From contig NC_089854.1 in the NCBI RefSeq assembly GCF_036373705.1, positions 25,247,225-25,311,224 of the forward strand: a stretch of 64,000 nt of DNA. Reading direction: 5' to 3'. This document shows positions 1 to 64,000 of the stretch, one piece after another. Every line of letters begins with the position of its first letter. The first letter of the stretch is position 1. The translations under genes and the position numbers were made by a program. The stretch is from Amia ocellicauda (taxonomy: Eukaryota; Chordata; Actinopteri; Amiiformes; Amiidae). Under the pieces are notes generated by a model. The model saw only the letters and a program-made list of their open reading frames with translations, was not told where the DNA came from and did no database searches.

Positions 1-2930
1 TGTTTGATGTTTGCTGACGCAGTGTGGAAAAAAAATCACTCTTGGAATAGCCCTGTGGTATTACAGACAATTGGAGTTGGTTGTTAACTGAGGGAATGAT
101 ACTTGTTGATTGGTGAATGCTCTACATTGGTTTATTATCAGGAGAGGTTTCTAAAAGCACACAGTTCATGGTGTTCATATGAATCCGCAGACTGCAATTA
201 TGCCCGAGAAACAAATATCACTTAAACCAACCTGTTTTAGTCGAAGCTAGTGTGCTGCAGTCACCTGAAGCCACTGCATTATGTCTTAACCTGAATATAT
301 TTTGTGTCTAAATGGCTGCTTTTCCTGTTGTACAGCACCAATGATAGCTACTGATGCACTGGTAATTTGTACAATATGCACTATAAAAAAAGAAGTAAAT
401 TTTTAAAAAAAAGTGTTAATTTGAGATGTTATTTTTTGTCCTCTGTGGTCCCACAGTGTGCACTTTCAGTATTTCCTTTTCTATTAACTGGTAAACTAAT
501 TCTAGGTGAGGGAATCTCAAAGTAAACTAAATTTGCAAAGTAAAATTCAGGGACAGCTGAGCTTTCTAACTCCATTCCTGGAAAACCATAATCCGGCTTG
601 AAACCATAGCAATTTTTGACTAGTAAAGCCCAATAAGTCAGTTAAGGAAATAAGCACTAAGGTTAAGGAATGATAAGGAATAAGGTTAATAAACCCAGAA
701 TACATTATGGCTGTCCAGGACCGAGGTTCACGGCCACTGGGGTTATTGGTCTTGATAGTGGTAAATATGTTTGAAACTACATTATATGATTTATTAATAC
801 ATGTATCTGTGCACCATGGCATTAAAACATTAAGGTGAGATGGTTTATTTATTTTAGATGAATGCTACATATAACCTTTACAGTTGCTTCTTGTTGTCCA
901 CTTTGAGAGTACATTTCTCCTGACAAAAAGCTAAAATATTGTGTCTTTTGGAACTGTGTCTTCATGGACATCAAATTGCTCTCGTAAAAGTACAGGGACT
1001 TTTAGCTAACTTCAGTGGTAAACTTGTGTCGCTAAAACATGTGATTTCCTGGTTTCCTAGTTTCTATGTGTAAATGCCACATTTGGTGATAAGATGCCAC
1101 CTTAGATATAGTGATAATAGATAATAGTAACTTCCTTTCTGAAGAAAACACCTAGATGAGTCTTACTGACAGGATTGACAACTGAATACAATTATGCATG
1201 CGTTCAGTAAGCCACAGTGTAAAACAGGGTTTTATGCACACAGATGCACACCCACACATATGTGCTTGACCTTTACAGTGTATCAAACTAACAAATGGAG
1301 GAGATGTTTTAAAGAAATGGGATGACATTTAAATAATTGCACAAATTATTGGCATTCATACACTAAGTAAATATATGTGTAAATAAAATCATAACATTGC
1401 TATACTGCTCAGTATACTGTATATACTATACTGTAGTCTTCTGGTTTTGATCCCATCTAAGCTGAGTTAATTATATAGTCATATGCAGGTAATTAAATTG
1501 AATCCCGCTGAATGGCGCCCTCCAGGTCCACATTTATACATCACTGGCCTGCAGGCAATGTTTTGAAAAATACCTTGAGGTCGAGTAGTACAATGTCCTA
1601 CTTTAGCAAATCAGGTAGTCTTGACTGCCTACATCTCCCACAATGCTCTGCGCCTATAGGTGCGGTGGATGACTTGCTCAGGTAGATTTTCTTCTCACCT
1701 TTTGGAAGAAGGAAAACAAATTCCTATAGACTGAGCTGCGTCGAGAGGGACTTCCTTGTTAATGTGAGTTACTATTCATCTATTAATAGATGTGTTTGTA
1801 CAGTTAGTAGTAAAGTAGTTACTGGTATCTGTACATGACATAATATTATAATATATATGCAAAGTTCACTTCTGTAAGTTTTATCTTTAACAAAACATAA
1901 CATGAATCTTGGTTTCTCAATAAATCTGAAGTTGGAGAAGTAGGCTATTTCGTTCATAGGACTATGATGTTTTATAATTCAGGGTAAGGTATTTGCTTTT
2001 ACATGGATCAAAATTTAAACTTCTGTTTCACGAACACTAAAAATGCGTTAAATCTCGACTATAGATAGAGCACTGGTTTAACTTAAACAAATACACCCTT
2101 GTGATAATACCTGTACAGTACCTCGAAATCCCAGTTGTTTGAAAGTTGTATTATCATCACACAAAGGCTGATCGTATTTTTCCTCACAGCAGTTTATAAA
2201 AACAATTACAAGTATTATTATAAACGGAAGAAAAACAGTTCATTATGTAAGACGGATGTGATTCTTATCACTGTGTTAATAGGCTACTGACACTGTAATG
2301 TATTGACACTGGCCTTAATTGGTAACTTTAAGGTTAAAAGAGACGAGAGCCCAATTGTTACAAAGTAAACCACATAGGAGGAGGACACGACGATAATGGA
2401 AATGATGATCTTTTATTAAGAGTGGTAATTAAAAATAGCATGTCTTTGCCTATGTCCTCCCTCGTATCTAGTCGTGTGCACTTTGCTTCGCTCATAGTGT
2501 TGTGGTTTCTCTTCCTTCATATTTGTATAAAGCGACGTATCCAACATCAGCTTTCTTTCAAAATAGCACACAAGAACAGCACACCTTATAAAAGGTCGCA
2601 GTAGACAGCTGAATTGCAGTTGTAATCTTGCTAAACCTGATTGATTTCTCGTCTAACCGATGGTTCTGGCTACTGCACGCTCGTCTCGCCAGTCTGAACA
2701 ACTGTCCACACTTTTAAAACACTTACTTGCTTTTATGCACATCTGTGAAAGACCGCGGTGCCCTTTTGAACAGTGTTTGGAGTACGGAGTGTCTTTATTA
2801 TTAATCCCATATCTTTCCACGTTTTATGAAGGATAAAAAGTTACACATGCACCACCTCCCTGCTGTTACCGTTTAAACATGCACATGAGCCTGTTGAGTT
2901 GACTAAGAGGGGAAGCGTTAATTAGTGAAG
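1..2930. other. intergenic DNA upstream of tmc6, no gene recognised
   Basis: I see no exon with a convincing splice frame or protein family on either strand. The sequence is AT-rich with short open frames of fewer than 100 codons. In mammals tmc8 lies head-to-head with tmc6, but no TMC-like exon is visible on the minus strand here. Regulatory elements may be present but I cannot point to a specific one. Confidence 0.5.
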
Positions 2931-3328
2931 TGTCTCACTATGCCGAGGCCATGCCAGCCTGGCGCCGCTATTGTCCGTCGCTTTGCAGTGCAGCTCGCAG
3001 CAGCCCGTGCGACGAACCGGGTTATACCATCGGCTGCAAACTGCCCTACTTAAACCCAGGCGCATACCACCCTCTTCTCATTCGTAGCAGTTTACGAGGT
3101 GTTTAATCACACCGAGCAGTGCCATACAGGTCTTTCTGCGATATTGTTTGGGTAGTTGAAAATAATAAGTCTTCAGATAAACTCCACAAGGTTGGTGTCG
3201 TCCTACCCCCGGCAGCGGCGGTGGTTCGGGCTGGAGGTTTGTATTGTTATTCGCGTTTGTATTCATTGAAAGTGTTGAAGGGCTGGGAAGCGGGTTGGTT
3301 AGAGAGGGAGTAACTTCGAGGCGTTATG
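2930..3328 (+). promoter_or_regulatory. tmc6: probable tmc6 promoter and noncoding first exon
   Basis: A locally GC- and CpG-rich block (about 2940-3030, and again 3200-3320) stands out from AT-rich flanks. It ends in a good splice donor at 3328/3329 (TTATG then GTGAGT). The next exon in the same orientation is the tmc6 start exon, whose acceptor is probably at 7611/7612, so this is most simply the 5' untranslated exon. An ATG sits directly on the donor. Joined to the proposed acceptor it would read only a few codons before a stop, so it is not the start. The transcription start cannot be fixed from sequence. Confidence 0.5.
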
Positions 3329-3359
3329 GTGAGTGAATGATCGTTTCATACAAGTGGAT

Positions 3360-3360
<1 letters not shown>

Positions 3361-3416
<56 letters not shown>
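3361..3416. repeat. microsatellite (TATG)n/(TG)n
   Basis: Tandem TATG units pass into TG units, just inside the first intron of tmc6. Confidence 0.95.
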
Positions 3417-3419
<3 letters not shown>

Positions 3420-6400
3420 AATGAGGAACTACAGGCAAACTCTGAAAAAGAACTGTAAGTGCTTGTCATTTATTTAAACCCATATGCAGCAAAGTTTTCA
3501 ACCCAACAAAGACAGACACAGACACATTGCTGAAGAACAAAGCAGAATACATGCATGGCAAATCAGCACCTTTGTTTTTGAAACGAGATACATTGGGGCA
3601 CGTTTTATTGTGTAGAACAGCTTTATAAAAAAGGGTTCAGGCGTTAAACAAGCCGGTGTTGGGCTATGACTGCAGACATTGAATGGGTCTGTGGAAGGAA
3701 AAACAGCCCGGGCAATTCCGCAATCTAGACCAGTTTGAATTACAGTCAAGTTGCTGACATTTAAGTTATTTCAGTGTGTCATCATAAGTCTTCAATGAAG
3801 ACTGTCCTTTAAATGTACCTGCTAATGCTATGTGCATACAGCTACAAGAGCCCAATACAATACAATACTGAGGTTAAAGAGCGTGGGACAGATCCTGTCA
3901 GTCTTGGCAGATGTATTATTGACTGGAGAAAGCTCTTCGCCTGTGGTCTATAGGGCCACTTGAGCTGGGTGAATGAACTTCAGCTGATTTTAGATGTATT
4001 GTCTCAAAATGGATTCCTGCATTGTCTCAGACTTTCCAGCCTCCATCCCTGTTGTTTTTGTTTTGCTATGTCGGCAGTGTGCATATGTGCCTACCAGCAA
4101 TGTGCTTATCCAATTATACACAGGGTAGTGAGAGATTCATCTGCGTCATTGCCAGTTATCAGGTATATTAAAACTAGTGTAAACGGCCAAATGCCTTTTT
4201 AACTTTACGCAGATGAGGGGAGAAACATTCACTGGGGAAACCAAGAAAAAACTCAAATGCACTGGGCATTCTGGGGAGGCTACATCTGCCACAGTACAGA
4301 CTAGGAATATGTATATGATAGAATAACCACTTTTTTACATTTTTGTGCATCCCCAGGAGAATTGATATTGTTCAGCCACTTTATTGCTAATACCAGTGTT
4401 GGTGCTCAATTTGAATTGTTTATGTGAAAACTGTGTAAATAAATAGACATTAGTGGAAATAGACATAAATATAATGAGTTAAAATACTTGCATTATTGCT
4501 TTATTTTTCATATTTCATTTAGATGTTTATAAAATGGCATTTAACAGATGTCAATTGAAATGCCTATTTAGTATAAGCTATTTTAGTCCCCTTAACATTT
4601 TCTAATTAGACAAAACAGTAGAATATTGACAGTTTGTTACTAGATTTGCTTCGATAAGCATTTTCATAGGTTTTGAGTCTGCACCGAGCCTGCTGTTATG
4701 AAGGCAGTTCTTCAAGTTCTTCAGTTTGAAAATATGTAGATCACACACATAGTTTGCAAGGGCAAAGTCTGCAGATTCAATAACCCAAGGTTTTTTCCCG
4801 CCAGTTTCCAGACACTTGAGCACATTGCACTTTACCACTCCTACACAACTTCATACACAGTCGTGATGAAGCCAGAAGCTGAGATGCCAATTTCACACCT
4901 GCTAGATAGTTCTCGTAGCGAATGGAGGATCTGGCCATGACTCCTTAGGCCTGTTGCTTAATCTATGTCAACAAAACACTGGCTTTTAAACTTTTGTTTT
5001 CCTATTGCTGATATCCCATAGCACTGTTACAATTATTTCATACAAATTAAACAAACACAAAATGTGAGACTTAGGTTTAATAATCATCTCCCTTCTGTAT
5101 CAGAATGACACCTCTTTTCCAATTTGATTAAATAACCAAATCTGAGGCTATTATAGAGTTTTAGGATTGACCATTTAATGTAGGAGAAAAATAATCGCCA
5201 TATTAATTTAATGGTAGCACATCAGATAAGTGGCAATCCCAGGTGGGCTGATAATGCATTGAAAAGGTGTAGTCTAGGTTTAAACAAAGCAATGGACAGC
5301 TAAAGATATGTCTCGGTTTATTATGTTGCCATTCTGTGCACTTCACATCCTTCACTCCTCAGTGCTGAGGTGACATGCAGCTAACAGTGGCTTGTTTATT
5401 AGTAGTGGCTTGCTCGATAAAATGTGTTATTTAGGAATTAGCTGTTGTAAGTAAAAGTTTACCTTCATTTCCAGTTTTAGGTCTGCAAGCTTCAAAATAC
5501 TCTGTCTACAGGACATTCACAGACGGATAATTACAGAGCAAGGGATCACTTAATTGAATCCATGTTTTCCTTTCCTTTCTTTTTCTTGTACACCAACTGC
5601 ATTGGAAACACATGCTTGGAATGCACTGGATTTTTTTCCTTCAACCATTTTGTGGTGAATCTCACCACTAAATACATGCTATCATATATTGTTGCCTTCT
5701 GAACAGCATGCTTATTTTTAACATAGATCTGTGCAGAAGGATATGAGGCCCTAACACTTTGCAGCTACTTTTGCAGAACATATTGACTGTAGCCTTGAAA
5801 AGACATGCTATGGGGAAATTACTTTTAGGCAGGGTCTTGTAAAATCTGAGGTAGGCTAGACAATGTTCTAACTCCCACCATTGATATCCTGTTGTAATAC
5901 AAACTTGCTTGGCTGCAGCCCAAAGCCTGTTTCCAAATCGTTAAAACATTTAAATCTCCTTCCAATTAAAAGCATACTTCTGACTCAGCATATTGAATTT
6001 CTTTACTTTCCCGCAGTTTTGTTTTCATTGTGTACTAGTATATGGATACACTCGTTAACAAAACAGGAACATTAAACTTCTTAAATTACTCTTCGTTTTG
6101 TTTTCAGGGTGCTTTGCTCTCAGAGTGGTAATCATGATTCTTTCACTAACCCTCAAACAGGGCCCATACAATCACAACAATAACACAAGGAAAATTGCAG
6201 TTGAAACCTGATGGCTGGAGATTGTCACTGACTTCCCTGCAATTAATACTTCTCTCCCAGATTCATTATTGTTTTTCCCTTACTAACATATTTAATCATC
6301 ATTTTAATAAATTCTTTAAGGCTATCGTAGAAACGCCACTTGAAAATCACATTGTAACAATTTCACTGACTCTGTTAAGCTGGAATTATATGAATGCTCA

Positions 6401-7611
6401 TCAAAGCGAAGCTGACATCTGCAGTGTTTTCGGTGATTGTTGTTTGAAGCCTCAATCTGTGATGGAAAGCACACTGTAAAGTAGGTAAGTGTGTATTGTG
6501 ACTCTGTTGCTGTGGTGGAAGGTTCTTGCAAAGGACTGCGGTGCTGTGAGAATGGATATTAAGAGCGGGTGTGAGATGAAGCTGGGGGGCTCGGTACTGC
6601 CTGGTTGTCATGATAAGGACGGGGAGCTGGAAGAACTCCAGAGGAGGGAGGGAGGGAGGGACTCTCTTGAGACTTTCTCCTTCTCATGTTTGTAGTTTCT
6701 CACTGACATCAGTCCTGGGACTGTGTGAAGAGGAATCTACCCAAGATTAAAACCAGGGAGGGGCCTTCTTTTCTTACTTCCGTATTGGATTTTTGTTTAG
6801 TTTTGTCAGAAATAAAGCATTAAGGGGTCATTAAGGAGTCAAATACACATGTTTGTAAAATCTAGTTAAACCTATGTTCTTCAGAATCAGTAAGACACTA
6901 TAGAGACTGCTCAGATGGAAAGGAAGGGGAATCCTCTTTGTTTATGGAGTTGAGTACAAAGTACAATGACTGAGTTTCATTTTTTCAGACATTGAAATCA
7001 TTCAACTTTATTTCTAATACCCTTGTTTAAACCATTGTTTTCAGAGTTCGTGCCAGCTTTTAGAAAATCTAATCATCTCTGATTCATGAACTCGGACTAA
7101 GTAATGCAGACTGATTTTAGCAGTAACACAAGCAAAAACATTTTAACTCCTTTTTATAACTTTGAAAAAACTTGCAATTAAGGGTGCTAAATGTATTCAG
7201 GCTGTTGGTGTGCTAACTTCATTTTTAGATAAAGGAATATAACTGAACAATCTGCTCTCTGTCCTCATTTAACTAGTAATTTATTGCATTTCCTGTTACA
7301 TTGTAAGTTTCCAATTTGTCAGAATGTATTTACTTATCTGATTTATGACTTCTCATAGCTCAGGACGGGTACAGGAGGAGAAAATGAATGTGGCATCTTG
7401 CCTTGCAAACTGGTAAAACATTATGATGCAACACTTATTCACATTTAAACAGAATTTCATCTTCATACGCTTTAAGGAGGTTTAAGCTAAGTGTACTAAA
7501 AAGGCATGCCAGAATGTCAAATACAGTGGTAAGACAGATAGGTGGTGATCAACAAAGGCTTTGAAAGGGATTCTCCTCCCAAGCATCACTAAACATTCTC
7601 TCTCTTCCAAG
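3417..7611 (+). other. tmc6 intron 1, no other gene seen
   Basis: This long intron lies between the noncoding first exon and the start-codon exon. A purine-rich (GGGA)n run lies at about 6643-6660. No coding exon or recognisable transposon protein was found. The probable end is the CTTCCAAG acceptor at 7611. Confidence 0.5.
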
Positions 7612-7719
7612 GTAGCGGGAGCATGAGTGGAGGAAGGTAGCAATTAAATCAATGATGGAGCCCCTTTGACATTCTGTGCCATCCTGACATCACACTGAGA
7701 TAGACGGAAGGAGGAAAGC

Positions 7720-10700
7720 ATGGCTCATAACGTCAACTTTAATCTGGATGTCCATGAAATGGAGTCTGGGATAGAGTAAGTCTCAAACTGAAATCTCTAC
7801 ATCATTGTTTCCCAGCGTCCCCTTCCCCACTTTGTGTCGTGCCTCTATCTCTTTCTCATGACTCCTTTCAGGTTGACCTGCAGTTTCAGTGTGCTACATA
7901 GACTTCTTGAGCAACCTCTTTGTCTGTGCGTCATCACTGTGCAATGAGTCTTAAAATGGTATCTTAAGCAATATTAGCACTTGTATTCCTCATTAAATTT
8001 CCAGATAACCTCCAAGCAAATTCTTTGCAGTCCTTTAGAATCTTATGAATGGTTGACATTCATTATTCTTTGAATTCAGCTTTTCAGTTTAGATTTGTTT
8101 TTCAGGGTATTGCCATTGTCTTATATGTGTAAATCCTTGACTAACTTCCTGTTTAGTCTGTAATGTTATTGCCCAAAGGCAGGCTTTCATGATCTATTTT
8201 ACTAACACAGAAGACAAGATGGAAAAAAAGGAACATTAGCAATAATAGTAGGTCTTGTGTTCTTGTTTTTAATTTCCATTGTTCATTTAACTTTACCAGT
8301 TCTACTTGGTTGTCTTGAGTTTTGTCCAGTTGCTGTTAAAATGAAGGGACAATGATATTATCTCTAAAGGCTTAGGGGGTGTTACTTAAAAATAACTCAT
8401 ACTGTGCACCACGGAGAGAGAGGGAGAGCTACTGGCCGTGTTTCATGAAGGCGATCTGTGAGGAACCACAATCGCAGACACATCTCAACCTCAATTTAGT
8501 GTTGACTCAGATTCACTGCCATATTGCTACTTTTCTGTTCATTCCAGTTTTTAAACTCACAAACTAACATCCTATCAAATGATCGTAGAAGTCCTCGTAG
8601 GATTCGCTTTACATTGTGTGGCAGGGGATTAACAAAGAAAGGCAATGATCAAATGTTTTTAATTGCAGTCTTCAGACTTCCTCTGTGTAATGTAATAGAC
8701 TAGAAATGAAACACAAAGAAAACGTAGCCCTAGATTCTATACAGCCATGTTTTTGATGCAGTAAGGATGAACTTGGAATAAGTAAGGCTTCTGTTTTTAG
8801 ATGACTACATTACACTACATTTCCTCAGTAAATATTTTTAAATGTTTAAAAAAAAAAAGTAAATGTTTTTTCTCACTGCCTTCATCTGTGCAGAAGCCCT
8901 TTGACTCCCTTGGATGAGAATGTGGTTCATGACTCCTTCACCCAGTTGATCCAGGAGCAGAGTCACTCTCAAGAGGGACTGGATTGTATTGAGATGAGCG
9001 AGATGATGGAGGGGGCCAAAGGTAACACCGGGGGAGGCATTTTCTGTGTACTTTTTTAAAAGACAAATATAAACAAAAGTAGGTTAATTTTTTAAATAAC
9101 TGTAAGGTTCGACTTGTTTGTTGGGGAAAAAACAAGTCTTCAAAGGTTTATTTTTCCTTGAGTGTTTATTTTTTATTTTTATTTTTTCTTCAGGCTGTTG
9201 GGCAGCCAGTAAAAACTGCCTTTGTCCTTTGTCTGTCTCTGACTCAGATAACGCAGCCTACCTGGCCAGCCCAGATCACCACGACGGCAGAGGGCAGAGG
9301 CAGAGGGAGGACCGTACTGAAGAGGCCCTGCAAGAGAATGACCCAATGTTGAGCGAGCACTTCTCCTCAGCCACACTCAGGGTGCTGTCTGCCATGCCCA
9401 GCCGCACCATCGGTGAGCCCTCCCTGGGGAAACCCAGTTCCGGTCACTTACCACTAGGCTTTTGTAGTCAAACTGGGATGATCACACTGAACTTGGCTTT
9501 TCTGCAAACAAAATACAGTGGCATTCTGGACTCAATCTAAAAGAGTCTTTTATGGAAATACTGCACAGTATCAGCTCCCACTTTACATTAATGTGGCCTT
9601 TTAATGAAAAAACACAAATGACTAGAAATAGGTGACCACGTCTGTTCAAACAGTAAAGTCTGCTTATTGCATAATACGCTGGTCAGTTCTTTGCTTAGCT
9701 ACAGAGTTTAATTGGTAGGTTAAGCCCAGACATAAGGAGGATGTAGGTAGAGCTGAGCTGAAGGCAGAGCCCTTGCCCTCACTGCTGCCCTCTGCGTTTG
9801 GTTGCAGGTCGTAACCGCGGAGCCATCATCTCTCAGTACTACAACCGCACCATGCAGCTGCGCCGGCGCCGGCAGAGCAGGCCCTCGGTGCGTAACCTCT
9901 CGCGCTCCTCCAGGCCCAGTATCCGCGGATATGGCATGGAGACGGATGGCGGGGACACCGACCAGGAAGGTGAGGAGCCCAACCCTCTCACTCTGCAGGG
10001 AAACCTGACTGCATTCCTGCTCACATGGTGCTCCGTAAGGCTTTCTGTGGAGACATCCCATCTGATCCTGAATGCTAGAGCACCTACACACCCCCTGAGA
10101 TAGTTAGATTATCGCTCAAAGGCTGGACTTCAAGTTAACAGGAAGATTCAAATTCTGATCAAATGTATATAATATATATCAAATATATGCAGTTGTAAAG
10201 AAAAGTATTCGTTTTGTGAAGCAAATATTGTTCATTTAACCGTACTTATTTGTCAGTTATATTTTCCCCAGAGTTTGCTGAAAACTAATTTAGCACACAC
10301 AAAAAAGTACAGCTGATTTTAGATGTTCAAATGGGGTGTGTAAACTGCCACTTAATCAATGTCCTCTCCAGCAAATGCTTGTTTTAGCTTGTAATGCACA
10401 GACACTAACATTAACAAGACAACAAACATTTGTAGGTGAAGAAAATGAAAGGAGGTGTGACTATGTATATCTTGGCATAATTATGGTTGACAGTAGTGTA
10501 ACCATATGTAACCATTAAATAAGGGTAAACAAAGTGACTATCCCTTTTTGTAAAGAAAATCACTGAGCCTGGTCTAGTTCTGGAGAGACTTTTTTTTACA
10601 AAGTGTGAACTTTTTCTGTGCTGGGGGGGTGGGGTGGGGTGCTGTGCGTGACAAGTGCATCTATTAAAAGATCCTTCCTCTTTAGCTCGGCAGTTGTGCT

Positions 10701-13700
10701 GGGGAGATTGCTCTATACTTCAGAACAAAAGAGAGGTTACAAGAGAGTAGGCAAGCCAGCTGCACTGATTCAGTGTGTGTGTCTTGGAAGCTCAGCCTGT
10801 GATTTCTCTGTGTCTACAGCCGAAAAGAGAGCACGCCTGGTCGTCAACCTGCAGAACTTGTCGGCCAGCGATCGCATCCGCATGCTGCGCACCATGCCCC
10901 TCAGCCTGTCTGAGAAGCGTGACCTCAGGTACGGCTTGCCCCCACCCCTTCAATCAATCTTTACATTGCCAGCTGGGCCAGGGTGTGTAGCAAGGTTGGG
11001 ACTTGTTTGGAAGTGGTCAGAGAAAAGCATCACCCTCAATAGGCCTCTTTTCAAGCTTTAATTACTCATGGAAATGGTCTTATCTGAGTGCAAGAGACCA
11101 GGCAATGCCTTAGCTGAGCTCTGCAGGATGCTGCTGATATTTGACTGGAAAATCATTCATGAAAAATGTTTTCCTTTCATGTTTTTATAGGCTGGATTGC
11201 CACCATAAAGGAGGACACTCTTTCTCTCGCAAGAAACTCTCCTGCCTCAGCCAGATCAAATACTACTTCATCATTGTGAGTTTGATGCAATCACCCACAG
11301 CCACCAGATGAAATGAGACTGAAGGTTTAATTCTGTTATAGATGCAAGAGAAGGAAGATAGCTGGAATGGCTGCTAAACTCAACATTTAGGTTCACTGTC
11401 TAAGTGTTCATAAATGAATTAATGTTCACACATTACACTTTGCCTTTGCACTTTGTTTCAATTAATGTGTACAAAGTGACTTAATTTCCACTAGTCACAT
11501 TTTGCTAGCTCAGAACTCATTGCTTGGCAAAAACAAAAAGCCACTGTCAAATGCTAGATCTGTAATTTGCAATGATTTCAATCATTTTCCATGGTGTATG
11601 TGCGTGTGAACATTGTATTTACCCATCCAGGGCCTGCGACAGGGCTGGTACAGCTGGCTGTCCTTCCTTCACTCCCTGCAGCTGTGGCAGATGGCGCTGA
11701 AGAGGGTGAGCGGGCGCTTCGGGACGGGCGTGCTCTCCTACTTCGTCTTTCTCAAGACCCTGCTGCTCTTCAATATCTTCCTATTCCTGGTCAACCTCTT
11801 CTTCCTGGTCATCCCACAGCTGGTCCACCCTCCATCTGACCAGAAAAGCACACCCTTTACTGGGCTAGAGCTGCTCACCGGAGTGGTAAGGACCAGCCTC
11901 CATTCCCCCTCCCAGGGTCCCAGTGGTTGGAATAAGAAAGCTGCACTGTCTGTGTGTCGTCATCCCCCACCGACTGGCATTGTGAATGAACTCCCTAGGA
12001 CTGCCCTCCCGTTCATTAAATGGGGTCTTTAATTCCTTTTTTTTTTCTCTGCAGGGCTACTTCTCAGAGACTGTTATGTTTTATGGTTACTATACCAACT
12101 CTACCATAAATAGCTCTCAGAACAGTTCTGTTGTCAACAATACACTCGACAGTAAAGCCACAGCTCCAAGCTTGGCCTACAGCATGCCCCTGGCCTACTT
12201 CTTCACCATTGGTGTCTCCTTCTTCATCACCTGCATCTGCCTCGTCTTCAGGTCAGCTCACACTTCCTCTGTCTGTTCAGTTCATGCTGTACATCTGGCA
12301 AAGTGCAACAAAATGTGTAATCACTAAGTGAGGGAGTCAGTGGTCTCTAAGTTTGGTTATTTGTGTTCTGTGCAGCCTATAGTTCAATACATTTGCTGTT
12401 TGAATACAGTACTTTGACATAGAAGGTGTTTGATAAGTCCATATTTTTTGTCTGTCACATTCACAATGACAAATTCATTACAGTTCACAAGAAACAGAAC
12501 TTGCTGAAACCTCATGAATGTAGAGTTTACCTGCATGGCTGAATCGGAGTCTCAGTAGCTTTGTGGTTGTCGTTTTTGTATAGCATGTCCAAGTCCTTTG
12601 GTGAGAGTTACCGGATAGACGCAGCTCAGGGAGACCTGGCCATGAAGGCGTTCTGTTCCTGGGATTTCAAGGTCATTAAGAACACTTCTGTGAATCTGCA
12701 GCATGAGAACATCTCCACTCAGCTGAAGGTAATGTGGCAGCCATCTTAACACACAATAATCTCTGCAGCATCCCTACGTGTGGCTAGAGCTGATTTAGAT
12801 CTGTAGGGCCTTCACAGATGCTATTCTGAAATAGTCACTGGGGAAAAACAAACTAAAGCTGAAACAACAATAGAGAATTATCAAATGTAACCAAAATAAC
12901 AGGATATGAAACAAGAAAGTTGTAGGGGGCAGGGGGGGGTTATGTAACAGCTGTAGAACTTTGGAATTCTGCCAACCCAGATGCTGGGTTACAGTCTTGG
13001 TGATACACGAGAGATCAAGCCTCAACACTGCAAGAAGTTACCCATCTGAACTTTGACTCCTGGCTGCCCACAGGAGGTGCTGTCTGAGCTGGCATGCAGG
13101 AAGGAGAAGAAGAGTGTGCTGCAGAAGCTGGCACGGTTGGCTGTGCATCTGCTGGCCTGGTCCATGTGTCTTGGCAGCACCCTGGCCTGTGCACTGGCCA
13201 TCTACTACTTCTCCATTTACATGCACCAGGTGAGACCATGGACCACACTGGGGCCATCGCAATGCAGGGACAACCTTCAGAGCTTTTCCCTGCAGTGTAA
13301 TTTCTAACCTTTCGCTGTCTCCAGCTTTTTACAGTTTGATTACTGTTAGAAAACAGCCCACTGCTCAGTTTGGGTCTTTTTTAAATCAACTCATGCAGAA
13401 CGATATTTCCGCTGTGTGGAAACTGGGAACAGCCCACGAACGCCAAAGTTCAGAATGAGCTCACAAACTCACAGCCCGCGTTCTTCACAATCAGACACTG
13501 TTAGAAAATTCAAGCTAATTTGACTTTTAAAAAATAGGTATTCTCATGTTACCTTTTAGACTACATCTACAGGAAATGGAGCTGCATTCATGGTTTCATT
13601 GTATAAAAGCCAAATGTTTGAATGCCTCCTTGCCAGGAATCATTCCATCAAATACATCTGTTGACATTGGAACTTGTCAATTTATGTATGTATGTATGTA

Positions 13701-16700
13701 TGTATGTATGTATTTATTTATTTATTTATTGCTTTTCCTTACACATGTTCTGTTCTTCATCACAATTTAAATATTTTGCAGATATTTCAAAACATTTTTT
13801 TTTAACATTAACATTTAAGTATTGTGTTCTGTTCTTTCACATTTGAAGAAAGGAAAAAAACATTCTCTATGATGTGAGTGTTCAGCCTTAAGGCAGACTC
13901 GGAGCACAGACATGCACTTGTGCACACAGACATGTTCTGTTTCAGTGAGTGCCATGGCAACTTCGCTCAGCCTCCGCAGTGTGGAATGTGAGCTTTAGCC
14001 CTGATGACAGGAAGGCTGTTGGAGCAGGGGTAGGGAGCTCAGAAAGGGGTTCTGACTTCTGCTGGAGGAATGCCGGCGAGTACAAACAGGAGTCCTAGCG
14101 CAGTAGCAGAGTTTCTATGGCCTCTTGTTTAGTCACATTCAGGGGTCTGCCAGGTTCTGTATTCTGTCTTTATCCATGAATTAAGCAGTATTAGCTAGCC
14201 AACGACATGATGGCTGTGTATAGGTATCTCTTTTAGCCTATATTTCACATTTTAACTCAAGTGATTCCTCACGTTTCTACAAGATTCAAGTTTTTAAGCC
14301 AATTGACAGGTAATCAATGGAAATCTTTTAAGGCTTTATGAATCCTCCATCCCTGCCTGTGGAATGTGTAATTATATTATTGGTTTGATGTTCCAGATCA
14401 AACTGTTGTTTTCTGTGCATTGATGAAGTTATCAGAGTCTAAGGAGGCAGATTGTGGTGTCTTGGGGTTTCGAGAGTGAATGTAGTCAGTGAGTCTGAGG
14501 AGACAAAATGGGCTTGTACAGTGAATTCTCACAGTGTGTCAGTCAGGCTTGCGGTCTTGCAGCTAGTGCACTGTGAAGTCCACACACATACAAATGTGTT
14601 ACATTCATTTTAAATTTCATGCATCGTGGGGCTGTGATGTGTCAGACTACCGTGGATATCATGATGTGGTTACAGTCATAAAAACAGCTCAAACTTCATG
14701 CTAAATCTGCAAGGTCCTCACAAGAAAAAGGCTGCTTTGAACAAGATAGAACTGCATCAAAATGGATGGTCAGAGTGCTGCGTTCAGCTGATGTTGCAAT
14801 TGGAGCTCGTCCGGACAATACTTTTCTCACTTGTTTCTGAAGCCTCAGCACTCACGTACATTGTACATTTTTTATGGGTATTAAACACTATCTTCACCCA
14901 CACCATCTAGGGTGTTACCCTCTCTATTTGATTTCATGACGTTATCTTGTTACTGAAATGCCCATACTGAAAGGTGTTTCAGGTCCCGGGCCTAAAATAG
15001 TCTTGTCGAGCATCAGAACAAACTAAACGTACTTTTGCGAAACCTCTTCGCGACGTTTCAGTCAGGTCAAATGACCAGTTTCTCTAGGGTCTGCTGAGGC
15101 AATGGACAAATTCTGATGCACACCATTCTGCCTGTACAGCATCACATTTCACACTTCTCTGGAAACCTTTGACAGCCACCAGCTTATGACCTTAATCTTT
15201 CTGCTTTTTATTACACATGCCATTCCAATAAGAGGGTGGTGGCTGAAAGATCAGATGGCTCTGTGTGGTGAGTGTGTGTGTGTGTTTGCTGCAGGACCTG
15301 GAGAGGAGATCAAAAACGACAAGCCAAAGTCCCCTATTGAAGGAGGCCAGCCTCCTGGCTCTGCCTGTGGTGGTGTCTAGTATAAACCTGCTAATGCCCG
15401 GCTTCTTCAACACTGTCGCCTGGATGGAGGAATATGATTCGCCCAATGTGCGCACCTACATTGCCATCTGCAGGTAACAAGTCACTCTATTCATGCTGGA
15501 ACGGGAACACACGCGGTTCCTAAAATTATAGTTATACGTGCTGCTCTAGTTAATGTCATGTGAAGGGAGTCTCTTATTATTTGAGAGGTCATCTCATGTA
15601 GTTTGGGCGAGAGGTTCTGGCTGAATTAACTGTGCAAAATGACATCTCTTATACAATAAGGGACACTTATTATTATATTAATTTATTATAAATCATGTGT
15701 AAGGATTAGCCACTGAAATGTATTTACAGTAAAAAAAAAAAATATTTCAGTTATATAAAACAATTGACCCCCCTTTAGAATCAAACTGGAAAAGTGATAT
15801 ACATCTTACTTATACACTAGAGCTACATGTAAACATGCATTAAACTATGATTTTATGAATCATTTTGATTTGATTTGATTTCCCTTTATGTCCCCTTTAT
15901 AAGTTGTGTAAGTCTGCAAGAAGTTGGAACACTGTCTTAAAAAGCCCTTCCATCTGTTCTCTGTTTGCAGGAATCTGGTGCTAAAGGTGTCTGTCCTGGG
16001 AGTGCTGTGTTTTCACTGGCTGGGGACAACTGCCAACAACAGAGTCAAACTGAAGCTGGAGGTGAGGGACATTGCTTCTAGGGCAGGGTTCAGCAACAGG
16101 CGGCCTGCAGGCCAAATCTGGCCCGCAATCAATTTTTTATTTATTAATAATTTAAAATTATTACCTGAGATCAAAATTGGCCCGATGCCAAACCTTGTTG
16201 CCAACCCCTGTTCTAGGGTGTGGACATCTACACATGGGTGGCTCAACGGAAACGGCCTCCAGTCCACTGCACTGGAACATTGTTACGGTTTCAGCTGTCC
16301 CAACAGGCCATCCAAAAGAGTCCTAGAGCCCCAGCTCTTTGTTTTCTATTTTACATGCGTTACATTCTTGGCCTCAGCCAACTAGCCTGTCTAGCACTGA
16401 ACAACTGCTAAAGATTCACAAAGCCTTGCATTGATTTTGATGTTGGTGCTTTTTGTCAGGGATTGTTGATTCTCCATCAGTGTTAAATTGTAGTTGCTCT
16501 TGTTGTCCTGTTTTCTGGTCCTAAGTGCTGGGAGACCTTTGTTGGACAGGAGCTGTATCGTTTTCTGTTAATGGACTTCATCTTCACCATCCTGGACACT
16601 TTCTTTGGAGAATTCCTTTGGAAGTAAGCTTAACCTCTAAGTTAATTTTTTCAACCTCTCAGATGTCTGGCCATTTTCCTTTTAAGAACAAAGTAGTACA

Positions 16701-19700
16701 TTTGAAATCAGTAAATCAGCACTGAATATTGCCATATTTTAATTTAGTTTTCTAAGACTTGGTTGGCTTTCTGTTGGTTGCTGAAGGTTGAAGTACATGT
16801 TCAGGTATAACTAGAATGAGTGTTTCTGTGGATTTCAGTGGGTCTTTTGTTGTGTACTTGTAAGTGTCTAAGTGTGACGCTGGGCGAGTTACAGCTATGT
16901 GTCTTTTTTGCCTTCCTGTTGCCTGCAGGCTGTTTTCGCAGAGAGTGCTAAAGAGGAAAAGGAAGCCAGTATTTGACATCGCCCGCAATGTGCTGGAGCT
17001 AATCTACGGGCAAACACTTGCCTGGTAAAAACCAAATCAATAATTCTTATTTTTGTCTTTAATATTTTTCATCATTTGCACTCATAGCAGAAGACATTGG
17101 TGCACATAGTGCATTCTTATAAGCTTGAACTATTTATATTACAATTATAGTGTTCTGTAAGTATCTAAATGCTAGGTTATAAGTAGTGCACTTACAGAAC
17201 CTACTGGCTAACTGGCCCAGCTGAACAGTTATCTTATTTGCAGGCATTGCATGGTTGAGGTATTCTCTTTGTTTCTCTTTGCTCAGGCTGGGGGTCCTGT
17301 TTTCTCCATTGCTTCCTGCAATGCAGATTATCAAGCTCTTTCTTTTATTTTATATGAAAGAGGTAAGTAAGAACCTTGACAAACATCTGGCTTCAAGGTT
17401 GTGATGTTTATATTAAACTCTAGAAAAGAGTTAAATCCTGTTCTTGTATTGTAGACTTGAAATGTGTATTTACTCCCGCTGGCTTCTACTTGTATATTTA
17501 CATACACGTTTACACAAACACAGTGAATTTCAATCACTCTGTTAAATTAGTTTTGTTATCCATTGCACTGGAAAGCAAAATTGATCTGCACATGCTATTA
17601 TACTGTCTTTAAGCTAATTTGCTCACGGTTCTCTTGCAGACGAGCCTGATGATGAACTGTCAATCTCCCATCAAGCCCTGGAGGGCCAGTCAGATGACCA
17701 CCATCTTTATCAGCCTGCTGTGTTTCCCCTCTTTCCTGGGGGCAGCTGTGGCTGTCACATTCACCATATGGACGTAAGCCTCTTTCTCACTGCTTCAGCT
17801 CTGACTCCCTGGCTGATAACTCCAACTGATAAATATTTTTTCAAACTTAGAGAGAACTGTTCAAAAGCAAGCATACGGAGAACCAAAAGCTGAAAAGCCC
17901 ATAATTCAGGTCTGATAACAAATAAATCTGACAAAACATCTACATTTGGAGGACTGTTAAACACTCAAATTTCAGAGTTTGATCATGAATAATAACAAAT
18001 TCTAAAAGTAGGATGTGGAACTCGCCACTTTCTGGAGTCTTCTGTTTCAGCTGCATCTGATGAAATTAATCTTGGTCTCTTGGGGTCCCAGGAATTAAAA
18101 AATAACAAAACCTTTAAATTAAAAAATAATTTAAGAAATGCTTTACAACATGTGTTCAAAACTATGTTTTAATAATATGAGAACTTAACCTAGCTTTTAC
18201 TTTTTCATTGAAACCAGCAACAGCTATTTTCCTCTTGTTTCCTGCCATGGTAAAACCATCAATTAGTCAGTACTTACCTGTCCATGTCGCTTGGCTGAGT
18301 AAAGCATTGTACTACCAAACATCACCACTTGGTGTTGTATTTAGTCAGAAAACAGAAAAGTTGCTCAATCCTAGTCTTCCAGGAGAAAGGGGACCATAGA
18401 TTGAACTCTATCTGAGCTTTAAATACACATTTCAATTACGTATGGCCTGATTTAACATAGTCCAATGCCTTACATGTGTTCTCATTTACAAATTATTATA
18501 AACTCGTCTAGATTTCAGGTGTCAATTGCCCGAGTTATGCAACCCAGTCTTCTCCAGTTCTGTCCATTAGGGGAAAGTTTAAATTGATTTGCTCAGATTA
18601 GTCCCCATGGCTACCATAGAAGAGCAAGAGCATTATAAATTGCAGAATTACAGGGATTCTTGCTTATCATATGCATGTATGACTTTTCACACACCACTGA
18701 TTCTTCAGTCTTGAAATACATTTTAAACAATTGCTCTGTCACCATGCGACACTGAATAGTCTAAGCACATTTTATGTACTTGTGTCTGTGACTTTGCAGG
18801 ATCCAGCCTTCTGAGTTGTGTGGGCCTTTCCGGACCCTAAACACCATGTTGGAGGCGGGGAAGAAATGGGTAGAGAAGCTGCAAGATACCAACCTGTCCT
18901 GGCTCTCTTGGATATACAGCTTCCTGGTGGAGAACCCCTTATTCCTGTTTGTTGCAGGGGGGGTCTTCTTGTAAGTAAAGATGGGCAACCATTTCAGCAT
19001 TCACTTCCCTGGGCCTAATTAAGGCAGTGAAGAGGGTGAATGTTGAACATGGTTTTCTCAAGTTTAGGTATTAGATGTCTTTGTCAGACATGTTGTGGAA
19101 GGAAAAAAAAGAATTGAGGGAGGGGTGTAAGATAGTAGACTGATATTAAATAATGATTAGAGGAGTTTCAGCCCCTCCCACTACTGTTCACATTCAGTCA
19201 ATAGCAACACAGTTATGGTAGAGCTTAACAGTTAATATGCAAGTATGTATTGGTGTACAAAATAAAATAAAATAAAAAATCTGTAGTTCCTTAGAATATA
19301 AAACATAACACATAACTGCCAACAAATCTCTAGATATTTAGTTGCATGTAGTGCACCGTTTCTATTAAAGCAGAAGGTTAAACCTAAGCTGTTTTCCTCT
19401 CATGCAGAATTGTAATTTATTTCCACACACAAGTGGTTGATGGCCAAAGGAAAATAATCAGCTTACTACAAGAGCAAATTCAAAATGTAAGTACAACAAC
19501 TTCTATTCTATAAAAGCTAAACCATTTTAAGATGTTTTCACACAACCTGAAATGTGAGCCTGAAAATATGTTAATGAATGTTAATGGGAAATGGATATGA
19601 ATACGCAACTTCAATTGTCCTGCCTTGGATCCGACAGGGTAGCCCATCCTATTATTAATATTTCACAAGGTGTGTCTGACAAGTTTTGAACTCAGTCTCA

Positions 19701-20070
19701 TTTTGTGTGTAATATGTTGACTTCACCTACAGGAAGGCGAGGACAAGAAATTCCTTATCACTAAACTCCAGGCTATCCATGAGCAGAAACGCCCTATTTC
19801 TGGGAGGAGATCAGACATGCGGGGCAGTCAGGTAAGTGTTTGACACATGGAGCAGTTTGACTCATTGCTCAACACTGCCTCACCAAACCAGTATTTGTGA
19901 ATCCATCTGCCAGTTGTATATTTTATATCAAATGTTCTCCTTATCAGAATTGTTTTTTTTAACATATAAAAATATTAATGTCTATATTTAAAGATTTAGA
20001 ATCATTCTTATGTGTGTTTTTCACTTTTGGGTTTACTTGCAATATTTTGTCGTTACAGGATTCTTATTAG
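7720..20070 (+). CDS. tmc6: transmembrane channel-like protein 6 (TMC6/EVER1)
   Basis: Coding exons: 7720-7775, 8894-9021, 9248-9412, 9808-9969, 10820-10928, 11191-11275, 11631-11885, 12055-12251, 12584-12728, 13074-13229, 15295-15473, 15971-16061, 16526-16623, 16929-17024, 17287-17362, 17640-17773, 18800-18970, 19408-19486, 19733-19831 and 20059-20070. They sum to 2493 nt in one frame, giving 830 residues; human TMC6 is about 805. All junctions are GT-AG. The TMC signature [13 protein letters not shown] begins at residue 577. About ten hydrophobic segments fit the TMC/TMEM16-type fold. Four N-glycosylation sequons (N335, N339, N343, N348) lie in the loop after the first membrane segment. N-terminal [12 protein letters not shown] and SAMPSRTIG blocks and the GPFRTL and EGEDK blocks near the C terminus match TMC6 rather than other TMCs. 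In mammals TMC6 is an ER-membrane protein that works with TMC8 and CIB1 and is linked to zinc handling and epidermodysplasia verruciformis. The last exon encodes only three residues and the stop. Confidence 0.95.
13682..13730. repeat. microsatellite (TATG)n/(TTTA)n in tmc6 intron
   Basis: TATG units pass into TTTA units in the large intron between the exons ending at 13229 and starting at 15295. Confidence 0.95.
16084..16210. mobile_element. 127-bp hAT-type MITE in tmc6 intron
   Basis: The element begins CAGGGTTCAGCAAC and ends GTTGCCAACCCCTG, which are imperfect inverted repeats. It is flanked on both sides by the perfect 8-bp direct repeat TTCTAGGG (16076-16083 and 16211-16218). An 8-bp target duplication with CAGGG-type ends is the hallmark of hAT elements. 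It is too short to encode a transposase, so it is non-autonomous. Confidence 0.85.
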
Positions 20071-20706
20071 GAATAAAGGAATACGAATTTCAACTTGATA
20101 TTGCCAAGTAGAAAGCCAAAACCATGAAATGTGAAGTGTACCTTTTAACCCTGAAAAACTGGAAATGATGATTCCCAAGACACTCATGTCAACAATGTGT
20201 CTCCTCAGGATCTTCTCAATTTTCCTGTCACTATAGAGAGTTGTGGGGAGGGGGGAGCTAGGCTGTAAATTAATTAGGGTCCAAACATGTTCAGACATTT
20301 TTTTATTTCAAAAGCTCTCGTCCAAGATGTAATGTTGACAGTGTCACTTAAAGACAAAGATAAAGATGTGTTTCTCCTAATGAAGCACGAGTGAAGAACA
20401 TGTACCTGTATTCTGTAATGTGTCCTGTGCTTGACAGTTTAATTTGTAAAAATGTAAAGGGATATATAGGTATACCACTACTTTCAGAAACCTTTCAGAG
20501 TTTACCATTGTGAAAATACAAGATATGCGTCAGGACATAATACACAGAAAGCCAATTATGGTTTAACCACTGGAAAATGTAAAAGTATTTTAAATATTTT
20601 ACTGTATTTATTTTTCTATTATTTTTTTAAGTCGGGGGCATACTGTAGTATTGTTTATGAGGAACTGACTGTGATGTATAAAATAAAATGCTTTTCCTAT
20701 TCTGTA
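20071..20706 (+). other. tmc6: tmc6 3' UTR with poly(A) signal
   Basis: The untranslated region follows the TAG at 20068-20070. A canonical AATAAA lies at 20682-20687, so cleavage is expected near 20700. The sequence around this UTR recurs at about 28.2-29.4 kb and 49.9-50.6 kb, and marks the duplicated units described elsewhere. Confidence 0.7.
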
Positions 20707-21530
20707 TTTATTGGTTATAGTATTGTTGCACACTTTCCTGGTGAGAGAGGACAGCGGTGTTCCAGTTCATTAACTAAAAATGGATAGACTATATCAAGGT
20801 ACAATTCAGGTACAATTTAAACATTTTGACCAATGTTAATTTAGTAATATTTACATTATGCAGTTTGTATGAGTGAAAACATACTATTGCTGTATTCTTT
20901 ATTTTTCTATTAGCTTTCTCTTTATGTAAGTAACCTAAAATTGGCCACATTATTATTATTAGTCAAGTTCATCCTGATTTACATGCTTAATTCATGCCAT
21001 TGTGGGCCCTTTTACCATACTAGAGAACCTATACTACTGAGAACAAATATATAAAACAAATCCCACAGCTGCAAATATTTGTATGTTTCAATATAAAACT
21101 GTTTCAATATATAAACATTGGCTGTAAGAAATACATTAAATACATGTTGTATTATCTCATTAAGCCTGACACACATTGACATTTTGAATTACAAAATCTT
21201 TCAATGATCACTGAACTACAATACATATTAGACTTACAGAAAATGTAAAGCTCACACTTGTTCTGAAACATTGACCCATATTCTGATGAATAATTAAATG
21301 CAAGATATCTTCAATTATACTCAACCAAAATGCTAGGGGCTGGGGAGCCTTTTATTAAGGAGCCATTTTCTGGAAAGGTAATTTATTTGTACTTTTCCTA
21401 GGAATTTGAAGGTGGCATGTTTGGAGAACATGATTAATCTCACTCTAAACTTCAGTGGCAGACACTTCAATTCTGAAAACATGAAGGCACAGTTAAATGC
21501 AATTGAGAGCTTAAAAATGATTCTTCAAAT
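20707..21530. other. flank downstream of tmc6, shared with two later copies
   Basis: No gene is seen. The segment matches about 28.3-28.98 kb and about 50.56-52.24 kb (apart from a transposon in the latter). Shared landmarks include the GAGAACaTA-GTACTGAGAACAAATATA region and the block around CTAGGGGCTGGGGAGCC. It is part of the tandemly duplicated segment. Confidence 0.7.
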
Positions 21531-23290
21531 CAATCAATCAATAAATATTGTCCCCAAGGGGCAATTGGTGTGCAGCAGTTCAAAAACAGACACACTAAAT
21601 ATATAACAAACGCACCCTGAAATAGATATAAATATATAAAATCTGATATGCACTGATCATCCTTAAAAATAAATAAATATATGATTAATTATCATCACCA
21701 TCACCATCAAATTAAAAGTGAGGAGTGTGGAGGGGTACTCTTAAATGGAGTTAGTTAATAAAAGAGCCTTGTTTTCAAGCAGTCTTAAGTCTGGGTACCC
21801 TGCATCTCCTCCCAGATGGCAATAGCTCAAACTCAAAGGTCAGTGTGTTGAAGGGGTCCCCCAGGACTGACCATGCTTTGCAGACCACAAGACTCTCATA
21901 TAATGCAGAAAGAGACTTCTGAGGCACCCCCACAATCTTGGAGCCTACACTTACCACCCTTTGCAATTTTGCCTTCCCCTTCACCTTCAGGTTGGCAAAC
22001 CAGCAGATGATAAAAAAGGATTCAATTAAAGACCTGTAAAACAATGTCATCACTGCCTTTTCTACGTTAAATTAATTTAGTTCAGTCTCTGCTGCACTTT
22101 AGAGTGAATGGTATTCATGTTTTCCTCCCATTGCAAATCAATTATTGTACCTAAATATCGGTAGGTGGACATGATTTCAACCAGTTTACTGTCAATAATG
22201 GTCTAAATAGTACTGGGTGTCTGTTTCCTGAAACTAATAATCATGTCCTTGGTTTTATTAACCGTGATATCTAGAAAGAGGCTTTGCACCACTCCACGAA
22301 ATAACCTAGGACGACCCCATACTCTAACTCATCCCCCTGTAGCAGACTGAGGACCGCAGGGTCGTCTGCATACTTTATAATGTACTTGTTGGCATGGTGG
22401 CTCCTACAACCGTCTCTATATAGAATATACTGTAAGGGGTAGATGATACAGCCATGGGAAGATCCTGTGGAGGAGAGCCGTTCCTCAGAGAGGACCCCAT
22501 TAACCCTGACTCTCTGTGCCCTGTCATAGCAGTGGTACCCCTCAACACCCCTATTCCCTCTTAAACTGCAAAGGATCCACCATACTAGCAGTCTTGTTGA
22601 CAATGATGGTGTGGTGGTCCCAAAGTCAGACATGCAAGAATAAGGGCAGCAAGGCTTCAAAACCGGAACATTTATTATCTTCCCAAAGATCCAGAACAAA
22701 ACCAGTGTAGTCACGGCAACACACTACATAATCACAAACAGACAGGTGTTAATCTCTACCAGGCTCTCCCTTACTAAGGCCATTGAACCAGCTTTTATAC
22801 CTTTGGCCACTTAGACCCACCCTCTAGATCCAACCATTAAAAAATAGGAGTAACAATAAAAAAACCTATCATAAAACCCCAAAACACATGTTACCAAAAA
22901 TAAGTTTCAAAATAAACTTATAACAAAAAGTGATATTCAATTCAAACCCAAAATCCAAAACCATAAGCAAAAGGAACAACACTGCAAACTGACCCCCTCC
23001 CCATGTCAATAGTAAGGTGACTCATGTTTATAAAATCCCCTGTCACCTCTCTTCTACTTTCCCAAGATGGCTGCTCCACAGCCCCACCCCAGGTAAGCCT
23101 TTGTTTGGAAGGTCTGTTCTTTCCCAAACACCTTAACAAAGGGATGGGCCTACTCCATCACAGATGGCCTTAACCACCTTCACAAGACACTTCATCAATA
23201 GTGAGGTGAGAGCCACTGGCCTGAAATCATTTATGTCTTTAGGGGCCTTTTTCCTAAGTCAGTGAACTTTCTACAAATCCAGGGAAGACT
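21530..23290 (-). mobile_element. LINE (non-LTR retrotransposon) 3' fragment, interrupted
   Basis: On the minus strand, conceptual pieces of a reverse transcriptase are visible: a DFRPVALTSLLMKC block near 23260-23165, then VNGVLSEERLSSTGSSHGC and a YADD-like catalytic block (KYADDPAVLS) near 22520-22340. A C-terminal block with SLIESFFIICWFANL and SKIVGVPQKSL lies near 22050-21780. This order is typical of fish LINEs of the CR1/L2/Rex1 group. Frames are broken and the 5' half is missing, so it is a dead, 5'-truncated copy. The RT blocks are split by an insertion at about 22.58-23.16 kb. Confidence 0.75.
22585..23158. mobile_element. unclassified insertion nested in the LINE
   Basis: This stretch separates two adjacent parts of the minus-strand reverse transcriptase and is not LINE-like itself. 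Its ends look like imperfect inverted repeats (GATGGTGTGGTGGTCCC at the left; reverse complement of the right end GATGGAGTAGGCCCA). It encodes no recognisable protein. The boundaries are approximate. Confidence 0.4.
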
Positions 23291-23299
23291 GAAAAACAT

Positions 23300-24160
23300 A
23301 ATGGATTATACTACATAAGTGACTGGCACATGACCTTTGCCTCAACATGCTTCTTATTTTCTAATTTGGCCTTCTTTTATTTCTCGTTTCACCTCCGAAC
23401 TGGCTACTTGCTTCTCTATAGTGTCTCCCTTATAAAGAGCATGCTCTTTCTTGCTTAGAGACATTTTCAGGGTGGTTTCCCAGAGCTATTATTAGGGTGT
23501 ATCTTTATGTTACACCTGAGCAATGCCTCCTCATAGAACTGAATATAACAACCAACTACAGCTCATCAACACTGGGACAGGTTTTTTATGCAAGTCCCAG
23601 TCTGTACATTTAAATGATCTCTGCAGATATTTAATGGTCTCGTCTGGGCACATCTGTACAAACCGGTTTTAGCCTTCTCCCTCCTTATAATTGATTTGTG
23701 CACTGGTAGGAGAACAGGATCATGGTCCGCTGAGCCCTAATGAATATTAATGAGTTTAATTTGATCAGTGCTGTTGCACAATCGACAGAGCGAGGTGCGG
23801 AATTGCAACCAGGAGTTATTTTGAAGTAAAGTATGTGTATAATTGAATCACAGCTGTCTCTTTTATAACGTAAGATCAGCGGGTAGATCATGCGTTTTTG
23901 TTATTAATACATTGCTTACATTATCATATCAAGCAAAAGTTTATTGAACTCCTTCATTAACAAGGCAAACTGCGATCCTGTAAAGCTTCCTTATCAACCT
24001 ACTGCTCAAGAGAACATCACTTGTCGGACTACATTGGCTTCTGCAAGTGAAAAGTTATATGGAATTTCATTTTATTGGCAGTTACCATACATATCAAATA
24101 TGAAAATAATTACTAATACGTTTCTCCTCTTATTTCAATTATATCTCCACTGAGCTTCCT
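23300..24160. other. no gene recognised
   Basis: Transposon-rich, AT-rich sequence between the LINE and the orphan promoter at 24.2 kb. I see no exon here. Confidence 0.4.
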
Positions 24161-24480
24161 ACTGTTTACGTCACGGCGCGGCAAAGGGTGAAAGTAGTCG
24201 CTGTGCTGCGCGCCGCTGCGCAGTCCGGACACTGGAAACAACACCACAAAAAGCAGTAGGTAATTTTGAACGATTTGTTTAAACTATCATCGATTTATGT
24301 TGTGGTAACTTTACAGTTTACGTATTTTTGCTCAACGAGTGTTTGTTATAAATCGTACACCCTTTTTAAATTACTTAATTTAATTCACGAGTTTCCTTGA
24401 TTAATATGTGTCTGGGAGCCATTTTGTGGTGGTGCAGCTCGCAAATGTGACAACTGTATTTGTGTTTTTAAATTTGAAAT
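24160..24480 (+). pseudogene. orphan promoter/first exon of the US22-like gene family (unit 1)
   Basis: A CpG-rich block (CACGGCGCGGCAAAGGG, GCGCGCCGCTGCGCAG) leads to AAAAAGCAGTAGGTAA, matching the first exon end of the intact gene near 30350. Downstream, an intronic block starting CATTTTGTGGTGG at about 24420 and running to TTTAAATTTGAAAT is nearly the same as 30592-30650. None of the coding exons found in units 2 and 3 follows, so this is a promoter left behind after loss of the coding part. Whether it is still transcribed is unknown. Confidence 0.6.
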
Positions 24481-25640
24481 ATGGCAGAAGTATGAGCTCT
24501 CATAGTTTTTCTGTAGCTCGGGGTCCCTCTCACCTGAGTTTTCTGTGAAATAAGGGCAGAGTGAGAAACAAGCCGCAGCTCCGGTCAGCGGCCATGAAGA
24601 CACTCACGCCAGTGTCAAATTCACTTGAGTTCGCCGTATTCAATCTTGGAAAAACATGTATTTTATAAATACGGACAAAACCAAAATGTATATTTTTTTT
24701 TACTAAAGACTTAATTTCTAATATTTTCTTGTTCTCCTTCGGGGTTTTTGTCCTCCCGCCAGTAGTACAGACACGTCCCTTGTGTCGGTCATGTTTCTGG
24801 TGGAGCCGTTTTTATTTTTCCCGCCAGGCGAATATCGGGCGCTGCCCTTGTTTAAGGGTATTTTCCTACTATTAATTGGTTGATTTTAAAAATAACCTGC
24901 CTATCAGTTTTAAAGTAGAGGTTTTCACCAAAATGGGGTTGTCGGCGCTTAGATAAACCATGCAGTAGAAATACGAAAAATTGCCTGTATTACCTTTACT
25001 CCATGTGTATTTGTCGGTATTACATTGATGGTTGTTACTTGCCTACTGTCTCCGGCTCTTTTCCTATAAGCGTGAAAATGAGAGCTGCGCATGTCCGTTT
25101 CGAGTCTGTTCACACTGAGTCCAGCGCACAGCCCAGCAGCCGCTCAGTGCACGGGATTGTTTTTAAAAAATACAGTAGTATTAGATCCCAAACTTAAACT
25201 CAGACTTGTTTTCGGAAATACCAACCCATTTCTTGTAAACTTGCTTTGTACTTGTTCATCGGCCAGTCGTAGACATACAGCCCCGGCCCCTTGACCTGCA
25301 CAATCAGATGGCTGGAGCCCATCCCCACAGTACTGCTGCTGGGTATCATTACATGTACTCTGAATTCAAACAAGTTGAGAATTTATACACTGCGGTTGTA
25401 TTTAACAAACGAATTTATGCCCAATACAATAATAATCGCAAGCATATTAATAACGATCTGATAAAAAAAATAAGTGTATACATGTACACACACAAATTTG
25501 TTGGTTTCCCTACACAAAAAGAGTGCACCATTTCCTCTGAAATAACTTGAAACTAGCAAAAGTAATTGGCATTCACCATTGTTTATTCCATATTTAATAG
25601 AAAAGACTGCTTTTGATTTTGTTTTTCAGCATTGTAAATA
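24480..25640. other. remnant of family A intron 1, no gene
   Basis: Partial resemblance to the first introns of the units 2 and 3 family A genes (for example the GTGTCG and GGCGCT patches near 24780-24840 compared with 30770-30785 and 53560-53580). No coding exon is seen. Confidence 0.4.
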
Positions 25641-25654
25641 ATGAAACAATAGAA

Positions 25655-26293
25655 AATGTCTTGGACAAAAATTATGGGACCCTCAACCTAATATTTTGTT
25701 GCACAACCTTTAGAGGCTGCACTGCAATCAGATGTTTTCTGTAGCTCTCAATGAGACTTCTGCACCTGTTAACAGGCCCACTCTTCCTGAGCAAACTGCT
25801 CCAGCTGTCACAGGAACACCAGGCTGCTTGGCGATGGTCTTGTAGCCTTTACCTTTACCATGTATGTCTATATTCTTTCTGATCTCCTCAGACAACTCTC
25901 TCCTTTGCTTTCTCTGGTCCATGTTCAGTGTGGTGCACACAATGATACCAAACCGCACAATTACTACTTTCCTCCATTTAAATATGCTGAAGTACTCGTG
26001 ACAAGATTGGAGACATGATACTAATTAAAGAAACTAATTTGTTTGCAATATCACTATAATCCTTTTTTTTTTCTTTTTCTAAGGGGTACCAACAAATGTG
26101 TCCAGGCCATTTTAGAATATCTTTGTAGAATGAGCAATAATTACTCTTTTCACAGCTTATTTGCTTTATTGTATGACATACCAAAGGCATGCAAGTATAC
26201 ATGATGCAATAGTTTTAATTTCATCAATTTTCAGGAGGAATTAAGCATTATTTCAATGAGCTGTAAGGGTACCAACAACTTTGAGCATGTCTG
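25655..26293 (-). mobile_element. Tc1-like DNA transposon fragment
   Basis: Ends are imperfect inverted repeats (left GGACAAAAATTATGGGACCC; right GGGTACCAACAACTTTGAGCA). On the minus strand, a helix-turn-helix N terminus of a Tc1-like transposase is readable near 25925-25800 (ELSEEIRKNIDIHGKGKG, YKTIAKQ), followed by disruption. The catalytic DDE part is absent, so the copy is inactive. Confidence 0.7.
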
Positions 26294-26471
26294 TATGTGT
26301 GTGTGTATTATATATATATAAATAATTATACATAATGTTTTTTTTTGGGTATCAGGGTTGAACTATAACAGTACCAAAGCACAGTAAAACTGAGACAGTG
26401 ACCTTGTTTACACACACGTGGAAAACCTTGCAGTTCTTCAAACTACATTTACCCTTTTTTTTTGTATACAG

Positions 26472-27105
26472 GTTACAAAATTGAAGGATTGTAGTGAGCA
26501 GACTCCTATTCTTACACATTTAGAGGACTTCAGGCAAGGAATGACACTGGACTGAAAACAAAGATGACCAGTGGAAAAATTCTTACTGTTACAGCTATGT
26601 GTCCGCTACTTCCAGTACGAAATGAAAAGGAGTTCTCCAATTTATTGTGGAGCTTCACTGTCTTGTGGTAGAGTGGAGACTCAGGTAATGATTACACTGT
26701 CTTTCATTAAGACATGGACTGATGCTGTAGCCAATGGAGTCTCGCATGGTGAAAAAGGTTTCCTAATCATGCTATCTGCATGGCCTATAAAATTAAACAG
26801 GTGGTTCCTAATGAATGGAACCCCCCTGTGAGAAGTGCCATGGGCTATTCAAGAACATTGACTTCCAACCTGCTTACACGGAAAGTGACAAAACACTAGG
26901 CTGGCGTTCTCGTAACTGTGCAGAAACTGAATCTCTCAGCTGCCTCCTGAGTGGAGAAGAGGGGGTATGGAAACAGTTTCATATCTATGTGAAGAACTCG
27001 CATCGGGAACAGGTAGCTATTAACAGGGCAGAGCTTGTAAACTAAGTGAAGAAGAAAGCCCAGTTGCTCAGTTCACAAGGGCTTAAACTCAAACCAGATT
27101 AAATA
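26472..27105 (+). pseudogene. broken last exon of the deaminase-motif gene family (unit 1)
   Basis: This is homologous to the whole last exon of the intact gene at 42422-43132, including its polypyrimidine tract and acceptor (26471/26472). It has an early in-frame TGA after the GMTLD residues, several frameshifts and small deletions, and a stop before the C terminus. The upstream exons are missing. Two motif regions survive: PPCEKCHGLF near 26821-26850 and NCAETESLSCLL near 26918-26950. They align with SPCVKCHRIF and NCAENESLSNLL of the intact copy. It is a pseudogene, but useful evidence that both motifs are conserved in the family. Confidence 0.85.
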
Positions 27106-28150
27106 AAATCAAAGTGCCTTTCAAACTAAGTAATTCAGGCAGATATTTCTGTAAAAAAAAAAAAATACTGACACCAAAAATATTAGATATTTTTGATTTT
27201 ACATAAAACTGACATTCCTGTTAGGACCCAGTATGAATTTGTTAATTAGTCACTTTTGTTTTGAGCTATTTCACTGTGAATATGTTGAAATTGGGTTGTT
27301 GTGATGAGAGGCCCAGGCACAATGAAGATGTGACAATTGATGATCCATTTATTTAAATAAAATCAAAGCAAAAAATATTAAAAACAAAAAAATCATAAGC
27401 TAGTCTCTATAAACTCTATAAGAGAACTTCAACAATTCATATCACTGGGCAGAGTACTGGCATAACCTTTTCTCTCAAATCCCCACTTCAAGTGAGTCCC
27501 ACTCCCTTTTTATACTGAGAATCGTGTTTGGACTAGTCCATATTGCTCTTCCAATTACAATATATGCATATTAAAAAGTTTTAACCACTTAGTACACTAT
27601 TAGAGTATGGCATTAATCATGGTAAGCAAATTCAAAATACATCATTTTCTCTAGTGGAGATCAATACATCTAGCATCTCCCCAGCCCCCCCGTTTTATTC
27701 ACCTTATGTTGATAAGGGCAGCTGTAAGGTCTGAACCTGCAGGTCAAATAAACAGCAGTTCAGGTAAGCAACAAGGGGAAAAAACAGGAGAATGACATGT
27801 TTAAAGCAAAGGTATACTGTAATTACAACTCTAGTTTCATGAATGGCCTTTACATTACCATGCATTTTAGTCCGTAAGTATCTGTTTTTGGAATGGGTTC
27901 ATGAGAGTTCAGAAATGTCCATTTTTTTTAGTGATTCATTGTCTCAACACACATAGATTATGCATAATGCATTACATGAAAGAGGAATAATACCATACAA
28001 TACAATAATACTTTGTCCACCCAAGGTGGAAAATTGTCTTTGGTCTTACTCGATGAAAAACACAACAAAATATAATCCATCCACATACAGATTAATAAAT
28101 ACAATATACGATATGATGATTCCTGAGTCACTGAGCAACTGATGTCGACT
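27106..28150. other. no gene recognised; possible unclassified repeat at 27.3-27.8 kb
   Basis: No exon is visible. The part at about 27300-27560 has the general look of a dispersed repeat, similar in style to the insertion at 22.6 kb, but I cannot classify it. Confidence 0.35.
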
Positions 28151-28154
28151 GTCT

Positions 28155-29460
28155 CATCGGGATCATCCTGATTTTTCTATCACTATAGACAGTGGTGGGG
28201 AGGGGGGGAGCTAGGCTGTAAATTAACCACTGGAAAATTCTAAAATATATGAATAACATTTTACTGTATTTTTCTATTGTTTTTTAAGTCAGGGGCATAC
28301 TGTAGTATTGTTTCTGATGAACTGACTGAATGTTAATTTAGTAATATTTACATTTGTATGTACAGTTTTTATGAGTGAAAAAATACTATTGCTGTATTAT
28401 GTATTTCAGTTAGCCTTCTCTTTATGTAGGTAACCTAAATTTGTTTACTTCTAGTTTTTCCTGTTTTACATGCTAAATCCATACTATTGTGGGCCCTTTT
28501 AGCATGGAGAACATATAGTACTGAGAACAAATATATACAAAACAATTCCCACAGTTGCTGCAATTCTTATGTTTCAATATAAATCTGCTTTAATATAAAC
28601 ATTAGCTGTAAGAATTACATTAAATTATTTTTGTATTATCTCATAAAGCCAGAGTCATTGACATTTTCAATTACAAAATCTTTCAATGATCACTGAACTG
28701 CAATAGAAATTAGACTTAAAGAAAACTTAAAGCTCACACTTTTCTGAAACATTGACTCATAACCTGATGCAGATATTTTGCATTTAATTAAATTGGACTC
28801 AACCCAAATGCTAGGGGCTGGGGAGCCTTTTATTTTTTATTAAGGAGTCGTTTTCTAGAAAGATCATTTGTTTTCAGTTTGCCTAGGGATTTGAAGGTGG
28901 CATGTTTGGAGAACCACTATGCTTAATCTCACTCTGAACTTCAATGGCAGACACTTGAACTCTGAAAACATGAAGGCACAGTTCATATTAAATCATTACA
29001 TTGCATATCATGCAAAAAACAGGAGTCAAATGTGATTGTAGGTGTCTAAACATTTTGACTGATGTTAAATTAGTAATAATCCCACTCCACAGTATATATG
29101 TGGACTCCCAGAAGGGAGAGGACCAAAGGATCCCTATCACTAAACTCCAGGCTATTTACAGGCAGAAACAGCTGATCTGTGGGAGGAGATCTGATGCACA
29201 GGCAGTCAAATTTCAGTCAAATGGAGCTACAATTCATTGTTCCACCCACCCTGAATATAATACCTCTGCCAGACATATCTTGTTTGTTGTTTTAAGTGCT
29301 CTCAGTAAGAAAATTACTTCAATAATTAAAAACTTTAAATTGTGACATGCACCTTTAAATTCTGAATACCTGGAAATACTAGTTTCCAAATGACTCCTGT
29401 TAAACAATGCATATTTTCAAGATGGTCTCCATTTTACAATCACGAAAGAAATGTTACAGA
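28155..29460 (+). pseudogene. rearranged copy of the tmc6 3' end (unit 2)
   Basis: 28155-28985 matches the tmc6 3' UTR and flank (about 20205-21490) with internal deletions. It is followed at 29112-29215 by a degenerate copy of the penultimate coding exon (KGEDQRIPITKLQAIYRQK compared with [19 protein letters not shown]), then more UTR-like sequence to about 29460. The exon therefore lies after the UTR flank, so the order is scrambled relative to the parent. There is no upstream tmc6 sequence and no coding capacity. Confidence 0.8.
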
Positions 29461-30180
29461 TGCCTGTGTGAACTGATGGTGAAGGATTTTGTCTTTGTCT
29501 GCGTTCCCTTTGAATTAAGTTGAATTGGTAAGGTATTCAGTAAAGGTCTATTACTAGTAAAGGGTAGGCTTTGGAAAAGCCCATCTTTTAACGTTAGATC
29601 CTCTCCATGTTTTTAATGGCATATCAAAACTAATTTTTTACACATGCAGTTCCAAATGTATGTAACCGTTAACATTTTTTAAGATAGTTTTATTGCAATC
29701 TTTGTCCTCCTCCACTATTTTCAGTAGCTTTGTTTTACATTTGTATGTACTTTCTGACTGCATCTTGTCCTTTTTAATTTTTTATTTCCTTGTATATCCT
29801 TGTTTTAATCTGTTTTTTTTTAATTATGCAGCACTATGTGCTTGATAAGTGCTATATACATAAAGTTATTATCATTATTATAACACTTATATGTGTAGAT
29901 TTTAGGTAGGCCTACGTAGGCATTATTTATACAACTTTTCTTAAGCCAATAACATGGACAAAGTACACTCCCTCATCACACAGTATGAGTCAATGTCAGT
30001 CACATGAGAACTTCTATCTTTTTCCAAGTCTTTCACAGAACCTTGTAACTTTATTACATTAGATTGTGGGTGGAGCTCAAATGTTACCAACGTCATGTTT
30101 TCTCCATTTCATGAACATGTTTCTGTACACGAAGCTGCTCAGGGCGTCTGGCTACAAACAACCCGGAAGCTACTTGCCCT
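29461..30180. other. no gene recognised
   Basis: AT-rich spacer between the tmc6-tail fragment and the next promoter. I see nothing that I can name. Confidence 0.4.
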
Positions 30181-30350
30181 GCCCTGCCTTCATAGCGCAG
30201 TGAGTCTGCGCAGTGAGTCTGCGCAGTGGCGCCTCGTCTCATAGTCTGAGTCTGGGTGTGAGCAGCGGCCGTGTGTCCCAGGAGCGGTTAGAGACATTTC
30301 TGTAAAGAGCAGAGCCTGTGCTGTAAGACGAGGGACTTAGACAGAAAGCA
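30180..30350 (+). promoter_or_regulatory. promoter and noncoding first exon of US22-like gene 1
   Basis: A GC-rich block with a tandem direct repeat (GTGAGTCTGCGCA twice, 30199-30226) leads to an exon ending AGAAAGCA with donor GTAAGT at 30350/30351. Related sequences stand at 24160-24260 and 52960-53082, in the same position relative to a tmc6-tail copy. A second conserved 5' block (GTTAATGCCGCATCAGCGCC at about 31127) recurs near 53836 as GTTAATACCACATCAGCGCC, and may be an alternative 5' exon or regulatory element. Confidence 0.6.
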
Positions 30351-30800
30351 GTAAGTACATTTAAACGATGTGTTCATATTTATTTCATACAAGCTTGTGT
30401 ATTTATTTGTCGCTGGAAATCCGATCCAGAAACCTTATCAAATCGATACATTATTCTGTAACTTTACAGTTAACGCATTTTTGCTTGCCAAGTGTACACC
30501 TTTTTTTAATTACTGTATTCCAGTAATACATTAGTTCTCTCGCTTAATTTGTTTTGAGTTTCGATTTGGGGGCCATTTTGTGGTGGCGCAGTTAGCAAAC
30601 GTGACAACTGGCCATTTTTGTGTTTTTAAATTTGAAATAAAGCAGATCAACGGCACATTAACCATGTTGATTTATAAATATTTTCTGCAGATTACTTATC
30701 CTTGATCCTTAAATACGGATTTAACTTTTATAACACATTCGCCTTTCAACATCCGGGACTCGCCAGCTTGTGTCGCTTGGGCGTTGAAGGCGGAAGTGAT

Positions 30801-30825
30801 TATTTATTTATTTATTTATTTATTT
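30801..30825. repeat. (TTTA)n microsatellite
   Basis: About six TTTA units in the first intron of US22-like gene 1. Confidence 0.9.
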
Positions 30826-31728
30826 ACTTACTGTAAAACAAAGACACCTTCAATTTACACCAGCAATAAAATAATAAATGTCGAGTACTTTGTTTAAATG
30901 TGACGTTTTAAAATAATGTATTCACACTCTATATTGAAATAGATTCGTCTTTAGTGAAACTTCCGGGTTAACCCCGCATTTTGGAAAGTCTATGCTCGTC
31001 TCTAAAGGGTAAAACACGTCAGGATCAGATCAGGAAACTGTCTGTTCAGACCTCGATCTGCTTGTGATTCAGACAGTGATCTGCGTTATTACCGGATGCC
31101 GCAGACATTAAAGATGAAGTGTAGTGTTAATGCCGCATCAGCGCCTTCATTGGTGCCAGTAGAGGCCCTGGCGGCAGCGCTTCTCACTCGGTGCCCAGCA
31201 GAGTCGCTCGTCGGCGCCCGTGTGAGACGCGCATGAACGGCGGCTCTTCTGGCTGCACCGGTGAGAGGAATGAAAGGAAACCTGATGAGGTGTAACCCTC
31301 TCGTTAACTCTTTAATCCTCTGTGCCGCGTCACTTACCAGAGATGTGGTGGCCAGATTTATGGTAAGTCTGGTTTACACAATAAGGAAATGCACTGTTTT
31401 GACCCAGACAGCTCTGGTTTGTATTTATGTGCATTCGGGACATGTTGCCCGTTGAGGGTTGCTTACAAACCTTCAGATTTGTACATGCAGAGGAAAAACA
31501 AGGCATTGTCTTAACATGTAGCCTGTAGTTTAAATGGTATATAGACCTTTTGAAAAACGTCCTTTATGAACATGTTTGTTGACACAGGTGCACTTCCTGT
31601 TTTGTTTCCCTTTCAGGATTTTCGGCCCGTCAGAAAAACTGGTGCAATTCCAGGACTGATCTACACAAAAACACTATCCACTCGAAAGTGTAGGTAGATT
31701 AAATCGACTTTTCCTGGTGTTAAGAAAG

Positions 31729-34700
31729 ATGCTTCTGTCAGAATCGAGTTCCCACAATGTTGGTTCCTCTGGGGGGAAGTGGTGAGTATTTACAAAGAGT
31801 TTATCACTTTATTCCTTCATCTAATGTAGAATGTGTTGTCCACTGTAATCTTTCGATGGTAATCCTGCATTAATAGCTTTTGAAGTGAATGTGTTTTTTG
31901 CCACAATATCTTGCAAGTATTGCCCCACCCAGGCACACAGATGTGAAATGCAACTGAAAATCCAGTTTTGAACTAGCCACATCTAATTCTCTTCCTCCTC
32001 AGTTTAAAACCGATTTGATGTGCAGACCCTTCTCCTTTAATAGTTTGTTGGCACCACATTGTACTCATACTTTTTCTAAAGTGCAGGGTCTCTCTCCCTT
32101 CTCAATGTTTTATGTGAAACGTAAGGGAAGAGGGAGCAATGTATTCGGCAAACAAAACCGCAACTCCGGTGTCAACAGCATTGAAGACCCTTTCAAGCCA
32201 CTGGAAGTTTCCAAGTCTCCTGTAAAGAATCTGCAAGATGTACACGCGCTTCGGACTGGAGAGATCACTACGATATTTTAACATCAAACGCGGAAACAGT
32301 GAAGCTCTTGATCTGCTACTCTGGACATGATGTACGAAGGATCTGACACTTATTTCCTTGTCTTGTGAATGTTCGTGTGACATGAACTTCTCGTGAGTTT
32401 GCCGACCACTGGAAGCGGGTGTTGTATTGTGCTGTTTTTATGAACTGAACAAATGATCTTGCTCTGTTTTTTCAAAAATGGAGATGGAATCCCCCTCCCA
32501 CTGAAGCTCGTCCCTAACAGAGCGACGTCAAGCAGGAGACGAGACCTCGTCTGCGGCTGAGTTTGTCCTCCTTTTCCTGGTAATGCCTTCGCATTGATCC
32601 AAGCAGCGCTGAAACACTGTTGTGTGTGTGTTACTTGAGGTGCAGAAAACACTATGGAGAGAAATGCGACTCGTTTATGAGCTCAGATACATTGTTAATG
32701 GATGGTTGTTAGCAGGGATTCAGGACCTGCTGTCGGACTGACGGCAAGAAGACAGAACTGGACGGTAAAAGCGCGTTTGTCAATGTAACTACTGGAAGGA
32801 GTGCAGTTAGCAACACCACATCAGACAAAGTGAACTATTGCAACATTGCCGACAGAGAACTGAATGCTGCTGGAAAAGCAGGATTGCTCCTCTGTATGGG
32901 TAGTGTTCACTAGTCCTAGTGAGTCTTCTGACAGAGTTTAAGGGTAGCTGCTGTGTGGAAACTAAACTGTTCAGGTGATTGTCAGGTACTGGATTTTGGG
33001 TGATGCTTCTGTGCAGGTATTTACTTATGAATGGCATATTTATTTTAAATGTATTTATGCATTGTTTTTTGCATGTGTAAAAGTAATTTGTATAGTTATT
33101 TAAAAGTTAAAATGGTAACAATTTTAATCTTTCAGGTCAAAAAATAACAGGAATGGCAACATTAATCACTATGAAATAAAGGATTGTGTTGAGGACTTCT
33201 GCAGTCTTACAATCTGTGAGTATTTTTCTATTTGAACTCAGATTTATTTAACTGTTTTGGATTAATATTACTTTGTTAATGCACAGTCTCAGCACTGCCT
33301 ACTTTAAAAAAGTGAATTGTACTTGTACATGGCTATAGGCCTAATCATAAGCATAAATAATCCTGCCACATAAAAAATGAAAAAGATGTGTAGGAAATTG
33401 GTAAATTATTTTTATTTTTTTAATCTATTTAAATTATTTTAGTTTTGATTTCACCGAATGTGGAGAAATATCACAATTATCTTCTAGTTCACAATTGGTC
33501 TTCTATTGCATCTCAAACCTATGAAAACAGAAACATAGAAAATAAAGTTTGCAATGATCTAAACAAATGTTGACATAATTAAGCTACTTTTATACGAGTG
33601 TGTAGCCATCGAATTGTAGAGGCTGCTGTCTCATTCAGCATGATTTACTCATTGTGATCTGTGTTCACAGCCAGCGAATACCTGGAGAAACTCCTTAAAT
33701 TGGTGGAGAAGCACAGACATAAGAAAGTACCTGTAGGTGGCCCAAGGGGGTCCGATCTGACAATTGGTGGACTTGAAGACACAGTGCTATGTGGGAGAAA
33801 AGAGATGATTGAGGCCTGGGAGGAGCTGTACCTCCCTGAGAGCGAGAAGATGGTTGTTATTGGAAATATTGAGAACTTCCCCAGCTTAGCTGAGGGGCTG
33901 CAGTTGATCATTGTTGTCGACAGCAAGGGCAATGTCTACGCTTATGAAAACGAGGTGTTACATCATGTGTCTACCAGTGTGAAGGACTTCTTCAAATCGA
34001 GAGGCTTGTATCCTCCAATCAGAAGCTACAGAAAGGGAGAATCCATTGAGCCAATGGTAAGGCAGGTGCCATATCTTGTCCATGTGTAAATCACTACTTC
34101 AGGTTTAAAAAAAAAAAAAAAAAAAAAAACGCCAGGCTTAAAAGCCAGAATGTATCTTAAAAAATATATGTATATCATGTGACGTAATTATGTATCAGGT
34201 TGGCTTTCATATATATTTTAACCTTTAGCTGAATTAGTTGAGCAATTCCTCACTTCTCCATCTATCAGCGGCTTGTACAAATGGCTGCCCATGTCAGCTT
34301 GGTGAGAGGTGCATTCAGTGATGGATGAAGTGAGCAAACATCTACCAGTGAGGGAGTTTGGGAAAGGAGGAGCCAGAGCTCAAATAAGGATGACAATAAC
34401 TACATAAACACAAGGGATTGTTATTATTTTCAGAATTAGTCCATTGCAGTCCAGTTCATGGCTTTAATTGAATTTGTTGTTCTGAAAGGATTGTGTGTTT
34501 TATGAAGATAAACTTGAGTTTGAACTGTGCATGCTTGATTTGAGCTACTTTCCAAAATACTTTGTTTGGTTGCTTGAAACTACTGGGTATTTTTCCATTA
34601 ACAAATTGTGTTCTCCTCAAAGACGGAAGAGGAATACCTGGAATTCCAGAAGGATCCGGAGATTCAGGAAATCCAGAGACGTACCCGGGAATTCATAGAG

Positions 34701-34748
34701 AGTAAACAGAAAGACTTTGAGGAAATGCTTGCCTACTTTGAGAGATGA
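31729..34748 (+). CDS. US22/SUKH-like protein, copy 1 (unit 2)
   Basis: Coding exons 31729-31781, 33136-33215, 33671-34056 and 34623-34748 (645 nt, 214 residues). The start exon begins at about 31617 and has no earlier ATG. Residues 1-44 are poorly conserved. The core (47-170) contains W94, ELYLPESEKMVVIG (96-109), SLAEGLQL (116-123), VDSKGNVYAYEN (127-138), HH (142-143), VKDFF (148-152) and PPIRSYRKGE (159-168). A charged, probably helical tail follows. I see no signal peptide or membrane segment. The VVIG strand, a hydrophobic strand ending in D-x-x-G-N-V-Y-A-Y, and a following helix with FF resemble the US22 motif, which is placed in the SUKH (SMI1/KNR4-like) superfamily. That superfamily includes bacterial immunity proteins against nuclease and deaminase toxins, and viral and animal members. 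The gene is secure because its paralogue keeps every splice phase and the total length. The domain name is an inference. It lies upstream of, and in the same direction as, the PCxxC/NCAE gene. Confidence 0.8.
34107..34129. repeat. poly(A) run in last intron of US22-like gene 1
   Basis: A run of about 23 A residues. A similar A run lies at the corresponding place in copy 2 (about 56491-56510). Confidence 0.9.
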
Positions 34749-35092
34749 AACGCCTGCCTCACTACTTCAGTATAAGTAGCAGATAATATGAAGCATAGGT
34801 GTGTGGGCTGGCCTGAGTCCAGATGAGCAGTGATATACTATGTAATATGGAGGGAGGGCGTGGAATTACAATTTAATTTCATATATATTGTAATGCTGCA
34901 CTGGGCGAGCCGCACAACCCTGAACTACCCTGCACTTCCCCGGACTCCGACGGAGGGGAGGACCACCGGAACAGCTGAGCCGCAAGATTGTTGAGAGGAA
35001 GAGATTTCTACAAGATACAGGATTTCTTGATGACTTTGCTTATGGAAACTGACTATGGCTTTGCCTTACTGATGTATATATAAATATATATA

Positions 35093-35189
<97 letters not shown>
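35093..35189. repeat. (TG)n(TA)n microsatellite
   Basis: TG units, then a long TA tract, then a short AC tract. The open frame through it is low-complexity only and is not a gene. Confidence 0.95.
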
Positions 35190-35439
35190 TTCTGAATGAA
35201 CATGAATATCGGAAAACTAAATATATATTTTTAAGAAATGACCCAGTTGTTTGTGTCTTTTTCTTGCATACATTCAGGACCTTTCTGTTACTCAGTAAAC
35301 TGTTACAAAAGCACAGTCAGATCAAACAAAAGCACAGTCAGATCAAACATAACTTAAAAAGTTGAAATGTCTTCATTCCACCGAACAAGCAAAAAAAAAA
35401 AAAAAAATCGCAATAAGCAGCAGGGTATGGGGGTCGGCC

Positions 35440-37515
35440 GGGTAGGGTTGGCCGTGCATGGAGCCGGAGCGGAGCTGCACAGTTTTTGTTAGTTATGCTC
35501 TGGAGCTGAGGTCATGGAACTTCTCCACTCTTTCCCCCTTTCATTAAACTCACCCAGATATTAAGTCCAGTTTAAATTAACAAAATATATAACTAAATGG
35601 GTATTGTTGGGGGTCACTCCAGCTATTAGTACATAATACATTCTTTTTTATTAATTGTAATATGACACCTTCACATTTTCACACCTCTCACTTTCTAAAA
35701 GTAATTCTATAATCTCAGGGCATCTCCCATAAACCACTTGCAAAAGAAGTCAATTTTAACTAAAGATTTATATATTTCAAAATTATTTTATTCCAACCAA
35801 ATTCTTTATCTGCCTAAATTAACCATTTTATAGTCGTATGTTATCAGTGGGACTAAGGGGCCGAGCCCTGATACCATTATTCCTCCTCCAAACTTTACAG
35901 TTGGTCTATGCATTCGTTCAGGTAGCGTTCTCCTGGCATCCGACAAACCCAGATTCCTCCGTCGGACTGCCAGATGGTGAAGCACGATTCATCACTCCAG
36001 AGATCGCATTTCCACTGCTCCCAGGTGAAATGGTGCCGAGCTTTACACCACTCCAGCCGACGCCTGGCATTGCGCATGGAGATCTTAGGCTTGTACGGCT
36101 GCTCGGCCATGGAAACCAATTTCATGAAGCTCTTGACAAACAGTTATTCTGCTGACGTTGCTTCCAGAGGCAGTTTGGCACTCGGAAGTGATTGTTTGCA
36201 ACCAACAAAAGACTATTTTTATGCGCTACATACTTCAGCACTCAACAGTCTCTTTCTGTGAGCTTGTGTGGCCGACCACTTCGCAGCTGAGCTGTTGTTG
36301 CTGCTAGACGTTTCCTCTTAACAATAACAGCACTTGTAGCTCACCAGGGCAGCTCTAGCAGGGCAGACATTTGACAAACTGACTTGTTGGAAAGGTGGCA
36401 TCCAATGAAAGTGCCATGTTGAAAGTCATTGAGCTCTCAGTAAAGTTCATTCTACTGCCAATGCTTGTCTAAGGAGAATGCTGTGTGGCTTGATTTTACA
36501 GTGGCTCTCAAAAGTATTCACCCCCTTGGACTTTTCCACGTCATTGTGTTACAACATGAAATCAGAATGGATTAATCAGGAGTTTTTGCCACTGATCAAC
36601 ACCGAAAATGTGCATAATGTCAAAGTGAAAAATATGATCTGCATTGTTTTCTAAATTAATTACAAATACAAAATAGAAAATAATTGAATTCATAAGTAAT
36701 CACCCCTTCAGTCAATACTTGGTAGAGGCACCTTTGGCAGCAATTACAGCCATGAGTCTACGTGTATAAACCTCTACAAGCTTTGCACATCTGGACACGG
36801 CAATGTTTGCCCATTCTTCTTTGCACAATTGCTCCATCAAGTTGGATGGGGTCCTTTGGCGAAAAGCAATTTTCAACTCTTTCCACATATTCTCAACTGG
36901 ATTGAGGTCTAGGCTTTGACTGGGCCACTCCAGGACATTTACCTTTTTTATTTTTGCCACTCCAGTGTGGCTTTGGCTGTATGTTTGGGGTCATTGCCCT
37001 GCTGGAAGATTAATCTTCAGACTTCAGCAGGTTTTCTTCCAGGATTTCTGTGTAATTGCTGCATCAATTTTCACAATGCTTCACAGTAGGGATGTTCTCA
37101 GGATGACGTGCAGTGTTAGGCTGGCACCAAATGTAGCGCTTAGCGTTGAGGCCAGACCATCAGACCATAGAATCTTCCTCTACTGGGTCTCAGAGTCTCC
37201 CACATGACAAATACACTAATTAGGAGGGGTGTCCACATACTGTTGCTCATGTAGTGTACAAAAGCCGGACAGTCTGGTAAAATACTGGCCGGCATGCAAC
37301 CCTATTGCCACAGACATCTTTACAATTTTCTACTTTTTCATGTTTGAATGGTTGTTATTAATATGTTGCTTTTGTTAAACAGTTATTTACATAAAAGAAG
37401 TAAAAAAAGAAACGTTATAAATAATGATTGCATCCTAGTCTGCAGTTTTTTGTGGCTCCGGAGCTGGAGCTGGGGCTGCTGGAGCCACGCCGGAGCACTG
37501 CCAACCCTACCACCA
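35440..37515. mobile_element. nested Tc1-like elements, possibly inside a larger hAT-like element
   Basis: An outer Tc1-like copy has minus-strand transposase sequence near 36125-35895 (RRRLEWCKARHHFTWEQW, WSDESCF) and ends in GAGGGGTGTCCACATACTG near 37226-37245. It is interrupted at about 36499 by a second Tc1-like element starting CAGTGGCTCTCAAAAG. The second one's minus-strand C-terminal fragment (LDLNPVENMWKELK) lies within 36960-36712. Both lack an intact DDE domain. Flanking TAGGGTTGGC near 35445 and its reverse complement near 37502-37511, each next to GGAGC-rich sequence, may be the ends of a larger hAT-like element. I could not find a matching target duplication. Confidence 0.65.
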
Positions 37516-37929
37516 GGGCCAGGGTTCAACCACTGCTTTACATGAAAACACTTCCCCAAGTACAACTGCAGGGAGACTTGAATGTTTGTTTCACAATTTT
37601 AGATTAAAATATGACACAATTTCACAACATGCCTTGATTTTTGTAATGCCAGCTAGGATGTTTAATCATGGATTCTCAATGTTGCGCAAAATGAATCCAC
37701 CCACCTCCAGCACCGCCAGTCCCTTCACACCCAGGTCCAGTGTACACATATGAACTGATGATTATCTATAGCACCCCTGGGTTATCATATTTCAGACACT
37801 GTATGACAGTTATAGTAGGCTACATCTGCAATATTTTGTATTTTTGGAAGGGGAATGTAGAATTGACTATCTAGTACTGTATTCAAACTTTCAGTTTCGT
37901 TTGCTGTTTTTAAAAGGCGGTGCTAAAGT

Positions 37930-38053
37930 ACCAGGAACTTCTGTTTTTGTAAGAAGCGTCATTTTATTTTCTGGGTGAAACCGAGGATGTTCGTATAATA
38001 TAGGAAAGTGAATTAATGTGCCATGAAGGAGCTTGTGCATTGCTAAAAATAAG
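37930..38053 (+). promoter_or_regulatory. probable promoter/noncoding exon of PCxxC/NCAE gene 1
   Basis: A possible exon ends CTAAAAATAAG with donor GTAGGT at 38053/38054. It is upstream of the translated exons and in the same direction. There is no TATA box at a clear position. This is tentative: the start is not defined and other first exons are possible between 38 and 39.7 kb. Confidence 0.35.
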
Positions 38054-39780
38054 GTAGGTGTTTGTTAACTTTTTTAGGTTCTTGAAAAACATAATTGAAT
38101 TAAGGAACCGTGTGCTGTCTGCATAGTGTAGCAGGAGTTATTTAAAAATTGTACAAGTCTTTATGAAGTTTGTTGAATTTGCGCATAATTAACAGTAGTC
38201 GCACTAACCCTTTCAAGCGCACATTAAATACAATTAATATAATAATACATTGAAGTAGAAACCCTTACGTATTCTTACTTCCTGGTACTTTTGTTCACAT
38301 GAACTACGCGTAGGACTGGTTTAGTGAGTTAGTGACTAACGTGTGTAATGTTTGTCACAGTTAACATTCAAGTCAAGTGCAAATTGCTTCATAAGATGAT
38401 AACATGACAGGTTTCAATGACGGTCAAAAGTCAAGCATTTAGCACGAAGCGTATGATTGCATTTCTGTCCTTACTTCACTGGCGCCACCCTGTTATCAAT
38501 TGGGTTATATAAAGCATCTTAAAGAGGTTCGTGAATAAGCCAGCAAGTACGCAAATTCCATATAACTTTTAATACTACAATAGAAACACACCAGATCAAA
38601 CCCAGTTAGGAAATCATCTGTGCTTGAGAACATACAGAAAGATGACAGATACTACATACTTTCTGCCATCTAATTAAACACGAGTACATTTTTGAAATAC
38701 GATTGCAAAGTATTTAAATATCCGTTCCTGCTCAGCATGTGTTCATACTGGGAAGCCTGGTTTGTGTGAAGTTGAGCTCCATCATGGAGCCGCTGCTCGC
38801 ACATTTCTGGTAAAGGGCCTGCTGTTTTCATTGCGGGGAAACGATGCAATGCTTTAATTATGAAATATTGCCTTACTTTTGTGTGAAGTCCAGACAAGAG
38901 CACAGCACAGGCCGCACAAATCCTCTCCGTCCATCAGCCGCCATTGCTTTTCATTTTAATGGGACACTCCCGAATAAATACATGCATTTAATGTTGCTAA
39001 AATCACCAGGACAATCCAGCGTTTTTCCTCACAACTAGGCATTGCAAAGTTGATACAGTTTTTTTGATAATGTTTGTAACTGATCTGTATACTGCAAGAG
39101 CAGAAACTAATATGTTATGTCAGACTTAGCTAACTTTTACTACCAGTATACTACTACTACAACTACTATGAGACTTTACAGTAAATACTTTCATGCTTCT
39201 CGTACCAGTTGTAATAACTGATTTCTGCGTGTAGGTCGACTAACGTAAAGCAAGTTGTTTTAACTACTTCCACATGATATAATGTTAACACTTTTCTGTA
39301 TTTGGATTCAGTAAGCAATAACTTTACTTAATGGAATTGTTACATGACAAAATCATAATGATATGCTAATCATTATTACTGTTATTACTAGTATTGATGT
39401 GTTTTTTCATCATACTCTTGTCACAATAATATAAACTGATTACACAAATACCAGAACAGTCACATAAATTTACAGCACAATCTGAACATTTCATTCAAGA
39501 ACCAAACAATGTCAAATCCCAAATTGTTTAGATATCCTAATACTATACTATACTTTTACTATATATTGAAATCCAAAAAGATAAGACAAATATAATAATA
39601 GTATTTATAGTTTTGCAAGCATTGTAGCTATGAAGTCTGATGTATGATTGCACATAACAAAGGCTGTAGCACTAGCAACACTTTCTCCCAGTCTTTTTCA
39701 GAGCTACAATACACCATATTTGCTGTTCCTGTTTTGCTTGGCATTTTATTATTGAAAACGAAGTGTGTTTTTCTCTGCAG
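38054..39780 (+). other. presumed first intron of PCxxC/NCAE gene 1
   Basis: AT-rich sequence with no recognisable exon or transposon protein. Confidence 0.4.
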
Positions 39781-39828
39781 GATGCAATAAATGTGTTTTG
39801 CTTCATATGGAGCTTCTCAACATTAGAC

Positions 39829-42800
39829 ATGGACAGTGTGAGTACCACTGCTTTTGTATGAAACAATGAATTCTTTATTACCAGGAAGTTGTATTTGCAC
39901 CAGTGCTTCATTATTAGTACATTCTTTTCTTATGTATGTAGTCTGTGCATTTCCAGCACGAAAATTGGTGCTTACAAATAACATACACATATTTTCCATT
40001 AATATGTTCAGGAAAAATAATCCAACAGTGGAAATATGGGATATCAATATTTTAAAAATCATCAAATCGATGGCTTTTGATTTGATTGAATTATATGAAA
40101 TGTGTGGATCATGTTGATTGAATACATACATTGTTTAAACTTCAAATCAAGCAAAAGGCAATGGTATAAATCTTTAAAGAGAGGGAGAAAACAAAACAAA
40201 ACAAAACAAAATGATGAATTCAGGTCAGCCCTGCCGCGCAGTTACTCTGGAATAGTCTGGTTGCATTTCCACTGCAGGGTTTGAGCCACTGAGTGACACA
40301 TCTCACATCGCCTGAAATAAACATGGTAACCAGTTTTAAAATCATCACACATTCTTTTGTGAGCCTCGTCCCGTCTGAATGCCTGTGAAGGTCCACATGA
40401 AAGCTAAACCCTAGATTTCCTTACCATTTTGTGCCTTTACTAATTTATCCTCCAACATGTAGCAAAGTGTTGTGTATGACTTAAATGTCTTTAAATGTAA
40501 ATATGAAATGTACTGGTGCAGGGTAGTATGTTGTGAAGCCGAACTTTCCGTTTGGTTTTTTACTTGCCACTTTAAAATCATTGGTGACTTTGACATACCT
40601 GCTGAAAAAAGTATTACCTGATAGAGGTAACAGCAGCATTAGACAAAACTGACATAGACAAGAAAACATCCCAATATGTCAAATTAGAAAGACAAGAGGT
40701 AAATGAAACAGATTCTGAATGAAAGAACATGGTTTTATTGTGGACTAATTTAAAGACTCTTCGCCCTCTTGAAAAACCCATATATTTTATATCATGTTTT
40801 TATTTTTTCTGAAATAGAATCACCATGCAGCTGATGTCACCCCCCATGTGAGGTAATTACTGCATTCTTCACATTTCAGTGACACTGGAAATGGCCACCA
40901 AGACCAATTATCATTATTATTATTATTGTTTTAAATCTATGAATTAAAGGCTTGAATTGTTATAGAATGTAAACCTTCTAAACTTGTCTCATTGTTCAAC
41001 ACATGGGCATTCCAGGACACACTGTTGAAGACTTATGTCTGCCAATGTATGTTTAGAATAATACATTTTGATTCCTTAATTAATTAAAATCTACAATTTA
41101 GTTTGGGCATTTCTTTCTTTGTCTCTAAGTAAGAGTTTTACACATACACCCCTATCAAAATCTGAGGCAGCTCAAACATTCATCTTAAACTGATGTGATT
41201 TGGTGGTTGTTTCAGATCAAACATACAGAGGAGAAAGAAACTTAATCACAAGGATAAAGAACTAATCAAGAAAAAACTGGTGAAGAGTGGAACTGTTTTT
41301 ATCATCGAATTCTTTAAGCAGTGGAAAGCATTTAAGGAAAAAAAACCAAATGTGACAAACGCATATTTCGTTGAGGTAAAACTAGTCTTCCTGTCCATTA
41401 ACAAAAAATGTTGCTTGTTGTTCTGTCTGTGGGAGAGCAAACAGTTTAAACACAGTCTATCATTTGAAAGCAGAGAGAAACATTTACATTTATAGCAGAT
41501 TATTAAAGATAACTTGCATGAGGAGATGCAAGATTGTTTTTTAACAAAAGAGGGTCTTTCATATATTTACTTTTATTGAACTGCTGATTGTGCAGTCCTG
41601 CCTCAGGAAACATATGCATAATAAAAGAATGATCATGAAGTTGTTGATTACACTATAATGACAGAAGTGCCACGCCCTTCAAACAAAGGTTTGTGACAGT
41701 TCCTAGTCATGAACAAAAAATAATAAAACCAAAATTGGCGTCTGTACACCACATATTACCTGCCATCCCAGAAACTATGCTCACCCTCGTAAAAGTGTAC
41801 ACCACACTAATCAGATGCAGAATATGTTAACGAGGATTCTGGGCCCATTCTTGCATAATCTAGTCATGTGATGCCCTTAAAAGTATGCATACGCCAGCAA
41901 ATATATATATATATATATATATTTTTTTATTAATGCTTACTCAACTTGCATGTCCTCCTTGGAGCAGGTCCTTCATTGCATATTCTTTCTGGGTTACATT
42001 CATGAGAGGCAAGATAAAAAGAAGCCAATTGAACCACGGGAGTTCTTCTCCTCTGATGGAATATATGAGAGGTTTCAGAAGCTATTCCCTCAGGCTTTCG
42101 AGCAGTACCGCACTCATTGGCCAACCCGGACACCCTTTTCCATTCTCCTGGATTTGGTGAGTGCCTGAAAACACATCCAACCTCCACAACAACACAAACT
42201 TTTAAAAGTATTCATTGATGTCTTGAAAACTACAATGAACTGCATTGCTACTGAGAGGGTCTAAATTATTGTCAGGAGCCACTTTCTACTGCCAATAAAT
42301 GAAGATGTCATAGGATACAGGTTTGTAATTGGCAATGTACGGGTAGGACACAATTTGTGTCACAAACTCACAATAGCAGTGTTTCGGTTCAACTGCATTT
42401 ACCTTTTTTTTTGGAAAACAGGTTACAAAATGGAAGGGCTGTAGTAACCACACTGCTATCCTGAAGCATTTAGAGGACATCAGGAAAGGAATGGTGGTGG
42501 ACAAAAACAAAGATGACCAGTGTGAAAATAATTACTGTTTAGTGGCAAGTGTTATCAGTGTCTGCTACTTCCAGGAAGACATGAAAAGGAGTTCTCCAAT
42601 TTATTATGGAGCTTCGCTGTCTTGTAGTGGTAGAGTGGAGACTCAGGTAATGATTACGCTGTCTTGCATTAAGACCTGGAATGATGCTGTAGCCCATGCG
42701 GTCTGGCATGGTAAAAGTGGAAATATCATTAGGCTTCCCAACGGTGTGATCTGTATGGCCTATAAAATGAAATTACCACGTGGTTCCTACTTGGAGGAAT

Positions 42801-43132
42801 CGCCCTGTGTGAAGTGCCATAGGATATTCCAGAACATTGACTTCATACCTGTGTACACGGAAAGTGACAAAACGCAAGACTGGCATTATGGGAACTGTGC
42901 CGAAAATGAGTCTCTGAGCAACCTCCTGAATGGAGAGGAGAGGGTCAGGAATGAAACGGTTGCATACCGTCATTATGAAGAACAGGACAGTCACTCACTT
43001 CAGGAACAGGTACCTCTTGACAGAGCAGAGATTGTAAACCAAGCGAAGAAGAAAGCAGCCCAGTTGCTCAATTCACGAGGGTTTAAAATCAAAGATGATG
43101 AAATAGAATCAAAGTTCTTCCATCCAAACTAA
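39829..43132 (+). CDS. deaminase-motif protein with PCxxC and NCAE, copy 1 (unit 2)
   Basis: Coding exons 39829-39837, 40818-40852, 41216-41375, 41968-42156 and 42422-43132 (1104 nt, 367 residues). The first exon codes only for MDS. Upstream ATGs in that exon meet stops or leave frame, and the chosen ATG has G at -3 and +4. Residues 1-68 are basic. Residues 69-131 hold a conserved block (VLHCIFFLGYI ... THWPTRTPFSILLDL), shared with copy 2 in the same exon order. Residues 185-300 contain KRSSPIYYGASLSC, then SPCVKC (C260, C263), then YGNCAENESL (C290, A291, E292). PCxxC plus C/H-A-E are the zinc-ligand and catalytic-glutamate signatures of the deaminase fold, but there CAE normally comes first. 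The order here suggests a permuted relative or a different zinc domain. No membrane segment is clear. Gene confidence is high because copies exist in all three units; the function is not established. Confidence 0.8.
41900..41930. repeat. (AT)n run before an acceptor
   Basis: A short AT microsatellite followed by a T run, in the intron before the exon at 41968. Confidence 0.9.
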
Positions 43133-43699
43133 GTATTTTTTCAGAAAAGTATCTGCCTGAATTACTGACACATAAAATGTTTGATCATTTTGAATTTACA
43201 CAAAACAGTGACATTCCTGTTTATGACCAGGTAACAATGTCCAATAGAGTGCCTTTACCAAAGACTTCAGAGCTGTTTTTAGAGAGACATACGTGTCAGA
43301 GAAACATATTTGACTAAAAGCCATGGTGTAACTATACAGTACATTGTGACATTTTTGCTATGTTTGTATGTGGAAACCAAAAAAAATACTTTACTTGGGA
43401 CTTTGAAACTAAATAGTAAAACTTTATACAAAGAAGCATTATAATCTTGTCATTGTTTTTTTTTCCTTGCATAGGAAATAAGGTGTTGGAAGTTTTTATT
43501 TTTATTTTGTGTGATATAGTGCATTTCCATGTCAAGTCTACAGAAATGAATACATTGACAAAGAATTTCAGTGTGTATCAGTGTGAGTGGTCTTGAAAAA
43601 AGTTTAACTAGTTAAAATCAATATGGGAGTTTTTATCTAATTCATATGTTTTTCAATTCTAGAATAAAATAAAGCACATCAGGGTATTAGTTAAATGCA

Positions 43700-43751
<52 letters not shown>

Positions 43752-44660
43752 TAGTTTAGCTGATGCCTATGTCAAGTCCAAGTCAAGAGGTGTGTGGTAT
43801 AATCCTATGGCCTGTTATTGCTCCTTCAGCCTGCAGTTCTGTATATGCATTGCTGTGCTACTTCATACTTCAACAGAAGATCAGAGTACGAGCACATTTT
43901 CAGTTTACTGTAGTTTGTACCTTGCATTTTTTCAAGGCACAAAAGTTAAATTCGTACAATTTCTGTTAAACTTTTGAAAAGAGCATTAAAAATGTGCAAG
44001 TTAAAGATTATTTATATTCATATATTAAGTAATTGGTGCATCTGTAACAGTCCTGGGTTGTACTGGTGGATATAGGTTTATTTATATCTATAGTAACTAG
44101 CCTGGTTTTTTACATGTACCATAGTGAAATAAACATCATGGTATACATTTTCTGAATGTATATTTTGTATATTTAATGTTTAATTAAATCAATTTGAAAT
44201 GTGATATTGGTTTTTGTTTGTGTTTTGTCTCCAAACTTTATGTTGCCATTTCTCTCAATTACATAGACAAATATTTATTTAACAGTACCATACACAGGAC
44301 TGAACAATATGTGGTGGAAATGGGGATCTTTCAGAGTACTGGAATACTGCAAGATGTCTAGGGATTACAGCCTAGAAATCAAAAACACGTTTACAACTTT
44401 AATTTCTTTAACTGACATAGCAGTGGCAAATATAATTACAGTTCGTGATATGTAGTACAATAAATAGAAGCACATATCCATTCAATAAAGCATTACATAT
44501 ACTGTATAAAACTAAGTATTGGTTTAGCTACTGGTGCCAATTGAATCAAGTGGTGTATATATATATATATATATATATATTTGATTTGTATAACATTGCA
44601 TTAGTCGACAATAGCTGTACATATACTTTCTTCTGATTCAAGCCAGGACTACAAATCCCG
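43133..44660. other. 3' flank of PCxxC/NCAE gene 1
   Basis: Likely includes the 3' UTR; AATAAA occurs in the AGAATAAAATAAAGC stretch near 43662-43676. No other gene was found. A (TA)n run lies at about 44558-44581. Confidence 0.5.
43701..43752. repeat. (ATT)n microsatellite
   Basis: About seventeen ATT units. Confidence 0.95.
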
Positions 44661-44755
44661 AAAGCTCCCTCGTTTCCAACCAATGGCTGACGAGAGCGGC
44701 GCGGCGCGGATGCTGATTGGTCGCTAAACCCGGAAACGAGTTCATTCTGTTGAAA
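44660..44755 (+). promoter_or_regulatory. cenpx: cenpx promoter
   Basis: A CpG-rich patch (GAGCGGCGCGGCGCGGATG) with CCAAT-type elements in both orientations (CCAACCAATGG near 44677 and CTGATTGGTCG near 44713) ends immediately before the cenpx ATG. It has no TATA box. This fits a housekeeping promoter with a short 5' UTR. Confidence 0.65.
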
Positions 44756-47307
44756 ATGGAGGACAGAGGAGAGGGCGCCGCGTTCAAAAAAGTAAATGTT
44801 TACGTTTGTATATTTAGAAGAACATATATTTTATACACCTGTAAAATAGCACGATTATAAAACAGCTCATACATTAATCAGTATTAAAGTACCGAATGGA
44901 ATAGGTTTTATAACTTGAATGAAACCTTTGAAATGGGGCAATAGCCTAATGTACGTGTATTGAATGCCTTTATAAAAATATAAAACGACCGTTTAAATGA
45001 ATACTTTTCAGGAAACTGTCAGCAAGCTGCTTTCAATGTCCTTCAAAGATGAGAAGACCAGAGGTAAGTCTTGGAGATGTATTATTACTTTAATAAATAT
45101 CCATTTATTTTGGCGATCTGTGTTCAAAGGTCTCTTGTTTTTATTTTGTATTTTTTCTTTGTGGTATGGATGAAGAGCCTATGCAGGTTTAAAATGAACT
45201 CGGTGTTAATTCTGCAAAGTGCTGCCTCGATAATGCTGAGGTCACTGACGCAGTTCTTCACTGGACTGCATTGCTCGGTGTGTCAAAAATCAGCAAATAG
45301 TAATTATAACATGTTTGTGGTCACTGTCAATAGTGGGCGCTGATGCTGTTATCCTGATGGCCGAGATGCTGAAGGTCTTCGTTCAAGGTGAGAGCAGGAC
45401 TTAATGTCTTAACCCACACACACAACCACGTTAGGGCTGCTATGAGGATGAGGTTTTCTGAAATGCAGTCTAATAAGCTGGTTCATATATAAAATGATTC
45501 TGAGCAGCTTATTGGTTGGATACGATTTAATAAAGTATTCAGTTAGAAATAAAACAGTAGAAGCACTTCCACCTGTGCAAGATGCATGCTGATTTGCATG
45601 GGCTTTGTTACCACAAATGATCTGTTCTAAAATAAGTGGAAGTCAAATGAGTGGTAATTGATTGTAGCAAAACATAACTGTTATTCCATGTTTAAGTAAT
45701 GCTGATTGTGATCTATTGATAAAACGTACAGATCTAGGGGCTGTTTGGCATTGAGTTTGCTGTGGTTTTGTGTATTTCCAGGAGAGGCCGCCACTGCCAC
45801 GTAGTATGAGAAGCAGTAATTTGCCGATTTGAGTCGGTCTCTGGGAAGATTAAACAAACTCTGAAACATCGTTTTTTCTTTCATCCAGGAGACATTATAC
45901 TATATAAAGTGATTTATTTACATCCCTGTTCTGTGAGTTCATGTGAGCATGAGACTGCATACTGTGTTCAAAACGAGCATATTGAAGGGTGCTGTATCAG
46001 CCCAGTGGTATGATAGGGATCCCTGAACAGAAGGAGTAGGAAAGGTCAATATTGTGAAAGACTGAGATGTGGTCTATTCAGAATTTTCATTCATTCAGTT
46101 ATTACTTCTGGCCTAACCTGCCAATGCACAATTTATTTGGGGTTATTAAACTTATAAAAGTGCCTGCTTTTTATTATAATATTTTGTATTTATGTTCATG
46201 GTCAATAAATGAGTATCCCTAAAATCTGTATGCTTCATCGTAGTATAAAAGTAAAAGATAAGACAATGCAATCATTAATCACAATGATTTGTATGACAAT
46301 CGTTACACAAAATTGCATGATTGGCACACCTACTGTTATATATAGAGATCACGTGGCAGCAGTGTTTTTCTCTCTGATTCACAGCTGCATGTCTGAATGC
46401 ATTCAATGGGGTGCAGTGCCGTGTGGGTGTGTCAGTGAGGTGGAGGGGGTGCACTTTGTACCCGCTCATCCCTGCATCAGCCGTTGCAGTTTGTATTAAC
46501 TTTGCAGTTCATCGGGCTTGCAGCTCCCTCTAGGTAGTGGAAGTGTAGCACAGCTCAGGGGCAGGTACTTGACAGTAGTTCCTACAGTGGCCAGTACAAA
46601 CGAGGGAACCTGCTCTGTGTTACAGAGGCTGCAGTGCGATCGGTGAAACAGGCAGAAACTGAAGGCTGTGACAACATTGACGTCGAACACTTTAAAAAGG
46701 TGCTGCCACAGCTGGTATGTGGGGAAAGAGCCCTGGGTTCTGTACAACTATGACACGTTTTTTGTTTGTCACATCTATATAAGATTAAATAGTTTCCTGC
46801 CCCACTCCTCAGCTAAAAAGAAGACTCAGACAATGTCACCCTTTCAGACAAAGTTAACATTTACGCCTGATAGAAGTGGTGTACACACAGAAACTGAAAG
46901 GGATATGGGTATGATATTTTCTAACACGCTTCCAAGGAAATTGTTTGGGTACTGAAGAACAAACAGACATCTAAAATGTATCCTTCTCCTCAGCTGCAAA
47001 ATTAAAAGCCAAGTACAAAATAAGTCTGAACACTTTTTTTCTTGTTTGTCCTGAAGATTTATTGAAAATGTGTTTATTGGGTTTTTAGGGGCTTTAGACT
47101 TGCTTCATGAGTCACGGTACAAATAAGATAAAGTGGTACTGTGTTTTACGTTGAGTACTTAAGAAGTTGTTTATTCTGATGATTTTATGTCTGTTCTTCA
47201 CCTGTCAAATGGAGAAGTTATTCTTCACTTCTAAAAAGCTGTTCACTCCTCACAACCTCACGCACCTGTCTGTCTTCTGCTTCCCGTCACAGCTTTTAGA
47301 CTTCTAG
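44756..47307 (+). CDS. cenpx: centromere protein X (CENP-X / MHF2)
   Basis: Five coding exons, 44756-44791, 45012-45063, 45334-45387, 46626-46714 and 47293-47307, give 246 nt and 81 residues, the same length as human CENPX. The protein starts MEDRGEG and has a FKKETVSKLLSMSFKDEKT helix, an ADAVILMAEMLKVFV helix, an EAAVRSVKQAE helix and VEHFKKVLPQLLLDF at the C terminus. That order and spacing is the CENP-X histone fold. It partners CENP-S in the FANCM-MHF DNA-repair complex and in the CENP-T-W-S-X nucleosome-like complex at kinetochores. The last exon encodes only LLDF and the stop, an easily missed micro-exon. All junctions are GT-AG and phases agree. It lies between units 2 and 3 of the duplicated array and itself has no second copy in the window. 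Confidence 0.95.
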
Positions 47308-47520
47308 TGTTTACACTGCTGGGCCACCGGAGGGCGCTGGTGTTCTGCTCCTGGAGGGAGAGGGATGTCCTGCAATGACAGCCTCAGTCACATTTCCATG
47401 GACAAACCTATTAGTTGCTCCATTAAAAGCAATTCATCACAAACATGAATATAGCAGTGTATTAATCCAACAGTCCGTAAAGGATAGAAATAAATGTTTA
47501 TGAATTTCACATTGAAGTTG
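47308..47520 (+). other. cenpx: cenpx 3' UTR
   Basis: The untranslated tail after the TAG, with AATAAA at 47489-47494. Cleavage is expected about 15-25 bases downstream. Confidence 0.6.
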
Positions 47521-49361
47521 TAAAAACCTTAGGAAACAAAAACCAAAGCAGTTTTCTCCTGTAAATAGTCTAACTAAGATAGTCATGTATATATACATTT
47601 GTCAGTGTATTGTTTGGTTAAATATGATTCTGCATTTTCTTTGATAAAGTGAGGCCTTTTTTTGTTGTTTTAACGTATTTCAACACGCCAGCCTCCTCGG
47701 GCTCTGTTTGTAGTAAAAGTGCAGTGGACAGCAGGTGGTCCTGTTAGCAGGCGCTTGAACTGTAGAGCGACTCGCGCCTGTGAATTTGCTGTTTCAGTGG
47801 CGGGAAACACAGTTGGAGACGGAGCACCACATGTATTAAATACACATTTTACGAATCTCAAAAGGACCATTGTGTTTATTTGAAGAACTCTCACGAAAAC
47901 CCTGAATATCACCTGGGATAACGTGCCTTTGTGTAATTTGTTCCGGTCCTCCAGGGCTGGGTAGGGTTACTATAGTAGTGGGGGTGCCAGAAGATGCATA
48001 ACATAGCAGGTCTAATTCAGACTTTGGGGGGGAGAGAGAGAGAGAGAAAAGCTACATATCTTTACATTTGTAAGGTCAGCCCTGGGGGGCTCTGGTCCCA
48101 TACAATCCATAGATGAACATTTGGGATCTGCTGTGAACAAAAAAGAGTTGAACAACAGCCAGCTGTATGTCATGTTTCTGCTGGTTTCACAGAGATTTGC
48201 ACACTAAGTTCAGTAAGCTCGGGTTCTGGTGCTACAGCAACACCTCCACACACCTGAGATCGCTGTCCGGTCAATGACAGCTGCCTCCGTACAGTGCCCT
48301 GCTCGAGCATCCACAACCCCCACCCGTGATCTCGCTTCTGAAGGATGGCCGCTAGACAGAACAGGCAGGGTGGCCCTTGAAAAGAGTCACTCGACACCTG
48401 ATGCTTTTTTGGCTGTCTAAAGGAAAAAGCAACCAGAGGGCATTTATTATAAAGCACATCAATTTCAATACAACTGTCATGTTCAGCCACCCTGAATTTG
48501 TGACAGAAGGTGGTTGGAGTGGGTGTGCAGTGAAGACTCCTATTTCAAAGCTATGATATGAATAAATCTCTAAAAAATTGTCTGTCTCCCGAGTAAATTG
48601 GGGATAAGATATGATGAAAAAATCAGGGCTTAGTATCTGGAGCAAAATAGTTCACTGCTAATGAAACCTATTCTTGTCTGAAGTGACGAACCTCCTGGAA
48701 GTTGAGTGAGTAGGAGTCAGGGACCCAGGCAACAGGTCATACAGAAGAGAGACTTCATACAGGTTCTACCAACATGGCCTTATTTAATATGAATTATGTA
48801 TATATTTACAAAAAGTTAGTTTATTCTCCAATACTTTACCCTCAACCATCAATACCTCAGGCGAGCAATATAAAACATGTTCTTGTCTAGTGTCAATGTA
48901 AATTACAAGGATATTTCCCTTTTTCCTCTGTCGACCACATCAAACTCTGACCTGCAGATATCCCATCCTTCACTGCCTGTTAATTAGCGTTTCCTGGCAG
49001 GAGGCGCTTTGATATCTACCTGGATCTCCAGGTGATCCTGAAGACACACCTTGCCCTTCCTGCCTGCTGCTTCACTGCCGCTCCCACATGAATGGGGAAA
49101 TATATACGGCAATTGTAAAGTATTGTGGGTTCCTCTGGGAAGAATGGTGTTAACCACCCATTCATTTCCAAGGACCACTTCATCCAGTGCAGAGTCAGGG
49201 TGAGTCAGACCCCACATGTCAAGAACAGGGCACAAGGCAGAGTACACCTGGGATGGGTGTCATCCTAAGCAGCTTGTATTTGTGATGTGGGAGGGAAACA
49301 GAGCACCTGTGGCCCTTGGGAGAACATGCAAACATCACCCAGGACAAAATCAAACCTGCAG
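47521..49361. other. intergenic, no gene recognised
   Basis: Contains a short (GA)n tract at about 48029-48047. No exon with family resemblance was found on either strand. Confidence 0.45.
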
Positions 49362-52240
49362 AATTGTAATTTATGTGCACGTGCAAGTGGTTGATAGCCA
49401 AAGGAACAAAAAGAACTTGCTACAAGAACAAATTCAAAATGTAAGTAGAACAACTGCTATTTTGAGTCTGATTCTATAACAGCTGTAGCATTTTAAGATG
49501 TTTGACACAACCTGAAATATACAAGCCTGAAAATATGCTCATGAATCCAGTCTATGAATACGCCACTTCAATTGTTCTGTGTTGAATCCAACAGGGTTGC
49601 CCATCTTTTTATTAATATCATAAGGTGTGTATGACTAGTTTTGAGTCTCATTTTGTGTGTAACATGTTGACTTCACATGCAGGAGGGTGAGGACAAGAAA
49701 TTCCTTTTCAGTAAACTCCAGGCTATCCATGAGCAGAAACGCCCTATTTCTGGGAGGCGATCAGACATGCAGGGCAGTCAGGTAAGTGTTTGACACATGG
49801 AGCAGTTTAACCAGAATCCATCTGCCAGATGTATCTTTTATATGTTTTATCAAATGTTTTCTTTATCAGAATTGTTTTTTTGACATATGGAAATATGTAT
49901 TTGCCAATATGTAATGATTTAGAATCATTCTTATGTGTGTTTTTCACTTTTGGGTTTACTTGCAAATATTTTGTCTTGTCAAGATTCTTATTAGGAATAA
50001 CTTGATGCTGCCAAGTAGAAAAACAAAACCATGAAATGTGAAGTGTACATTTTAACCCTGAAAAAATACAAATGTAGGTTGCTAAGTCACTCATGTCAAC
50101 AATCTGGAACAATCTTTTCCTGTCACTATAGACAGTGGTGTGGAGGGGGGATCTAGGCCCTGATCCAAGATGTAATGTTGACAGTGTCACTTAAAGATAA
50201 AGATGTGCTTCTCCTAATGAAGCACGAGTGAAGAACATGTACCTGTATTCTGTAATTTGTTCTTTGTGTCCTGTGCTAGAGAGTTTAATTTGTAAAAGTG
50301 TAAAGGGATATATAGGTATACCACTATTTTCAGAAACCTTCTAGAGTTTACCATTGTGAAAATACAAGATATGCGTCAGGACATAATACACAGAAAGACA
50401 ATTATGGTTTAACCACTGGAAAATTTTAAAGTATTTTAAGTATTTTACTGTATTTATTTCTCTATTGTTTTTAAGTCAGGGGAATACTGTAGTATTGTTT
50501 CTGAGGAACTGACTGTGATATGTAAAATTAAATGCTTTACTTCATCTGTGTTTGTGGGTTATAGTATTGTTGCACACTTTCCTGGTGAGAAAGGACAGCT
50601 GCATTCCAGTTCATCAACTAAAATGCTCTAGACTATATCAAGGTACAATACAGAGACTTCAAGAGTCAAAATGGATTATAAAACCTAAGAGTAGTTGTTG
50701 AAATATTTTGACCAATATTCACATTTAGTAATATTTGCATTTTTATGTACAGTTTATATGAGTGAAAACATACTATTGCTGTATTATGTATTTTGGTTAG
50801 CCTTCTCTTTATGTAGGTAACCTAAAATAGGTTACTTACATTATTATTATTCTAGTTCTTCCTGGTGTACATGCTAAATCCATGCCATTGTGGGCCCTTT
50901 TACCATAATGGAGAACATACACCGATCAGCCATAACATTATGACCACCTGCCTAATAATGTGTAGGTCCCCCTTTTGCCACCAAAACAGCCCTGACCCGT
51001 TGAGCCATGGACTCCACTAGACCTTTGATTGTGTGCTGTGGTATCTGGCACCAAGACGTTAGCAGCAGATCCTTTAAGTCCTGTAAGTTGCGAGGTGGGG
51101 CCTCCGTGGATCGGACTTGTTTGTCCAGCACATCCCACAGATGCTCGATTGGATTGAGATCTGGGGAATTTGGAGGCCAAGTCAACACCCTGAACTCGTG
51201 ATTCATCAGACCAGGCCACCTTCTTCCATTGCTCCGTGGTCCAGTTCTGATGCTCACGTGCCCATTGTAGGCACTTTCGGCAGTGGACAGGGGTCAGCGT
51301 GGGCACCCTGACTGGTTGCGGCTACGCAGCCCCATACGCAACAAACTGCGATGCACTGTGTGTTCTGACACCTTTCTATCAGAACCAGCATTCACTTTAT
51401 CAGCAAATTGAGCTACAGTATCTCGTCTGTTGGATCGGACCACACGGGCCAGCCTTCACTCCCCACGTGCATCAGTGAACCTTGGCCGCCCATGACCCTG
51501 TTGCCGGTTCACTGCTTTTCCTTCCTTGGACCACTTTTGATAGGTACTGACCACTGCAGACCGGGAACACCCCACAAGAGCTGCAGGTTTGGAGATGCTC
51601 TGACCCAGTCGTCTAGCCATCACAATTTGGCCCTTGTCAAAGTCGCTCAGATCCTTACGCTTGCCCATTTTTCCTGCTTCTAACACATCAACTTTGTGGA
51701 CAAAATGTTCACTTGCTGCCTAATATGCTGACAGGTGCCATGATAATGAGATTATCAGTGTTATTCACTTCACCTGTCAGTGGTCATAATGTTATGGCTG
51801 ATCGGTGTGTAGTACTAAGAACAAATATATATAAAAACAATTCCCACAGCTGCTACAATTCTTATATTTCAATATAAATCTGCTTTAATATAAACATTAG
51901 CTGTAAGAAATACATTACATTAATTTTGTATTGTCTTAAAAAGCCTGATTCATATTAACATTTTCAATTACAAAATCTTTCAATGATTCTTGATGTGCAA
52001 TAGAAATTAGACTTACGGAAAACTTAAAGCTGACACTTTTCTGAAACATTGACCCATAACCTGATGCAGATATTTTGCATTTAATGATTAAATTGGACTC
52101 AAACCAAATGCTAGGGGCTGGGGAGAATTTTATTAAGCAGTTGTTTTCTGGAAAGGTAATTTGTTTTCACTTTTCCTAGGGATTTGAAGGTGGCATGTTT
52201 GGAGAACTACTATGATTAATCTCACCCTGAACTTCACTAA
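49362..52240 (+). pseudogene. copy of the tmc6 3' end (unit 3)
   Basis: 49362-49440 copies the third-last coding exon (IVIYVHVQVVD, QEQIQN) and 49683-49781 the penultimate exon ([19 protein letters not shown]). Both are open and keep their splice sites. The last acceptor has changed (CGTTACAG to CTTGTCAAG), shifting the frame. The 3' UTR and flank follow to 52240 in the parental order, split by a Tc1-like element at 50920-51809. No upstream tmc6 exon exists here, so it cannot make TMC6. Compared with unit 2 it is the less degraded copy. Confidence 0.85.
50920..51809 (-). mobile_element. Tc1-like DNA transposon, internally deleted
   Basis: About 890 bp with long inverted repeats (ACCGATCAGCCATAACATTA at the left, its reverse complement at the right). 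On the minus strand the transposase N terminus is readable ([18 protein letters not shown] from about 51655), then KCLQWAREHQNWTTEQWKKV with WSDES near 51270-51190. Next comes LNPIEHLWDVLDKQVR and a C terminus ending near 50952. The segment between WSDES and the NP block is deleted, and frames differ between parts, so it is non-autonomous. It sits in tmc6-flank sequence whose uninterrupted counterparts are in units 1 and 2. Confidence 0.9.
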
Positions 52241-52940
52241 TTTATATTTGTGTATATACATGTATTATTATTGAATAATAATTCAATCATAAGTAATTAT
52301 TTGATGTGAACTGTATATGTTGAAGGCAATTCAGACTCTGAGACCATTCAGGATGTACATTTATTTATTAGCAGGAAAAAAATGAAGTTAGGTGTAAACA
52401 AATAATTTGAATGTAGAGCCTTGATTTCACCTTTAAAATTGAAAATCACTTACACTGGTCAGAGGTAAAACGATCTAAGCCGTCTCCTGAGTTAGACCCA
52501 ACCTGTAATATCTGAAGCTAACAGCTACCTCTGATTGATTCTGGACTTGCCCTGAGTTGGTTTATATTTTTACTTAGATATCAAACCATCTCTAGTGATT
52601 GTTTTGTTTGTCTGTGCTTAATGATATATTAAAAATGCAACTCGACACTTTATCTAGCTATGAGTTTTGGATTCTGTGTAGTTTGAAGCAAAGTGGCCAT
52701 CCTCATTTTTATTAGAAAGGGGTGTTATTCTGAAACACTTTTTATTCTCTTCACCACCTACATATTATTCACCAATATGCTGGAGTCCTTTTTATATTCT
52801 GTATATTAATGTATTAACTGTGCCGTTTTAAGTGTTCTAGACGTAAAGAAATATTCATATTTGTCAATGATGTGTTCTATGGCCTATTGCTCAGGTCCTG
52901 GTGAGGTTTAGTGTGGGCAGCATCCCAGCCTGCACTGCGC
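52241..52940. other. spacer, no gene recognised
   Basis: AT-rich sequence between the tmc6-tail copy and the next promoter. Confidence 0.4.
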
Positions 52941-53082
52941 TGCTGTTGAGGGGTGAAACCTGGCCACGCCTTCTTCACCCAGAAGCTCTGCGTGTTGTTA
53001 CGACAGTGTCCATGTAGCTCTGTGAGAAACTACAGTTTAGTGAAAAGCAGTCGTCTCTGGCAGGAGAGATTACTTTTGAAAA
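52940..53082 (+). promoter_or_regulatory. promoter and noncoding first exon of US22-like gene 2
   Basis: Equivalent in position to 30180-30350 and 24160-24260. A moderately GC-rich block is followed by GTGAAAAGCAG and a strong donor (GAAAA then GTAAGT at 53082/53083). The intron block GCCATTTTGTAG near 53338 corresponds to GGCCATTTTGTGGTGG near 30590. Confidence 0.55.
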
Positions 53083-54833
53083 GTAAGTAAACGTCATTTC
53101 TGTATGTTCTGTTCTATATTAGACGTATGCATTTCTTTAATCATCGTTTGTGTAATTAATTTGATAAGGAAGCCATTTTATGAAATTACTTTCGTTTTTC
53201 ACCCATTTATCGAAGTTTTTGTGTTTTGATTTGTTTTTACAGTAAAGGGTATACGTTTTGTATCTAATCTGTTAAACGTCGAGTGTATTAACGGAAACCA
53301 ATCATTCACATGATGTTTTAAAAGTTTCGATTCGTGTGCCATTTTGTAGCTTGGGTAGTCTGTGACGACGCAGTTCATTTTATTCGCATTACTTCGCCCA
53401 GTGTAGATGCAGGGGCACATCTTCTTCGCTTTTTTTAAGCCTATAGTCTGAATGACTTCACAGTGAATTGAGCTATATTTGAAGAACTTAATATTTTAGT
53501 AATTATGTATTGTTTATGACGTATTTTGTAATGATCAGACCGCTCCGTGGCTCACCGTGTCGTGGCGCTTGGGCGCTGCTAGGGAAGGGGTTACGCATTA
53601 CATTTCAGCAGCAATACGTCTAGTTACGCATTGTTTTAGGAGCACACTTGTGTAGACTTATCTGATGAAATGATACAATTACATCCAAAGTTGAAATCGA
53701 GAATACAACCAAACAGGTTTAATTTGTGTGATCTGTGTGGTTTCTGTCAGTACCAAATCATGATGATGTTCTTGTGCTTTAAACAGCGGGCATCCTTAAT
53801 ACCTGGACTCTGCGGCCTCAGCTATGCAGTCTAGAGTTAATACCACATCAGCGCCGACATTGCTAGCAGATAGAAATGTGTACCAGCTGCGTTTCTTGTT
53901 AGGCAGAAGAGTCTGTCATTTAGTGGGTTATTTGGTAGACAGGGTCTCCAATACCCACTTTATGAACGATGTCTCTTCAGGCTGTACAACTAAGAAATGT
54001 GGTACAAGATCTTTATCTAGCCATGATTGGTCATTTGATGAGGTTTAATCCTAGCAGTACATCACATCACCACAGAAGCATACAATTAGTGGATCATGGA
54101 CAGACATAACCCTATTTGCTGCACTTTCAATTACAAGAGATGAGTAAGACAGCATTTAGGGTAAGTTTGTCTATCTGAAATCTTAAAAACTGAAGTGTGT
54201 GTGTACACAAACAGATTTACATTGCTAGTCATAAGACTTAAAGTAACATTAATTGAATTGGGTATGGAGGGGAATTACTTCCTTATTTTACTAAACTTGT
54301 TAAACAAACTAGTTTGCTTTTCAAAGACACTGATGTGTATGTTGTGTAATTAGTGTAGTGGCAGACAAGTCCATATTTTACTGACTTTCCAAGGGACTGT
54401 TTAAAGAATGAGAATATTTGTAGATTAATGCAAAACATTTTGTAATACTTTACAAAGTTATCTGCTATATTTTAGAGGTAGCATATGATATTTAAGTATG
54501 TAGTATGCCTTTCTATTCCAGAACAAAATGGGATAAACTAGGGTTATGTTCCAAAAAATTAAAAGCTAGTAGTGATTAATAATAAATGGCTGTTTTAAGG
54601 AAATGTTACTCACTATCCCCAAAATTATAAAATATTTCCTTTATCCTCCAAAGCAAAGTGCCACTATCTTACAGATGAGAAGAATTGGGCTGTTTGTGAC
54701 ATGTCAGCCTGATTGATTAATACTATGATAATTTATTAGTTTGGCATTGTGTTTGGAGGATACAATAAAAAGTGAAGTAAAATATTTCTAAAATCTTTTA
54801 TTTTTCCTCTCTCTTTCTTAGAACTGTATCCAT

Positions 54834-54913
54834 ATGAAGGACAACTCGCATAACAAAGAAAAATATACAAACTACAAATAAAACCCCATTTGAAGTTTGT
54901 ATATTTTTCTTTG
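54834..54913 (+). promoter_or_regulatory. uORF and perfect 20-bp hairpin in the 5' UTR of US22-like gene 2
   Basis: Within the exon that starts at 54822, a 15-codon upstream ORF (ATG at 54834, TAA at 54879-54881) precedes the main ATG at 54950. The segment 54854-54873 (CAAAGAAAAATATACAAACT) is perfectly complementary to 54894-54913, with a 20-nt loop. The uORF runs through the left arm and stops in the loop. Both would lie in the mature 5' UTR and could lower translation. The effect is inferred. Confidence 0.6.
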
Positions 54914-54949
54914 GAGGAGGCACAAGACAGGTTCGTGCTGGCACAGGAA

Positions 54950-56756
54950 ATGCTTGATCATATCAAATATAGCACTGACAGTTCTTTCTTTAACAACAAA
55001 CCAAATGGGTAAGTTTTAACCCTCATCCTCAATAATTAAAATTACCTTTGACTCTTTAAATTATGTAACTGATAAAAAGTTGACTCCTAAGAAGTTAATT
55101 ATACAATTTTTCAATTAATTTAAAACCCCTACTGTTAAAATAATTAAAAGGCTTTGATTTAGGAAAATACTAGTTTATTAGAGCTCGGTTGGAACAAAAA
55201 CCAGCAGGGTAGGTGGTACTCCAGGACAGGTTTGAGAACCACTGACATATGGCATTGGATACATATGTCAATCATATTGTCTTTAAGTACACAACATACA
55301 CTTATTCATACAGTATAAGATAAATTACCTTTCCAGTCTCTACACAGGATGACAAAATGTTAAATGATAATTAAAAAAAACTTACAATGAATACTTTAAA
55401 TCAGAGTGCACTCTGACTAATATAGTCAAAATGAGGACCTCTTCGTCAGCTTTAAATATAAAATTACTTTGTATTTTCTAGGGAAGCAAGGATTTTCAAA
55501 AGCCAAAAATATGAACCTGCTGTGCAGAAATGCATTGATGACTTCTGCAAGCCAGTAAAATGTAAGTAATTTATACATTTCTTTGAAATGAAGACATCTA
55601 TGATTTAAATAGTATATTCATATATTTGTTTTTTGTAAAACTAAATCAGTTTTACTCATTCTCATTCACTGCCCAACCACTTTAGAACACTACCCCAGAC
55701 TGCCCAAGCAAGATGATGGCCAACATTATAATATAGTCTGACTTGTCAAAGGGAGCTGCTCTCTTCCTGTCAAAATATTGCACACTGTCACTAATCTGGT
55801 CCTTTACATATTATATATAAAGTAAGAAGTGCTGCGTACATGTGAGATTTCAGTGCTTTAACTGTTATTTATATCCTTGGAGCAAATTTTATATGTGAGG
55901 TAAAAGACTGCTACAAACTTTGAATAATGGTATATGAGTTTATGCATTATGCAGTTTATGCACTTTTTTAAAAGTAATAATTTACTAAGATTTTCTATTT
56001 TTTTGTGTTTATTTTTTCTTTAGCTCAGGCACATTTAGAGGACCTCGTAAAGAAACATAACAAAATACAAGTGCCTCTAGAGTGTCCAGAAGGGGTTTAT
56101 TTGAGAATTACTGCGCAAGATGGCACTATCTACTGGGGAAGAAAAGACATGCTTGATAGCTGGCAAGAGCTGTACCTGCCTGACAGTGAGAAGATGGTTG
56201 TTATTGGTGCTGTTGACAACATGCACAGCTTGGCTGAGGGGCTGCAGTTGGTTATAATGGTTGACCGCAAGGGCAACGTGTACGCCTATGAGAATCATGT
56301 TCTACACCATATGGCAAGAAGTGTGCAGACCTTCTTCAAGAAAGGAGCTTCATTTCCCCCAATCAAAAGCTACATGTACGGAGAATACACAAAGCCTGAG
56401 GTAAGATGATCCACATTATGGAATGTGTGCATGTAAATTGGAAAAAATTTAAAGATTAAAGAAAACTGTCAAAAATGTTTTTGTAAAAGTTAAAAAAAAA
56501 AAAAAAAAAACCTGCATTAAACTTTTTTTCTTGTTTACTGTCCATTACATATCATGTACTGTTAAAATCAGTAACAATAGTCAATTATATTTTTACTGTA
56601 TGCTTCTTTATTTTATTGGTTTTCTAGACGGAAGAAGAATACTTGCAAATCCTGAAAGACGAAGGAATTCCAAAAATAAATGAACATACTCGGAAATTTG
56701 TAGAAAACAGTGGAAAAGATATGACCGAGCTGCTGGACTTCTTAGATAACCTTTAG
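54950..56756 (+). CDS. US22/SUKH-like protein, copy 2 (unit 3)
   Basis: Coding exons 54950-55008, 55482-55561, 56024-56400 and 56628-56756 (645 nt, 214 residues, the same total as copy 1). The core shares with copy 1 GRKxM (85-89), W93, ELYLPDSEKMVVIG (95-108), SLAEGLQL (115-122), VDRKGNVYAYEN (126-137), HH (141-142), FF and PPIKSY. The N-terminal 46 residues differ strongly between copies, except for a DDFCK/EDFCS block just before the core. The C-terminal exon starts TEEEYL in both. As in copy 1, the block around D-x-K-G-N-V-Y-A-Y resembles US22/SUKH proteins; this is a reading by eye. No signal peptide or membrane segment is seen. The PCxxC/NCAE family gene 2 lies downstream in the same direction, repeating the gene order of unit 2. 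Intact frames after divergence suggest selection on both copies. Confidence 0.8.
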
Positions 56757-57233
56757 GTCTGTTATGGTTGCCATCTGTGTTTTCCCTGTGTCTGCATTTC
56801 TGAAGTGATTGCTGAAATTAATTTTCTCAGGGTTTTAACACAGGGTTTTTTTAGGCATTACTACAACCACCAACTGAAAGGTCAAACATTCAGATTGAAA
56901 TCATAAATGTATCCAGTCATGTAACATAAAGCATCTGCACTACCAAAATGTATATAAATTGCATTGATACAGAAACTAGTCTACAGACATGCATAACACA
57001 TGAAGCACTAAACATTATAATAATCTGAGCAGAAAAGTGTTTATACATGTATATATGCTACTATACATCTGAAAAACTGTGAAGTAACTTAAAATACAGT
57101 GGTTTATAGCAACATAACTAAAAGCCACAGCCAGGAGTGTATAATTATAATTAAAACATAAAACAACAATGCAGAAATACAGAAATGTGGCTATTTGGGT
57201 ATATCCGGATTATGCTAAATTATTCAGATGTAA

Positions 57234-58461
57234 TAGGGCTGTGCGATATGACGTTATATATCGTATGACGATGGAAAAACGTCTATCGTTTCATATTATG
57301 CTCTATCGTTTATATCGCGCTTTCGCAAATCCCACTCTTTACGGCAGTATTTTTCGTCATTTTATGCTTTGCGTTCTTCCCGGTTCTTCCACACGTGCCG
57401 GATGCGGGAGAGACCCGACACAATAACGCACAACCAAGACACTTTAATGCGCAGGCGCACACGGGCCGCCCCGCTCTCGTCGCCGGGCTAAACTCGCTCT
57501 GCCAGCACCCCCACCCCTGCTTATTTAGACTGATATCATTGGTATAAAATTAATAATAACGTTTGCGTTTTAATACATTGGAAAGCAATGCAAACACATG
57601 CAGAAAGTATAATTTTCTTTTTATTAAGATGGTGAAGTGGTACAACAGTTTTTATGTATTATTATTATTAATAATAATAATAAAACTGTTTTGTATTAAC
57701 ACGTGCTATTACCGGTAAGTAGAATGAAAACGCGACAGTCGGAGGAGAAATGTCTCTGTCTAGCAGATGTTAATGCGCCACTATAAACCCGGCTGTGCTA
57801 AATCTCCCTGAGCGCATGTGTTGCGTGATCACTATTACTGGTGTTATGTGACAGTAACAGTAAATCATACTGTGTGTATGTATAGATGTGCTCTGAGGAA
57901 GTCGAAACGGGTAAGCATTATGATGTTCACTTTTTCTCTAAAATAATTTGACACATCGGTGAATATGGACTGTTTTTTAGACGGGAGCTGCTGTCCATCC
58001 TTCCTTGACCGGATAATTGTTCTATATAAAATCCCTGGGATAAGGCACCCCGCATTTAAGATGCATTAAAACTATTGTAACGCCAGCTATTTATATATAT
58101 ACACACATACACATATATATATATACACACACACACACTATATAATATAAATAGCTGGCGTTACAATAGTTTGTAATCTATATGTATATATAAATAGTAC
58201 AATTATATATCCCATAACAACATAACACACGTAATAGTAATCACACAACACTTGCCCTGTAAGTGTTGCATTCTGTATTTCCCACGACAGCCTGCATGTA
58301 GAATTTGTTAGTTTTGCTTATTGAAGGATTAACTAAATACTTGTAGTCTTTGGTCTTATTTTGTGGCTTGATTGGATAAAAACAAGAAATATCGAGAGAT
58401 GTATCGCCCAAGCTTCTAAAAATATTGAGATATTATTTTTAAGTCATATCGCCCAGCTCTA
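57234..58461. mobile_element. 1.2-kb non-autonomous hAT-like element
   Basis: The ends TAGGGCTGTGCGATATGAC and GTCATATCGCCCAGCTCTA are inverted repeats (17 of 19 matching). They are flanked by a perfect 8-bp duplication, AGATGTAA (57226-57233 and 58462-58469). Eight-base target duplications are typical of hAT elements. No transposase frame is recognisable inside. It contains a further palindrome at 58069-58172. Confidence 0.85.
58069..58172. repeat. perfect 27-bp inverted repeat with AT/AC-rich centre
   Basis: Arms 58069-58095 and 58146-58172 are perfectly complementary; each contains AACGCCAGCTATTTATA or its complement. The 50-bp centre is (TA)n/(CA)n. The arms could be the inverted repeats of a tiny element inserted in the hAT-like element, or a structural hairpin that expanded. 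Confidence 0.85.
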
Positions 58462-58469
58462 AGATGTAA

Positions 58470-60700
58470 TAAAGAAAAGTTTGAATATTAAAAGCTAAAA
58501 ATGCAACATGTTAAAATGACAGCCTTGGTGGTTCTAGTGTTAAATTAAATTATGCTTCAATGCAACATTTATTTTGGATGTTTTCACAATGTTATTTTGA
58601 ATGACTCTGACTCTTAGTGTGCTGCATTTGACAGATTTTAGTCTGATAATGTCTGAAAGTCTGAGTGACTTTTCAACAAGGAAATTCTTGCATTTATGTT
58701 TTATCCATCTGATAAATTACTTAAATGATCTATCTTTTCATTCAATGTCTTTTTGTATATACACAAACCAAATACAAAAATGCTAATACAATTTAATTAG
58801 TAGAATAAATGGAAGCGTAAGCAATATACTTGGAAATAATTTTTTTGTGGGATTTCACTCATTGTGAAAATTAAAGTAATCTCAAGTATATCTGGGAGGA
58901 AGAAATATTTTAAACGTTATGTCTCCAGTTAATGCAGCTGGACCTATTAGAAGATTCTGGTTTATAAATATGAAGATTTCCCATGGATAACATGTTTTTC
59001 TTCGGTACGTTCTTTATATTTCTAAAGAAGGGGCAACATTGACAACTAACAGGCCACTAGATGCCTGTATAAATATAGCTGTGCTCCACCCTTGTGTGCA
59101 TGTCTTGTGTCATAGAAATGGAGATCTTGTACCCAGTCATAAATTCAGGAAAGTCATAATTTAGAAAGTATACCAGTAAAGCTTTATCATTCAGCAAAGT
59201 ATGGCCTGAAGTGAACAAAGTACACAGTATGAAACAGGGATGACTCACTGGCACATGATATGTAAATCCATGCAGGTATGGCTTATACTAACATCTATGA
59301 ATTATTTATTAGTATTCAGTTGCAGTCATGCTTAATTGAAGGGAGATCAAGTTAAAACAAGTTTACAAATTCACAAAACAATATTTGATGGAAGGTTTCC
59401 ATTGGGTAAATGTAAGCATCTTGTAAATAAATGTATCACAGCATTACCTTGAATTTGTGATTGGCTGGTGGGACTAATTTTTTTTTAAATTTAATCTGGA
59501 TCAAAACATTAGTTTCTTGTGTAATTGCTTTGTATGCTTCATTGAAAAATGTTTTAATTTGGTTATTTTGCAGATTTCTCTGGAAATTTCAAACCAGCTT
59601 CCTCACTTGAAGTGTGGGAGTGGTTAACATAGTAACATGACTACTTTTGTTGCAGAAATCTAAAATTCAAGTATCCATGCATATAGTATGATTTATTTTA
59701 AATAAAACAAATGTCTATGACTTATATAATCCATATGATTTTTATTTATTGATACAGGAAACTTTTATCCTAGACTGTCTATAGTTTAGTAATCACTAAC
59801 ACAATATTCTACATATACACAATATTACAAAGGTAAAAAAAAAAAACATGCATTTTTGATGTGGAGTGAATAAAATTAAGATACAGAAATGTTTACAAGT
59901 GTAGCATGTGAAGCATGTGTTACTCATCTGTATTAAGCTGTGGGAACATGCATGTGTTTTGAGCAACTTAATGAATTCTAAAAGGAATGATCAGTTTGGC
60001 AAGGTGTATGGAAAACACAGTATTTATACTATTGTCACAATGGCTAATTTTTTCTTCTGATAGGCCAGATACATGCATCACTAAATGCCATGGGTGCCAA
60101 TGATTAATTAGGGATGTAAAAGCTAATACAGGGGCTAAACAGCAACTTTTTAGTTGTAATTAAACATGCCAACAAAACAAACTGCAGTCCACAATAGAAA
60201 ATAATCAAAAACACTATGCACAGATTGAAGCCTTCAATCCACCCCCGACCCTTGAACTCCCTCAACTCTGTGGTGTGGAGAGCATGTGAGCTTCAGTCTG
60301 CTAATGGGACTTTCACTGCTGAATATGAAGCAGAGTAAGAGGGTCCAAGAAAATGCACGCAATGCAGGTTAATTTTATCCCTCATTCAATCTTTGCTCAC
60401 AGATTATTGTAAATGCACAGACCACTTCACCAGGTTCATTCTTTTTTTGAATGTCCCTTTTGTATTTGAATCTTTAATTCTTAATCAACTAAGATCAGTC
60501 ATCTTAATTGTATAGAGTTGAACACCATCCCAAAGCATGTCCCAACATAAAAAAAGAATAAGCGCATTATACAATGAATACATCATTTCCATATTGCCGT
60601 ATTGCCACTGTGCAGTGAAATGCATGAATCCCATTTCATCACATTGACAATTATAATGCCAAAATACATTCAACAGTGACTCATGGTTGGCACATCACAC
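58470..60700. other. intergenic, no gene recognised
   Basis: AT-rich sequence between the two family genes. No exon or transposon protein is seen. Confidence 0.45.
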
Positions 60701-60719
60701 ACGTACACTTCTATCCTCA

Positions 60720-61126
60720 CTCAGAGCAGTTTCAGTGCAGGGAGCGGTGAGGGAGGGAAGAAGAGGGCTTTTGCCAGAGGATTCAAAGTGATTGAAAGTA
60801 AGCCTTGTACACTGAGTGAGGAGGAGGAGGAGGAGAATATAGACGGAACAGACGTGTAGAGGAGGACCGAGTTTGGATCTGGTTGAGCCAAAAACGGAGG
60901 TGATCCGGGGTGGGCGGAGAAAAATGTGGAAGTAGCACAGTCGACAGACAGAAAAATAAAATACACACCCAGGTTTTACGGTAAAGACCTGCTTATTCTG
61001 GAACTACTCAATTAGGATCAACATATAAGTGTGTTCCTCCAATGTTCAATGAAAGGCACCAACACCCACACTAGGCATCACTCAGAAATCCTGCTCGCCA
61101 ACATTGTTGTCTCGACTTTACTGCAG
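60720..61126 (+). promoter_or_regulatory. promoter and noncoding first exon of PCxxC/NCAE gene 2
   Basis: A purine-rich stretch with (GGA)n at about 60818-60836 is followed by a CGGAGG and GGGTGGGCGG patch, the latter a GC-box-like site near 60909-60917. A candidate exon ends TTTACTGCAG with donor GTACAG at 61126/61127. The exon start is not defined. Confidence 0.45.
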
Positions 61127-61877
61127 GTACAGGTCAACATTTCAACATTTGTCTTTTTCAATACAGTATAGGTTTTGTCACTTGGCGTTATGACATTGGT
61201 AGCTATGAATATGAAATTGTATCGCTGGTGTTCATATACTATATAATACGTATTTGAAAACCCTCATAAACATGTTTAGCATATGCACTTGTGTTTTTCT
61301 TTTTTCTTAATTCTTGAACATGTGTTTTCTTTACATTGAATTTTAGGTTCCGTTACGAAAGCAGTCAGTGTTGAATGAATGGTCATATTTGTATGTAACG
61401 AGCCACTCCCAGATTTACGGAATCGAAACTTAAATTGTTTAGTTTCGTTGTTGTCTAATTACACAGGTATACACCCAAGCAAAGCAAACTGATTTTTGAA
61501 TTACTGTTATATGTAGGCTATGGTGAATTTGTGTTTATGAACGCGCCAGGAGATACTATAAGGTATATACTAATATACATACAAAACCAAGAATTTAATA
61601 AGTTATATTTTTGAATAAGTGATTTGTCATATAACATCGTTCAATTAACAGTACGTAGAGGGGAACATTTCAAATTACACTCTTTGTAACCTCGTAATTG
61701 AATAATTAGATTATAATTCTAAATTACAATTTCATTTGAACAGACAAGTAAATGTAGACAACATTTTCATCTCAACTCTAAAACGGAATCCAGATTTGTC
61801 CTGTTCTTCTGTTTGCCTTTGAAGATTATTTGTGTATTTTATTACAGCCGGAAAACGTGGTTTCGGTTACCAATACA

Positions 61878-63767
61878 ATGTATGGAAAAGGTATGTTTTC
61901 AATAATTAATATCTGGTTCATATTATTGTTTTATTAATGGTTTTGCTTTTTCAAACAAACAGCAGTTTCTAATCAATGAGGGCAAAACAAATTGAATGAA
62001 TGTAAAAAGATCAGCTCAATATTGAAAACAGTAAACCGGTGGTCGTTCCTTCAATAATCATGTCAAACAATAAGCATGTTGCAAGCAAATAATTTTCTGT
62101 TAATGAGTCCTATGACTTTTGAAACACTCTTTATTCTCTGCTGCTTTTGACATGAGTGTAGACAAAGCTCAATACTATGTATTTGTATACAGTATACAGT
62201 AGAATGCAGTATGTGTTTTTTATAAATACATATATAAATATTACATTTCAGGTCCAATGAAGGATAAAAGGTAATCATTTTATTCCACGTTTTAACTGCA
62301 TGATCAATACCAAAGTTGATGCATTTGTTCTTAACCCCGGGGCTTGGAGGGCGATTATCTGCAAAATATCTTCATTGGTTACTTGACTTGAATTTTCTCC
62401 TCTTTTTTGTGTGCTCAAAAATGTCACGGTAAACCCCTTTTTTCGTATAGTGTTTATGGATATATGTCTCTTGCTGATAAATAAATAATTCCCATGCATT
62501 TAGAATGACTTATCTTTCATATTTTGTGATATTCTAATGGGATACATTAGAGGAATGGAAGCACTCACTCTTTTCCCTTTCTGTGTCTTCTGTACCATCA
62601 AACACCTCATTCTTTTGAGTAATGTCTTAATGTTTTACTGCTGGTGGCTTTACCTTTACATGGACCCCTGGACTGATTCAATATATATTGTTTTTAACTG
62701 ACGAAGTAGAGGAATTCATGCTACTTGAGACTGAGACCAGTCATGCAGCCACTAGTTAGACAACCAGGTAACAATTATGCCAAAATGGGCCAAGAAGAAA
62801 TCTTTGTCTCAGGGCTGTGTGTTTTGTTTGTTTTATTTAGTCAAAGTGGTAAAAGGACATTTATCAAGACTGACACCTTTAGAACGCAGAATCTTGTGAA
62901 GAGCAGCTGTGCATTTGTTGAAGTGGCCCTGAAATACATTTACTCCGCTGTACAAGAAAAAAGGCTCTCCAGTGATAAAGCAAAGAGCTACATAAAGGAG
63001 GTTAGCAGTTGCTTTATATACTTATATACACATACTGTACATATACAATTACATTTAGCTTTTCCATCCAACTATAGCATAAGTTATGAATGTAATATTG
63101 CATTTTTTGTGCCTGCAATATTGCTTGTTATTTTGCATGTTTAGCGTTTGTATTTCCAACCCTTAATATGTTTCTCATCAATAATCCAGTTTATGCAATT
63201 GCTAATAAAAGACAATACTGTTTATAGAATCAAATACAATTAAAATCAATGCAAGTCTTCCTTCCACCATTAAATACCTATTTGTGCTTTATTTGTATTT
63301 AATTTTGAATCTATGGTTTGAGTTTAAGTGTTGTTGTTTTTTAGTTTAGCAACTAGGGGGAAATTATGTGCTCTATTTATTTATATTATATTTACACATG
63401 GAAATATGTTTTGTATTTTTATTTTCCATTCAACAGATTCTACACACTATTTTGTTTCTTGGATATATTGACTTTCCTTCAGTTGAGTACAATGAGGTTT
63501 TGCCTAAACAACTCATATCTGTTGTAACAAGAAATTATGAAGATGTCCTTCAAAATTACAAAAGCCATCTACCCACAAGACCACCTTACTCAGTACTGTT
63601 GGATGTGGTAGGTTTAAAAACACATTTGTGAAAAATACATGGTTGTGAATTCTTAAGATTTACTGGTGAAAAGACATCACATTTAAAAGCTCAACAAGTC
63701 TTAATTTTATTCAGCTGTTCAAAGGATGTTTTAGGAACCTTCGTAGAATTATGAAGACAGTGGACAG
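61878..63767 (+). CDS. deaminase-motif family protein, copy 2, 5' part (unit 3, runs off window)
   Basis: Coding exons 61878-61890, 62252-62270 (19 nt), 62841-63000, 63437-63607 and 63715-63767. The gene continues past the window end. The third exon is 160 nt with the same phases as in copy 1 (41216-41375). The fourth encodes ILHTILFLGYID and SHLPTRPPYSVLLDV, matching VLHCIFFLGYI and THWPTRTPFSILLDL of copy 1. The fifth encodes LFKGCFRNLRRIMKTVDR and ends at a donor (63767/63768), whereas copy 1 has no intron at that place. The PCxxC and NCAE region would lie beyond the window, so I cannot say whether it is intact. The visible exons have no stops or frameshifts. The first 68 or so residues are lysine-rich and diverged from copy 1. 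It follows US22-like gene 2 in the same orientation. Confidence 0.75.
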
Positions 63768-64000
63768 GTATGAATTATGCTACATACAATATCTGCCCAT
63801 CTTATTTTAGGAGTTGGTGTTTTTGATATGTTATTCTTGTGCATAATATCTGAAGATATTGGAATTAGTTTTTCTCATATGTAATCATTAAAACTACAGT
63901 ACTATTTTAAAGGATGTCAACTATAAATTCACTGAAACTCATTAAAGCTGATATTTCTGAAAAAGTCCTGTTGATTCTCAGTGTAAAGTGTACTGCTATT

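Follow-up and report, generated by a model that had tools for sequence, protein, structure and literature searches.

A tandem pair of a US22-family gene and a putative deaminase-like gene, duplicated beside a TMC gene in the bowfin

We analyzed a window of 64,000 nucleotides from a chromosome of the bowfin, Amia ocellicauda (C5:25247225-25311224), which contains three units of two neighboring gene families, A and B, all on the plus strand. Family A belongs to the US22 family, and family B carries conserved PCxxC and CAE motifs. Both are intron-bearing genes duplicated next to a TMC-family gene, and the two families are linked in several other fishes. We propose that they form a tandem two-gene module, in which B would be a zinc-dependent, deaminase-like protein and A a US22/SUKH-type binder that restrains it. 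We give this reading a probability of about one half.

The flanking host gene is represented by TMC-family exons at 16526-17368 (+), with PF07810 matches at C5:25263750-25263857 and 25264500-25264592. Judging from their position, the 3′ coding exons in unit 1 at 19433-19840 (+; exon peptides 19433-19510 and 19721-19840) are probably the native end of this gene. They recur as a duplicated remnant in unit 3 at 49387-49790 (+; 49387-49458 with 71%, 49671-49790 with 90%). Unit 2 keeps a remnant of the last exon at 29109-29204 (+; 59% identity, E 8e-9), and the same exon (native 19721-19840) recurs beyond the window end at 88521 in window-based coordinates. A repeat upstream of A was found at 20832-21494 (+) in unit 1, at 28329-28983 (+) in unit 2 and at 51810-52236 (+) in unit 3, the copies being 81–89% identical to one another. 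The unit 1 copy shows 81% identity to that of unit 2, and its part 21032-21454 shows 82% to that of unit 3. In units 1 and 3 the repeat follows the TMC exon, whereas in unit 2 it precedes the TMC remnant. The preliminary description had reported three units of the same order and direction, each beginning with the 3′ end of tmc6. Strand and the succession of A and B agree with this, but the order of repeat and TMC remnant is swapped in unit 2. The TMC-family exons, with three last-exon copies, are likewise present, tmc6 being the name that the description gave them.

Units 2 and 3 each contain a family A gene of four exons free of stops, and both genes match public Amia proteins of 214 residues (P0039 and P0042, respectively). 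The unit 2 gene (LOC136749913) spans 31729-34748 (+), and its exons at 31729-31782, ~33138-33215, ~33664-34057 and 34623-34748 match P0039 exon by exon. The unit 3 gene (LOC136749910) spans 54950-56756 (+), with exons at 54950-55009, ~55483-55560, 56023-56403 and 56628-56756. The US22 domain (PF02393) was detected with E 4.7e-24 on exon 3 of the unit 2 gene and with E 1.2e-26 in unit 3. The scores of 85.3 and 93.7 bits, against a Pfam gathering score of 35 bits, confirm the earlier assignment of A to US22. A sequence profile of A gave five matches in the PDB with E values of 0.25–4.5, no SUKH protein by name among them, and Foldseek gave no PDB match below E 0.2. In unit 1, a search for A coding sequence found no match.

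The family B gene of unit 2 (LOC136749914) is intact, encodes 367 residues and spans 40818-43132 (+). It matches P0001 exon by exon, and its product shows 100% identity to the public bowfin protein of LOC136749914. The exons lie at 40818-40853, ~41214-41375, 41968-42156 and 42422-43132, with the first codons not located. The final exon of 711 bases carries both motifs, PCxxC at residues 259–263 (42803-42817, +) and CAE at residues 290–292 (42896-42904, +). In unit 1, a broken copy of this last exon is found at 26441-27222 (+; 76% DNA identity to 42391-43221), with stops in all three frames and frame changes besides. The unit 3 gene belongs to a second subfamily, about 27–30% identical to unit 2 B, and occupies 62895-64000 (+), its start being approximate. 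One exon, at 63437-63607, lies within the window, and another near 62.9 kb is suggested by 181 bases that match the following B copy at 74%. The last exon, from C5:25311285 onward, falls outside the window; it is open and carries PPCQKC and GNCAEC, as does the open last exon of the next second-subfamily copy beyond the window (C5:25319568-25320230). As the preliminary description had stated, unit 1 retains only ends, and units 2 and 3 keep both genes open.

Sequence comparison gave a dN of 0.32 and a dS of 0.98 for the A genes of units 2 and 3. The dN/dS ratio was 0.53–0.61 between the two B copies of the unit 3 type and 0.38–0.39 between unit 2 B and a B copy at 27.8 Mb. By these estimates the A and B genes are constrained but fast-evolving.

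Further copies are present elsewhere in the bowfin genome. About 60 kb downstream, outside the window, lies unit 4, a copy of unit 2 (28365-49111) with 98–99.7% identity. This segment (window-based 87803-109223, partly in L021-L023) is a duplication of ~20 kb that includes A and B. Its A and B coding sequence differs from unit 2 at one of the 1,576 bases compared in five exons. We considered whether unit 4 proves that the repeat is functional and rejected this, as such near-identity could reflect a recent duplication or a two-haplotype assembly duplicate. The six US22 matches listed for the genome are those of units 2, 3 and 4 and three others: at C5:24.996 Mb, where the last exon contains stops, on C20, with one stop, and at C5:27.784 Mb, where the frame is shifted. 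Matches to B comprise units 1–4, with two second-subfamily copies, the 27.814 Mb copy and broken pieces on C18 and C6. The copy at 27.814 Mb (LOC136749974) is intact and lies ~30 kb past the broken A on the same strand, so the A-then-B arrangement also occurs at C5:27.78-27.81 Mb (L027:4134-4503, L028:1253-6533). As far as searched, with queries other than the second B subfamily, pairs with both genes intact were found only in the cluster of the window.

Homologue searches with B returned 38 and 75 hits, corresponding to 77 different proteins, of which 75 were aligned (P0038 and P0094 were omitted). B is present in bowfin, gar, sturgeons, paddlefish, catfishes, characins, cyprinoids, salmonids, eel, bonefish and spiny-rayed fishes, and beyond fishes in a frog (Leptodactylus) and in birds (ostrich, duck). 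At each motif column, five of the 75 aligned sequences have a gap. C290 and E292 are kept in all 70 homologues that have the column, C260 in 68 of 70 and C263 in 69 of 70. One record from Poecilia mexicana (P0086, 655 aa) contains a repeat-like middle region between the N-terminal half of B and the motif half, and four further Poecilia records (P0087-P0090) are similar to it. In known deaminases, CxE or HxE stands before PCxxC in the chain. In B (P0001) PCxxC precedes CAE, and the order is the same throughout the 35-sequence alignment A1. We also considered B as a canonical deaminase whose glutamate would be residue 204, within the domain's first helix, and rejected this: the column holds Glu in 24 and Ala in 31 of the 75 sequences.

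Fold and profile comparisons link B to deaminases weakly. In a structural comparison, nine of the ten top rows were deaminases, with blasticidin-S and cytidine deaminases best. Foldseek against the PDB returned no deaminase and no match below E 0.2. Against viral models it again gave none below E 0.2, and CMP/dCMP deaminases of giant viruses stood at ranks 13–14 with E about 2. The Pfam scan of 35 B members in native order matched 19 families with one to three members each (best E 0.0025, DNA_pol_phi), and the YwqJ-deaminase family (PF14431) was not among them. In scans with Pfam, PHROGs and NCBIfam in native order, the sole deaminase family was dCMP-deaminase in PHROGs, matched by 1 of 35 members at E 0.16. 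Two native-order cuts of B scored 13.6–13.7 bits with YwqJ; with the two blocks swapped, the same cuts scored 17.8 and 18.8 bits, all under the gathering score of 25.9 bits. YwqJ was the profile touched by most members in both block orders. Swapping also produced a weak APOBEC_N match (E 0.046, 1 of 14 members). The YwqJ match grew no stronger when the first beta hairpin of B was placed ahead of the swapped blocks (5 of 14, best E 0.0024), and this construct had no match as a profile against the PDB. NCBIfam gave no deaminase for the blocks in either order, and the B sequence profile had no PDB matches. Scans of bacterial and viral contigs with whole B and with its motif part gave pattern matches, none of them confirmed by tblastn. 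Of the earlier assignment of B to deaminase-like proteins, the conservation of C-x-E and PCxxC residues stands, whereas the canonical motif order is absent and the fold and profile links are weak.

To assess linkage across species, we counted A and B as linked when they shared a contig or a gene model, using contig size or name as a proxy for position. A was found in 12 species, 11 from the A search and Acnodon from the B search. The two families are linked in six of them (Amia, Acipenser ruthenus, Polyodon, Xyrauchen, Acnodon and A. sinensis), where a common chromosome-sized contig does not amount to adjacency and consecutive LOC numbers are merely a hint of it. The pairs are LOC136749913/914 in Amia, one contig (10,204,494) in A. 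ruthenus, contigs 30,713,753 and 31,174,239 in Polyodon, and LOC127631413/414 on contig 38,304,500 in Xyrauchen. In the characin Acnodon (P0038) and the sturgeon A. sinensis (P0065), A and B are joined in that order in one gene model, probably a read-through annotation in both cases. In A. oxyrinchus they are on different contigs, and in four species (two Megalops, Paramormyrops and Arapaima) B was not among the hits. Lepisosteus, whose A contig is not given, was counted as neither linked nor unlinked. For most species with B, no A was among the hits of a search that reaches only relatives with common short words.

In the razorback sucker, Xyrauchen texanus, A (P0053) and two B proteins (P0019, P0077), all on one contig, group with sturgeon proteins. 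P0019 is 82% identical to P0014 of A. ruthenus, its best paddlefish match being 61%, and P0053 is 83% identical to A. oxyrinchus versus 71–75% to Polyodon. When 40 of the 75 B sequences were placed in a tree, these two sucker B proteins grouped with A. ruthenus and A. sinensis (support 100/99). A further sucker B (P0070), from a separate contig, is of the ordinary cypriniform kind. The sturgeon-like genes, nearer to sturgeons than those of paddlefish are, could have been transferred together, or could be foreign to the sucker and present through contamination or misassembly.

How should the pairing be explained? In the mechanism that we propose, B would consist of an all-helical N-terminal half and a C-terminal alpha/beta domain with PCxxC followed by CAE, and would be a zinc-dependent nucleic-acid or nucleotide deaminase-like protein with the canonical motifs in swapped order. 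Its likeliest target class would be foreign or viral nucleic acid. A would bind B and keep it in check, like the SUKH proteins proposed for bacterial toxin deaminases, and the two genes may stay adjacent because unpaired B harms the cell. It is rather unlikely that the linkage is purely historical, i.e. that the neighborhood beside the TMC gene duplicated in tandem and drifted, with products functionally untied. The unit 4 duplication, which took ~20 kb of unit 2 whole, fits such a history, as do the solitary A at 25.0 Mb, the solitary pieces of B on C18 and C6, and the four fishes with A and no B among the hits. Yet units 2, 3 and 4 of the bowfin share one order and strand with the 27.8 Mb locus, where A is broken, and A-then-B models occur in both a characin and a sturgeon. 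We also regard it as unlikely that B is no enzyme, with PCxxC and the CAE cysteine forming a structural zinc site, B acting as a scaffold or nucleic-acid binder and A as an independent US22 adaptor. When the profiles of the motif blocks were compared with solved structures, the top matches were zinc fingers and zinc ribbons, though no better than chance (Kaiso, eS31; E 0.3–1.3); together with the Foldseek result and the non-canonical motif order, this favors such a view. A structural site, however, needs no glutamate, and E292 is invariant; the prevalence of deaminases in the structural comparison, and the fact that both halves of B touch one deaminase profile, also speak against it.

Two broader scenarios were weighed as well. 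Bony vertebrates may have inherited a toxin–immunity-like module of a swapped-motif deaminase and a US22/SUKH inhibitor, retained as a cassette for innate defence that some lineages lost, others amplified, and that even moved between fishes as a pair, as in the sucker, with viral US22 proteins as counter-defence copies of A. Here the motif order would stem from circular permutation or a segment swap; we consider this scenario doubtful. A reading in which A corresponds in the host to the viral US22 antagonists and tunes an antiviral B, while viral US22 proteins mimic A, seems very unlikely. US22 proteins of herpesviruses and, by profile, of an axolotl coronavirus are said to counteract the antiviral responses of their hosts (PMC11065284), but none of the 32 pattern matches from a viral-contig scan with family A was confirmed as a relative by tblastn. 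Returning to the proposed module, an editing or mutating enzyme restrained by a SUKH-type neighbor is the most economical reading. The inhibitor-effector or defence pair first suggested for this locus is partly supported: gene structure, duplication, the A family, the conserved B residues, the weak deaminase links of B and the linkage in several fishes were observed; zinc binding, catalysis, the target, A–B binding and a role in defence are inferences.

US22 proteins are known mainly from herpesviruses and other viruses. Bowfin A is like this family (PF02393) in scoring well above the Pfam cut-off and unlike it in being a set of tandem host genes of a bony fish. With AID/APOBEC and other vertebrate deaminases B shares PCxxC, a glutamate in the position of a putative catalytic residue and the one weak APOBEC_N match after swapping; it differs in having CxE instead of HxE, in its reversed order and in lacking Pfam membership. 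Blasticidin-S and cytidine deaminases, the best structural matches, have a zinc site of the C-x-E plus C-x-x-C type, as B may have. To our knowledge, no deaminase has PCxxC before CxE. Our literature search found nothing on B or the A–B pair; the likeliest sources, NAR 2011 papers on the deaminase fold and on SUKH, were outside its scope. In bacteria, three deaminase families, YwqJ, XOO2897 and BURPS668_1122, have SUKH proteins among their listed immunity partners (PMC3482391). The bowfin pair resembles these systems in placing a US22/SUKH-type protein beside a protein with CxE and CxxC deaminase motifs. It differs from them in its intron-bearing vertebrate chromosomal genes, reversed motif order and conserved helical N-terminal half, and in a B profile match under the cut-off. 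The same source reports at least 14 toxin domains of polymorphic toxin systems in animals, a subset of them thought to be antiviral or apoptotic (PMC3482391). US22 proteins of herpesviruses, and by inference that of one axolotl coronavirus, are tied to countering host responses (PMC11065284).

If the proposed module is correct, vertebrates would own an unnamed deaminase family with a motif order new among known deaminases and, like bacterial conflict systems, would couple it to a SUKH-type protein. With vertical inheritance, the B family would predate the split of ray-finned fishes and tetrapods. Viral US22 proteins would gain a concrete host counterpart to test, and the few mutator or editing enzymes of vertebrates would be joined by one built on a new scaffold.
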